Below are positions 1-64,000 of a DNA stretch of 64,000 nt, piece after piece; position 1 is the stretch's first letter, and each line of letters begins with the position of its first letter. The stretch is taken from positions 682,001-746,000 of the forward strand of contig OX596336.1 in NCBI GenBank assembly GCA_951394405.1. Direction: 5' to 3'. Below the pieces are notes generated by a model. That model worked only from the letters and a program-made list of their open reading frames with translations, was not told the DNA's origin and made no database searches. The translations under genes were made by a program, and so were the position numbers. The DNA is from Coprinellus micaceus (Eukaryota; Basidiomycota; Agaricomycetes; Agaricales; Psathyrellaceae).

Positions 1-1554
1 TCGACGTCGGACTCGCCGGTGCTGCTGGTGCGGGTACCGGCCGTCGCTCAGCGACGTCTCTTGACCCACTCTTGCTCTCGAACCCTCCTTCCGTCTTGTT
101 CGTGTCAATGCTGCTTGCAGGCCTGTGGCGCGACACCGACCGGTGTTTCGCCCGCCGGGGCAGATGGCTGTGGTGAGGCTCGATGAACCCTTTACCGCTC
201 ATGCGCGTAGGCACCATCCGCGTCATTGGAATGCCGGTGGGTCGTCGAGGGAGAACCGTTTCGGTTGGGGGGAGGGAATCGTCTTTGGAATGCGGGTGTG
301 GAGTGACGATAAGCGTTGAAGAGCTGGCTGAGGCAATGCTGGGCGAGAAGGACGAATCGAAGCGATCCATGACGAGAGTGAAGAAAATGGTTGGACTCGA
401 AGCCCTGATATAAGGTGATATGATAGCGCAACGAGGAAGCCTGTAACCAGTGGAGTGGCTTCCGTCACCGCATCAGCTGCACTGAATGGAGATAGATTGC
501 CGAGTGTCCGAGGGCACGTTCTGCTCACCAGAACCTGACTCGACTGCCTCAAGGCGCTGAAGGACATACCCAGAAACCTGTTCGAATCTGTATTCAGGAG
601 TCGAATCGCGAGGCCAACCCGCAGCAACGCCGTTCGAGGAGTCGGGATACACGAGGCCACGATGCCGTCGTTCGGCAAGATAAGATATGTTTCCGATTCG
701 AGCTGGTCGGGCAACGTCCAAGCACCCTCTGAGTCTCTCTACATTAGGGATATGTCGGAGGTGCATGCCAATGACGTCGGGGCGTTCTTTTGGCGACCTG
801 ACGAGAAATTCGGGCAACCCAACGCGAACAATGCGGGACGGAGGTTGGAATTCGGCGTCCTCAGACGGAGTTGAGTGACCAGGAAAACTGGGCTTCCACC
901 CATACATATTTTTGAGTATGGCTCCGGTGACTCGGGGGTTGTGGTACGTATAGACGGAAGTGGGTTTCGTCCTATCGGTCACGGCTATGTCTCGAGGACT
1001 CTCCACGAGGTCCCCATGCGTTACTCCATAATGCGCAACTCTAATAGAAGCACACGGATAGAGGACTGTCGCGTTTTCAATTCAGTAAAACCTAGAAGAC
1101 ATCATTGTGCGTGCCATGAAAGCGTTTGGTCAGTATATGCGTCAAGCCTTCAAAGAAACCAAATCCGAATCACCACATCTCTGCCTGGGCCCAATACGAT
1201 CGAAGTGGTAGGGTTATCAGGGAAGATACACCAGTTTACTTCATAGGCTTTGCTATGGGTGAGAAATGCGGTGCCAGAGAAGAGTTGCAACCGTGGTGGG
1301 CACCGTCGCTGGGCGCTTATTCCCGGTCTGAGCGGAGCTCAAAAGTGGCCGGCGATCACCGACGACGAGCAGGCCGCTCTGGTCGTCGTCGACTTCGACC
1401 CCCCACGTATCACACCCGTGGGCTGTGCAACACCTTCCTGATACCCATCTCGATGATAGTCTGCATAACACAGCACGGCACGAGGTTCATAAGCGCCGGC
1501 ATGGGAACAATGAGGCGTAAGAGCGGCGTGCCTTGATCCACAACCACTTCGACG
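1..1554. other. No confident gene; possible decayed coding relic on minus strand
   Basis: I see no recognisable gene here. A minus-strand open stretch of 177 codons (473-1006) has protein-like composition but I recognise no motif in it, and it has no clear start, splice sites or neighbouring exons. It may be a relic of a duplicated gene or chance. The last 300 bases are the upstream region of Hsp70-like gene 1; unlike the divergent Hsp70 promoters further right they contain no GTCAC/GTGAC cluster. Confidence 0.4.
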
Positions 1555-3886
1555 ATGAAGGACCGACCCGCCTATGGTGGATTCAAGCGCAAGCTCGTCA
1601 TCGCGTTTGACATTGGCACGACATTCAGCGGGATCTCGTACAGGTGTGAGGCACGTTTGGTTTCGCGTGTTCGTGACTGACATCGCACAGCGTCCTGGAC
1701 CCAGGGCACCCTCCAAAGGTACAAGGTGTGACAAGGTGTGCTGAGCCCTCTTCCAATGCTTCGCAGCTGACAGTCTCCAGGTTCCCAGCACAAGAGCAGG
1801 TCAATGGCTCGTCAAAGATTCCGACTCTTCTGTACTACGACGCTGGAGGCAACGTTCGAGCCATTGGGGCAGAGGCGATGAGCGAGGGGGTCTACGAGCA
1901 AGCAGAGGACGAGGGCTGGTTCAAGGTGGAATGGTGTGTCCTTCGATCTGGCACCCATGGGCAGTCGCTGAAAACAGTACAGGTTCAAATTGCACCTACG
2001 CCCAACGAACGAAACCTCTGGGCCGTCACAGATCTCAAGGCAGCTACCCCCTCTGCCAGAGGGCAAATCCATCATCGACATCTATAGCGACTTCATGGCC
2101 TACTTATACAAATGCGCGAAGAGTTACATTGAGCAGACACATCCCAATGGCATCGACCTGTGGAGCGCCTTGGCATCTCAGGCAGAGTTCATACTCACAC
2201 ACCCAAACGGATGGGAAGGCTCGCAGCAGAGCCAGATGCGCAGAGCAGCTGTTACTGCGTCTCTCGTTCCCGACGCACAAGAGGGGCACGACCGTTTGCA
2301 CTTTGTGACTGAGGGCGAAGCGAGTCTCCATTACTCGTTAGAGAATGGCTTACCGGAGGATTCACTTGAGGTTAGTCGGTGATAGGGATTTGCAAACCCT
2401 CGCTTACGTTTATTTCAGGAAGGAGATGGTGTTGTCATTGTGGACGCCGGGGGCGGTACCGTCGATATCAGCGCGTATGCGCGAAGCCCTCCGACCGGGG
2501 GTGCCAAAGATGCTCCCAAAGTCAAGCTATTTGAGGAGATTGCCCCTCCACAGTGCCATTTCCATGGATCAGTGTTCGTCAGCTTGCACGCTCGAGTATT
2601 TCTGTCCAGTAAGCAGAATGTTCCATCATTATAAGCTTACCCTGACCATATCGCTCAGACCTATTGACCGAGTCGCAATTCCTGGAGGACTTGGACACCA
2701 TCGTCAAGGCTTTCGACAAAACCACAAAGCTCCGGTTCAGGAATGCAAACGACCCCCAGTTCATCAAGTTCGGCTCCACACGCGATAACGAACCCGACAC
2801 CAACATCCGCTACGGACAGCTGAAGATCACAGGGTGCGTTTCTTTTCAAACTACCGCTTCTCATCCTCACCGTACGTACGAACAGCGCCGAGGTCGCTGA
2901 ATTTTTCGAGCCCTCTGTCAATTGTGTCGTCAATGCTGTCCGAGAACAGCGGACACTTGCACACAAACCCTTCACAGTGAGCTTCTTGTCCACAGTTTCC
3001 GGGTGATTGCCCAAGGCTGACGTACTTTGGTAGCATGTGGTACTCGTAGGAGGCTTTGCGAGCAGCGATTGGTTGTTCGAGAAGGTCAGCGAAAGGCTTA
3101 ACCCTGAAGGCTTCAAAGTGATTCGTCCGGAGAACCACTTGTGAGTTTTCAGGTCGTCTCTGTGATTTCCATATTTCTGACTGCTGTCGATAGGAACAAG
3201 GCTGTCGCCGATGGTGCCATGTCTTTCTACATCGACCATTGCGTCCGCACAAGGGTGTCCAGGTTCACGTACGGGCAGTTCTCGAACACCAAGTTCGACC
3301 CCCACAATGCTGACCACCAACGGCGCATTCACGACGTCTACACGTCTCTCTCGGGACAGAAGAATGTGAAGAACAATTTCAGCATCATCTTGCCGAAGGT
3401 GTGTGCCCACCTTTCTTTCACCTTTCCGTTTTGGCTAATTACATCCTGCCCTGGGTCCCCGTGACAGAACACCCAAGTCTCGGAAACGAAAGAGTTCGCC
3501 AAGGACTTCCACATCTCGCGCAAGACGATTGACAGGCTGACGACTGCGACTGTGAGCGTCTGGGCCTACCGCGGTGACCTCGCTTTACCCCAGTGGAAAG
3601 ACGTAGACACCGACAACTACACTAAGTTGTGTTCGATCGTCGTGGATCTAAAGCACCTTGTGCCGATCGCCGACCAGTACAAGAAGACTGGGCCGGATGG
3701 CACGTTCTATCGCCTGCACTATAAGCTGGTACTGCTGTTTGGACTGTCGGAATTGAAGGCGGTGTTTTCTTGGAAGGAAAACGTGAGTTTAGGTCTCGGT
3801 TATGGGATGCATACAGCAGCTGATGACTATCATTGCAGGGTGCGGAGAAGAGGTCGCCCGCGACAATTGTGTACGATCCGAAGTGA
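1555..3886 (+). CDS. Hsp70-like (HSPA12-type) ATPase 1, lone divergent copy
   Basis: Multi-exon gene for a protein of roughly 600 residues of the actin/Hsp70 ATPase superfamily. The N-terminus carries phosphate-1 motif DIGTTFSGISY (exon 1, 1555-1643). The middle has FVTEGEASLHYSL (around 2310) and phosphate-2 VDAGGGTVDIS (around 2445). The adenosine motif LVGGFASSDWLFEKV lies around 3045-3085. The C-terminal half has the family tail LLFGLSELKA ... GAEKRSPATIVYD, ending at 3886. No classical Hsp70 peptide-binding domain is visible. It is about 21 kb from the main cluster and has no coiled-coil partner beside it. It is the most divergent copy: the usual RPDTHVNKA reads RPENHLNKA, and the last intron found in its relatives is absent, so GAEKR and SPATIVYD share one exon. 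ATG 1555 gives the same start context as the paralogues. Confidence 0.85.
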
Positions 3887-4834
3887 ACTCAAGTTTTATC
3901 TGACCTCATACCACTGTCAATATGTGAGTCCGGTTTACTTACTGTCCCTTGAAGAAAGGTACTAAATTTCCTTTCAGGATACCTATGCTCTATTTACCCT
4001 CTTGTATTTCTAGTGTATATCCGCCGGGGTCTTATCTGAATGCCATGCGCCTTGTTACCTCCTACACGATGCTGGGCGCCTCATGTTGGTGGCTTGCTAG
4101 GGCTCGCTGTCACGCACAATCAACGTTCATTTGACCGCAGCGGAGCTCAAGTAGGCTCGGACATTAGAAGGCCCGCTCGTTCACTGATTTAACCTGGTCC
4201 CAAACCCCGTCCTCATTGCCACTGTACTGTGCAGGTAAGTGGTTGCGACTTGGACCAGCCTGGGTCGAGGTTTTTACAGTTTGCTGACAACTCTCCAGGC
4301 CGACTGGTCTCGGGCCCTCCTTTCTCACCAGCAATAGACTTTCATCTCGGCCTTTGGTTCCTTTCGCCGACCGCAAGACACCTTTCATCCCCGTTGTTCC
4401 CCTGGACGATACACCACCGCATGTTCCAGCACTCCAATCCGCTGAGCCATTCATTCTTGAAAGAGCGAACCCCCGATACGGCCATGCCTTACCTCAGCCA
4501 GACCCAGAGTGTTATCACATCGGATCGCCCCGTCCCTCTGCCATGTCCTTGGTCAGTGGGGTGTGGAGGGCCGCCGATTACTAGACTCAGACTGTCTTGG
4601 ATCATGGAAGGGAGCTCGGACGTTGAACGGAGGCACGAAACCGCATCTTTCTCTCGCAAGGGTCTCCCGCCACATCCCCGTTCGCCGTTCTACTTACATG
4701 TCATAACATATCACATCTGTGAGTACATATGCGGTGGGCCGCCTTGTGCAGCTGTCACACTTCCTTGATTCATTCCTCGATTCTGACAATCCCTTTGCAC
4801 CCTCCAGGTTGCTACTACTTGCTACCCCCCATCT
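3887..4834. other. Intergenic region, no gene supported
   Basis: Space between Hsp70-like gene 1 and the F-box gene. An open frame of 179 codons lies at 4229-4768 on the plus strand, but it is rich in Pro/Ser/His with no motif and looks like chance. The bases just before 4835 are pyrimidine-rich, as is common before fungal start codons. Confidence 0.5.
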
Positions 4835-6661
4835 ATGTCTCTGAACAACCTTTCGCTACCCGGCTGTTTTTCGCTTGAGCGCCTGACGGCTTCAAATGAC
4901 CCTCCGGAGCAGGCGCATCTCGACGCGATCCAAGTCGCATTGGAGCGGCCGCGGCGGGAGTACGACGCCCTGTCGATGGAGATCTTGCAACTGGAGGCCG
5001 CTATGAAGGAGCTGCAAGCTAAGCATCAACGCTTGGAGGCGCAGATGAAGCCATTACGCGCCATCTCCTCTCCCATTCGACACCTCCCCGACGACATCCT
5101 TCAAGAGATATTCATGTTCTGTCTTCCATCTGATCACTATCCAACGCTCGATCCTCACCACGCCCCTCTCCTACTCACCCACGTCAGCCGCCGTTGGCGC
5201 TTCGTCGCGAGCAACACTCGTCGGCTCTGGACGGAGATACATATACCCCTTCCCGTGCTCCATATACCCTCTCAATCAATACCCATACTCTACGCGGCGG
5301 ATGAGCGTTATAAGCTCAAGGCCAAGTTCGCAACCATCGCCAACGCGTTTCTTACGACTATCGACGCGTGGATTGGTCGGATTGGTGGATGTGGGCTGTC
5401 CTTCTCGGTCCTACAAGAGGACAACCAATGTGTCGAGGAGGATTCATGCCTGCAGGCCCTTTTACACATCCTCCTCCGCCATTCAGAACGGTGGGAGCAT
5501 GTAGACATTGCAGCGCCGTTAAGAGCTGTGGACTGCATTGTCAATGTCCAACCGACCGACGTTCCGGCTGTCAAATCCTTGTCGGTGTGTTCGATGTCCC
5601 GTCACCCACTTTCATCCCATCACGCCGGTTTTCCAAATGTATTTGGGGTGGCTACTCCCGAGCCACTTCCATCGTGGAGCCGTAGTCGAATCTTCGAAGC
5701 TCCCTCACTCGACTCCGTCTCCCTCTTCCGCATCGACGAGCCACTGCTCGCTATGCCCATCGACTGGCCCAAACTAACTTCCCTCGTTGTGGAGAAGCAG
5801 GGCTCATTACCTAACTTTGGGTACCTGCAGGATGGGCTCGCGATTGACGTCCCCGTGTTGGCTGTAATCCTTAGGCAATGTGGACGCTTACGGTGTGCAC
5901 GGTTTGCCCTCACCCCTGGAGCCTCGGAACCGCCGAGCGACCACGATGCACTCACATCGCCCATACACCTTCCCAATCTGGAGTCGCTGACGTTCTTTGA
6001 AGACCGGGCTTGCTCGGCGAGCCTGTTCAAGATCCTAGAGGCCCCCCAGCTCACCAAGCTGGAGTTTCATACACTGAGGAAGCCAAACCCAGCCATAGCG
6101 CACGGTTCCCCGTCGTTCTCACTCATCCCATTCCTTCGCCGACATGGATCCAAACTCGAGGAGCTCACGTTGGATACACAATTCATCCTACCCATGGAGA
6201 GAGTCACGATTTGGGAGGCATTGTGTTCTTTGCGGAGGCTCCGACTGGCGCCGAGTACTTTCCCGTGCGTAAAGTATGCTGGAGACGAGCAGAACTTGCT
6301 CCCTTTTACCAATTGCGACTTGCATCAGCTTCTTGTGCCGCACAATCCGGGGACCAATCGTCCTCCGAGTCGTCTCGGTCGAACAAGCGTTATGCTGCCG
6401 AAGTTGGAAAGCTTCGTGTGCAACACGTTGTCCACGTTGACTGATCGTGGGGTGTTGGAGTTCCTGAGGGCGAGGAGAACGTGTGGTCTGCGCCACGCTC
6501 TCATGCACTACGAAAAAGATTGGGATGTCGCGGTGGAGAATTTTGGCGAGGAAGTGAGGGTGCTTGGGGAGGGCATGGATGTTGTGTTGGAGAAGAAAGC
6601 CCGCCCGAACATGCTTCAACCTCGACGCGGACTTACGGTTCGTTGTAATGCTTATTTCTAG
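4835..6661 (+). CDS. F-box protein with N-terminal coiled coil and LRR-like C-terminus
   Basis: Single uninterrupted frame of 608 codons. Residues about 30-75 form a predicted coiled coil rich in Leu/Glu/Lys (LEAAMKELQAKHQRLEAQMK). It is followed at about 80-135 by an F-box: PIRHLPDDILQEIF, then LLLTHVSRRWRFVASNTRRLW. The remainder alternates hydrophobic LxxLxL-type stretches (for example LPNLESLTFF, LEELTLDTQF, LRRLRLAP), resembling divergent leucine-rich repeats. This architecture is common in large Agaricomycete F-box families, which act as substrate-recognition subunits of SCF ubiquitin ligases; the target is unknown. No introns are apparent. ATG 4835 is the first in-frame start and gives a full F-box. 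Confidence 0.85.
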   Translation: MSLNNLSLPGCFSLERLTASNDPPEQAHLDAIQVALERPRREYDALSMEILQLEAAMKELQAKHQRLEAQMKPLRAISSPIRHLPDDILQEIFMFCLPSDHYPTLDPHHAPLLLTHVSRRWRFVASNTRRLWTEIHIPLPVLHIPSQSIPILYAADERYKLKAKFATIANAFLTTIDAWIGRIGGCGLSFSVLQEDNQCVEEDSCLQALLHILLRHSERWEHVDIAAPLRAVDCIVNVQPTDVPAVKSLSVCSMSRHPLSSHHAGFPNVFGVATPEPLPSWSRSRIFEAPSLDSVSLFRIDEPLLAMPIDWPKLTSLVVEKQGSLPNFGYLQDGLAIDVPVLAVILRQCGRLRCARFALTPGASEPPSDHDALTSPIHLPNLESLTFFEDRACSASLFKILEAPQLTKLEFHTLRKPNPAIAHGSPSFSLIPFLRRHGSKLEELTLDTQFILPMERVTIWEALCSLRRLRLAPSTFPCVKYAGDEQNLLPFTNCDLHQLLVPHNPGTNRPPSRLGRTSVMLPKLESFVCNTLSTLTDRGVLEFLRARRTCGLRHALMHYEKDWDVAVENFGEEVRVLGEGMDVVLEKKARPNMLQPRRGLTVRCNAYF

Positions 6662-7114
6662 GTTAACCTATTGTGAAGCTTTCGGGTAGAAGTCCGATAG
6701 TAGGTAGTTCGAGTTCTGTTCAATTGCCCTCTGAATTGGCTGTTTCCTCATCGCTCTCCAGCAGGAGTGTATCACACGGGGGTTCCGGTCGAGCCCGTTC
6801 CCTCCATGCGTACCATACTATATCATCCACCATAACCCGCCATAACCCTCGTCAAGGGACTTGGAGTTTCAGACGCGGTCGCATAATGCTGCATTCAAAT
6901 TGACACACGAGCGGCAATTCGAATTTGCAAAGGGGATGATTGACACCGGGCGACCATCAGGAACACCTGTTGACTTGTCAAGATCGTGAGGACAGCGCCC
7001 ACCTCGTTCAATTGGTTCTCTTGGCTTTCGACCACCACCTTCGCTCCCCGTCTTTCACTCGTCCCAGGTCTTTCAGCCAGCTCCCGTAGCGAGGCCACCG
7101 TCTGAATCTGAGCC
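6662..7114. other. Upstream region of the bestrophin gene
   Basis: No gene seen. It must contain the F-box gene's terminator region and the promoter of the bestrophin gene starting at 7115; I see no clear TATA box. Confidence 0.4.
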
Positions 7115-9682
7115 ATGTCAGGACCAGCCCGCTCTTGGACTGGAAATCACCATTTGCTCCCTGCGTCTCGTCCGAGGTCGACGGCGCTGGAAGTTCTGCC
7201 GTCCTACAACCTTTTGTCGTGGACTCTTGGAAGGGGATCGGTGGTGCGTCGACCCCTCTGCTATGAGTCGTGCAGGAAGTTTGAAAGGCGACTCCAACCT
7301 AGGTATGGCGTATCTGGCCCGCCGTATTGTTGCACACACTCTTTGCTGCCCGTAAGCGCCCAGGCCTTGGCAGTCGCGTGCCTCCACTAACGAGACGTTC
7401 GTAGTTATAACTACCCTTTGCATGAGAGGCATTCTACACCTCGAAATCCCCAACATTATGTTGACGGTGCTTGGTCCGTTGTATGGCTCTTTTCAATGCC
7501 ACAACCGGTTCTGACGTTCCATACAGGTGTTGTAATCGGTTTCGTGATTTCTTATCGTGCCAGTAGTGGGTGAGTTGGTTCTCGGTCTCCACAAGGGAAT
7601 GGCACTTATATTTTCCTGTCTAAGATACGAGAGATACTGGCTTGGTCGAGGGTACTGGTCCGACATAGTTAAGCACTCGAGGACGGTCAGCCGCTTAATT
7701 TGGTTCCATGTCCCCCTTCGCCTATCACCCAAGACCCCCGAGGAGGTTCAATCCGGCCAATCCGAGCGTTCCGTTAAAGAGATGTCCAAGGTTATGGCTG
7801 AGAAGAAAATGGCCCTGGATCTCCTCTATGGGTAGGTTCCACTTTCATCAATTCTCACCACGGCCTGACGTTCAATCTTCAAGCTTTGCCCTTGCGGTCA
7901 AGCACCACTTGCGGGGAGAAGTAGGTATCTACTACGAGGACATGTATCACCTCATCCGCCCTCTACACGATGTAAGTGAACCGTTAGGCGCCAATCCCTT
8001 ATCGACTCTAACCCTTCCTTGCAGCATGAACACACAGCAGACGACGACGGAGATCGTGCCACGTCGACAGCCATTCACGCCCGCCCCGGTCATCGCATCA
8101 CCACGAAAGTCAGCGCATCACAATCCGGTATTCCCGCCATCGTGCCGCCCACCCCTAGCGCGCCTTCCCCGCAGGACTATGGAAATTACCTCCCAACCCC
8201 GAATGAGCAGCCTCGGGCTGCCTTCATCACACCCCCCATTAACGCGTATGGGACATTTGATCCTTCTGCTCAGACTTTCCAGCGCTCAGCGCGGGCGCCA
8301 ATTCCAGCATCGGGCCAGCAGGAACTCTCCAGGTCGGGGTCACCAGCGTCTCACCTCTCTAGCATCTCCAGCGTAAATCAGCCCCTTCTTCCCTCTTCTA
8401 TGCCCCCAGCTCAGGGTGCCATGAGCAAAGTTTCCCGGGATTTGATTCCATTTGCGAGCACATGGGCGAAACTCAAGCACTCCCTGGGCTTCCACGGAAA
8501 CGAGGCTGGAGCATGCGAAGTCGACCAGGTATGTGCACTACAGTCACATCTGTACCTCTGAAACTGAAGGATGATTTGGATAGGAATCGGAACAGGGAAC
8601 CCCTCATGGATCCCGCGGAATTAAGCGCCACTGGCAGGGCCCAGTTGGGTCCGGCCTGCACATGAAGTCGCACCCGAAGATTGCTGGAGGGGGGGAGAAC
8701 CTGCCTCTCGAGATTGTTCGGTGCTTGAGTGAATGGTTGAGTGTTCTGGAAGATAGAGGCACCGTTCAAGGTTGGCATTTGTTGTACCTGCCCCTGAACG
8801 TTCCAGCTAACCTCTCACCTACCAGGTCCTTCCATTGGATCGATGCTCGGCGGCTTGACGTCTCTTGAGGATGCCCTGACAGGTAAGTTGATTGAATTGA
8901 TGACCTCAAGCCCTTCCGTCTCTTGACATCGACACATAAGGCCTCGAGAGAATCCTCACAACTCCACTTCCATTGTAAGTGCTACTTTGGTCCATGGTGT
9001 CCACCTTGCTGACGGACACCCCTTCAGTGTTTACTCCGTACACATCAGGTGAGAGGACAACTAGACTAGGACCGTGTCTTGGTTTTCTAACCCAAAGTTT
9101 CAATCCGATGCACACTCATAGGCAGTAAGTGGTCTCCCGGGTGAAAATTGCGCGTTGTCTGGTCATCACTAACGCTTGAACTTCAGCACCGTCTGGCTCT
9201 ACCTTTTCTTCTTGCCCTTCCAGCTTGTGAACCAGTTTGGCTACTATACCATCGCAGGTACTGCCATGGCGGCCTTCATCTATCTCGGCTTCGTTGCTGC
9301 TGGAGAGGAGATCGAACAGCCTTTCGGTACGTCTCCATCCATCACTCACTCTTTTTCAGCACCCCAAGCTGACTTTGCCGCGCATCCTTTTAGGCTATGA
9401 CGACGTAAGTTCCGCCTTCCTAAGCCGCCCCAACTTACCATTGACTTCCGGTTGCAGAACGACCTGGACCTGGACCTGTTCTGCAAACGGATCGTTGGCT
9501 CCGACATCGAACACCTCAAGACATCGCCAGCACTCAATGTGTACCTCGGCCCGCTGCAAGAAGACGCACTGGTGGCGCATCGTCGCTCGATGACCTTGAA
9601 TGAAATAACCGCTGGGGGCATGGGTAAGCTCGAGGATGGAGGTGACCCTCATTTTGTGGGAAGCCCAGTTGGCGCGCCTTAA
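7115..9682 (+). CDS. Bestrophin-family anion channel (RFP-TM / UPF0187 type)
   Basis: Intron-rich gene for a membrane chloride-channel-like protein. Exons spliced by eye give the family landmarks in order. The start is MSGPARSWTG..., then LPSYNLLSWTLGRGSV (to 7243). VWRIWPAVLLHTLFAA follows (7303 on), then LEIPNIMLTVLG and VVIGFVISYRASSG. YERYWLGRGYWSDI (about 7625) leads to RLIWFHVPLRLSPKTPEEV, AVKHHLRGEVGIYYEDMYHLIRPLHD (about 7890) and a long disordered Pro/Ser loop (about 8025-8530). The last part reads GGGENLPLEIVRCLSEWLSVLEDRG (about 8690), TPLPF..., TVWLYLFFLPFQLVNQFGYYTIAG (about 9185) and GEEIEQPFGYDDNDLDLDLFC (to about 9480). The final exon ends at 9682. All reading frames join at canonical GT..AG sites, so the gene looks intact. 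Function is inferred from family membership: a probable pore-forming, membrane-embedded anion channel. Confidence 0.88.
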
Positions 9683-11187
9683 GGTGGATTTGTTGTTATC
9701 CTAGTATCACTGGTGACCCTGTAGCGATTTGGGCTGAAGGAGTGTTAGATGGACCTCGCATTGCCAAAGTTGCATTATTTAATCGAATACTTGTTTGGCT
9801 CTCAATTATTGAGGAGTCTGATCGCGGGAGGCTTTTCCAACATTTTGGCGCCCGTCGAGGCTGTGGCAGCAGCCCCCGAAACTAGCAGGTCCAAAGCCGA
9901 TCTAAACTCATCACGGTGAACCGCTAAGCAACGTTCAACCTTAGCATCACCCCTCTCATTTCCCTCCCGCCGTCGCGAGCGATCCATTAGCAAACAATGG
10001 TTAAAGCTTCGCTTCCTGAAGCCAAAACGTACAGCGACTGGTAAGAATGGGAGGCTCTGTAAGAGCTTGAGGTTGTGCTAACCCAGATCACAGTCATGCA
10101 AAGGATTATACGAACTACTGAACAACAAGGGCTCTGGTCCGCGAGCCTCCTCTCGCTCTGCAGGAAGAAGAACCTGTCAACCCTCCTACCCCATATCTGA
10201 GATGAGCCTTGCCCAAATCAAGAGTGCTGCGATGACCCCGTTTCGCTTCGATACCCTGGTAGAGGCTAATACCAGCTAACTGGACCTGAGGCCGCACGCT
10301 TGACCCTTGGTCAAAAAAGAGTTGACTGTGCTGCATTAATGTCCTCGGCGGCGGTTTATGTCATGTCCCTCGAGCTCTTTTTGTGTGATCTTGGCATCGC
10401 AGGCCAGTCGCCACTTGCCTCTCCCCAAAAGGATGAGTTACATGCCGTACTCGGTGGTCCACGATCCCGGAACTATCCCTCTGAAGCTCAGTGTAGATTA
10501 TGCTACAGGCAAAGCGCTTAGAGTGGCGACCATCTTGACCATCGTAACCGGGACAAAGTACAGGTGGGTTTCCCTCCAGCTTTGTCAAGTGAAGCAGGCA
10601 CTTGCCCCTACCAGTAGGGTCATCGTTTTTGATATTTCATTGGATGGCCCTGCACCGAACCCTCACCTATTCTCGCTTACTGTCATCGATCGAGATAGAA
10701 GTGCCACAGTTTGACTTCAATCTTCCGCCCACCGTTTAGTCTGCTTATGAGTATAACGGTCCCGAATTCTGAGGCTATATGATATTCAAGCGTTGGTGGA
10801 CTATCCGGTCGATACTCCCTACGTAATGCTAGCGTAGACCACTTGAACCCAGGTTGAGCCAACTCCATGCTTGTTCGCTAGGGGATGGCATGGGCGCTTA
10901 TTCTCGGTTTCTTTCGGGAACCCATCCGCAGCGAGTGTTTCAGCTAAGTTGGGGGATATCATTCGGTTCCCTACTGCGCGCTTTCCCTCCCACCGTCAAT
11001 TTACGACAGGTCCTACTGGCCAACCAAAGGCTACCACTGAATTCAATTGGAAACTAACCAGTGAATTTCACCGGCAGGGAAGTTCATAGTGAGATCGTGG
11101 GAAAGAAATACATTGCGACTCAGAAGTGAGACGGGTGTTGGCTCACGGTCCTCTCTTCATTCCCTCATCAACTCAAGCCTCATCTGT
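9683..11187. other. Gene-poor region
   Basis: Open frames here are short, overlapping in several frames and motif-free. I see no exon chain, RNA gene or transposase. The stretch runs up to the large inverted repeat at 11188. Confidence 0.45.
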
Positions 11188-11611
11188 AGTCTCGGCGTTC
11201 CCATCCTCTCCCGATCGAGCGACTGCCCGTTTGGGAGTGCTCATCGTGAGAGTCTGGGCTCATACCCCCGGACTTGGGAGGGGATGGCCTTAGGCCATCT
11301 CCAGTATTATATGGCAAGTCCCTGGTGTGGGTGCTTCCCCTACTCGCTCAAAAAAAGGGTATATCGCTTGTCATTGTGCCATACACGAGCTTAGGCCACC
11401 AAGGTGAAACACAGTCAGTCACCCTCTTCGTAGAAAGGTACGATAAGATCGGTACGCGACGCGAAACTGTGCCAAAACTAGCTTATATGTACTGGTTGAT
11501 GGCCCGTAAGCCCATCCCCTCCCAAGTCCGGGGGTATGAGCCCAGACTCTCACGATGAGCACTCCCAAACGGGCAGTCGCTCGATCGGGAGAGGATGGGA
11601 ACGCCGAGACT
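11188..11611. repeat. Perfect 100-bp inverted repeat (arms 11188-11287 and 11512-11611)
   Basis: The arm starting AGTCTCGGCGTTCCCATC at 11188 and ending GAGGGGATGG at 11287 is the exact reverse complement of 11512-11611, with no mismatch over 100 bases when compared by eye. Weaker complementarity continues on both sides (for example CTTAGGCCATC against CTTACGGGCCATC). The 224-bp centre (11288-11511) is not symmetrical. The structure resembles a foldback or MITE-like element; I see no target-site duplication or transposase. It ends about 120 bp before the gene at 11732. Confidence 0.9.
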
Positions 11612-11731
11612 AGCCTCATCTGCTGGTGCTACCGCCGCCCAACTCGGGTAACCCAACCATCTGTTCAATGTATGCCACACATTTCGGATCCCGCCCACCC
11701 TTTCCCACATTGATCTCACTCACAGAAAGCC

Positions 11732-12310
11732 ATGCCGTTCCTGACGGATGGCGCTTGGCCTGCTGGCCTTGTCGCTAATTTCGAATCCAAATGCAGCAAT
11801 ATCCCGTTACTCGAAGATACCTATGCCGGGCCGTACGACAAGCTCCTAAATTATTGCTTTGGCTCAGACTTCGCTTTTTATGTGGCGCTCCAGACCCCTC
11901 CCACACAGCGGCACCTCGGCGACCCTGATCCCATGGTGATCTTCGTTGTGTTCGAATCCACAAGCTATAAACCTGTCTTCTTGGTGAAGGTGAAGAATGC
12001 CTACAATGTCGATTACGGTGAGTCCCGCCACCGGGCGGACAACCAGATGCGGGACCAGTTTGATTTGATGCTCGAAGACTGTCCTCTGCCCCACTTGTGG
12101 GGTATCAGCGCCTTCGGCACTTCGGTGAGGGTGTATCGTGGAGATAAGGAGACGTTTGGTATAGACCCCCCAGCCGTTCCTGATTCTGTATCAGATATCT
12201 ACGATCCAGCTCATCTCAAAGGAGACTGGAACATAGATATCCTCTCGCAGAAGGGGTTCGACATGATGAAAGCGATCGTGACCGACATCGTTAGTGGGAC
12301 CAAGGAGTAA
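11732..12310 (+). CDS. Small protein of unknown function, possible degenerate PD-(D/E)XK-like fold
   Basis: Uninterrupted frame of 192 codons. It aligns along its whole length with the protein at 14214-14801. Shared blocks are: start (MPFL..AWP.GL), Y.GPYDKLLNYCFG.DF, a beta-strand pair VIFVVF ... PVFLVKVKN, R.RAD.QMRD...ML..C.LP.LWGIS..GTS.R.Y.GD, and DILSQ.G.D.MK.IV.D. The paralogue has LEAKD where this one has VKVKN. If that is the E-x-K of a PD-(D/E)XK nuclease-like fold, the catalytic Glu is replaced here by Lys. The fold assignment is only inference from this motif and the alternating strand pattern. I do not recognise a named family. It sits just after the inverted repeat. Confidence 0.7.
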   Translation: MPFLTDGAWPAGLVANFESKCSNIPLLEDTYAGPYDKLLNYCFGSDFAFYVALQTPPTQRHLGDPDPMVIFVVFESTSYKPVFLVKVKNAYNVDYGESRHRADNQMRDQFDLMLEDCPLPHLWGISAFGTSVRVYRGDKETFGIDPPAVPDSVSDIYDPAHLKGDWNIDILSQKGFDMMKAIVTDIVSGTKE

Positions 12311-13168
12311 TCACAGTCATCGAGGGTCTTCATTTTCGTGGTAAACCGCCCTACAGCGCTCAGCATCTATCTTATTTATTGCTTTACCATTCTCACACTT
12401 GTTAATTCAATGCCTTAAACGCAGAGGGAAGAAATGGAGGCGTCTCGTTGGGAAGAGATGGCGCAGGTGTTCTCATTGGCCCCATCAGAATGAGAGCGTC
12501 AGGTAGGTACTCGATTCCTCCAAATAGACGACCAGGTCTTTCATTCGTGGGTCTGTCTTTTATTTCTTCCTCCGTCCCTCCCTCATCGATCGAGTCATCA
12601 ATTCGTCCACTGCTCTTCACTCCTTTCGAGCTCGGAGAAGGAAACACCGAGGGCATGCATTTATTCAGGTTGGGTTTTGAGACATTCGTCCTCAGTTCAC
12701 GCTTTCTTCCTCCTGTTTCCCCCAAGCCCCCCACCCATCCATTTGTTCTAATGTTGCACTTGCTCTCTCCTCTACCACCAACCACCTTCCGGTTCGACTT
12801 GTTCTACAAGTGAGGATCGTCCTTGTTCCCTCTTCGCTTTGTTTGCCCTGGTTTTGTGCCACCCACTTCCTGCTGAACCTTTGTTTCGAATTCCATCTTC
12901 TCTATTTCATCCCATTCCACTTCTTCCCTTCTCTTAGCTCTCTTGACCATCATGATTCGTGCATGCGCCAATACTCAGCTCCATTTTGCTTCGGTCTTGC
13001 CTGGTCCTGCTTCCCTTTGCCCCACACGTGACAGTGTGCAAACGGTGCACACGCTTTTCACTTCCAAGTTCCCCCGCTTTCTTCATTTCCTTCATGAATC
13101 ACTTCGCCCTGCCCCACTTCCTTTGCTCCCTGTATATGCATGCTGGTGTGACTATGATCGCCGCACAT
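12311..13168. other. Pyrimidine-rich intergenic region
   Basis: No gene supported. The plus strand from about 12540 to 13130 is strongly enriched in C and T, which opens several motif-free frames at once (for example 12448-12813). Confidence 0.45.
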
Positions 13169-14000
13169 TGCACAATAGGGTTGCGTGTATAATTCACCCC
13201 AGGGCATTTAAATAGTAACTTACAGGCCAAAAAATTTCGGGTGGGCAACTAATGTAACTTATTGTGTAAATTAATGCTCGCCCGTAGGTCACGTGACTTG
13301 GTTTCGCGCGGAAATAATTTGGATAGGCAACAAAGATATGGGGGCACAGAGGGGCGGGACGAGCGACAGGAAGCGATGCGGGTACATACAAGTAAATAAG
13401 CGTGCGGACTGGGAGGTCATCCACAGTACGACCGCTGTTGCCCCAGTAGGCTAAGTCACCATTGGTAGGAGCAATGGGCGTTGGCATCGAACATGGCAGG
13501 TAGGGGATCTGGCTGGGTATGAGGGGGGATTTTTGGGTAAGGAAAGTGACGAGGTAGATGAGGCCCTTTATCAAGTGTTTTTTTAGGGCCCTGGGAGATT
13601 TGTCCGGGTGGACACACTGTAGAAAGATGGGCCAAGGAGGCAACCATAAGCCCCGCTTTGCAAACGGAGCTGCATTCAAGATATTGAGTGAAGTTTGAAA
13701 CCACTGTTCCCGTTCTAGCCAATCGCAATTGAGCCTTAGCTATGCACCTTGGCCAAGTCTCCCTCCCGACGCCCCGACCTCGACCATGCAAACAAGTTGA
13801 GGCGACCGCGCATCAGTGCCTGTGCACCGCTCTGGCGCTCTTGGGTACACCGAAAGTCGGGCGAATCCGTGGGGAATAAGTTACAATACTTACACGTGTA
13901 GATGAGGGCTTAAGCTACTTAATCGTAACTTACATTAACTTACAGGTGTAACTTACACTTTGTAACTAAATGCCAATTAGATACGCAACCCTATTGCACA
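13169..14000. mobile_element. 820-bp TIR element (MITE-like), 13175-13994, with TGCACA target duplication
   Basis: The left end reads ATAGGGTTGCGTGTATAATT from 13175. The right end, read inward on the minus strand from 13994, is ATAGGGTTGCGTATCTAATT. Beyond the first 20 bases the arms share imperfect subterminal repeats built on GTAACTTAC(A) and GCATTTA. The hexamer TGCACA directly flanks both sides (13169-13174 and 13995-14000), consistent with a target-site duplication. No transposase domain is visible inside, so the element is probably non-autonomous. Superfamily is not assigned. It lies about 210 bp upstream of the gene starting at 14214. Confidence 0.75.
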
Positions 14001-14213
14001 AACCCAAATTCGCCGGACGCGTGGCATCACGTGCACGGATGACTAATGGTATGAGGCCCACGCCCCAGCAATAACCGCTTCGGGCTGAAAATCCTCGACA
14101 CTGTTCTCTTCATTTCTACTTCTTGCCACCACCACGAGCGACTCAAACCATCCTCTTGAAGTATGGCACACCCTGTGTATCTCTGCCCTCTGCTTATTCC
14201 TTTCTCAAGGACA

Positions 14214-14801
14214 ATGTCATTCCTGGCTGCCAATGCGTGGCCTGTTGGCTTGCTCAACATATTCGAGCACGACCGCGCTAATCGCTTGACCTTCGAGGAC
14301 CGTTACCGCGGACCATACGACAAGCTCCTGAACTATTGTTTCGGAGACGACTTCACGTTCTGCGTCGGTCTCTACCCACAGCCTGAGGAAAGCCGTGAAG
14401 ACGACCCGCTCGTGATTTTTGTTGTGTTCCACACTCCAAGCGATAGCCCGGTCTTGTTTCTCGAGGCGAAGGACGACAGTTGGGCGCAGAAGGCCGCGCT
14501 CCGCTTCCGCGCGGATTGTCACATGAGGGATCGATATAATTTCATGCTGAGCGAATGTTCCCTGCCTCGGCTTTGGGGCATTAGCGTCCTGGGCACTTCC
14601 ATGCGGGCCTACTGCGGCGATACAAAGGAATTTCATGTCTGCCCAGAATATACTCAACATCCCCGGGACTGGTCGCACGTCCTTCCTTCGGCTTGTCTTA
14701 AAAGGGAATGGGAGACGGATATCCTGTCGCAGGAGGGACTCGACAAGATGAAAGAAATTGTGGCCGACGTCCTTACCCAGGTAGACACAATAGTTAAGTA
14801 A
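14214..14801 (+). CDS. Small protein of unknown function, possible PD-(D/E)XK-like fold (intact E-x-K)
   Basis: Uninterrupted frame of 195 codons from ATG 14214. An in-frame ATG at 14163 would add 17 residues, but 14214 matches the start of the paralogue at 11732 (MSFLAANAW against MPFLTDGAW). It shares the GPYDKLLNYCFG block, then LVIFVVF ... PVLFLEAKDD, R.RADCHMRDRYNFML, LPRLWGISVLGTSMRAY, and a C-terminal helix DILSQEGLDKMKEIV. The E-A-K on a hydrophobic strand, preceded by another strand, suggests a restriction-nuclease-like fold, but this is inference and no activity is claimed. The TIR element ending at 13994 lies in its upstream region. Confidence 0.72.
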   Translation: MSFLAANAWPVGLLNIFEHDRANRLTFEDRYRGPYDKLLNYCFGDDFTFCVGLYPQPEESREDDPLVIFVVFHTPSDSPVLFLEAKDDSWAQKAALRFRADCHMRDRYNFMLSECSLPRLWGISVLGTSMRAYCGDTKEFHVCPEYTQHPRDWSHVLPSACLKREWETDILSQEGLDKMKEIVADVLTQVDTIVK

Positions 14802-15568
14802 TCTCAATTGGCGCTCGCGCTCAGCTCATTGTACAAGCGTCTGGCACCGTCTTGTCATATAGACGCCACAGGTCCGGGCGCTTAATTTCGTGGTACTCAC
14901 AGGGACGTTACTAATGGACGATTCAAGTTACTACGAAATCCAATATTTCATTGCCGTTCCTTTTCGCCACTTTCCTATATATGTGGTATCCGTCATAGTA
15001 ACGCCCATCTCGACGTATGGCTGGCCTCTATATCTGGAGAGGCTGTTAATAAACAAATCGCGTAGAGCGCCACCTCGATAGACCGGCGCCACCATCTACA
15101 CTAGGCCCGATGTCTATAGACCTTGGGGTCATATGAGCGTCTCGTCGCCCACGGGCGTCTATTTTTCGCGGTGATATCGGTACATTTAACGTTACACGTG
15201 CAACCAGGAAACGCCAGGCTGACAGTGTGTGCACTGCGATCGACGGTGTCATGAAGAGTACCCCCTCAAACGGTGCAGACCCTCAGAAGCAATTGCAGAC
15301 ATTTATCAACCGAGGTTCAGGCTGTAGAGCCAGAGGAGACTGCGCGTTGCCTTCGTGTTCTAGCAAACTCGGAGAAGAGGGAGCGACAAGTTATAAAGCT
15401 AAGGAGATTCCTCGCTGTTGGAATCCGCCGCCAATGCACAGCATGGTGACAACAGTGATGAAATCAGCGAAGCCCGCGCCGGCCTGAGTGCCATGGTCTT
15501 GCTCATGAACGGCATCTTACGAGGTTGAAGAGGACCAACTCCCCGTTCACCCCCCAAGTTCATCTCTA
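14802..15568. other. Intergenic region; possible upstream exon of the PL14 gene not resolved
   Basis: No gene supported. Open frames are short. An upstream exon of the lyase gene beginning at 15569 could lie in the last few hundred bases, but I cannot fix one from splice motifs. Confidence 0.4.
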
Positions 15569-16607
15569 ATGCAACCCTCTCTGGCCTCCCAGCTCATCCC
15601 TGTCGACTGTTTCGAAATCGGTTTCTCCACGTCAGCGTCGGTCGAGCACGGATGCGTAGTCAAAACCGACCTCAATGACGAGGCCCTGGGCGTTCACAAA
15701 GTCGCATCGAGGTTCAAGCACCCCGTGGTGAGGCCTCCAGAAGCCACAGGGTCACCCTGTGACCCACAGCTAGCATGGGAGGCGTTCTACCCGGAAGGCA
15801 GCATCAACCCGTCTGGCACCATTCCAGGGGGGTTCAGCTTTTACATGTACGGCCCTCCGGACTTCAAATCTCGACTGGCAACAGCGACAGAGGCAACTCT
15901 GAGCTACCGTATGATGCTGCAACAGGATTGGGAATGGGTGAAGGGTGGCAAGTTCCCTGGCTTATGTGAGTAGGAGGAATGTGCCCGAGATCTCGAGTCG
16001 TTCAACCCTGCCCAGTCGGGGGAGTCAACGACATGGCTTACGGATGCAGCGGTGGACGGAAAGAGCAGAGGTGCCAGTGCTTCGGGTTGCGCCCAATGTG
16101 GAGGTACGTCCTACTCCATCGGCGCTTCGGAGGTTATGGGCTCATATGGACAATGAATAGGTCAAATGGAGTGGGCGAGCTTTACACTTATCTTCCACTC
16201 ACAGAGCAGAATGCGGCTCAGCAGCGCAAAGTCCCACCCCAGTCTATCGAGAACTCGGATTACGGTTTCTCGGTCGGGCGAGGCTCTTTCGACTTTAGGG
16301 GAGCTGTTGGGAACTGGATTACTATAGCCACTCGGGTGAAGTTGAACGATGTTGGCTTTGAGAACGGAGAGGTTGAAGTTTGGGTCGACGGGAAGAGCGT
16401 TATCTTCATCGATGGGCTCACCTTACGACAAACGGAGGACAGCACCATCCGCGGAATGCAGTTCCAGACGTTCTTTGGAGGTTAGTCCATCGCTTCTATC
16501 TCTGCGAACGATATGTCATCAGCGCACCAGGTCACACTCCAGAATGGGCGTCCCCCAAGGACCAGCGAGCTTGGTTCGCAGACGTCACTGGCGCAATTAT
16601 CGCCTAA
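15569..16607 (+). CDS. Polysaccharide lyase family 14 (PL14)-like protein
   Basis: About four exons. Exon 1 carries CFEIGFSTSASVEHGCVVKTDL, GVHKVASRFKHPVV, GGFSFYMYGPPDF and LSYRMMLQQDWEWVKGGKFPGL, and ends at about 15965. Splicing over a short intron ending CCCAG joins to FGGVNDMAYGCSGGRKEQRCQCFGLRPMW. The next exon holds NGVGELYTYLPL, NSDYGFSVGRGSFDF, NWITIATRVKLNDVGFENGEVEVWVDGKS and IRGMQFQTFFGG. The last exon gives HTPEWASPKDQRAWFADVTGAIIA, ending at 16607. This order matches fungal PL14 enzymes, which act on glucuronan/alginate-type polyuronates by beta-elimination; the substrate here is not known. No signal peptide is evident from ATG 15569, so either an upstream exon is missed or the protein is intracellular. 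Confidence 0.82.
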
Positions 16608-18148
16608 TGTCGTACTATTGCTTCATTTAGGAATGTCGTCCCGTGCCCGGTATGTTCACTTGTCGTGTTTCTGGTTAATTCCTCCCATGTCTACTCATTT
16701 AATCTCGTTTGGGGCCGGCATTCTCGCCCATTCCATATGGCGATTGAGGACGCTTCATCTTGTGTTCTCCATATCCCGTAAGCTAACCACGATGCTCCTC
16801 TCGTTAACCCAACTGGCCTACTTGGTTCTCATACTTCAGCATTAACAACTCCCTGCTTCGATAAAACCCTCCGTTCCGTTTACGTTGAACCCTGATATCC
16901 CGCTGTTCTCTCCGCAGGTGTTCTCCCGCCTTACCGGCTCATCGGGGTTGATGGCGTCCTCATCCCGAGCCCCGTCACCAAGCCTTTAGCTTATTTCGAA
17001 GATGGAAATTGCCCCTGCTTGGCTTTGCAAAGAACCCTCACCCCCCCTGTTCTCATGACCTCTGTTCCTCGCAGGAGCGGCTCCGTACCCCTGCGAACCC
17101 TAGGAACGTCTGTCGAGAAGATGCATTTGTCCCCCTTCTTCAGCGGGCCTTGGGTGGAATGCCCTGAGAAGCCGTGTATGCACCCTATGACCCGCCATAA
17201 GGAATCAGATAGGATGTATCGGCCATAAAGGTAGGGCTTCATCAGCTGTTTTGAATAGCTTCAAGGCTTCGACTTCGCAGATGCACGCGACTCAGATATG
17301 CCAAGCTCTAACGAGCCATATGCTCCTGCCACTCACAGAAAGTGCGTAGAAGGGATTGGGAGGGCGTTGCAGGGCATCCCCTCCCTCGTTCCACAGACGG
17401 CAAGCCTCTTTCCTTTATCCGACGTTATTCCTATCAGCTTATATGGGGTTAGGTGGGCGTCTATTGATGTGCACCCGAACTCTAAAGCGTTAAACGACAC
17501 TGCTTTGGGCATTTCCAATATTCGTCCCCGGTGCAGTGCCTACGGTCTGTGCTCCGCCCTGGACGCACCGAACGGAGCTTTTGGAAAGCAATACAATTCG
17601 TAACGGTTCGTCATCCTGATCGGGTCACTTCTTCGACTCCTTTAAGTTCAGTCTTCTCAGAACTGAATTCACTATATTTAGAACCCAAAACAGAGCTAGC
17701 AATGACACGCACGAAGCGCGTGGTATGTGGCGGCAAGTTTTTCGTCCAGCTTGTCCGCAGAGTTCCATGGAATGGGCGCTTCATATGCTTTTAGGTGTTC
17801 TTCTTTTCTATATGTGATATCTCTGACTTCTACGTGTGTGCTATCGCAGTTAACGGTGCAATGACCCAGGAAACCATAATCGAGCAGGTCGAATTTGGAT
17901 CGCGACACACGCGGCCCGACTGTATCTTGCAATCCACTACCTGAATTGCGCATAGTATGTGTGCTCCCCGACCCGTTGACCCGTAGAGGGCTTTGCAGGT
18001 CTTACGAATGCGGCTGGAGTCCCTGCGAGTACAAAAGCTCAACAGATCTTTGAGATACACCTTCCTCAGAGCACTTGACTTCCTCCCAAGAGCCTACTCC
18101 TCCTCCATTCTTCATCTAACCTCCACCTCTCTGCCCAACGCTTGAATC
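16608..18148. other. Gene-poor region before the protease gene
   Basis: Only short, motif-free frames on both strands. The last 100 bases are pyrimidine-rich and form the likely 5' leader of the protease gene at 18149. Confidence 0.45.
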
Positions 18149-20006
<1,858 letters not shown>

Positions 20007-20436
20007 TTGGAGCTCGATTGGACAGGGCGCGCCCTTTCCATGGTTAGAGAAGAAGAAACGGTAATGTCACAGAGAAGGATGGTCTATGCGGTGGATATGA
20101 TTTGTTAATATTTCTTCACTTACAAATGTATAATGGATTTCTCTATGATTTCGATTCGATCTTGGTTTTGCTTCACATTTTACCGATTCCTTCAAGCTTC
20201 AAGGCCGCTGTGGGGCGCGGCGGGGTAAGGATGCGTTGCTTTCGGAGGGGCACAAGAAGGAATCCCGGGCGTCGGCATAACACCTCGTTCGTAGCAGTGC
20301 CAGATAAAGTACGATAGATACACTGGATAAAATCTTCACCCAGAGAAGGTCAATGAGATCCCTATGGGGTAACAAATGAACCGCTCACCATAGTAGGTAC
20401 ACATTACATTTCCCTTCAAGAATCCGCACCGTTGCC
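20007..20436. other. Convergent 3' region between protease and ARD genes
   Basis: No gene seen. It must hold both transcription terminators; an AT-rich stretch lies at about 20095-20165. Confidence 0.45.
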
Positions 20437-21133
20437 CTAAGCGCTCACCCCAATCGTCCTGAGGTACTCCACCCGGTGGACGTTGCGATCGGTCTCGTTG
20501 CTGCGATTGTATGGGACCCACTTCGGCTCGTCCTGGAAGAGACGGAGGGCTTTGATAAAGTCGTTGGTGTCGACAGTGAAGCGGTGATAGATGCCAGCGG
20601 GGATGACGAGGAGGTCGCCGGGCTCAACTCCAATACGGACCCATTCGTCGGAGGGGGATTCTACCAGAAATCAGGTAAGGTTTACGAGCGAAGACGAACG
20701 CATGACGTACCTCGAACATCAAAGTAGCCGCTCCCGGCGAGGATATACCGAATCTCCTCGTCTTCGTGCATGTGCCTGAAGAAGTCTTGGTTCAGGAAAG
20801 ACGGCTGCAGAGCTATCCGGCGACGCACTCTTCGAAGAAGCTCAAGAGCTTCGTCTCATAGATCTATACTTCCCTCAGCTACTGCCCGCACCGCACAGCC
20901 TGGTCCTCACGCACCTCGCCCATACCTGCCTTCGAGACATTGATCATGTCCCTGTTCTTGTACCCGCGCTCCTTCGCAACAGCGTCGACCTTGGGCTCGT
21001 AGCCTTCCACGGGGATGTGCCAGTAGCTGACATTGAGCTTCTTGAGCGTCTCTTCAGATACTACGCGAGAGGGGACGTAGTCGTGGGGAAGGCGTTGGTC
21101 CTCGGGGAGATTGTCGTAGTAGTAGGCTCGCAT
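20437..21133 (-). CDS. ADI1: Acireductone dioxygenase (methionine salvage)
   Basis: Encodes a protein of about 190 residues with the start [17 protein letters not shown] and then [34 protein letters not shown] short exon [10 protein letters not shown] follows, then, over an intron ending [30 protein letters not shown]. The next exon reads [47 protein letters not shown] and ends YLRTIGVSA. Metal ligands expected for the cupin fold are present: His and His of HMHEDEE with its Glu, and His of YHRFT. The enzyme converts acireductone and O2 to the keto-acid precursor of methionine plus formate in the methionine salvage pathway. Splice sites are canonical and no lesion was seen. The gene symbol is the common eukaryotic one, given by family. 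Confidence 0.92.
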
Positions 21134-22355
21134 TGTGTCTTCTGGGGTCGGCCGGGGCTTGGATGATGGAGGTATAAGTGAGAGGCGTATTTTCGGAAAG
21201 CGAGAGTGTTCTCCTCAATTGATGGCCGCCTGTTTGATGACGCAATCCGACGCTTCTCATTGCTCAACAGCTGGATTCTTCGTATGTTCTGGAACCATGA
21301 CATCTTTAGAGGGTCGCGTCGCAATTATGGTTGTCCAGGTCAGAGTGGGCGGCGTGGAGGGGTCATAGTTCGATCTGGAGGGGCTTTGAAGAGATTAGAT
21401 TAGATCGTCGGCAGCAATGCGCAGCTTCAACAATCGAGGTGAGCAACAGAGAAGAGGCGAAGTCCGAGTCTCTGTCTGCTGGGTAATATTCTAACTGGAA
21501 ATACCAGGTGTGAGCGTAGCTTTCCAAGAGATCTTGAAATTTATCGCAGACATTTAAGCGCCCAAGAAGTTTCAAAGTTTCATCTCCCACAGATTGGCAG
21601 CTTCCGCCACGTTCCGCGTCAACAAATTCTTCGACACTCCGTTTGCATTCCCTCTGAGATCTGAAGTCTCGAGGATCGAGCGGTGCACATTGAATGAACG
21701 CGTCCCGACGGCTGTATAATATACGTCTTGCATTAACGTCGTGGCTGATGAGGGAGTTGAAGGTTTGCGTAAATCGGTTGCAACTTGCAAGCCAGAGTTC
21801 ATCGAGGGCCTTAGATTAGATTAGATGAGAAGTGGTCCCATCTCCGAGATCTACGGAACGCCCGAAGCCCTGGAATTCGAACTGAACACCAGGCGTCTCT
21901 CGACCTCTTGCTCGTGTGCCTGCGATGTGACATTCTCGATGACAGGGCGGGAAGGCACGAGCAACCGCCAAGACAAAGAAGCTGTACACTCGTTATCTGG
22001 ATCTCGCCCCTCATGAGGCTTGGGCGCGGCCCTTGGACGAACTGAAGAGGCTGGGGGATGACGTTGGACAAACTGAGAGCCCGGGTCTACAAAAGTGAGT
22101 CGAGGTCACCTTCTTTCGAAGACCAACCGCTAATAGGTTCAGGAGTCATGCAACGCCTCATATGGTCAACTGACTGCCTAAACGTCACTTGGCGAGTCAT
22201 GGGGGGTCCGAACCAGTCATGGGCGCTCGTTTCCGACGACACAGCATCGTGTTGATGGCTTCTCGGACGGAGACTGAAAGATAAATTGGCGAAATCACAT
22301 CTCATCGCGATCTCTTCAGAGATACCATCTCCTCGTACCACCTACTCTGAGCAGA
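21134..22355. other. Intergenic region between ARD and DUF2828 genes
   Basis: No gene seen on either strand. Two copies of a short direct repeat, GATTAGATTAGAT, lie near 21396 and 21816; they may be chance. The region must include both divergent promoters. Confidence 0.45.
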
Positions 22356-24605
22356 ATGGCCTCCCTCCCTGCCTCGTCTCGCTCTGCCCAAAACGTCGTT
22401 CTCCCCGACATTGCTGAGCTCTTCGATGAGAAGTTCCTAGACACCCTCATCCCAGCGCCCGTCGGCGATGACTTCGACATGGTCGATGACCCATCTGGCG
22501 ATACAACAGCGGTCGAGACGCCTAAGAACCCGATGATCGATGCACTCAATACCACAACGAACCAGACCCTCACCGATAACGCTGCACCTGCCCTCGCATC
22601 CACCCTCTCGCCGACCCTGGACGCCTTCAACTCCCTGAACCACAACTCCAGCGGAGAGGAAATCAATAAATACCTGAGCGAGGCCTGGAAGGAGGACCCT
22701 GAGCTCACCTTGCGCATCATTTGGTGTCTCAGGAGTATCCCGGACGGCAAGGGCAATCGCGAGGGCTTCTACAAAGCCTTCGCATGGCTCTACGAAACCC
22801 ACCCTCGGACCGCGATCCACAATCTCCGCACCCTCGCAGAGCCCAAGGAGGGCGAGGCGGCTCATGGATACTGGAAGGACCTCCTCAATATTCTCGCACT
22901 GGCTACCTTGGACGAGCTCTCCCCCGGCATCGAAAGGCCGTCCTTCCTCCACCCTCCCCGGGAGCCACGCCCAAAGAAGGGTAGGGTAGGGTCTAAGCGG
23001 GTCAAGAAGGAGAAGGAATCCGACAAGCCAGCGGAGGACGCCGAGGGAGCACCCTCCGGCGCAAAGACTGAGGAACACCTAAAGCGTAACGCCGAGCGAA
23101 GCAAGGAGGCGAAGAAGGAGAGGGAAGAAGGCTTTGCGACTGCCCACGCGAGGCTGACCACCAAGCTCGCCGACCCCAAGTATCGGGCACTCTACGTAAC
23201 CGTCACTCGGCTCTTTGGTGAGCGAATTCTCAAGGACCTCGCCATCGCCGACAAGGTGAAGAACCTCTCGCCCGATGAGGACAAGCTGGCTGTGCTCAAG
23301 ACGATCTCCCTCGCGGGGAAGTGGGCTCCTACCCCTGCGTGCTCTCACGACAAGGTCACCAACCTCTCCTCCGCCCTCGCTCTGTACCTCCACCACTCCC
23401 AGACCCCCTCCCTCCAATTCCCCCAGTCTCTTGCCGGTCCCGTCGACGCTCGCGAAAAGTTCATCGTCCTCCGTCAGTTCCTGGGCAAGTCGGTGCTCAA
23501 GCCGCTTCGAGAGCTCATCGAGTGCCCAGAGCCCTACATGGCGTCGAACCAATGGAAGAAGATCAAGTACGCTAGGGTCTCTTCCACCGCCATGAAGAAC
23601 AACACGGAGCGTTTCTTCAAGCACGACCCCGATGGCTTCCAAAAGTACCTCATCGACGTCGAGAGCGGAAAGAAGGCGATCAGTGGCGCGACCCTCTTCC
23701 CCCACGAGATCATCGGGCAGGTCGCCGAGCTCGGACAGGCGATCCGCCAGGGCGCAGATGCCAAGTATCCTGCGCTGGAGGAGTTTAAGAAGACTCTGCG
23801 GGAGACCCAGATCAGAGTCGCAGAGGGGCAGTGGAAGTCACTCATCGCCAAGCTGCGAAAGTCAGGCAAACTCGAGAACTCGGTCGCCATCTGTGATGTG
23901 TCAGGGTCAATGGGTACCATCTCCGGGACTTGTTCTAAGATGCAGCCCTCCCCGATCTTCGTCGCTGTCGCCCTTTCCCTTGTGCTCAGCTCCATCGTCG
24001 CGGCCCCTTTCAATGGAGGGTTCATTTCTTTCTCGGAGAAGCCAGAGTGGGTTACGCTCGATCTGGAGGGCAGGTCGTTGTCACAGACCATCGACGACAT
24101 GGTATGTAGCGCCTGGGGGTATAACACCAACTTCATCGCTGTCTTCATAGACCTCCTTCTGCCCCTTGCGAAGAAACACAACATCAAACAGGAAGACATG
24201 ATCAAGCGGATGTTCGTGTTCTCCGACATGCAGTTCGATCAGTCGGATAGGCAGGGCAGGGACGCGGGCAACTGGGAGACGAACTATGACAAGATCGAGC
24301 AGGCGTACAAGGAGGCTGGGTACGAGGTCCCGCAGATCGTGTTCTGGGACTTGAACGCGAAGCCTGGTAAGACCGTTGAGGTTACGAATGAGAGGAAGGG
24401 TGTCGCGATGATGAATGGGTTCTCTCCAGCGCTGTTGAAGGTGTTCATGGGTGAGAGTGAGGAGGACGAGGCTGAGGCCGGCTGGGAGGCAGTTGACGAG
24501 AAGGGTGAGACCGTGAAGCCTGCTCAGAACGAGTTCAATCCGGTAAATGTGATGAAAAAGGCACTCCTGAAGGGGAGTTTCGCCGAGCTGAAGGTCCTGG
24601 ATTGA
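22356..24605 (+). CDS. DUF2828 (TROVE/vWA-like) protein
   Basis: Intronless frame of 749 codons. The N-terminal part is helical: PTLDAFNSLNHNSSGEEINKYLSEAWKEDPELTLRIIWCLRSIPDGKGNREGFYKAFAWL, then YWKDLLNIL. A Lys/Glu-rich linker sits at about residues 205-260, and a second helical block includes NNTERFFKHDPDGFQKYL. The C-terminal third is von Willebrand A-like with the MIDAS motif in AICDVSGSMG (about residue 510), GFISFSEKPEWVTL and FVFSDMQFDQ. This is the typical arrangement of fungal DUF2828 proteins, related to the Ro60/TROVE RNA-binding fold. The family's role is not established; RNA binding is only inferred. Confidence 0.9.
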   Translation: MASLPASSRSAQNVVLPDIAELFDEKFLDTLIPAPVGDDFDMVDDPSGDTTAVETPKNPMIDALNTTTNQTLTDNAAPALASTLSPTLDAFNSLNHNSSGEEINKYLSEAWKEDPELTLRIIWCLRSIPDGKGNREGFYKAFAWLYETHPRTAIHNLRTLAEPKEGEAAHGYWKDLLNILALATLDELSPGIERPSFLHPPREPRPKKGRVGSKRVKKEKESDKPAEDAEGAPSGAKTEEHLKRNAERSKEAKKEREEGFATAHARLTTKLADPKYRALYVTVTRLFGERILKDLAIADKVKNLSPDEDKLAVLKTISLAGKWAPTPACSHDKVTNLSSALALYLHHSQTPSLQFPQSLAGPVDAREKFIVLRQFLGKSVLKPLRELIECPEPYMASNQWKKIKYARVSSTAMKNNTERFFKHDPDGFQKYLIDVESGKKAISGATLFPHEIIGQVAELGQAIRQGADAKYPALEEFKKTLRETQIRVAEGQWKSLIAKLRKSGKLENSVAICDVSGSMGTISGTCSKMQPSPIFVAVALSLVLSSIVAAPFNGGFISFSEKPEWVTLDLEGRSLSQTIDDMVCSAWGYNTNFIAVFIDLLLPLAKKHNIKQEDMIKRMFVFSDMQFDQSDRQGRDAGNWETNYDKIEQAYKEAGYEVPQIVFWDLNAKPGKTVEVTNERKGVAMMNGFSPALLKVFMGESEEDEAEAGWEAVDEKGETVKPAQNEFNPVNVMKKALLKGSFAELKVLD

Positions 24606-25367
24606 GCGTCGGGAGGACCGGATACCCCTTGTACTTGTAGTCACGGTTCCACTTGTAACAGTAATATGTACAGTAACAAAAACAACATCGGTAATCGAAT
24701 ATAGTTTGGGCCTCGGCAATTGCTATTTCTTGGGCTGAAGGTCCACGGTAGTCTGAAGGTCAGGCGTCCAATGTAACTGAATAGTGACTCGTGTCGAGTC
24801 AGCTACCAGCCCTTGCGAGTTGCGACTCCTTGGGCCCCTGTTGTTCATCAAGAGGGCCTAAACGATGGAGTTGCGCGCAACACCTATCGTACGCTGAGCG
24901 AGCGTGATAACCAACTCCGCCGTGTGCCCTGTGAGGTACGCATCAAAAGCGCCGGGCGCTTATTTAGAGGACCGGATCAATCGACGTCCCCGACTGTCGC
25001 AGCCGGCTCAGGCTGGCCAGTTCAGGAATCCAGGATAGCTGCAGATTTTCTGGCTTGGTGGTATCACCGTTGTCTAGAATGATAGTAAGCTTTCTAAAGC
25101 AGCCTCGGGAGCTTCCCCGCTGATGTCTCCCGCGGCCGTCAGAGTCGTCGGAACAGAATACGGTTCGACACGGAGGGAACAGTGAAGGAAACAAAGCTAG
25201 AGGTAGTATAAAGCGTGACGCCATCCGACCTGGGGAATATGGAGGTGTATGGGTACATTAAAAGGTGAGGGGGGGCGGCTCAGCCGTCGCAAGAGACATT
25301 GCGTCATGGGTATAATAGTATGGAGGGGTGAAGAAGTTGCTGTTTGAAGTGATGGGTTAAAGACGGT
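24606..25367. other. Intergenic region between DUF2828 and Hsp70-like gene 2
   Basis: Convergent 3' ends. Apart from the tRNA-like fragment at 24861-24929 nothing was recognised. Confidence 0.45.
24861..24929 (-). pseudogene. Degenerate tRNA-Ala-like fragment
   Basis: The minus strand from 24929 reads GGGCACACGGCGGAGTTGG followed by TTATCACGCTCGCTCAGCG. That matches the acceptor, D-arm and part of the anticodon arm of the tRNA-Ala genes at 43.8-44.2 kb with several changes. The anticodon stem no longer pairs, and the T-arm and 3' acceptor strand have decayed. Like the copy at 43844-43917, it is followed (on the plus strand) by a GCGCCGGGCGC palindrome within 35 bases. It may be a SINE-like or duplicated relic. 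Confidence 0.6.
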
Positions 25368-27873
25368 TCAGTCATAGATAACAGAAGCGGGGCCACTGTT
25401 TGTGGAGCGGGATGAGGTGAAGATTCAGCACGACCGATTTGAACAACGCACCGTTTTTCGACACCCTGCAAAGGAAGAAAACGTGCGGTGAGCTGCTGTT
25501 TGCGGAAGGCAAGGACGCGAGAAATGACGGCGTACATCCTCTATATATGCGATCTGGGCTTTCATTTCGGTCAAGCCGAAGAGAAGCACAATGTCGTAAG
25601 ATAGTTTGTAGTAGGGCCTCCCTTCGACATCGACATACTCTTTGAGTTTCACCCCCGAGAGGTCGGCTTCGACGGTGCAGGCCAGAGGGTACTTTCCTGC
25701 GGCGGTTGTTAGGGCTGATCCAATGTTTGAGGTGAGAGGCCTACCAAGTTCGTCCATCCAGGGGTGTGCTTTCGCACCCCCACCATAACTATGGATTAGG
25801 GATCGCTTCTTGGCTACTGACTCAAGGTCCCTCGTTGTATAATTGAAACCTCTGCGAAATTCCTGTGTGGCTTCAACCATGGTACCCTGAGAAATAGCAC
25901 ATGAAAATTGTTAGTGGGCGGTGCTTCGTGGCCTACCGGAACCGGGGACAGTACCATTGGGAGAATAGTATTGAAGTGGCCCCCTAGAACGGGTTTGCCT
26001 GTAACCCGATGAGTCCTGATGTGCCGACCTCGCTTGACATGCTCTGGCTTTGTTGAATCGTATGGTATATTGATTTCCATGCCGTAGGTTGCTCGCGACA
26101 TGCGCGAGCTGACGGCACCGTCAACATAATATGAGACGGCGCCGTTTGAAACAGCCTTATTCCTAGAAGTATTTCAGCAAGGCTTGCCAGCGCTGAGTCA
26201 AACCCAGATAGTTACACATGTGTGTCAGGTCGAGAGACAGTGATTCCGAGAGGTTCAACTCCGTCTCGTACCTTCTCATAGAGCCACTGGCTCGCCGAGA
26301 AGCCTCCGACAAGGAAGACTGTCTGACGCGGGTCAAGCCTTAGATGGGAAAAACGAAATGATATCCTTGGGACAGCACACCTTGATAGGAAATTGGGAAC
26401 CGGCCTGTTGTTCCTTGACGGCATTGACGATACACTTGGTAGAGGGCTCGAAGAACTTTGCGACGTCGTGCCTGAGCGAGTTCGTAAGTAACGTTGGAGG
26501 GGTGTAGAGGTGCCTAGCTTACCCTGCCAGAGTGAGACGGCCTCCCCGGATGTTCAATGTCGAGTCCCGTTCGCGGGCTGAGGCAAATTGGATATGGTGA
26601 GACTCGTCTTCCCGCTTAAATACGTGCTTCGTGTTTCTGTCGAAACGTGTGGTGAGGGTATCAACATCTGCTGAGTAACGGGTTCCTTCCAAGAGATCTG
26701 ACAGTCGCCGTGAGGTGAGAGCGCCGCTTTCTCGCGAGGAAGAGGCATACCTTCAAAGAAGCTTTTGGCTCGCATTGTTACGTAGGCTCCACCATGGAAG
26801 TAGCCTACGCAGGTGCATTAGAGGTGACAGCACTAGCCAAAAGGAACGGGATACAGCGTACACTGCGGAATGGCGATTTCGATAAAAGACCCGTTGGGGA
26901 GTTTGCGATATGTGGTCAAATCTATGGTGCCGCCCCCAGCGTCGACAATTAGGATCCCTGACGGTCCCTAGACGTAGCAGTCAGCGACGTTCAGATCGCC
27001 CAAAGCGACGACATACGTCGTCATTTCCTTGGACGCTGAGCCCGTTCGCGAGACAGAAGTGGAGACTGGCTTCTCCTTCGGTCACGAAGGTAACATTGGA
27101 GGCGGCTTCCGGGGTAGCACCTATCAAGCCAGCACGAATTGCAGCTTGACGCATTTCGTTCTGCTGAGGACCGCCCCAACCATTGGGATGAGTCAGAACG
27201 AAGAGGATATCGTTCTCGAGGGACGTCCATGTCGGTTCGCCATGAGTCTCAATGATATATGTCTTCGCACAGTCTCGGAGATATTTCATATAATCACTGA
27301 AGACTTCGATGACTGACTTGTTGAACGGTAGTGGAGGGACCTCTTCAGCGGGGTTAAAACGGGCCCCTTGTGTTTTTGGACGCATGTGAAGCTTAAACCT
27401 GTGTTTTTGAAGTCAACCAGAGTGTCACTCTGTGAAGATGACTCGAGAACTCACCAGACCGCCTTCCTCCAGCCTTCCTCTTCTGCGTCAGCCTCAATCC
27501 CTTCCTTCAGTGTCTCTGCACCGATAGCGCAAGGATCTCCATCAGAGTCGTAGTAGATGACTGTGGGTATTTTCGAGTCGCCCCCGACTTGCTCTTGGGA
27601 TGGGTACCTGCCGCGACATGTTCAACTTGCCTCCACAGCCATTGTTCTATCCCCCGATTCGTACCTGGTCACCGGCCTGATTTCGTACTCCTTCCCGGGA
27701 TCGAGAATGCTATATGACATGCGAAGGTCGGTTTAAAAGATCTTCTCGGGGAGGAGATGCAGGCTACGCAACCAGTACGAAATTCCGCTGAAGGTCGTTC
27801 CAATATCAAAGGCCAGGAGCAGCCGACGAGAAGTCCCCTTGTATTTTTTGCTGGTCTTCTTTTTCGTGGACAT
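25368..27873 (-). CDS. Hsp70-like (HSPA12-type) ATPase 2
   Basis: About 600 residues in roughly 14 exons. The start MSTKKKTSKKYKG is followed by RRLLLAFDIGTTFSGISY (27873 downwards). Then come SKIPTVIYYD, AIGAETLKEGIEADAEEEGW, FVTEGEASLHFCLANGL (about 27060), VDAGGGTIDLTTYRKLPNG (about 26930), FDRNTKHVFKREDESHHIQFASARERDS, TVFLVGGFSASQWLYEKV (about 26300), RPDTHV/NKAVSNGAVSYYVDGAVSSRMSRATYG, and LLFGLTEMKAQIAYIED. A 14-base microexon (25452-25465) encodes GVEK and part of R, and the last exon gives GPASVIYD, ending at 25368. It is divergent from partner gene A; the 289 bp between starts carry three GTCAC elements. An ATPase that changes conformation on nucleotide binding is implied by family; no substrate-binding domain of the classical type is seen. 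No lesion found. Confidence 0.87.
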
Positions 27874-28162
27874 AGTAGCTTCAACACTGCCCCTAGTGCA
27901 GACTTTTCACGGCTTCAGGATGACTGCAAGTCTCAAGGAGGACGAGGGTATGGGAGAGAAATTGACGCGCCCCAAATTGAACTGCCCCTGTCGCGCTCCG
28001 TCACACTCAGGGGTGTCACGGAATTGGTCACGCTGCGCATTCGCGTCTGCTCTGTTCCAGTCCAACTCGTTGCCCGCACAGATATTCTCTGCTCAGTGCT
28101 TCATACTGGCAATGTACCACCCTACTAGTGGGGAACCTCGTTATGCAAAGATATCGACCAAA
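27874..28162. promoter_or_regulatory. Shared divergent promoter of Hsp70-like 2 and partner A
   Basis: The 289 bp between the two proposed start codons contain GTCAC at 28000-28004, 28015-28019 and 28027-28031, within 32 bases. This is the same pentamer found clustered in the other divergent promoters of the locus. About one copy per 500 bp would be expected by chance on both strands. The function is inferred. Confidence 0.55.
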
Positions 28163-29845
28163 ATGAAGCCTAAAAACCCTGGTCGCAGCGGCAGCGACAA
28201 GACCCCTGGATCCAATAAGCAGACAGGATCCATCTCGCGACTTCCCAATTCATTCTCCAAGGATGCGTCAAAGAAGTCCCATGGAAGCTCTTCGAAGGAT
28301 CCAATTTGTTTAGGGGTCGTAGAGGGTGTTCTGGAGGATAACGGGGACGGCGAAAATCCGAATGGAAGCCCAGGTGGATCGCCCAATCGCTTTGCAGTCC
28401 TGGGAGTATCAAGCTCATTTCAAGGGACTAGTAGCTGCTGAAAAATCGAGCGGACGACGGAGATATTCGAGCCATGAGGGTGAGTGCTGGGGAGCGCTGC
28501 CCTGTATGAGAGTGTCGATTGACTTGTGTGATCGATTCAGCAGCAATGAAAAGGCCCCTCAGAGTACTCCAAGAAGACGATTTGCTGCATCGAGAGACCA
28601 CTCAACCCTCGAAACGCGTTCGTCACGTCGATGAGCAAGACGACGGTAGAAACCAAGAGGATACCTCACCAATCCTGAAGCTCGATCTCCGCAACACGGT
28701 CCGAAAGCGAGAGACTCGGACACTCGATTCAAAAGACGGCCAAGACAGTGTGCCTCATAAAGGCGAGAAGAGGCCGGACTTGCGAGACGCGTGCAGTGTC
28801 TTGGGAAAGAAACTGGACGCAATATCTCAAAGGTCTGCCGAGGCAGAGCGCGCACTCGACTATTCTCGCCGGAGAAGCGCGTACATCGAGGCGGAACTGG
28901 AGAAAACGAAGGAACTCCTAAGAACCCGTACTGAGGAGCTCACCATCGCCCAGGCCTTCATGACTACCGCAGATCGGTTCTCCGTGGCGGACGTTTGTCG
29001 CCTGGTTGAGCAACTCAACGACGATATTTACCAATGCTCCGCCCTACTCTCAGACCTTGTTCTTGAGAGCATAGGTGGCGCGAAGAGTGCAGACTCGAAG
29101 GAACTAGAAGAAAGCGTCAGGGCCTTCGTAAGAGTCTGGGATGAATCTCTGATCGCTCGCGTTCAAGCGGATGTAGCCAACGGCGACACCGTCCTGCTGG
29201 AAAGCATCATACAGTTTATCCTTGTAAGGCAATGTTCCACCATTTTTGATTCCATCTGTCCTGGGAATAGGGAGGTGGACAAGGAATTGCAAGCCTTGCG
29301 AAAAAGGATATGCCAATCTCGTACGCCGTCTCACTTTCAATATTAACAGACGTATTGAACGTAGCGTTCTTCCAGACGACCCTTCGATCGCCAGGAACTG
29401 GGTAGCGATGACGGTCGCGCAGTATAAGGACGACACAATGGATCCTCAGCCGGTCCTCAAGGTTGTGACAAGGATAATGATCGTGGCGGGGTGGCATCGG
29501 CCAAATTCAAGTTCATCCCGCTACCCCGAGGTGCTCACAGAGAAGTACACCGAAATAGCGACGAAAGCTGCTAAAATCAAGGAAATGGCACTCGAAGGAG
29601 TGCTATCCCAAGAGATTGCCCTGCTGAGCTACGTAAACGACACCAAATATCAGCCAGGTTCGATGCAAGGTGCATTCGAAGTTGGGAAACCGCGTCCAGC
29701 AGGGGCGAAGTCGTCCACATCACCGACAGAGAAGATCCTCTGTACGACTGCACTGGGTGTCCAGTGCGTGCGGCAGAGACCGATGCGAAGAGAAACTATC
29801 CTGAAGGCGAAAGTGCTGCTTCCCTCAAGCCTGGACCGGGAGTAG
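28163..29845 (+). CDS. Partner A: coiled-coil protein of the Hsp70-linked family
   Basis: I do not recognise a named family. The long central exon (from about 28541) has a Lys/Arg-rich part (KRPLRVLQEDD ... SKRVRHVDE). A heptad coiled coil follows (about 28790-28920), then the family signature LLRTRTEELTIAQAFMTTADRFSVADV with VEQLNDDIYQCSALLSD. After an intron at about 29319-29371 the C-terminal domain reads IARNWVAM ... GWHR ... EGVLSQEI ... MQGAFEVG ... CTTALGVQCV ... LKAKVLLPSSL, stopping at 29845. The first exon is uncertain. ATG 28163 opens a Ser/Lys-rich frame (MKPKNPGRSGSDK ... KDPICL) resembling the basic N-termini of D and G, but its frame does not join the central exon without at least two introns that I could not fix. 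Confidence 0.72.
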
Positions 29846-30818
29846 CTCATCCAACGCCGTGCGCTCTATACCACCATTTCTTCCTTTCGGCAAACTGTTC
29901 TATTGCTATTTGTGCCGTACGTTTGCGCCTACGCACCCAGTATATTTCTCCAAGGGGTGTCGCCGATTCAGATCATGGAAGGATTGATGGGAGGGGAGGT
30001 ATAGTAGACTCCCCCTAAAAAAGGAAATGCGTGGCTATGCCACCGGATGGCCGGCAGCAAGGTGCCGCTGGGTGGTGCGTATGAGTTTCCTGCATGTATC
30101 GCAGGAATTTGGGAGAAAGAAGAAGCAGATCGTGTACTTCAGCATACATAGAATAGTCTTCGTGGGCACAAGCCTTTTATTTTGCTCTCAGGAGGATACA
30201 CAGTCACGCAGATCGCCTTTGGGGTTCTGTACCCTTCAGGTTGGCACTTTCTCTGTACCAGCATCCCTTGAAGCGCTGAAAAAGTGTGCAAGATGATAAT
30301 TATGTTGTACGAGCCATTTAAAGAGGTTTCCTTCTCTCTTAGGAGTGGAGTTCTTGCTCACAGAGCAAGGAACCCCAGCGGCATCCATGTCGGCACGGTG
30401 AGAACGGGGTTTGCCGGGCTTTCGGAAGTTTCCGACTCAGGGTCGATGTGCCATCATCCCTTTCCAAGATCTCAATCGGCGACACCTCTTGTATTTCTCC
30501 CCTTGCAACCATTGTAACACCATCATGACGTAGCACGTCCAATTGATGACGAACAGAAATTAAGCGCCAGGCGCTTGTTCGTGTATCACCGCCGGAGCCA
30601 CATTTCGTATTCTTGAGGCCAAAACCTCAGCACTGGCACTTGTCCTGTTACCACTCGGCGTTCTCGAGCTTGGATTCACCGTCACATCAGCTCCCGCCAT
30701 AGCAAAATAGAAACGTCACGGAGATCGTTCCTAGACTAGGGGTATGTACAAAATTATATCAGGTATAGCTATAGCAGTCTCCAGGTCCGATAGGGAATCT
30801 GAAGTTCGCCTTGAACAC
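29846..30818. other. Intergenic region, convergent 3' ends of partner A and Hsp70-like 3
   Basis: No gene supported. A small palindrome AAGCGCCAGGCGCTT lies at about 30562. Nothing else recognised. Confidence 0.45.
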
Positions 30819-33379
30819 TCAATCTTCGTACACTATCGATGCGGGCCCCCTATGAATGTCGTCAGCCTTTCGGTATGAGGCAAAGTGGGGCAGGATGCAC
30901 ATACCTCTTCTCGATTCCCTGTGCGACGGGAAGAACATCAATATCACAATAACTGGTAAATATTCTCCCAATTATAACACTTACATCTTCTTGCCACGCG
31001 AGTTGGGCCTTCAACTCAGTGAGTCCGAACAAAAGGATGACTTCGTAATCCATTTCATAGTATAAACTGCCTGTAGGGTCCGTCATTTGTCTGGCCTGTA
31101 TACCCGAGGTATCCGCCTCGACCGTACACACGACGGGGTACATAGCTTCAAGATTCCCCAAAACGGAGTCAGCTTTAATGGTCACTTGAGAAATAAATGA
31201 GTATCGCACCAGGGTTGTCCCCAATCCAGTGCCGAGGTTCAGTAGATCTCCCAACGTATGAAAGTATTTCCAAAGATCGGCTTTCGAGTTCGTGGCGTTC
31301 CTTGGCGCCGTATTCGTAAGGGCGTCGGAACTCTTTGGTTTGCTTCACCATTGTACCCTGTATATCATGCGAGAGCGAGAGTCGCTCTGTGAGGGGAGAT
31401 TGTGCGCAGTAACTAGGAGAGCGAACCTTGGGGAGGATTGTCTCGAAGTTCTGGTCCAGTATAGGTACCTTGAGAGCGGGGTGAACTTGGACATGTCGAG
31501 CCCGCTGGAGGTGCTCCTGGTTTGATGAATCGTATACCTGGTATGTGGAGACACCATATGTAGCCCGAGCAACTCGAGTGCTGACAGCGCCGTCGACGAA
31601 GAAAGAGACAGCACCGTCTGAAACAGCCTTGTTTCTGCAGAGATAATAATCAACATCTCTATGGTGAGCAGATGACATCCGAAAGCATCAGGTACATACA
31701 CATGCGTGTCTGGGCGGGAGACAGTGATACCCAACGGCTCTATCGCTTGTCGAACCTTTTCATACAGCCAAGGACTCGCAGAGAAGCCGCCGACAAGAAA
31801 GGCGCTCTCCGTGTGCCATGTAAATACCAATTCAGGGAGGATGGCAACGGCAAACGCGTACCTTTATAGGAAATTGAGCCGTCGATTCCTGGGTTTTCAC
31901 GGCGTCAACAATGCACTGAATGGAAGGCTCGAAAAATTCAGAGATTCGATGGCTGAAAGGGTAAGCTGTCAACCTCAAGGTAACGGTCCAGGAAGGCGAG
32001 GACATGGCGTACCCAGGTATGGTGATTCGACCACTGCGAATATTTAGGCTCGAGTCGCGCTCTCTAACAGAGGCGAACTGGATATGGTGGGCTTCCTGCT
32101 CGTTCTTGAATACGTGCTTCGTATGTCTGTCGAAACGCGTGGTGAGGGTTTCCACATCAGAGACATATTTGCTTCCATCGAGCACGTCTGGAGGCAAGGC
32201 GTCAGACTGGGGTTAGGAGGAAGGGAGCATAGAATTGTGACCTTCGAAATAGCTCTCAGCCCGCATAGTAACGTACGCGCTGCCTTGAAAGTGACCTACG
32301 CTTCAGGACATCAGCATAGGCGACACTAGAAATGGGAAATGGCTTCTAACGAACATTGAGGAACTGCAATTTCCGCGAAGGTATGGTCGGGTAGCTTTCG
32401 ATAAGTCGTTAAGTCGATGGTCCCTCCTCCGGCATCGACAATCATGACGCCGTAAACTTCCTGAAGAATCGTCAGTAATTGGCTCGCCTTAGTCAACTGC
32501 GGCAGGTTGGGATACTCACACCCTTCTTTTGCGGCAGCTTCAATCCATTTGAGAGACAAAAATGGAGACTGGCCTCGCCCTCAGTGACGAAGGTCACGCA
32601 AGCAGCCCCCTCCTCGGTGTCAGGGATCAGACCAGCAAGAATGGCCGATTGTCTCAGCTGGGCTTGTTGCGCGCCTCCCCAACCGTTGGGATGAGTCAGA
32701 ACATACAGTATATCCTCTTGAACAGAGGCCCACAGACTCGCGCCATGTGTATCAGTTATGTAGGACTTTGCGCATTCCTTCAGGTACCTCATGTAATCGG
32801 CGAAGACCTGCTCAACGGTTTTCCCGTCTGGTAAAGCAGGCAGTCCTTCCTCGTGCGGATGGAAGCGAAACGAGGACGCGTCCACCTTCCTGGGTCGCAT
32901 ATGAAGTTTGAACCTGAGAGACGATCAGTCGAAAGTACGGCGGTCAAATGAGAACACCGTATCCTCACCAGCAAGCCTTCCTCCAACCAAACTCGGTAGC
33001 GTCGGCTTCGATCCCCTCCTTCAGGGTCTCGGCGCCGACTGCCCGAGGCGTTCCATTGGCATCATAGTATATCACAGTTGGGATTTTGGAGTCGCCCCCA
33101 ACGTGCTCCTGACACGGGAACCTTGTGGGTGGTCATTTCAACGCGCGCTTAGTCCTGCAATACCAAGTCCCACCTCGTCACTGGCTTGATCACTGGAATG
33201 TTTCCTGGATCGAGGACGCTACAGGGTGGTCTGCGTTCCATGTCGGCGCCCATTGTTCACAAGGGGACGACTAACCTATAGGAAATCCCACTGAATGTTG
33301 TGCCAATGTCGAAGGCCAGCAGAAGTCGTCGAGTTTCGCCATTATACTTCTTACGAGTTGGGGCACGGGAGCGGGGCAT
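30819..33379 (-). CDS. Hsp70-like (HSPA12-type) ATPase 3
   Basis: About 600 residues in many short exons. The N-terminus is MPRSRAPTRKKYNGETRRLL, followed by LAFDIGTTFSGISYR. Later motifs are GAETLKEGIEADATEFGW, THPNGWGGAQQAQLRQSA, FVTEGEASLHFCLSNGL (about 32570), VDAGGGTIDLTTYRKLPDH (about 32430), AFLVGGFSASPWLYEKV (about 31790), RPDTHV then NKAVSDGAVSFFVDGAVSTRVARATYG, and LLFGLTELKAQLAWQED. The 14-base microexon at 30905-30918 encodes GIEK and part of R, and the last exon reads GPASIVYED to 30819. It lies head-to-tail downstream of Hsp70-like 4 with 326 bp between. It has no adjacent coiled-coil partner, although its upstream region has the GTCAC/GTGAC cluster. No frameshift noticed. Confidence 0.86.
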
Positions 33380-33600
33380 TGTGCCGGATTTGAGAGGGGG
33401 TGGGCATGCGCAGTTAGACGCTGGAGCGCATCTGGTTTTGCGTTCAGCGGTCAAGTTCAAGAACTGAAATTAGCCCGCCGACGCGCTTGTCACGATTGTG
33501 ACAGCGTCCGTGTGCTGTGACGAATTGTCACGAGCCGAGGTAGGAGTCAAAAGAAGGACGCGTCGGAAGTGTCAATTTACGGTACATTAGAGGGATATTA
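33380..33600 (-). promoter_or_regulatory. Upstream region of Hsp70-like 3 with four GTCAC/GTGAC elements
   Basis: GTCAC at 33489-33493, GTGAC at 33498-33502, GTGAC at 33517-33521 and GTCAC at 33527-33531 form two opposed pairs, TTGTCACGATTGTGACAG and CTGTGACGAATTGTCACG. This is the clearest copy of the shared motif and it looks like two adjacent imperfect palindromes. Regulation by a dimeric factor is inferred. Confidence 0.55.
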
Positions 33601-33705
33601 TAGCGAAGTAGTTTATGAGCAAACGGTAAATAATCACGAAGGATGGTATGACGGGCCAGCCGAGTTGCTACGGGGGTGTTCTTCGACGGAACTGTGTCGA
33701 AGCTC

Positions 33706-36257
33706 TCACTCGTATACGATTGTCATGGGACCGCTGTAAACAAGATGGGATGGTCAGAGGATGATGCTGAAGGAGAAGCGCCTGGGCCGACCTACCGCTT
33801 TGCAACTCCCTGGAGAGCGGAGAGAGGGAGCGAGAGAGAGAGGTACGATCAGCGAATTGGCCTGAACAAGACAAGGAAGGGTCACGTACATCCTCCACGT
33901 ATGCGGCCTGTGCCTTCAGTTCAGTTAAGCCAAAGTGCAAGACAATATCGAAGTGGATGTCGTAGTAGGTCTCCCCACTGGCATTGGTATGCTTTACTGG
34001 CCGCACTTTGGATATGTCGGCCTCGATTGTGCATAGGGTGGAATATTTTTCTAACAAGGTCAATGTTGGGAAGGGCCCAAGGAGTTGAGGGGGAACTTGA
34101 ACCCACCAAGTTCGTCGGGCATAAAGAACGACTTTTCCTGCTTTCCCGTGTAGGAGATGATCTGGAACTTTCTCCGAGTCAACGTTGCAGGAACCTTCAC
34201 AGACAAAACGTAGCTGCGCCTGAATTCCTTCGTCGTTTCGACCATTGTACCCTGTGCACGCGAGTATAAGCGATGGTTCTGTACGCGGAACAGAAACCTC
34301 GATAACTACCACTGGTAGGATGGGACCGAAGAATCGATCGATGTATACCTTGCCATCCACAGGATCGACTTGAATGTGTTTAGCTCGTTTGACGAGCTCA
34401 GGGTCTGAGGAACTGTATTCGCGCACAACGCTAGTGCCATACGTAGATCGGGACATCCGTGTGCTGACGGCTCCATCGACGTAGTATGAGACTGCACCAT
34501 TCGAGACCGCCTTATTCCTGCGCGACCCTCGGTGAGTGAGCCTTGGTAGACCATGGACAACTGTGAAGGAAACAAACGTACACATGCGTATCAGGCCTAG
34601 AAACTTCGATTCCAAGCGACTCGATTCCCTCTTTCACATTCTCGTAGAGCCAGTGGCTCGCCGAGAAGCCTCCCACTAGGAACACCGCCTTTCAAAGCAT
34701 CGGATGTCAGCGTCACGGGGAGGTAAATGGTAGGTCTTGGGGACGTACCTTGATGGCATACCTTGAGTTCGTTTTCTGTTCTTTGACGGCGTCGATAATG
34801 CACTTGACGGAAGGCTCGAAGAACCCGGCGACTTTGTCTCTAAACTAGGAATGAGCGCTGGAAGGTCAAATTAGTAGGCCATCTCCGCTTACCCAGCCAA
34901 CGTTAGGCGGCCCCCACGTATTCCCAACGTCGAATCTCGTTCGCGAGCGGACGCGAACTGGATGTGGTGCGGCTCATCCTCCCGCTTGAAAACATGCTTC
35001 GTGTTCCTATCGAAGCGTGTGACGAGAGTTTCAACATCCGCAGAGTAACGGGATCCGTCCAAAAGGTCTGTAAGGACGGATTCTTAGAAGGCGTTGGTTC
35101 TAGCTCAAGGAGCGAGAACGAACCTTCAAAATAGCTCTTCGCTCGCATGGTAACGTATGCACTACCTTGTAGGTAACCTACGCGAGAAGTTGCGTCAGTT
35201 TAGGTTTGAATTTTAGAGAGGTGTCTCGGCGTACACTGCGGGATGGCTATCTCAGTGAAAGAACCGTCGTCAAGTTTGCGGTAGGTCGTTAAATCGATCG
35301 TTCCGCCTCCAGCATCAACGATTAGGACGCCTGTGGGTTCCTGCAAGGCCTTAATAAGCGAAACCCACATGCGGCAAGTACATTGTTCGTACCTCCTCCT
35401 CGTCTTGAACGGTCAGACCGTTCGACAGGCAGAAATGAAGGCTAGCTTCCCCTTCAGTAACGAAGGAGACCTGCGAAGCGCCTTCCTCAGTGTCGGGAAT
35501 CAGACCACCAAGGACGGCGGCTTGGCGCATCTGACTTTGCTGCGGGCCAGCCCAGCCGTTGGGGTGCGTCAAGACATACATGATATCGCCTTCGAGCGAC
35601 GCCCATAGCTTCTCCCCGTGGGGGTGGGTGTCGGTGATGTAGCTCTGCGCGCATTTGCGAAGGTACTTCATGAAGTCTCCGAAGATTTGGAGGACCGTTT
35701 TACCCAGAGGCAATGGCGGAACCTCTTCTTCCCTGGGACCCGACCCTCGACCCGACTTGGATGTCTTCGGTCGGAGATGAAGCTTGAACCTACTTGATGT
35801 TAGCAAAAGGAAGGAACCGAGAGAAACGAGTTTTCGTTCTAACCAGCGAGCCTTCCTCCATCCAAACTCTTCAGCATCACCCTCAATACCTTCCTTTAAT
35901 GTCTCTGCTCCAATCGCGCGCACCTCCCCTTCAGCATCGTAATAGATGACCGTCGGGATTTTCGAGTCGCCGCCAACCTGCTCCTGCGCGGGATACCTGC
36001 ATCACACATGCCAGGGCATGATTAGACAACACAAAACGAGCACCGGAAACTTCATACCTGGTCACTGGCCTGATTTCCGGAACCTTTCCTGGGTCCAAGA
36101 TACTGTAAATGAGCCGTTGGCATTGCGGGTTGATACAAAGAAGCACTGTGAAAGGCTCGAACCTGTAAGAAATCCCGCTGAACGTGGTGCCGATGTCGAA
36201 AGCAAGAAGCAGACGACGAGCGTCGCCTTTGTATTTGGGGCGCTTGGACTCGGCCAT
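33706..36257 (-). CDS. Hsp70-like (HSPA12-type) ATPase 4
   Basis: About 600 residues. The start MAESKRPKYKGDA is followed by RRLLLAFDIGTTFSGISYR. It continues with SKIPTVIYYDAEGEVRAIGAETLKEGIEGDAEEFGW, FMKYLRKCAQSYITDTHPHGEKLW, FVTEGEASLHFCLSNGL (about 35435), VDAGGGTIDLTTYRKLDDG (about 35310), FDRNTKHVFKREDEPHHIQFASARERDS, AVFLVGGFSASHWLYENV (about 34650), RPDTHV then NKAVSNGAVSYYVDGAVSTRMSRSTYG, and LHFGLTELKAQAAYVED. The 14-base microexon at 33796-33809 encodes GVAK and part of R, and the last exon GPMTIVYE ends at 33706. It is divergent from partner B, sharing a 185-bp promoter. Reading frames join cleanly. Confidence 0.86.
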
Positions 36258-36442
36258 GAGAAGAAGAGGAGTCGGGGGAGGAGGAGACGGTTCGAAATTG
36301 CGCGCTGGTCAATGCGTCACAAACCGCGTCCCGTCACGACCTGGTCTTAGCGCGTGATTTGTGACATGGTCCTTTGGTGTCACGCTCGATGGTCTCGGGG
36401 ACGCTCCTGTCCACCGTATCCTTCTCTCTTCCGACCAATATC
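36258..36442. promoter_or_regulatory. Shared divergent promoter of Hsp70-like 4 and partner B
   Basis: Only 185 bp separate the two proposed starts. GTCAC occurs at 36316-36320, 36333-36337 and 36379-36383, and GTGAC at 36361-36365, several next to GCG steps. This is the shortest of the four divergent promoters and so the best place to define the minimal element. Confidence 0.58.
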
Positions 36443-38253
36443 ATGGAACAACCGAAATCCAACGACTCTGTGCTAGCACATCTCGTGCACCCAGGGCTTC
36501 ACGAACAATATGCAGTGGTCAATATCCCAGACTCGAGCTCGTCAGCGAAACGGAAACGATCACCAGAATCGCAGCGAAATGGCACCCCACCGGCAGGGAA
36601 TGGTGAAGGCAGTTCTGCTGGTATTCTGGAGATAACTACATCAGGTATACCTGTCGAGTGAATCCCAGGTCAATCACTCAACGATCCTCTTCAAGCAGAC
36701 GAGTTGTTCGGGGAACCCCCAACCACGAGGCGGCGGGTGGAGGAGGGGGGATCAGTCGGCACAGTCGGTGAGTCCAGGACGACGATATGAGATATGCTTG
36801 TGCTCAAATCAGCGGTTCAAAGAGCAGATACATATGCAACCCCCCAATTCTCATTCCGATTCCATCCTACCAGTCGCACCAACACGGGGGCCAGAACCCC
36901 ATACTAGCTCGGATTACGACCGCCCGTACCTTCCAGCCCAGGCAGAGGGAAGCAGCGCCCGGAGGGCTCTGACACCCTACGAGCTACAACTGGAACAGAC
37001 TATCCAAGATTTGAACAGGCGTATCGATGACCAAGAAGATCAAATCTGGGGACTTGAAGAGGAACTCGACAGTCGCCGGCGGAACGAAAGCCTATTACAG
37101 CAGAAACTCAATGCCTCCGATAGGGAAGCAGCAAGAGCGAGAGAACAAGCGTCCCACCTCCGACACAACGTCGAAGAGCTTCAGAGAAGATGGACTCATG
37201 TCGAGTCTCAACTCGAGAAAACCCGTAGCCTGTTAACCACCCGGACTGAGGAGCTTGATATCGCCCAGGCTTTCGTTACGACTGTCGATCGCTTTTCTGT
37301 CGCTGAGGTCTCTGCCAAGGTCGAGCAACTCAACGACGATATATACCAATGCTCGGCGGTGCTAGCGGACTTGATTCTTGACCAAACACCCTCAACCGAT
37401 TCAGAGCCCGTAGCGGCAATGGTGGCGCTCGCCAGGAGGGCAATATGCGCTAGATACAATTCAGATCTAGCCTCGCGCCTCGAAGCAGACATTTCGCATG
37501 CCGACACCGTCCTCCTCGAAGGCCTAATACAGAACCTCCTTGTCGACCGATGTCACTGCATATTCACATCGATGTGGCTCGACAAACCACGGCGGAACAA
37601 GACCCTTAGTATCCTACGAAAACGGATAAGGCTCTCGCGTAAGTTCATCATGGATATACGGCCGTGGTACCCTTACTCACCCTTATCACTCTTCCTCGAA
37701 CACAGAAGAACCCGCTGTCGCTAGAAACTGGCTTGCCATGACCAACTCTCAGCTCAAGACAGCGAAACCGAACGATGATCACATTCGTCATTTCCTAGTA
37801 TGCTTGACCATTATCTCAGGATGGCGTCCCTCGAGTCCCAGCACCAAGTTCCCTCTACAGCCCCCAGAGGTGGTTGTGGAAAGGCTGCGCGAAATCACGG
37901 CTAAGATGATCGAGGTCAAGGAAATGGCCATCGAAGGCGTCCTATCAACCGAAATCGACCTCACGACTTATCCCAACTTTTCTCCCTTCGATGCGGCGCT
38001 CGTGAAGGATGCATATGACGTGGGGAGGCCGGGCTCGAGGGTGAGCGGAGCCTCCGACCCGCAAGATACTGTCGTGTGTACGACGGGGTTGGGCATGCGG
38101 TGTGTGAGGAGTTCCAAACGCTCTTCGTCCAATGCTGCAGTTGGTGGGGAGCGTCGGTACGACGTTATCATCAAGCCGAAGGTTCTGCTTTCATCAACCC
38201 TGGGACTGGAGCTAACTCAGGCGACGAGGCAAGACCTTGAACTTACCTCTTGA
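36443..38253 (+). CDS. Partner B: coiled-coil protein of the Hsp70-linked family
   Basis: ATG 36443 opens MEQPKSNDS ... SSSSAKRKRSPESQRNGTPP, with a basic cluster like those of D and G (possible nuclear localisation signal). An intron at about 36641-36691 joins DELFGEPPTTRRRVEE; the next junction near 36766-36830 is not settled. The main exon has a heptad coiled coil (LEQTIQDLNRRIDDQEDQIWGLEEEL onwards, about 36990-37210). The signature LLTTRTEELDIAQAFVTTVDRFSVAEV with VEQLNDDIYQCSAVLAD follows. After an intron at about 37640-37710 the C-terminal domain reads VARNWLAMTNSQLK ... GWRP ... EGVLSTEIDL ... VKDAYDVG ... CTTGLGMRCV ... IKPKVLLSSTL, stopping at 38253. It has A-to-V and A-to-V changes within the signature (FVTTVD for FMTTAD). 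Confidence 0.78.
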
Positions 38254-39020
38254 CTCTTGTTCGTACCAGATACCTTTAATCTAATGCCCAAGTGGATTAT
38301 GGTTACTCTCATGCAGGTGCAGTTGTCAATGTGACGCTGATATGGTCAGTGGGGGTTCGGTTAGCGACCGGAGATGTCAACAGTCCCGATTCTCTCCAGG
38401 TGCCTCTTACCCGGACTCGGAGGGCCAAGCGTAGCACTGCAACAAACCCAGAGATGCGTTTGTCACTGGCAATGGCCCCGCCTGAACTGTTCGCGCAAGG
38501 TTGTCAAGTAGGCGCTTGAGCGCTCAAATGAGAGAATCATATATGTGGCTAGCTACATCCTTTGGCGGTTCAACCTATATAGGATTGGCTGAGGCCCATA
38601 GAGCCTCGAGGGGGGTGAAAACGGTATCCGAGGTCGAGTCCACAAGCGCCCATAATGTTCGAGTGCCAAATGAGGGCAACGTGATGGCATCGACCACCGT
38701 TGCCTGCCAAACCTCCCTTTGTTCTTTACCACCACCCATGCGCCCCTCCAACGCAGCTAGCTTGTTGCAATGGCACCAAGGACCTCCCACCGCATTGTAG
38801 ATGCCAAAGTCAAGGGGACGAACGGCCGCGTTGACTCCATTTCCAATGGGACGGTACCACCGGGCTCTTTCAGCCAGGCTCGAAACAAACGAAGTTATGA
38901 AGTTCTTTCACGAGCGGCTGAAACAACCCAGGTCCATTGAATGCCACAGCAATGACTGGCTTGACCTATAAAAACCCAACGTCAGGTAGGAACGGCCACA
39001 TCCTCCTCCCACCTCCCGAA
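38254..39020. other. Intergenic region with promoter of Hsp70-like 5
   Basis: No gene supported. A TATA box at 38967-38973 precedes gene 5. Unlike the divergent promoters, no GTCAC/GTGAC element was found in the last 300 bases. Confidence 0.5.
38967..38973 (+). promoter_or_regulatory. TATA box of Hsp70-like 5
   Basis: TATAAAA in the context GACCTATAAAAACCC, 48 bases before ATG 39021. It places transcription start near 39000 and argues against using the in-frame upstream ATG at 38937. Confidence 0.55.
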
Positions 39021-41439
39021 ATGCCAGCCGTCCTTTCTCGCCCTGCGTATGAAGGCACGAGCCGCAAGCTCATCGTCGCCTTCGACATTGGAACTACATT
39101 CAGCGGGATATCCTATGCGTGAGTATTTGTTCTGGTTACCTTTGAATCTCACTGAACCCGCCCTTGGATGGCTTTGCAGTATCCTTGACCCCGGGAACGT
39201 CCCCAAAATTCGCCCAGTCACTCGGTCGGTCTTTTCGCTCATCGTAGGCCCATGAAGGTGTGCTGAACGGCGATCTCTATTTACAGATTCCCTTCGCAGG
39301 AGCGAGCTGGCGGGGACATCAAGATTCCGACCGTTCTGCACTACGACGGCAACAACCCAGTCGTGATCGGTGCAGCGACACTCAAAGAGGGTATCGAAGC
39401 AGATGCTGAGGAGAACGGATGGGTCAAGGCTTACTGGTACATTTCTACCTTCCTCACGCCGCGTCCCACCCTCACTCCCCATCTCGCTCAGGTATAAGCT
39501 TTGGCTACGTCCCGAAACGAGTGCCGACCTCAAAGGCGATCTCCAGCTTCCACCCCTTCCTCCCGGCATGACCGTCGTCGGGGTCTTCGCCGACTTCATG
39601 AAGTATCTGTTCGGATGCGCGAAGACGTACATCGCGGAAACCCATGGAGCGAAGCTTTGGGAGTCGGTGGAAGGCGATATCATCTTCGTCTTCACGCATC
39701 CCAATGGCTGGGGAGGGCCTCAGCAAGCCAAGATGCGCGATGCGGCTGTTCTCGCGGCCCTCGTCCCCAATACTCCTCAGGGCCGCAACCGTATCTCCTT
39801 CGTCACTGAAGGGGAGGCTAGTCTCCACTTTTGCCTTGCCAATGGTCTGGAGGCCTCCGAGGGTTCGGGTGTCGTGATTGTCGACGCCGGGGGAGGGACC
39901 ATTGATGTAACTTCTTACCATCCCACTTCCGCGAAGACTTTCGAAGAGATCGCCATTGCCAGATGTACGTCCTCTTCAAGGCTTTGAAGAAAGTAACTGA
40001 TCTTGGCTCTCAAGGCTACATTATGGGCGCGGCCATTGTCTCGATGGAGGCTGCGAAGTTCTTTCACGGTAACCATCTTCCTTCCCCTCGTGAATCAATA
40101 TTCTGAAAGAACTTCATCAGGTAAACTCGATGGGACCCGTTTCGAACCGGACATCCCTACCATCGTCTCCCGCTTCGACAGAACCACCAAGCACGTGTTC
40201 CGCCGCGACGACGAACCTCACCATATTCAATTCGCCTCTTTCCGAGAGCGCGACCCTGAACTCAACATTCGTGGGGGTAGGATCACCGTCGAAGGGTATG
40301 TCTGTTTCGTGCGTCTTTGACTTGAGATTGACCTTGGGCATCTCCCTTTCTAGCCATACCGTCGCCGAGTTCTTCCAGCCTTCCATAGATTGCATCGTCG
40401 ACGCTATCAAGGTCCAGAAGTCGACGGCTCACTTCCCTGTGAAGGTCCGTTAACCCACCTCCCTTCCGACCTCCTGGTCTCACCCATATTACAGTCTGCC
40501 TTCCTTGTCGGTGGATTCTCTGCGAGCGACTGGTTGTTCGAGAAGGTTAAGGAGCGCGTGGAACCGCTCGGGATTGAAGTCTCTCGGCCTGACACTCATG
40601 TGTAAGCGCTCTGTCTCTAACTATTGTTCGCCCTGCTGATACCCTTCCCATGTCTCTCTAGGAACAAAGCGGTCGCTAACGGGGCGGTCTCGTTCTACTT
40701 GGACGACGCCGTGACATCCCGAGTTGCGCGCTCCTCTTACGGCATTGAGGCCTCCCAGGTCTACGCCTCCTGGAACCCTGAACACATTCAACGAGCGCAC
40801 CGTATCAAAATCCACCCAGCCACCAATATACCCTCTCTATTCGGTGGCTTTTCCAGCATTTTGCTCAAGGTGAGTCTTCATCCCCGCCTCTCTTCTTGCT
40901 ATACTAATAGCCAATCTTCCCCCAGAACACAAGAGTTGAGAAAACCAAAGAATTTCGCCACTCTTTCTCTCGATCGAGCAAATCTCCGAGCCCCCTCAAT
41001 CACATTCAGGTTGACATTCTGTACTACACTGGGGAGAAGCAGAACCCTGGGTGGGTATCGGACGAGCCAGGTACGAGGTTCACCCCGGTCAATGTTTCGT
41101 GAGCGTGCTAACTCGTTTTTTCTTCAGACATGTTTCCGACGGTCTGCTCCATCCAGGCCGACGCATCGGCCGTACACAAGGTGGCCAGTCTCTCGTGCAC
41201 CGGCGCAACCTACTATACGATCTCCTTCGGAGTGGTACTGCTCTTTGGGTTGACCGAGCTGAAGGCTCAGATCGCCTATCTTGAGAACGGCGTTGAGAAG
41301 AGGTGAGTCCTCCTTTTTGACCACAATGTTGCTGAGGCTGACTTCTGAGTGACCAAGGGGCCCTGCCACGGTCTTGTATGATGGTGTCGTTTACGAAAAT
41401 CCGCGCGAAGAGGAGGGCCAGAACCCGTGGAGATCTTGA
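39021..41439 (+). CDS. Hsp70-like (HSPA12-type) ATPase 5
   Basis: The start MPAVLSRPAYEGTSR is followed by KLIVAFDIGTTFSGISYA. It continues with IKIPTVLHYDGNNPVVIGAATLKEGIEADAEENGW, FMKYLFGCAKTYIAETHG, FVTEGEASLHFCLANGL (about 39810), VDAGGGTIDVTSY (about 39880), FDRTTKHVFRRDDEPHHIQFASFRERDPELNIRGG, AFLVGGFSASDWLFEKV (about 40500), RPDTHV then NKAVANGAVSFYLDDAVTSRVARSSYG, and LLFGLTELKAQIAYLENGVEKR in one exon. The intron before GVEKR found in most paralogues is therefore absent. The C-terminus is longer than usual: GPATVLYDGVVYENPREEEG ... PWRS, ending at 41439. Partner C follows head-to-tail 376 bp downstream. With gene 1 it forms a separate, older-looking lineage (both have RPAY near the start and an altered 3' intron pattern). 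Confidence 0.87.
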
Positions 41440-41815
41440 ACGCTTCGTCGGCTACGATAATAGTGAGGCTATCGATAATCGCATTCCGTTGTTCTGCCAC
41501 TTCCTGCCACTTTCATACCTTACGTCGTGTAATCGAAGTTGAATTGAATTCTTTGCTTCATCCAGCGCGGTTCCTTGGAACACTCCTTTGCCCACGGCGA
41601 GTGGCTCACTGAGTCATATGTGGCGCGGTCTCGGTGCCCCCACTGACCTTCGTTGAGGGGCCCCCCATGCCACCTTTACAATGGGCCTTCGTCCTCCAAG
41701 GTGTCCACCTCCCCCGTGGCCCATGCGCCTTGACGCTATATAAAGCACACCCATGCCTCCGTCGACCATCATTAACCCCCCTCCTGCCCTGTCAGCCCTC
41801 GCCACTCAGGTCCCG
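41440..41815. promoter_or_regulatory. Intergenic promoter region of partner C, TATA box 41737-41744
   Basis: TATATAAA in the context CGCTATATAAAGCAC lies 72 bases before ATG 41816, so transcription would begin near 41768, downstream of the in-frame ATG at 41753. No GTCAC/GTGAC cluster is present, in contrast to the divergent pairs. Confidence 0.55.
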
Positions 41816-43504
41816 ATGGCGGCAGTCACTGGCGACCTCATGCGTTCTTTAAGGAACAAGTTCACTCGGTCCAAAAAGTCCAAGCAAGACAGGCCCCCAA
41901 CGCCTTTGAAGCCCTACGAGACGCGGAGCCGGATGTCCTTCGCCACGAATGGGACGGTCTCAAGCTCGACGACGATTACGACGGCGGCGACCGTTCATGA
42001 CGACCGTATGGAGGTGGACCAAGATATCGTTGATGGGTTCGAGCTTGTGAAGGGGAGGAGTGGCAATGCCACCGGCGCGCTGGACGTGCCGCGGGTGGAC
42101 GCCAGAGGTACGAGCGCGTGCAGTATAACCAATGGATCCGTGGCTGACGCTCCATGCGATAGGGGTGCTTCACAAGGTCATCGTTGAGAACTTAACCCGC
42201 GAAAAGGTTAGACTCGCAGCCGACCTCGACGATGCACGCCGTGCCTTGGAGGAACAGAAGGAAGACATGAGCCGGACGCTTGAAGATCATCTCGCCGATA
42301 TACAGGAACGAGACGTCACACTCCAGGAGCTCAATGCCAAGTGCAAGGATGCGATCGAAACGCGGGAAGTCTTGAGAGAGCAGTTGGAGAGAAGTGCTGC
42401 GACGGCGGCGGAACACGTTGCGGGGGTACAGAATCAAGCTGAGGAATACATCCAAGCCATCCGCGCCGATATGGAGAAGGAACGGAAGGAGGGGGCCGCA
42501 GTAGTGAAAGCGGTCGGGGAGCGGGAGAAGCGTATCAAGGAGTTGGAACAGAAGTTCGAGGAGGTCAAGAAATTGCTGGCGTTTCGGACAGAAGAGTTGA
42601 AGATCGCCCAACGTTTCATGTCGACGGGCGATAGCTTGTCCGTCAATGACATCGCTCGCGAAGTGGACGAGTTGAACGAGGATATCTATCAATGCGCCAT
42701 AACCATCGCGGACGATGTCATCGATGCAGGAACTGCTGGAGAGCTTTCAGTGGAGGTTGATGACGTCGGACTGGGGAGGAGGTTGGAGGAGGCCAGAGGG
42801 AAGCTCTCAGGGTATTTCGGAGAGGATCTCCTGCAGCGCCTGCACGCGGACGTCGTGAGTGGGGAAACACTTCTCTTCGAGTGCCTCGTCCAGAATATTC
42901 TGGTCCAGGCGTGCGAGGATGTCATCAACCATTCGTGGCATGGCAACTCCGAGGTGAACAAGTTCTTCGAAGAGGTTTGGACTGGGGTTTCTGACAAATG
43001 TACGTCCGCCGCCATATCTTCAAACGCACTATATTGATTTCTCCCGCTACAGATGATGCCGCGATTGCCAGAAGTTGGCTAGCTATGGCCCACCAACAAC
43101 TCAAAAAGCGACGCCTGGACAACTCTCCGCTTATGGAGGACCTCTTGACGCTCCTCGATGCGGTCGGCTTGCGCCGTAATGATCAAGACGCGGCCAAGAT
43201 CTCCGCGACCCTGCGAACGAAGGTGATTGACCTCACCAAGCAAGCTCAGAGGATCAAGGAGATGGTCTTCGAGGACGTGCTCTCAGTCACCGTCGAGCCA
43301 TTTTTCGTCGCCGGTGGTGCATCCTTTGACGGCATGCGGATGCAGAACCCTTATGATAGCCACGACGAGCCTGGCCAACTGGTCATTTGCTCCACCAGTC
43401 TTGGGGTCGTGTGCGGTAAGAACCAGGCGGTTCGGGAAGTTGTGTTGAAGTCCAAGGTTCTCCTACTGTCATCGCTGGACGCGGAGCTCCAGCCTCCAGT
43501 CTGA
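41816..43504 (+). CDS. Partner C: coiled-coil protein of the Hsp70-linked family
   Basis: Three exons, about 520 residues. Exon 1 from ATG 41816 is basic then Ser/Thr-rich (MAAVTGDLMRSLRNKF, then TRSKKSKQDRPPTPLKPYE). An in-frame ATG at 41753 lies upstream of the likely transcription start. The intron at about 42107-42163 joins VDARG to VLHKVIVENLTREKVRL, after which a long heptad coiled coil runs to about 42590. The signature LLAFRTEELKIAQRFMSTGDSLSVNDI with VDELNEDIYQCAITIADD follows. After an intron at about 42990-43052 the C-terminal domain reads IARSWLAMAHQQLKK ... EDVLSVTVEPF ... MQNPYD ... CSTSLGVVCG ... LKSKVLLLSSLD, ending at 43504. It is more divergent from the other partners, matching the divergence of Hsp70-like 5 just upstream. 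Confidence 0.83.
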
Positions 43505-43843
43505 ACTTGGAGAAGGGGAGCAAACCCTGAAAGCCTTGACGATTTATTTTTTGGTCTACTTCTCCTTCGTGTATCTTACCACTCCAGTGATGTGCAGTAT
43601 CATATAATGTCTATCTATTCACTCCCCTGAGTAATAATTGTGACTCAAGGCCCCGGGGTGGCCTCGATAACCTATCCGATACGGTCGAGGTCTTACATCA
43701 AGGGCAAACTTCATCGTACAAGGGTATAAAGTCAGGACATGGCCCGACTGTCGGATGTCCGAGCCTTGAGGTCCCAAAAGTTAAAACCCAACATATGATT
43801 ATGGGCATTGGGGAGCCTAGTCTTCGGCAACTGGGGCAAAACA

Positions 43844-43917
43844 TGGACACATTGGGAATTGAACCCAACACCTCTCGCATGCTAAGCGAGCGTGATAACC
43901 AACTACACCATGTGCCC
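43844..43917 (-). tRNA. tRNA-Ala (anticodon AGC), copy 1
   Basis: The minus strand folds as a complete 74-nt cloverleaf: acceptor GGGCACA/TGTGTCC, D-arm GTGT..TCAC, anticodon stem CTCGC/GCGAG with loop TTAGCAT (AGC), and T-arm TTGGG/CCCAA with loop TTCAATT. The B box GGTTCAATTCC matches the RNA polymerase III consensus. There is no intron. Its sequence is identical to the copy at 44119-44192. Confidence 0.9.
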
Positions 43918-44118
43918 TGCGTATCCCTGATCGGGCAATAATTTGGAAGCGCCGGGCGCCTATCAGGCCGGCATCGGCCCGGCAGGGGTAGATCGTCGCA
44001 GATGGCGCCAGACAAAGTGACAACCAGGTTCCCTCCCGGGATACAGCCTCAGGGCGCAGGAACCGTTCTTCTGGGGGGCTCGGGGGTTCCGTCGGCCGCT
44101 TAGGAAGGCCAGGAACCA

Positions 44119-44192
44119 GGGCACATGGTGTAGTTGGTTATCACGCTCGCTTAGCATGCGAGAGGTGTTGGGTTCAATTCCCAATGTGTCCA
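44119..44192 (+). tRNA. tRNA-Ala (anticodon AGC), copy 2
   Basis: Identical 74-nt cloverleaf to the minus-strand copy 200 bp to the left, in opposite orientation so the two 5' ends face each other. It is followed by TGTTTTGCCC rather than an immediate T-run. Confidence 0.9.
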
Positions 44193-44469
44193 TGTTTTGC
44201 CCTGCTCGCCACGACAAGAGTCGGACAACGATGTCGGATGGGGGCCGGGCCTGCACAGAGTCCAGACTCCACAGTTACCTGTGCAGTGTGCCTTGATTGA
44301 GCCCACGGACACGGAATTGTTTATTTGTTTTGCGAACACTTCCAGTCAACGACGGCCAGGCGAAAATGCGAAGAGAAGTGGCCCTGAGCCGAAAGAAAAT
44401 GACCTGGATCCGACACGGAAGGAAGAGCGTATCGACGTAGAGTATCTATATGATATACACAGAACAGCC

Positions 44470-46209
44470 CTACGGTGCGTCAGGTGGAGGGGGTGTCGTC
44501 AAGGTGGAAGCAAGTAACACCTTGCACTTGAGAGTGACGTCTGCTGTCTTCACCTTTTTGGCGGGGTTGGAGCCGGATAGGACTCTCTTGATACACTGGA
44601 CGCCGAGTCCAGTGGTGCAGATGGCGATATCAGGCGGAGAACCCGCAGGCGGTGACTTGCCAATTGCATAGGCATCCTGCATTATCCGCGTGTCATAGGG
44701 CCACCTTTTCCCGCAACGGAATATATCAATCTCAATTGACAAGATGCCCTCGTTCACCATTTCCCGGATGGTAAGCGCCTTCCTCAACACGTCGGCGAGT
44801 CTTTCGAGGACTGGTTCGGGAAGTGCAGAGCTGGAGGGGCTTTCTGATCGCCAGCCGCAAAGCGTCATCAAGTGAGAGAGCATATGAACAAGGCGCGCGG
44901 CGTCGACAGTCTCGACTTTCATTTGAGAAGACGTCATAGCAAGCCAGTTCTTGGCGATGGACGTTTCCTCTGGACTGAGAATCAGCCCTGTACCGACCGC
45001 AACATAAATGAAGCACGTACGCGACAGGACAAGCTGTTCCCAAACAGCTCTCAGAGCTTTGTTGACAGCCGTGTTCATCGGGCATATCGCTTGGATGAAA
45101 TGTTGGCAGTGGGCGGTACAGAACTCTTGAACCAGGCATTCGAATAGTATCGTGTCGTCTTGGGCAATATCAGCGATAAGCTTGGCAACGATGTCTTCGC
45201 CGTAGCGTTCCACGACCTTCTTGCGAGCCTCCGCCAGATCTGGACTATCTGAGGGCTGGCCCGGTCTTTTGTCCTGAAGCAGGTCTGAGAGTACGGCGGA
45301 GATTTGGTAGATGTCGTCGTTGAGCTGTTCAACCAACCGGGTGACGTCTGCTACTGAGAACTTGTCGGCAGTCGTCATGAACGCTTGAGCTATCGTGAGC
45401 TCCTCCGTCCGGGCATGCAGCAGGTTCTTCGCCTTTTCGAGACGGGTTTCCGTGTCCGCGCATTGCCGCTCAAGCTGTCCAATCTTGCCGTGTGCTTGCT
45501 CCCGCAGGTCATTCGCCTGCACGAGGTCTCGCTCAAGCCGGCCACATCGGTCCTGTAGGTTGAGTTTTATCTGGTGTTTCGTACTGAGATCTTTCCGCAG
45601 AGAACAGATTTCGTCCTTGAGAGACCCAATGGTGCCTTCGAGTTCCCTTCTCTGGTCGTCCCAAGTACCCATTCCTAGTCCTTTGGAGTTGCTTCCCTGA
45701 CCTCCAGATGGCGGTTTCTCTACGCTAAACGTGTTTGGCTGGAACTGAAGCGAAGCAGGGGGGAAGCTTGGTCGGATCCCCCGAGCATTTTGCCGGTCGT
45801 CTGTAGCCGTAAGAATTGCAACCCTAACAAGATTCGCTGAGCTCACCGCTGTGACTCAGGCTCCCGGTCCTTTGTCTCGTGTTCCGTGAATGTGAACTGG
45901 TATAGACGCCATCTTCACGCGGAAATTAACACAAGAAACCAATGGGAGTGCTACAAGCTTACATGCACCACGCAGCCGCATTTCGTCCCGCTCTTCTTCT
46001 GAGTCCGCGATAATTTCATCTTCCTCCGCGTCTGCTTCATCCTCTATGCAAATTGGATTGTCGGCAGAGTTGGTTCTAGGTTGACACTCCTCTGACCGTT
46101 TGCGCTTCAGAGAGGCATCAGAGACCTCTGGGGACTCCACAGGGCCGGGTTGAGAGCCAAAGAAGCGGGAAATGGGAGAAAGGAATTTCCCAATATGCTC
46201 GAAGGACAT
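44470..46209 (-). CDS. Partner D: coiled-coil protein of the Hsp70-linked family
   Basis: About 520 residues. Exon 1 (46209-45963) encodes MSFEHIGKFLSPISRFFG, a basic cluster SLKRKRSEE (possible nuclear localisation signal) and an acidic block NPICIEDE ... EEDEIIADSEEERDE. A proposed intron 45849-45962 leads to the main exon with coiled coil (RRELEGTIGSLKDEICSL onwards). The signature LLHARTEELTIAQAFMTTADKFSVADV with VEQLNDDIYQISAVLSDLL follows. An intron at about 44955-45015 precedes SIAKNWLAMTSSQMK ... GWRS ... EGILSIEIDIF ... MQDAYAIG ... CTTGLGVQCI ... LKCKVLLASTL, stopping at 44470. It is divergent from Hsp70-like 6. Its layout, order and N-terminal motif match partner G, about 12.4 kb away. 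Confidence 0.84.
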
Positions 46210-46502
46210 GGAGGTAAAAATGGTAGATCCAGATTCTATCGTGGAAGTCCTGGTCCAAGCCGAAGCGCTGGTCAACTTGTGACACCGACGCGACTGTGAC
46301 CTGACCGCACATGACTGTCACGCATGTGACTGGCGCGTTCGAAAAACCTAACCTTAATGACAGCGTCCCTTGTCCCAAACGTTGCGGTCTCACTCCCCCT
46401 CTGCTCTGACCCTTCGTATCTGGCCATCTGCTGAACCTGCTAGAATAAAAGCAGAAGAGGCTTAAATATTTTGAGAAATAGCCCTCGTTCGCGATCTTCA
46501 TC
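46210..46502. promoter_or_regulatory. Shared divergent promoter of partner D and Hsp70-like 6
   Basis: 293 bp between starts. GTGAC at 46279-46283, 46296-46300 and 46326-46330 and GTCAC at 46317-46321 lie within 52 bases, near the D side. A TATA-like AATAAAAG at about 46442 lies on the Hsp70 side. Confidence 0.57.
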
Positions 46503-49034
46503 ATGGGCCTTCCAGCTCAGAAAAAGTACGAAGGCCAGACGCGCAGGCTCTTGCTTGCCTTTGACGTCGGGACGACATTCAGTGGGATATCCTACAGGTA
46601 TAAATTCAACTTGAGGCTTTACTCCGGAGCTGACTTATACTGAATGTAGCATTCTCGACCCTGGCAAGGTTCCGGAAATCCTCCCAGTCACCCGGTACGA
46701 TTCAGTGGTGTATGGGAGGGTTGTTCGTGTCTAAATTTCCTTCTTTCTTCGAAATCCAGGTACCCTTCCCAAGAGCAGGTTGGAGGGGACTCAAAGATCC
46801 CAACCGTCATATATTACGACTCTGCGGGAGAGCCGGCTGCAGTGGGTGCGGAGACCTTGGCAGAGGGTATCGAGGCAGATGCCGAGGAGAAGGGGTGGAC
46901 GAGATCCCGCTGGTGAGTAGTAGCTTTGAAAAACGCGAGGGCGGGGCTGTGAGTTGAATCATCGGCTTAAAATACAGGTTCAAGCTGCATCTCCGACCCA
47001 AGGTTCCCCCGTCGGGCAAGAAGATCAAGGAAGAGCCTATCCCTCCCTTGCCGCCGAATAAGACAGTGGTTCAGGTGTTTGCCGACTTCATGGAGTACCT
47101 CCGTAAATGTGCAAAGGACTACATCAGCGACACACACGGCGAGAAGCTGTGGGTTTCTCTACAAACGGACATCGTGTATGTTTTGACGCATCCGAACGGC
47201 TGGGGAGGCGTCCAGCAAGGGCAGATGCGCAAGTCCGCCGTCCTTGCGGGCTTGATCCCAGACACAGCCGAGGGGGCATCGCGTGTAAACTTCGTCACAG
47301 AAGGCGAGGCCAGTCTCCATTTTTGCTTATCAAATGGGTTGACCGTCCATGAAGATGACGAGGTGCGTGTTTTCAAACTCGACGGCGAACGCTACCCTCA
47401 TGCCCACGTATAGGAGCCAACGGGAATCTTAATCGTCGACGCGGGTGGAGGCACCATTGATTTGACCGCCTATCGTAAATTGCCAGATTATTCCTTCACC
47501 GAGATCGCTGTTCCCAAGTGTAGGTCATCGATCCAAGTAACTCCGCACCCATATTTCTGCGAGAATAACGGCGCATCCCTCGTTCTCTAGGTTACTTCCA
47601 CGGCAGCGCCTACGTTACGATGCGAGCGAGGGACCATTTTCGAAGTGTGTAGCGTCTCCGACCTCCGTTTTTGCTCCAACCCATCGCTAAACTGCACTAT
47701 TCAGAGCGTCTGGGGAGCAGCCGCTTCAAGGGCGACATAGAGACCCTCACGTCACGCTTTGATCGGAATACCAAGCTTGTTTTCAAACGAGACACCGAAG
47801 CCCAACATATCCAGTTCGCATCTGCTCGCGAAAACGAACCCAAGCTGAATATTCGCGCCGGTCGCCTCAAAATGGAGGGGTGCGCACCATCCTTTGCGAA
47901 ACCTTTCTTTTACTAGTTGGAACTGAAACGACGATGTAGGCATGAAATCGCGCAGTTCTTCGAACCCTCCATAACCGCCATTGTGGAGGCTGTGAAGACT
48001 CAGTTGATTACAGCGCATAATCCCATCAAGGTACGGATATTTAGCCCTACAAGCGGTCATATCGTGACTTCCTCTCCTTGGATTCAAAGACGGTATTCCT
48101 CGTCGGGGGGTTCTCAGCTAGTCCGTGGCTATATGAGAAGGTGAAGGCTGCCATCGAACCGCTGGGCGCTACAGTGTCCCGGCCTGATACCCATGTGTAC
48201 GATTCCAAACGCCTTTACTTGGAAAGGATCTTTAATAACGTGTGTAGCAACAAGGCCGTTTCGAATGGTGCCGTATCCTTCTTCATCGACGGATCGGTCA
48301 GCTCGAGGATCTCAAGGGCAACCTATGGAACTTCTGTCTTTGTCGTTTACGACAGCGCGAATCCTGCGCACAAAAAGCGCGGTGCTCAGATTAAGGTCCA
48401 TCCAGAAACAGGGGAACCTGTGCTGTACGATTATTTCGAAATCATTCTGGCCAAGGTGCGCGGTCCTTCCCGGTTCAGCAGCCTACCACTGACACGCTCT
48501 GACCCTCCAGGATGTGGTCGTTAAAACGACGAAGGAATTCCGCCGAGGCTTCTACTCTGTATCGAAAGACCCCAACGGCATGAAGTCCAAGAGGGTGAGC
48601 ATCCGCTCATATTGTGAGGATGTCGAAGAGGACGACGACCTATGGATAGACGACGATCCTGGTATGTTCATTCACTGTCTGCCTGACTTCTTGACTAAAC
48701 TGGATGTCCAAAGGATCGTATGAGCAGGTTTGTACCGTGGAAGCTGACACCTCCACAATCGTGCCCACGAAGAAGAACTCGCCAGCTGGAGAGACCTATT
48801 ACACCATGTCCTATGAGATTGTTCTCCTGTTTGGATTGACTGAACTTAAGGCGCAGATTGCCTATAAAGAAAATGTGGGTTTCGTTTGAGTTGAGCCTCT
48901 TCCGGTAGAAACATGCACTGAACCCACTCTTGCGTTTTAGGGTGTCGAAAAACGGTATGGTATTCTTTGACTTACCGTATACCAGCTATTGACTTGGTGA
49001 CAGTGGTCCTGCTTCCGTTCTCTTCGAAGCTTGA
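46503..49034 (+). CDS. Hsp70-like (HSPA12-type) ATPase 6
   Basis: Fourteen exons can be traced, giving about 600 residues. Exon 1 (46503-46597) encodes MGLPAQKKYEGQT, then RRLLLAFDVGTTFSGISYR. Exon 2 (46650-46694) gives SILDPGKVPEILPVTR and exon 3 (46760-46912) ends EGIEADAEEKGWTRSRW. Later exons carry THPNGWGGVQQGQMRKSA, FVTEGEASLHFCLSNGL, VDAGGGTIDLTAYRKLPDY (about 47440), FDRNTKLVFKRDTEAQHIQFASARENEPK, TVFLVGGFSASPWLYEKV (about 48090), RPDTHV then NKAVSNGAVSFFIDGSVSSRISRATYG, and LLFGLTELKAQIAYKEN. A 14-base microexon at 48941-48954 encodes GVEK and part of R, and the final exon reads GPASVLFEA. This is the best copy for defining the family's exon structure. It is divergent from D and convergent with E. 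Confidence 0.9.
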
Positions 49035-49263
49035 GGTGGATCCACCCATGAACTGGAATGCAGCCTCATCCGTGCCGTGCCTGCGCCGTTTAGCCGGACG
49101 TGCCAACCCTTTTGTTCTTAGCATATATCTCTTCCCCTAATCTCTCGTACTACTATAGTCGGGACTCTATTCGGGTGTTGTAACCTCCGCCAGTCCAGAG
49201 CCACCTTTCAATTACACTAGATATTATTCTACTTATACCACGAACGTACATATCTCTTCTTGA
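49035..49263. other. Convergent 3' region between Hsp70-like 6 and partner E
   Basis: AT-rich stretch with no gene (for example TAGATATTATTCTACTTATACC near 49220); likely both terminators. Confidence 0.45.
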
Positions 49264-51498
49264 TCATGACAGCACCGTTGATCGCAGCAGCACCTTGGGC
49301 TTCATAAACATCTCCAGCTTCCACTCTGCGTCAGCCGTCGACGTGGGCTTCCTGGCCCGGCAGCACACACCTAAGCCTGTCGTGCATACGATTGGTCCGC
49401 CGTCGGAGCCTTCCCCTGTGCCCTTACCAGGCACAGCATAGGCGTCCTGCATGGTACCGGGATTGAAGGATCGATTTGGAGCCATGGAAAAGACTTCTAC
49501 GTGCGACGACAGGATGCCCTCCCGCACTGCTGCCTTGATTTTGGTCGCTTTCTCAACAATGTCGGCAAGTTTCCCTCCAACCGCCTCCTCCAAATCCGAA
49601 GGCAATTCCGAAAGCCGTCGCCAACCAACAGCGGTGAGCATGTTGCCTAAACATTTCGTGGTGTGCTCGCTGTCGTGCGACTGCTTCTTGAGCGCCGAGT
49701 TCGTGATTGACAGCCAGTTTTTGGCGATTGGGGTAGGCTCTACGATGATGATGAGTCTATCGACATTGGGGAGGGTGCTTGAGAGGCCTACGTGAGTCCA
49801 TAACCTCCTTCCAGAGTCCCTTCATGTAACGGTCGAGTTCTGGGCGCTCGGGGGAGAAGGTCCCGACAATATCTTCGCAGTGGGCCACCAAAACGTTCTG
49901 GACGAGGCACTCAAAAAGAATGGTGTCTCCCTTCGCAACCTCAGTACGAAGTTGAGAAACTATATCCGCGGACCACATCTCCACGATTGCCTCACAAGCT
50001 TTATCGAAGGTAGGCTTCCAGGCTGCGTCTTGCTCAGGAGTGAAGGCTAGTTGAGACGATTGCTGGTCCAAGACTGCATCCGACATGTCCACCGCGCATT
50101 GGAAAACCTCGTCGTTGAGGTGTTCAACCATGCGCATCAAGTCGGTGAGTGAATATTGATCTGCCGTCGTCATAAAGGCCTGGGCGACCTTGTTCTCCTC
50201 CGTCCTGACGTCTAGAAGACTCTTCGTCTGACCAAGCGCTTTTTGCAGCGACCCTGACTTCTGTCGTAGAGATTTGATCTCTGAACACTGGAGTTCTAGG
50301 GTGTCTTGCAGCTTTTGGTTGACCTCCTTCCCGTCTCGGGAGCGTCTCTCCCATTCAGATGCGCGTTTCGAGATGTCGTCGTTGGTCCTCTCCAGCACCT
50401 CAATGGAGGCTATTTTCTGAGAGAGTGTGGATTCTAGAGCTCGAATCCTACCCTCCATCTCTATCTTCCGACCTCTCCATTCCCGCTCTTCGTCATTCTC
50501 CTTCACCTCGGCGGTTTTCTTCTCCCACGCCTCGAGTGCGGATTCCTTCTGAGCGAGCGTCGCTGCGAGATCAGCTATCTTCCCCTCTAACTCCTCTCTC
50601 TGGCGGTCCCATACCCGCTCTGCGTCACCAGTCCTTGCTACGCCCTCATCCCTCTCCTTCTCTAAGGCGTCGATTTTGGACGACTTCTCGGTGAGCGCGG
50701 CCGCCAGCGCCTTCAATCCACTCTCCAGCCTTTCCTTTTCGCTTCCCCATTTCGCCTCCAATTCCTTCACCTGGTGAGAACCTCCTACTCGCTCGTTCAA
50801 CACCGGCTCGTCCGCCATCCTGGTGTCCTCGCCTTCCCGAATTCGCTCGCCGGTTTTTCGCTTTGCCTGGTTCTCGTTTCTGACTTCCCTGGACTCTGGA
50901 GGGTCGGCGGCGTGTTGGGTGAGTAAACCGGGGGGACAACCGGGCTCTTCCTTTACCGTTGACTCCTTGCGCTGGACCGGGGGAGGAGAGCGAACTCTGG
51001 ACGGGGTATAACGATCGTACGACCGTCTTGGTCCATTATCCCGAGGCGAGTCAGGGTTTGGGAAAACAGAGAAATCATCTCGCTCATCCTTGACCCTGCC
51101 TTTCAGAATTCTCAGCAATCCGGCGGGGAAAGCGCCGCAACAGTGGTCATACCTTGAGGCCCGTGGTAGTTCCTATCGCGATATTGACCGGAATCTCGTC
51201 GTTTCCGGCTCTTATCTGTGCGCGAGTACGTTTTAGACCCAGAGTGCTTCTGGCCATGTTCCCTCCAAAAGTTTTTGTGCTCCCCTGAGTTGCGGTGGTC
51301 GCGCCCGGAGTTGTGGTTGGAATCTGCACGTCGTTTATCCCCAATATTACTCCAAGGATTCGACGAATTCCGAGGATTAGAGAACATTTCCCTGGCCCCC
51401 CTGCCGTCGTCGTATCCCTGTCTTCTAGGGGACCGTGGACGTGAACTATCTGAACGTCGGTGGTCTTCGGACGACCTGCATGGTCCAGTTGAGTTCAT
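49264..51498 (-). CDS. Partner E: RS-rich coiled-coil protein of the Hsp70-linked family
   Basis: About 710 residues in three exons. Exon 1 (51498-51153) is rich in Arg/Ser/Asp/Asn (RRSDSSRPRSPRRQGYDDGR, then DKSRKRRDSGQYRDRNYHGP). The intron 51100-51152 joins GRVKDERDDFSVFPN. Exon 2 has TPSRVRSPPPVQRKES, a very long heptad coiled coil (about 50780-50240), and the signature LLDVRTEENKVAQAFMTTADQYSLTDLMRMVEHLNDEVFQCAVDMSDAVL. After a short intron (about 49755-49805) the C-terminal domain reads PIAKNWL ... GWRR ... EGILSSHVEVF ... MQDAYAVPG ... CTTGLGVCC ... MKPKVLLRSTV, ending at 49264. It is convergent with Hsp70-like 6. The first 590 bp are nearly identical to partner H. ATG 51498 is the likely start; an in-frame ATG lies further up at about 51528. 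Confidence 0.82.
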
Positions 51499-51829
51499 TC
51501 GCGCCAAATCAGAGAAGGAAACGCACAAACCGTACGAACGCCTCCATCTCGGTCATCCTCCAGGGTTCTTGTCTGAAAATGCGGTCGATGGCGGTAAGGC
51601 TGGTGCAAAGGGATCCGCAGAGGTGGGAGCTAGTGTTGAAGATGCGTTGGTTGCCACCAGGCGCTTCAGGGGCGCGTCGGTAAAATTCGCAGGCACCGCC
51701 ACAAGTTTAGCGCTCAAGAACTCGAAGGCCAATCAGACTCAGGCGTCCCGGATTTTCGAAGCGAGGTAACCTCAAAAATAAATATTCAGGGCCCGAGTTC
51801 GGTTTGCTAGTCTCTTACTACCTAGTCCG
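51499..51829. other. Short intergenic region between partners E and F
   Basis: It holds the E promoter and F terminator. A plus-strand open frame over this area (51218-51769) is largely antisense to E exon 1 and is not supported. Confidence 0.4.
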
Positions 51830-53655
51830 CTAGTCTACCGTTTCCAAAGCGGATGGAAGAAGGACCTTAGGTTTTAGAACAACTTCCCACTTCCTCTGAC
51901 TGGCCCGCTCCTTTGCGGACGACCGTCTTTCTCTTGCAGTGCAACGTACACCTAGCCCAGTAGAGCAGATTATTACCTCGGCGCTTGACCCAGCCCGGCC
52001 TGAAGGGGCGTCAAGATCCCAAGGGTCCTGCATTTCGGAGGGATCGAAACGCGCGCCATCCTCGTAGTAAAAGACATCGACGTCGGCCGATAGAATACCC
52101 TCTGTGATGGCCTCCTTTATCTTCGACGCCCTCTCACTCAGCTCCCCTACCTTCTCCATCACCTTTGTGGGCAGCGCTCGGGATCCCTCTGCTTCAAGAT
52201 TCCACCCTCCGATAGCCATTAAAAAGTACAGGCCCTGCATGATGTTCGAGTGGTCTACGACGGGCGATTTGAGTTGTGAATGCGTTATCGCCAGCCATCT
52301 CTTCGCAATCGGTGTCTCGTCTTTGCTTGTTGTCAGTCAACCAAGTATCGCAGTCAGAGGCCACCCTGGATACTCACAGGCTATTGTAACGCTGTCCCAC
52401 AGAGCTAAAAATCGATTGTCGAACTCCCGACTCTCAAGGGAGAACGATTTCACAATTTCGTAGCACCGACACACCAACACGTGCTGAAGCAGGGACTCAA
52501 AGAGCGTGGTTTCATCTTCCCTCACGCCCGCTTGGAGGCGTGAGACAAGCGCGGAACCCCATCGCTGTTCCACTCTCTGACAGACATCCAACATGTTGGC
52601 TTCATCGTCTTCGTCCTTCTGAGTCACCATTCCCCTCTGCTCAATGAGAGCGTCCGACATCATCATGGTGCACTGGTAGATCTCTTCATTGAGCTGGTCC
52701 ACCATGTGGCAGATATCCGCTATTGAATGCTCATCGGCAGTCGTCAAGAACGTTTGGGCCAGTCTGAGCTCTTCCGTGCGAGACTTTAACAATTTCTGTG
52801 ACTTCTGAAAGTTTTCTTCCATGCGTTCCGATTGTATCGTCAACTGTTCGAGCTGGCGCTGGACCTTGACCCCTTCATCATGCAACCTTTCGTTTTCCTT
52901 CTCAACCAGCCGTAGCTCCTGGTTCTCCTTTTCCACCCGTCGCAACTCCTGATTCTCCTTCTCCACTCGTCGCAACTCCCGAGAGACTTCCGCCATCCTC
53001 TCTTCCGCTTGGATATTCGCGGAATTTAGCTGCTCCCGGAGTATGCTGAAGCTTTCCTCCCATTCAGCGATCCTCCTCGTCGCGCTCTGCAGTTCGAGTT
53101 CGAGCTGGTAGACTTCTTGGGACCTTTGCTTTATAATACCTTCCATTTCCACCTTTTGGGACTGCCATGTCCTCAAGGCGTCGTCCTCTTGCCCGGGGTT
53201 CTCCTGGACCGCAGGGGGCGAGGCGGTGAAGCTTGGCCGGCTCGACGGCAGGCCCATTTGCTGATCCTCTGACCCAGATCTCCGGGTGTCTGACCTTGTC
53301 TGATCATACAACTCCGTGCCTATGCTAGTGTCGATGAAAAGGAATCGGCGGGGCTGAACATCTCGCTCACCTCGTTTCTGTTGATTGGGGGCGCGCACGT
53401 TACGGTCCTTACCATCTGCGCATTCGTAGTCAGAGAAATGTATTCAGGGGGGCACACTTCTAACTATTACATACTGTGATGCTCTCTCGGCGACCTGTGG
53501 TCATCCCTTGGAGCTTTTCCATCGCGGCGGAACCCTTCCCGCTGGATAGGCGGGGCGCTCGCCTCTTGGCCTTTCGCTTCTTCCGTCGACCCCGGCGCTC
53601 TGCTCCTGTCCTTTTGAGAACCGGAGAAAGTCGTCCAAGGCCAGTCAATGGGCAT
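51830..53655 (-). CDS. Partner F: RS-type coiled-coil protein of the Hsp70-linked family
   Basis: A proposed exon 1 from ATG 53655 is basic and charged (KDRSRAPGSTEEAKGQEASA ... REHH) and resembles the RS-rich first exons of E and H in style. An intron at about 53417-53475 joins NGKDRNVRAPNQQKRG. The main exon carries a coiled coil with a short tandem repeat, LRRVEKENQE / LRRVEKENQE / LRLVEKENER. The signature LLKSRTEELRLAQTFLTTADEHSIADI with VDQLNEEIYQCTMMMSDALI follows. After an intron near 52325-52380 the C-terminal domain reads PIAKRWLAITHSQLK ... GGWN ... EGILSADVDVF ... MQDPWDLD ... CSTGLGVRCT ... LKPKVLLPSAL, ending at 51830. It lies head-to-tail downstream of Hsp70-like 7. The start codon is the weakest part of the model. 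Confidence 0.75.
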
Positions 53656-54003
53656 CTGACAATGATGAAGACTATCGGAGGCTCGTCAAGGAATCCCACA
53701 AGTGGACGCTGTTGTGGTGTCTGATAGTCGAAGGAAGAAGCAAGGATCCGGAATTTGGATTGAATTGTCGAGGTCAGGCCTTATGGATGCCTCGTGCCCT
53801 GCTGATCGATGGATAAGGTCCTTCAAGTTCCGTTATTTAGTGCTAGGAGGACTGGCCTCCGTGGCAAAAACCAGTAAAATAACAGCTGTACACAAAAGGG
53901 CGCAACATATCCACATTGGTAGGAAGCCATTGAGCTACAGGGAGAGCGGATAGGTTCTGAGCTCGGAAAAGGGGTCGACAAGACCTCCATCTCTCCAGAA
54001 ACT
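53656..54003. other. Intergenic region between partner F and Hsp70-like 7
   Basis: No gene seen. It must contain the promoter of F and terminator of Hsp70-like 7. Confidence 0.4.
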
Positions 54004-56577
54004 TTAGTCCTCGTAGACGACTGTCGCCGGCCCACTATACAGACACACTTAGCGATCGAGGCTAACATGAACATCTCATGGCAAACCAACTCTTACCGCT
54101 TTTCGACGCCCTAGAGGTTACGCGGGTAAGAAAGAGAAGACGAGGAATGGGAAAGTCGGCGTACGTTCTCCAAATAAGCAATCTGGGCTTTGAGCTCCGT
54201 TAAGCCAAAAATTAGAACGATGTCGAATTCGATGCTATGGTATGGCGCTCCGGTTGTTGATTTCTTTACAGATGCCTTCACAGAAGATGTGTCGGCCTTT
54301 ACGGTGCACGCTCTGAGAAACATATCTGGTCGGAGATGTAGACTTAGCGAACAACCCTATGATCACCCTGGCAGATACGATGACACACCTGGTTCCTCAT
54401 CCACCCATTGCGGATCGTTAGATTGTCCGGTATAACAGTAAATAATCGCGGTGGGCTGGTCCAACGAAGAGCGGTCGGATTCCGATGTAGAGAAGGAGCT
54501 ACGGAATTCGGTTGTTTCCTTCACTCTGGTGTTCTGTATTGAAAATAGTATCATAAGCATGGGATAACGGTGGGCGGAGTGCTTGTCTGAATGGTTACCT
54601 TTGGTAATATGGTCGAAAAGAGGCCATATAGGGTAGGGCTCCCTGATACTACATGGACTTTGATGAGATGACCCCTTTTGCGGTGGGCCGGGTCTGTGGA
54701 GTCGTACGTCGTGTGGCACCTGACCCCATACGTTAGTCTAGAGACCCTAGAGCTGACAACGCCGTCTAGGTAGAACGATACAGCGCCATTCGAGACCGCC
54801 TTGTTGCTAAAAGGTGGTGGTTCTTTGAGCAAGGCGGGCAGGCTTGATAACGGGACCCATACGCACACATGTGTGTCAGGTCGCGAGACCGCAACTCCGA
54901 GGGGCTCAATACCCTTGCGCACGTTCTCACAAAGCCAATGACTAGCGGAGAATCCGCCGACTAGGAAAACCGTCTGGCAGCACCACGGCCCTTAGTACGA
55001 ATATCCTACTTTCAAGTCCCACCTCGCTTACCTTGATTGGGGCGTGCGCCGCCGAGATCTGGTCCTTGACTGCTTGAACGATACACGAGATCGACGGCTC
55101 AAAAAAGGTAGCTACGTCTGACCTGTAGTAGATATGAGGGCAGGATGCCTGGCGCAGCCTTGAAAGAGGTACTTACCCCGCCAGCGTGAGCCGACCACCG
55201 CGAATGTTGAGGGCCGCGTCTCGTTCACGGTGAGAGGCGAATTGGATATGATGAGGCTCGTCGCCTTTTCGGAATACGTGCTTGGTATTTCTGTCGAACC
55301 GCGTTGTAAGGGTGTCGATGTCTTGAGCGAAGCGAGTCCCAGAGAGAAGTTCTAAAGGAATCGTGTTAGAGTCATATTTGGATGAGATGGTGGACAGAGT
55401 GATATACTATGGAAGAACTGCTCCGCTCGTATGGTAACGTACGCAGCGCCCTGGAAGTGGCCTGTCAGAGTAGAAGCAGGAGTGAGCAATGAGACACGAA
55501 GGCATGCAAGATCAACGTACATTTCGGAATGGCGATCTCTTCAAACGAATGGTCGGGCAATTTGCGATAGGCTGTGAGGTCAATGGTACCCCCGCCAGCA
55601 TCAACGATCAAGACACCGTCTCCCTATACGACAAATTATGGGGCCAAATCAATAAGCAGAGCCAACCTGATGCTCTCGATGATAACATTACCTCGTCGCC
55701 CTCGATCTCCAGCCCATTCGAAAGGCAGAAATGCAGGCTCGCCTCCCCTTCTGTGACGAATGTGACGCGAGCACGACCTTCCTCCGTGTCCGATATGAGC
55801 CCGGCCGTGATTGCGGCAAGCCGCATCTGTGCTTGCTGTGGCCCTCCCCAGCCGTTAGGGTGCGTCAATACATACATAATATCGTCTGCGAGGGATGCCC
55901 ACACCCTCGCCCCATGTGTCTCCGTGATGTACTCCTTCGCACACTCAAATAGGTACACCATGTAGTCAGCGAACACTTGCACGACCGCCTTGCCGGGTGG
56001 CAGAGGTGGGACAGAGTCCGATTCGTCAGGGTCAGGGGCTAGACTCAAGCGCCTGAATATCGAGAACATCGATGCTGGTCTCGGTTTCGGGCGCAGGTGC
56101 AGCTTGAACCTAAGAGTGGAGGCGCTATGTGGGTGCACGGTCGATTTAACTAGCACACAAACTCACCAGCATGCCTTGGTCCACCCATTCTCCTCCGCAT
56201 CCTCTTCCATTCCTTCCTTCAGTGTCTCTGCACCTATCGCACAGACATCGCCGTTAGAATCGTAGTAGGCGACGGTTGGTATCTTCGAATCTCCTCCGAC
56301 GTGCTGCTGACACGGGAACCTTGGCAGAAGAAGGGTGCCAGTTAGTCATGCAGATCGCGTTGGGAGGACATCGTAAAGCTCACCGTGTCACTGGCCGAAT
56401 CTCAGGGACGCAACCAGGGTCAAGGATACTGTACATATCGTCGAATCAGTTCCCCATCGATTTGCAGTTAAAGGCCACACACCTGTACGAAATGCCACTG
56501 AACGTCGTCCCGATGTCGAAAGCCAACAAAAGCCTACGAGTATACCCCGCGTACTTCTTTCGTTCTGGTAAATCCAT
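54004..56577 (-). CDS. Hsp70-like (HSPA12-type) ATPase 7
   Basis: About 600 residues. The start MDLPERKKYAGYT is followed by RRLLLAFDIGTTFSGISYR. It continues with SILDPGCVPEIRPVTR, AIGAETLKEGMEEDAEENGWTKACW, FADYMVYLFECAKEYITETHG, FVTEGEASLHFCLSNGL (about 55735), VDAGGGTIDLTAYRKLPDH (about 55600), FDRNTKHVFRKGDEPHHIQFASHRERD, TVFLVGGFSASHWLCENV (about 54960), RPDTHV then NKAVSNGAVSFYLDGVVSSRVSRLTYG, and LIFGLTELKAQIAYLEN. The 14-base microexon at 54097-54110 encodes GVEK and part of R, and the last exon GPATVVYED ends at 54004. Neighbours are G upstream (same strand, 317 bp away) and F downstream. Its 5' region has one GTCAC (56653-56657), not a cluster. Confidence 0.86.
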
Positions 56578-56893
56578 GGTCGAGGTTAGAGTTGAGAAGG
56601 TAGATGAAGAAGCATGATGGTACGCGATACCCCTGTCCGGCGACCACGAGGCGTCACCTGAACGACATGAGGACGCTGTGAGATCAACGGGCGCTTAATT
56701 TCCGCGACCCGCCACACTGTCAGCGCCACTGTGAGGTCGTCAGTTTGAAATCGCACCTTGAGGTAGATGGGAGGCATCCCAGTCCAAGAAAGGAATCCAT
56801 TAGGGGAACATATCGCTACAAGAAAGATGGTAATGGTCCATGGGGATCTGATATCAGCGACCAACCGAAGGGTGAGATAAACTGTCCGATAAA
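56578..56893. other. Intergenic region between Hsp70-like 7 and partner G
   Basis: Contains the promoter of gene 7 and terminator of G. One GTCAC lies at 56653-56657; no TATA box was evident. Confidence 0.4.
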
Positions 56894-58638
56894 TTACTGA
56901 GGAGCCTGGGGAGTCAAGGTAGACGCCAGGAGGACCTTCGCCTTCAGAATGATCTCGGCTTTCCGTTGGGTCTGTGTGGAGCTGGACGACGTAGACACCC
57001 TCTTGACATACCGAAGCCCAAGTCCCGTTTGACATACGACGATATCGTCTGGGGGGATATCCTGCGAATCGTACGCATCTTGCATGTACGCCGGGTTATA
57101 ACCCCTCTTCGTTGGGGCACGGAACACTTCAACGTCAGCGGAGATGATGCCCTCCATCGACATCTCCCTGATCCTCAAAGCTTTCTGTTGGATCTGGGAT
57201 AGCTTTTCGAGTGCCATCTCGGGGAGCTTGGGGTGCGAAGAGGATCCCTCCACCCGCCAGCCGCCGACGGTCAGTAGGCACACGAGGATCTCAAAGGTGC
57301 TTTCGGATTCGACTTCCTCGGTCTTCATTTGGGAGCTGGTCATCGCGAGCCAGTTTTTAGCTATGGCGGGTTCACCTATAAGGGGTAGGAGGAAAATAAG
57401 CCATTATACAGAAGGGCTTACTCCGATGGACGAACATGATACACTCAGCTTCTCCCAGACTCCCCTCAAGGCTTTGTCGAGACCGGCGTTCCCCGGACAT
57501 ATTGAATGGATGAGGCCAGCGCACCGAGTAGTAAAGATGTTTTGGATTAGGCTCTCGAAAAGTACCGGGTCGGGGTCCTCTTGGGCGAGGTCAGCGAGAA
57601 GCCGGGAAGTAAGCTCTTCACCATAGCGATTTGCGACGGTGTTGCGGGCGTCTTCCACTTCCACCGCTTCTCCAGGTTTTCCGCCGTCAGACGCTTTCTG
57701 CTCGAGAACCATATCGGAGAGGTTCAAGGCGGCTTGGAAAATGTCGTTGTTGAGTTCCTCTACCAGGCGAGAGAGATCTGCGACGGAGAATTGGTCGGCA
57801 GTCGTCATGAAAGCTTGAGCGATAGTGAGCTCCTCTGTCCGGGCTTGAAGTAGCGACTTGGTTTTCTCGAGCTGACTCTCCGCCCCTTCACACTTCCGTG
57901 CGAGGCCGTGCAGCTGCACGACGAGGTGCTGCTCGCGCTGGGTGAGTTCGTTTAGTTGGTGTTCTAATCGCTGTCCCCATTCCTCCCCTTCTGACAGGCG
58001 TTTCCTCTTGCGATCCAGCTCGGACTTCAATTTGCAAATCTCGTCCTCTTTAAGCTGTAGGTCACGCTGAAGTTTTTCGATAGATGTTTGGCATCCCTGC
58101 CGCCCCGCGTCCCAGTTCTGCTTCTGTAGTTCCGGGGGGTCGTCGCCATGGTGCTTTGGCTGCCTCGCCGAATCGTTGGGGAGGATATCCAGTTCGTCGT
58201 CGTCGGTATCACTCTCGGAGAATAGTCCCTTCGAAGACCCCCGACCTTTCCCTTCAAAGTCCAGCTGTCGGCGGCCGTTCTTCGCGTCTAGGATAATTTA
58301 GTGATGACTTCCGAGGAATAGATTCGAGAAACGTACCGCTGCTTGCATCCTCCAGCCGAGGTCGGGTCGACCGAGAGTTCTCAGCAGCTCCTGCCAGTTG
58401 TGGAGCCCAAGTCATAAACTGTTGGCTTAATGAAGATAGGAGACTTACGACGAGCCAATTCCTCCTGGCGTTCATCCTCCGAATCTTCAATTATCTCATC
58501 TTCTTCATTACTATCGAGAAGAATTGGGTTGTGGAACGAGTTGATTTTAGGAGCTGGACAGCGCTTGCGCTTTAGGGATTTATTCTCAGGAGGCGAGGGT
58601 GAGATCAAAGATTTGAGAGCCGTGATCCAGCTCCCCAT
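56894..58638 (-). CDS. Partner G: coiled-coil protein of the Hsp70-linked family
   Basis: Exon 1 from ATG 58638 reads MGSWITALKSLISPSPPENK, then SLKRKRCPAPK (possible nuclear localisation signal) and the acidic block NPILLDSNEEDEIIEDSEDERQEELARR, the same order as in partner D. One or two small introns between about 58260 and 58450 are not fixed. The main exon has DFEGKGRGSSKGLFSESDTDDDELD, a coiled coil (about 58085-57870), and the signature LLQARTEELTIAQAFMTTADQFSVADL with VEELNNDIFQAALNLSDMVL. After an intron at about 57373-57450 comes AIAKNWLAMTSSQMK ... GWRV ... EGIISADVEVF ... MQDAYDSQ ... CQTGLGLRYV ... LKAKVLLASTL, ending at 56894. It is divergent from Hsp70-like 8. An in-frame upstream ATG (58731) exists but 58638 matches D better. 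Confidence 0.82.
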
Positions 58639-58914
58639 GGTACCGCGACGTTGTAGTTCAAGACGGCCTCGAGGTGGTTTGTGGTTTGTGACAAGGACGC
58701 GAGCGTGACTCCAGAGCACGTGAGCGGTCACCAGCGTGACACCCGCGGCGCGTCGAAAATCAAAAATAATTAATTATTTTAAACCTAACCCTACGGCGCA
58801 CCTCCTCGTCCCGTGTCCATTCCAGTGCCTTGACCAGTTACGAGGTCCTCGACCTCGGCATACACCCCCGACTCGTGTCTGAACTCGTTCTCCACCTTTC
58901 ATTCGTTTCTCGAC
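58639..58914. promoter_or_regulatory. Shared divergent promoter of partner G and Hsp70-like 8
   Basis: 276 bp between starts. GTGAC at 58688-58692, 58705-58709 and 58736-58740 and GTCAC at 58727-58731 lie within 53 bases on the G side, the same side and spacing range as in the D/6 promoter. An AT-rich block (AATAATTAATTATTTTAAA) lies at about 58766. Confidence 0.58.
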
Positions 58915-61447
58915 ATGGGTGTTCCTGCTCGCAAGCCGTACAATGGCCAGACGCGTCGCCTTCTCCTTGCTTTCGATATAGGGACAACTTTTAGTGGAAT
59001 ATCCTACAGGTATGGTGACTGCATTTCAGAGGAGGGAATGTTCGTTGAAAGTTGCGTTCTACAGTATTCTCGACCCCGGAAAGGTCCCCGAAATTCGCCC
59101 AGTAACGCGGTACGTGTCAAATGAACATCAAAAAGGCGTCGGCGCTGCGGGTTTGAACGTCTTCTCAATGATACATAGGTATCCATCTCAAGAACAAGTT
59201 GGCGGGGACTCGAAGATACCGACAGTTATCTACTACGACTCTGTTGGGAAACCTCGTGCGATTGGAGCTGAAACGTTGGTGAGGGGATCGAGGCGGACGC
59301 AGAGGACAACGGTTGGACGAGATCTCGCTGGTGGGTGAAGTCGCCATCTCCAGGCTCTGGGCGATTTTATTTAACCTTGATGCGTGCACAGGTTCAAGCT
59401 TCACCTTCGCCCGAAGCCCGTTACATCGGGAAAAGGTACCAAAATCAAAGAAGAACCGATCCCTCCCCTACCTCCAAACACGACGGTGGTCAAAGTCTTC
59501 GCCGACTTCATGAAATATCTTCATGAATGCGCGAAGACCTATATTAGTGAAACGCACGGCGATAAGTTGTGGGTGTCCCTCAAGAGCGACGTCATGTACG
59601 TTCTGACCCACCCTAATGGATGGGGAGGTGTCCAGCAGGGGCAGATGCGCCGGTCTGCCATTCTTGCTGGTTTGATCCCCGACACGGAGGCGGGCGCGTC
59701 GCGCGTCTCGTTCGTGACGGAAGGCGAGGCCAGCCTTCACTTTTGCCTGTCGAATGGGCTGACCGTGCATGAAGAGGACGACGTATGTACACTTCCGTCG
59801 CCTCACGCGCTCCAGCCTTGACAATTGCACCCAGGAACCAACAGGAATATTGATCGTTGACGCAGGCGGAGGAACCATCGACTTGACGGCCTACCGCAAG
59901 CTGCCGGATGGCTCCTTCACGGAGATCGCGGTTCCGAAATGTGAGTGTGCTACATACGTTGGACTGCATGGCGCCAATGCAGATACTGACGTCGCGTCGT
60001 ACCTCGGCAGGTTACTTCCATGGCGGAGCCTTCGTTACGATGCGAGGTCGAGACTATTTCCGCCGTATGATAAATACCTTCCGATCGTTTAAACTACCTT
60101 CTTAACGCTTCATTTTACAGAGCGGCTAGGCAAAACCCGCTTCGCCCCCGACGTAGAAACTCTCACCACGCGCTTCGATAGGAACACGAAGCTCGTGTTC
60201 AAGCGGGACGACGAGCCGCTTCACATTCAATTCGCCTCTGCGCGTGACAATGATCCAAAACTGGGTATACGAGCAGGGCGATTAAAGCTAGAGGGGTACG
60301 CATGCCGATACTCCGTCTACTGGGTATATAAACTAACGTCGGACGCAGAAAGGAAGTGGCCAAGTTCTTTGAGCCTTCCATAAATTCAATTGTGGAAGCA
60401 GTCAAAACCCAGATGATTACTGCGCACAACCCCATCAAGGTGATATCTTCTTCCTCACTCTATACAAGCAACCCGAGGACTCGAATATCTCTTTCAGACC
60501 GTTTTCCTCGTGGGTGGCTTCTCTGAGAGCCCATGGTTGCATGACCAAGTCAAGGCAGCGATTGAACCGCTCGGAGCCAAGGTGTCGCGTCCGGATACGC
60601 ATGTGTAAGCGTTCCTCTTCTCACCGCCACACCCTTAGCCCTAAACTGCCATCGCAGAAACAAGGCTGTGTCCAACGGCGCTGTATCTTTCTACATCGAC
60701 GGCTCCGTGAGCTCGAGGATCTCGCGGGCGACCTATGGCACCGAAGTCTATCACACATACGACAGCACGGATAAGAACCATGTCAAACGGGGTTCTAAGA
60801 CCAAGGTCCATCCGACCACCGGCGAACCCGTTCTCTACGATGGCTTCGACGTGATTCTACCCAAGGTGGGTATGTCGTGGTTTCATCGCCTCTACGTGTT
60901 CTTAACGAGTGTCGTTATGATTACAAGGACACTATCGTGAGGGCCACAAAGGAATACCGGCGCAACTTCTCAACCTCATCTAAACACCGCAAGGTATTGA
61001 ACACCAACTCTGCTACTATTTTCGCGTACTGCGGCGACGCCGAAGATACAGACAATCTATGGATGACCGACGATCCAGGTTTGTTTCCTTTCCTATCTTC
61101 CTCCCGCTACCTAAAGCTCAGTCTTCTCCTATTAGGCTCGTTCGACCGCTTATGCACTATCGAGGCGGATACGTCCGGGGTTGTCGTCCAGACTCTAACC
61201 TCACCTGATGGGGAGACGTATTATCGAAACTCCTTCAGCGTGGTCTTGCAATTCGGATTAACTGAACTTAAAGCCCAGATTGCCTGGCAGGAAGACGTAC
61301 GTTTCGTCCCTCTCCCTGTGAAAGTGTGTGTCGATATGTATGTACTTACTAGGGAGTCGAAAAGCGGTATGGGGCCTCTTATTTAGTTGCACGCCTGCCA
61401 CTAACTTCCCTGACAGTGGCCCAGCGTCCGTCGTTTTTGAGGGGTGA
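58915..61447 (+). CDS. Hsp70-like (HSPA12-type) ATPase 8, one-base frameshift in exon 3
   Basis: Same exon plan and motifs as Hsp70-like 6. It begins MGVPARKPYNGQT, then RRLLLAFDIGTTFSGISYR, SILDPGKVPEIRPVTR and SKIPTVIYYDSVGKPRAIGAETL. At about 59276-59281 the frame shifts. Codons after GAETL read VRGSRRTQ, whereas the -1 corrected frame would continue as the family's EGIEADAE..GWTRSRW block, and the uncorrected frame meets a stop near 59338. Later exons are open: FVTEGEASLHFCLSNGL (about 59720), VDAGGGTIDLTAYRKLPDG (about 59860), TVFLVGGFSESPWLHDQV (about 60500), RPDTHV then NKAVSNGAVSFYIDGSVSSRISRATYG, and LQFGLTELKAQIAWQED. A 14-base microexon (61353-61366) and GPASVVFEG complete it. No alternative intron restoring the frame was found. 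It is either a very recent pseudogene or a sequencing error. Confidence 0.85.
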
Positions 61448-61765
61448 ACATCTCAAGGCCCAATCACCTTACCACCTTCGTGGAGTGCGCTCCATTCAGT
61501 TCAGCCCGTTGTACCCGCATCTGTCTCTGTCTGTCTGTCCGAGCTTCTCTTTCTCTTTCCCGCTCTTGGTACCATACTCCTTGTCTAATGCATTCCTTTG
61601 CCGTAGAACCTTCGTGTTGCCATTTAGTAGCTTTGTCAATACGGCCCCCCTCTACCGCGACTTTATCGATTATATATCTCACGTACTGTACTGTACATTA
61701 CGGAATACCAATGTACCATACAAACTCAACGAACGACCATATCTACCTGCCCAGAAACCACCGAA
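61448..61765. other. Convergent 3' region between Hsp70-like 8 and partner H
   Basis: Pyrimidine-rich, then AT-rich near 61660-61740. No gene; it must hold both terminators. Confidence 0.45.
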
Positions 61766-64000
61766 TCAAGGGCTGAAGGTCAACTGAGTGACGACTTTAG
61801 CCTTCAACACAACCTCCTGCCTACGCTCACCACCACTTGTGTGCCCCGAGTTCGGCCTGGCTGCGATGCAGCGCAATCCCAAACCTGTCGTGCAGATGAT
61901 GGCTTCGCCATCACGGCACTGGGCACTGGAGCTCTTTCCAGGGACGTCGTAGGCGTCTTGCATTCGTTGAGAGTCGAAGGTATCCCCCTTGTCGAAGCAG
62001 AAGACCTCAATGTGCGCGGAGAGGACTCCCTCTGAGATCACTTCCCGAATCTTGATCGCCTTCGCAGTAATTTCCGTCAGTTTCCCTCGGAGTGTGTCTT
62101 CCAATGCAGACGCGCCTGGGCGCCAGCCGGTTGCGACCAGCAAGTCCACTAGGCATCGGAACACATGGGGGTTGTCGAAGGGTCGCTGCTTCAGCGCCGA
62201 GTTCGTGATCGCTAACCAATTTTTGGCGATTGGCATCTCGTCTGCAGAATGAACGTGGTCAGGTCACGACCGCTCCAAGGTGAAGGAAGGGGCGCGTACG
62301 CGATTCGAGAATATGACCCCAGAGTCCTCCAATGTACCGGTCGACCTCCCCACTCTCTACAGAGAAGCGGTGGACGACTTCGTGGCATCGATACACAAAC
62401 AGGTTCTGCGCAAGGCACTCAAATAGGATCAGGTCGCTCCTCTCCGCCCCAGCTCGGAGGTCAGAAACCGAATTTACGCCCCATAGTCTAGAAACCGTGG
62501 CACAAGCCTCCTCGTACCTGGATTTCCAGGCGTCATCTTCGGAAGTGAATTTGAGGGATGATTCTTGGCCCTTCAGGACCTCGTCGGACATGTCCATCGC
62601 ACACTGGAAGATCTCGTCGTTAAGCTGGTCCACCATGCGTGAGACGTCCGCAATTGAGTAGTGATCCGCCGTGGTCATGAAGGCTTGAGCGACCTTGTTC
62701 TCTTCCGTGCGCGCCTCCAGCAGCTGCTTCGTCTGCTCGAGCGTCTGTCCCATACCGGACAGCGTCTCATGGAGATGTTTGATCTCCAAGTCCTTGTTCA
62801 CGATCTCGCCTTTCTGGCGCTCGACCACCTTTTTCGCGCGGCGGCAATGCTTCTCCCACTCCGCCGACTCGTCGAACACCTGTTTCGAAATTTCGAGTGA
62901 GATGTCTTGCTGGCTTATGATGTCCCTGAGACTCCTGATCCCGTCCGCCATAACATTCCTCTCCTGCTCCCATGATGCTTGTTCAGTATCGTGCGTCTTC
63001 AACTTTTCTTTTAGCTCCGCCTTCTCCTGCTCCCATAATACTCGCTCAGCATCGTAAGCCTTCAACCTTTCCTCCAATTTCGCCTTCTGCTGGTCCCATA
63101 TTCGTTTCTCATCCTCTGCCTTTGATTTTGCCTCCACTTCCAATGGTTGGTCATCGCGTTCTTTCCCTGAAGGTGGTGCAAGGCGACAGGAGGGGCAAGC
63201 GGAGGATTCGGCTTGTGTCGATCCATTGTCGACCAGTCCGGACGGTTCGTCGTGTGTGCCAACGCCCTGGTCCTTGTGAGAGGCTCGATGATTAGGCTGT
63301 GATGACCCGGGTTTGGATGGAGGACTATCCACGTCCATGGGTTTGTCGATGGTCCCGAGTGATGCATCTCGAACAACGTTCATGTGCTGGGACGAGTTGG
63401 ACTCTTTTCTGACTTCCCTGGACTCTGGAGGGTCGGCGGCGTGTTGGGTGAGTAAACCGGGGGGACAACCGGGCTCTTCCTTTACCGTTGACTCTTCGCG
63501 CTGGACTGGGGGAGGAGAGCGAACTCTGGACGGGGTAAAACGATCGTACGACCATCTTCGCCCACTATCCCGCGGCGAGTCATGTTTCGGGAAAACAGAG
63601 AGGTCCTCTCGCTCCTCCTTGACCCTGCCTTTCGGAATTCTCAGCAAGCCGGCGGGGAAAGCGCCTGGCAACAGTGGTCATACCTTGAGGCCCGTGGTAG
63701 TTCCGATCACGATATTGACCGGACTCTCGTCGTTTCCGGCTCTTATCTGTGAGCGAGTACGTTGTAGACCCAGAGTGCTTCTGGCCACGTTCCCTCCAAA
63801 AGTTTTTGTGGTCCCCTGAGTTGCGGTGGTCGCGCCCGGAGTTGTGGTTGGAATCTGCACGTCGTTTATCCCCAATATTACTCCAAGGATTCGACGAACT
63901 CATAGGATTAGAGAAAATTTCCCTGGCCCCCCTGCCATCGTCGTATCCCTGTCTTCTAGGGGACCGTGGACGTGAACCGTCTGAACGTCGGTAGTCTTCG
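61766..64000 (-). CDS. Partner H: RS-rich coiled-coil protein (5' end beyond the window)
   Basis: Partial at the right edge: exon 1 runs from beyond 64000 to about 63684 and is the RS-rich first exon seen in E (SRPRSPRRQGYDDGRGAREI, then DKSRKRRESGQYRDRNYHGP). A 55-bp intron joins GRVKEEREDLSVFPK. Exon 2 carries TPSRVRSPPPVQREES, a long coiled coil with a tandem motif (EKAELKEKLKTHDTE-type repeats, about 63000-63120), and the signature LLEARTEENKVAQAFMTTADHYSIADVSRMVDQLNDEIFQCAMDMSDEVL. After an intron (about 62250-62310) the C-terminal domain reads PIAKNWLAITNSALK ... GWRP ... EGVLSAHIEVF ... MQDAYDVPG ... CTTGLGLRC ... LKAKVVTQLTF, ending at 61766. It is convergent with Hsp70-like 8, just as E is with 6. 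The C-terminus deviates from the usual KVLLxSTL. Confidence 0.83.

What the first reader, a model, noticed from the sequence alone, without database searches (positions are those of the whole stretch)
25368..64000. Candidate two-component system: Hsp70/HSPA12-like ATPase plus an unrecognised coiled-coil protein, amplified in one locus
Over 39 kb there are seven Hsp70-like ATPase genes (eight with the lone copy at 1.6 kb) and eight genes of one coiled-coil family, with almost nothing else except two tRNAs. Four pairs are divergent from shared promoters and one pair is head-to-tail. The equal numbers and repeated pairing suggest the two products work together, for example the coiled-coil protein as an adaptor, co-chaperone or target of the ATPase. 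Local amplification with diversification of both partners is the pattern seen in recognition or conflict systems, but nothing in the sequence proves that role. I do not recognise a described system of this kind.
Basis: partly seen in the sequence, partly recalled or inferred. Interest (0 to 1): 0.9.

Follow-up and report, generated by a model that had tools for sequence, protein, structure and literature searches.

The report
Hsp70-like ATPases with GrpE-like partners
A gene array in what looks like a fungal genome holds many Hsp70-like ATPase genes next to genes for a coiled-coil protein whose tail is predicted to fold like GrpE, the helper that resets Hsp70 in bacteria and mitochondria; this suggests an unrecognised chaperone pair, though no activity has been shown.

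Summary
In detail: eight Hsp70/actin-like ATPase genes (H1-H8), eight genes of one coiled-coil family (A-H), four head-to-head pairs and several tandem neighbours. The equal numbers are a window effect: the genome has at least 37 H loci (some fragments) and about 23 P genes, 19 of them in C3:710-945 kb. The guess of a co-chaperone gains a specific form. The P architecture (long coiled coil, helical bundle, C-terminal beta domain) is that of GrpE, and a model of the isolated C-terminal domain has its six best VIA-align rows all to GrpE, with a gap to the next fold. Foldseek and sequence profiles do not reach GrpE significantly, so I say 'works like GrpE', not 'is GrpE'. Neighbouring H and P distances are correlated, and the divergent promoters share clustered GTCAC elements. 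The pairing arises partly from block duplication; label permutation shows no overall excess of H-P adjacency. Paralogues show purifying selection in alignable parts, so a conflict role is unsupported. No other fungus could be searched; the organism was not identified and 'fungal' is inferred. Best reading (0.55): a GrpE-like nucleotide exchange factor, probably outside organelles, for an HSPA12-type ATPase, amplified as co-duplicating units.

The parts
1555..3886 (+). H1, Hsp70/HSPA12-like ATPase, lone copy of the other H clade
   Evidence: gene model; tree; three ATP motifs
25368..27873 (-). H2, Hsp70-like ATPase, divergent from A
27874..28361 (.). shared intergenic region H2|A, 3 GTCAC/GTGAC elements, nearer to H2
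28362..29845 (+). A, coiled-coil partner (start 28362 or 28546)
30819..33379 (-). H3, Hsp70-like ATPase
33723..36257 (-). H4, Hsp70-like ATPase, divergent from B
36258..36442 (.). shared intergenic region H4|B, 4 GTCAC/GTGAC elements in 185 bp
36443..38253 (+). B, coiled-coil partner
38952..41439 (+). H5, Hsp70-like ATPase, upstream of C in tandem (ends differ)
41816..43504 (+). C, coiled-coil partner (start 41816 or 42008)
44470..46209 (-). D, coiled-coil partner, divergent from H6; source of structure model m73fb9b06d7ee (44473-45720)
   Evidence: the last exon (44275-44445) is probably wrong, the open frame stops at 44470
46210..46502 (.). shared intergenic region D|H6, 4 GTCAC/GTGAC elements
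46503..48889 (+). H6, Hsp70-like ATPase
49264..51087 (-). E, coiled-coil partner
51830..53655 (-). F, coiled-coil partner (start 53655 or 53522)
51833..52183 (-). C-terminal GrpE-like beta domain of F (model me18d2b8e11a3)
54093..56577 (-). H7, Hsp70-like ATPase, between G and F in tandem
56894..58638 (-). G, coiled-coil partner, divergent from H8
58639..58914 (.). shared intergenic region G|H8, 4 GTCAC/GTGAC elements
58915..61447 (+). H8, Hsp70-like ATPase
61766..63681 (-). H, coiled-coil partner (start uncertain, 63583 or 63681)

Best explanation
The partner family is a GrpE-like nucleotide exchange factor (NEF) for the HSPA12-type Hsp70 ATPase encoded beside it. Proposed cycle: the ATPase binds a client through its C-terminal part. 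A partner dimer, held together by its long coiled coil, inserts its C-terminal beta wing into the cleft of the nucleotide-binding domain, opens it, releases ADP and so resets the ATPase. The head-to-head gene pair under one GTCAC-rich promoter keeps the two products balanced and has multiplied as a unit, giving many H/P pairs. Shown by calculation: the gene pairs, intact ATPase motifs, correlated divergence, shared promoter elements, and a partner architecture with a predicted beta domain that best matches GrpE. Inferred: binding, dimerisation, nucleotide exchange, pair specificity, and location in cytosol or nucleus.
Confidence: 0.55

Rival explanations
1. The partner is a coiled-coil adaptor or scaffold that binds the ATPase but is no exchange factor; the likeness to GrpE is a coincidence of a small beta domain behind helices.
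For: Sequence profiles do not reach GrpE; Foldseek E-values are not significant; helical proteins give middling Z easily (note).
Against: All six top rows of the isolated domain are GrpE, with a gap to the next; the order of parts and the FDP-type motif agree.
Confidence: 0.2
2. No partnership: two unrelated families sit in one tandem array and were amplified together by block duplication.
For: Blocks are visible: D-H6-E with G-H8-H (H6/H8 74%, D/G and E/H 40% identity) and G-H7-F with C3:776.9-783.6 kb (dS 0.27, 0.30, 0.39). Label shuffles show no overall adjacency excess (p 0.27). Both families also occur unlinked.
Against: Divergent pairs stayed linked through near-saturated synonymous divergence, with correlated distances after the two most recent duplicates are removed; promoters are shared; the partner looks like an Hsp70 cofactor.
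Confidence: 0.15
3. The array is a recognition or conflict system (allorecognition or defence) in which matched ATPase/partner pairs guard against non-self.
For: Local birth and death with fragments, low identity among partners, and a bacterial precedent: HSP70 with GrpE genes in about 14% of GAP1-N2 conflict neighbourhoods (PMC7159879, passages).
Against: No pair has dN/dS above 1 (17 of 18 computable, alignable parts only); no effector domain was found in the 8 partners tested. The fungal immunity review PMC10197012 has no occurrence of Hsp70, HSP or chaperone (term count).
Confidence: 0.1

Closest known systems
GrpE / GrpEL1 (nucleotide exchange factor of DnaK and mitochondrial Hsp70)
   Same: Long helix, helical bundle, C-terminal beta wing; best structural match of the isolated C-terminal domain; FDPxx[MH]-type motif in register; gene next to an Hsp70-like ATPase, as bacterial grpE often is next to dnaK (recalled).
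   Different: Pfam GrpE does not match; the helical part is larger; a long variable N-terminus; about 23 copies; the genome's ordinary, probably mitochondrial GrpE is a separate gene at C5:3376278 (E 9.5e-39).
HSPA12A/HSPA12B (atypical Hsp70)
   Same: ASKHA ATPase motifs of the forms DIGTTFSG, DAGGGTID and VGGFSAS; very divergent from canonical Hsp70. The likeness to HSPA12 is recalled, not computed.
   Different: Amplified to at least 37 loci in one genome; no GrpE-type partner appears in the HSPA12 passages of the review PMC13149161.
Bacterial GAP1-N2 GTPase conflict neighbourhoods with HSP70 + GrpE (PMC7159879, passages only)
   Same: A Hsp70 and a GrpE-type exchange factor encoded together, linked to a special system.
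   Different: There they come with GTPases and FNIII proteins, often fused to DnaJ; here no DnaJ match lies in the array.
Eukaryotic cytosolic Hsp70 exchange factors (BAG, HspBP1/Fes1, Hsp110; recalled)
   Same: Same proposed task outside organelles.
   Different: Different folds (recalled).

Membership tests
GrpE | C-terminal beta wing fold | tested here: inconclusive
GrpE | Order long coiled coil, helical bundle, beta domain | tested here: met
   Predicted D model: helix 20-117, eight further helices (one includes read-through intron residues), then strands between 329 and 403
GrpE | Sequence profile (Pfam PF01025 or profile-profile) | tested here: not met
   No Pfam hit; genome search finds the ordinary GrpE and one sub-threshold match elsewhere, none at partner loci; hhalign probability 1-5%
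GrpE | FDPxxH-type signature (PROSITE pattern recalled) | tested here: inconclusive
   [FY][DN]P in 9 of 20 partners; of 18 parsed by a pattern that allowed only M, H or V at the H position, 17 have M and 1 has V; the three divergent partners lack [FY][DN]P
GrpE | Binds Hsp70 and releases ADP | not testable with these tools
   needs purified proteins
Hsp70/actin-like (ASKHA) ATPase | Phosphate-1, phosphate-2 and adenosine motifs | tested here: met
   All three in 21 of 24 models; the misses are H8 (third motif), the truncated h770 (third) and h899 (second); four fragments were not counted
Hsp70/actin-like (ASKHA) ATPase | Profile similarity to Hsp70 | tested here: met
   hhalign to pieces of four Hsp70-family genes of the same genome, which lack the first part of the NBD: local E 5e-5, probability 67%, 298 columns; global E 6e-7, probability 86%, 395 columns. 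NCBIfam hits at E<=1 are only to YegD, MreB, FtsA, DnaK, HscA and TsaD/Kae1 types
Hsp70 (Pfam PF00012) | Pfam gathering score | tested here: not met
   No hit at E<=0.1 for four members; none of 48 genome matches lies in C3:620-1010 kb
HSPA12 subfamily | Closer to HSPA12A/B than to other Hsp70 | not tested
   no HSPA12 sequence or model was compared; the label is recalled
Fungal allorecognition or conflict locus | Diversifying selection or allelic polymorphism | tested here: inconclusive
   dN/dS 0.11-0.67 between paralogues in alignable parts; no population data

The most novel reading that the evidence does not exclude
Mushroom-type fungi carry a nucleo-cytosolic GrpE-type exchange factor family dedicated to HSPA12-type Hsp70s, and have amplified the ATPase/exchange-factor unit into an array of co-diverging, possibly matched pairs. 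This would be a GrpE-like regulator outside organelles in a eukaryote and a candidate co-chaperone for the HSPA12 class.
Probability: 0.4. Interest if true: 0.85.

Novelty: new variant of a known kind. Interest (0 to 1): 0.68.

Why it matters
How HSPA12-type Hsp70s are reset is, as far as the passages read here tell, not described. A GrpE-like partner encoded beside them would give a direct handle on that cycle, extend GrpE-type exchange beyond organelles, and make an amplified array of unknown function testable. It also turns 'unknown coiled-coil protein' into a protein with a predicted fold, a predicted interface and an assay.

Tried and rejected
Pfam on the 8 window partners: 14 families at E<=0.1, each in 1 of 8 members, best ATG16 at 6e-5, mostly coiled-coil types. 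PDB by sequence: 69 matches at E<=1, 60 shown, best E 0.00036, all in the N-terminal, coiled-coil half of the profile (positions up to 261 of 524). Foldseek on both models: no match at E<=0.001. VIA-align rows of the whole D model are led by unrelated long-helix and other proteins, so I folded the C-terminal domain alone. Profile-profile GrpE test: not significant, told as such. Adjacency permutation: no overall excess. Simple heat-shock words (GAAnnTTC, TTCnnGAA): none in the four divergent regions. DnaJ in the array: no match. dN/dS above 1: none. Cross-species search: viral contigs and prokaryote genomes gave no relatives; these collections are not made for fungi, so this says little. That the pair is not in print is claimed only as far as ten answered paper searches go; searches failed. 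I saw listings, and passages of five papers, no whole text. One search was loose and its 12 listed papers are not relevant.

Splicing was predicted by my own script and some models are wrong in places (C-terminus of D, parts of H4, H5, H7, H8). Decayed or cut copies (hD, h770, h794, h803, h919, p774, p777) have unreliable models. p774 and p777 were kept in the partner tree but dropped from the GrpE profile tests. hD, h794, h803 and h919 were dropped from the H tree and motif count. A weak partner-like match at C6:2173959 (E 0.002) was not counted. In the distance test I chose one H for each P by hand where two lay near, and left out partners without a clear choice (E, H, G's second neighbour, p774, p775, p777, p784). 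The dN/dS script skips poorly aligned stretches, which lowers the ratio. The tree flags C, p943 and p1001 as long branches.
Full report
What is there. The window is C3:682001-746000 of a 50.3-Mb genome in 17 contigs whose genes have many short introns; I take it to be fungal, but no call names the organism. Comparing all open frames of 40 residues or more with each other gives two large families. Spliced models give eight Hsp70-like genes (H1-H8) of about 560-700 residues and eight coiled-coil partner genes (A-H) of about 410-590 residues. H2|A, H4|B, D|H6 and G|H8 are head to head. H5>C, H7>F and G>H7 are tandem.

The array is larger than the window. Searching the whole genome with D, H6, the divergent partners p1001 and p943 and the H-type h932, plus gene models on the stretches I could fetch, gives 28 H models on C3 between 627 and 938 kb (hD, h770, h794, h803 and h919 are fragments and hB is short), one further short H-like piece at C3:746.2 kb, and 9 H loci on C1, C5 (three), C6, C8, C10 (two) and C11. 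The tool warns that counts of large families are lower bounds. The partner family has about 23 members: 19 on C3 found with D (18 at 710-945 kb and one at 1002 kb), p942 beside p943 at C3:941.5-942.9 kb, and C2:1670, C2:261, C5:1124 kb. Unread gaps remain, such as C3:749.5-767 and 809-888.5 kb; they were covered by the searches only. Of the 23 partners, 14 lie under 1 kb and 17 under 2.4 kb from an H model, some of these being fragments; p942 and p943 are about 4-5 kb away, and four have no near H. Equal numbers are therefore a window effect.

How the pairs arose. Trees place H2, H4, H6, H8 with H3 in one clade (support 99/99) and A, B, D, G with p772, p777 and the C2:1670 copy in another (92/94, partly unresolved inside). 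The divergent unit thus seems to have multiplied as a unit. A second kind of block, G-H7-F, recurs at C3:776.9-783.6 kb, with dS 0.27, 0.30 and 0.39 for its three genes, as one event would give. D-H6-E and G-H8-H are an older repeat (H6/H8 74%, D/G 40%, E/H 40% identity). Distances between neighbouring pairs are correlated: r 0.69 (p 5e-5) for 11 hand-chosen pairs, r 0.68 (p 2e-4) and r 0.55 (p 0.003) with one and two recent duplicates left out, r 0.80 (p 0.005) for six window pairs. Against this, shuffling family labels over fixed positions shows 11 H-P junctions against 7.5 in the window (p 0.051) and 4 of 4 divergent junctions H-P (p 0.089), but no excess in the next array (6 against 7.5, p 0.85; 0 of 2 divergent junctions H-P), and p 0.27 together.

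Promoters. The four divergent regions hold 15 GTCAC/GTGAC words in 1242 bp; 5000 sets of random windows from the held sequence have a mean of 2.5 and a maximum of 11. Clusters of the same word lie about 100-160 bp before several other H genes (H3, h788, h798, h804, h891, h904) and before p772; H1, H5, E, F and H have none in 400 bp. I saw the motif before I counted it, and shared descent may explain part. No heat-shock element of the simple forms searched was found in these regions.

The ATPases. Pfam HSP70 does not match, but all three ATP motifs are present in 21 of 24 models. The weak NCBIfam hits are all to Hsp70/actin-like ATPases, and a profile of 20 H models aligns with Hsp70-family genes of the same genome (local E 5e-5, probability 67%; global over 395 columns, probability 86%), the global alignment running into the region of the canonical peptide-binding beta domain. 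The models end soon after, so a helical lid is probably missing; the GrpEL1 contact of D171 with the lid would then have no counterpart. The HSPA12 label is recalled. Phosphate-1 begins 18-26 residues from the start in 23 of 24 models (60 in h778), so there is little room for an organellar presequence; no predictor was run.

Mechanism. GrpE works as a dimer: a coiled-coil stalk, a helix bundle and two beta wings, one of which opens the nucleotide cleft (PMC4753570 passages). By analogy the partner would be the exchange factor of the neighbouring ATPase. No step of this was tested. A, B, D and G, the divergently paired partners, have a short basic KRKR or KRVR stretch near the start (also the unpaired C2:261 copy), which could be a nuclear signal.

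Selection. dN/dS between paralogues is 0.11-0.67 (17 of 18 pairs; H6/H8 is saturated), counted only where a pair aligns well, so both families look mostly constrained. A recognition or conflict role is not supported, though bacterial conflict neighbourhoods with HSP70 and GrpE exist (PMC7159879 passages).

Limits. No other fungus could be searched, no complex could be predicted, no control domain was folded, and no expression data were available. What I say on novelty rests on the paper searches listed under Tried and rejected.

Noticed in passing
43844-43917 and 44119-44192: Two tRNA-Ala(AGC) genes in inverted orientation, 201 bp apart, between partner genes C and D.
   Followed up: no
about 50900-51552 and 63480-63999: E and H share an almost identical N-terminal coding stretch and upstream DNA although the proteins are only 40% identical overall, which looks like recent gene conversion.
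   Followed up: partly
G000:C3:895756-901434 and C3:932071-937864: Two H genes (h895, h899) recur as an inverted copy (h935, h932) at 96% and 91% identity of aligned codons.
   Followed up: partly
G000:C3:941515-942926, C5:1123800-1126000, C2:260500-262400, C3:1001603-1003456: Divergent members of the partner family without a near H gene, or about 4 kb away; perhaps the older, dispersed form.
   Followed up: partly
22356-24605 +: Single-exon gene with DUF2828 and DUF7788 domains.
   Followed up: no
18149-21368 +: Subtilase-family (Peptidase_S8) gene with a sub-threshold I9 prodomain match; the 3' part of the model is unreliable.
   Followed up: no
4835-6734 +: F-box-like protein gene.
   Followed up: no
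11714-12307 + and 14160-14798 +: Two similar open frames (168 bits) without Pfam match at E<=0.001.
   Followed up: no
G000:C3:772032-773719 (p772): A D-like partner with the four-copy GTCAC cluster of a divergent promoter but no head-to-head H gene beside it, perhaps a relic of a lost pair.
   Followed up: no
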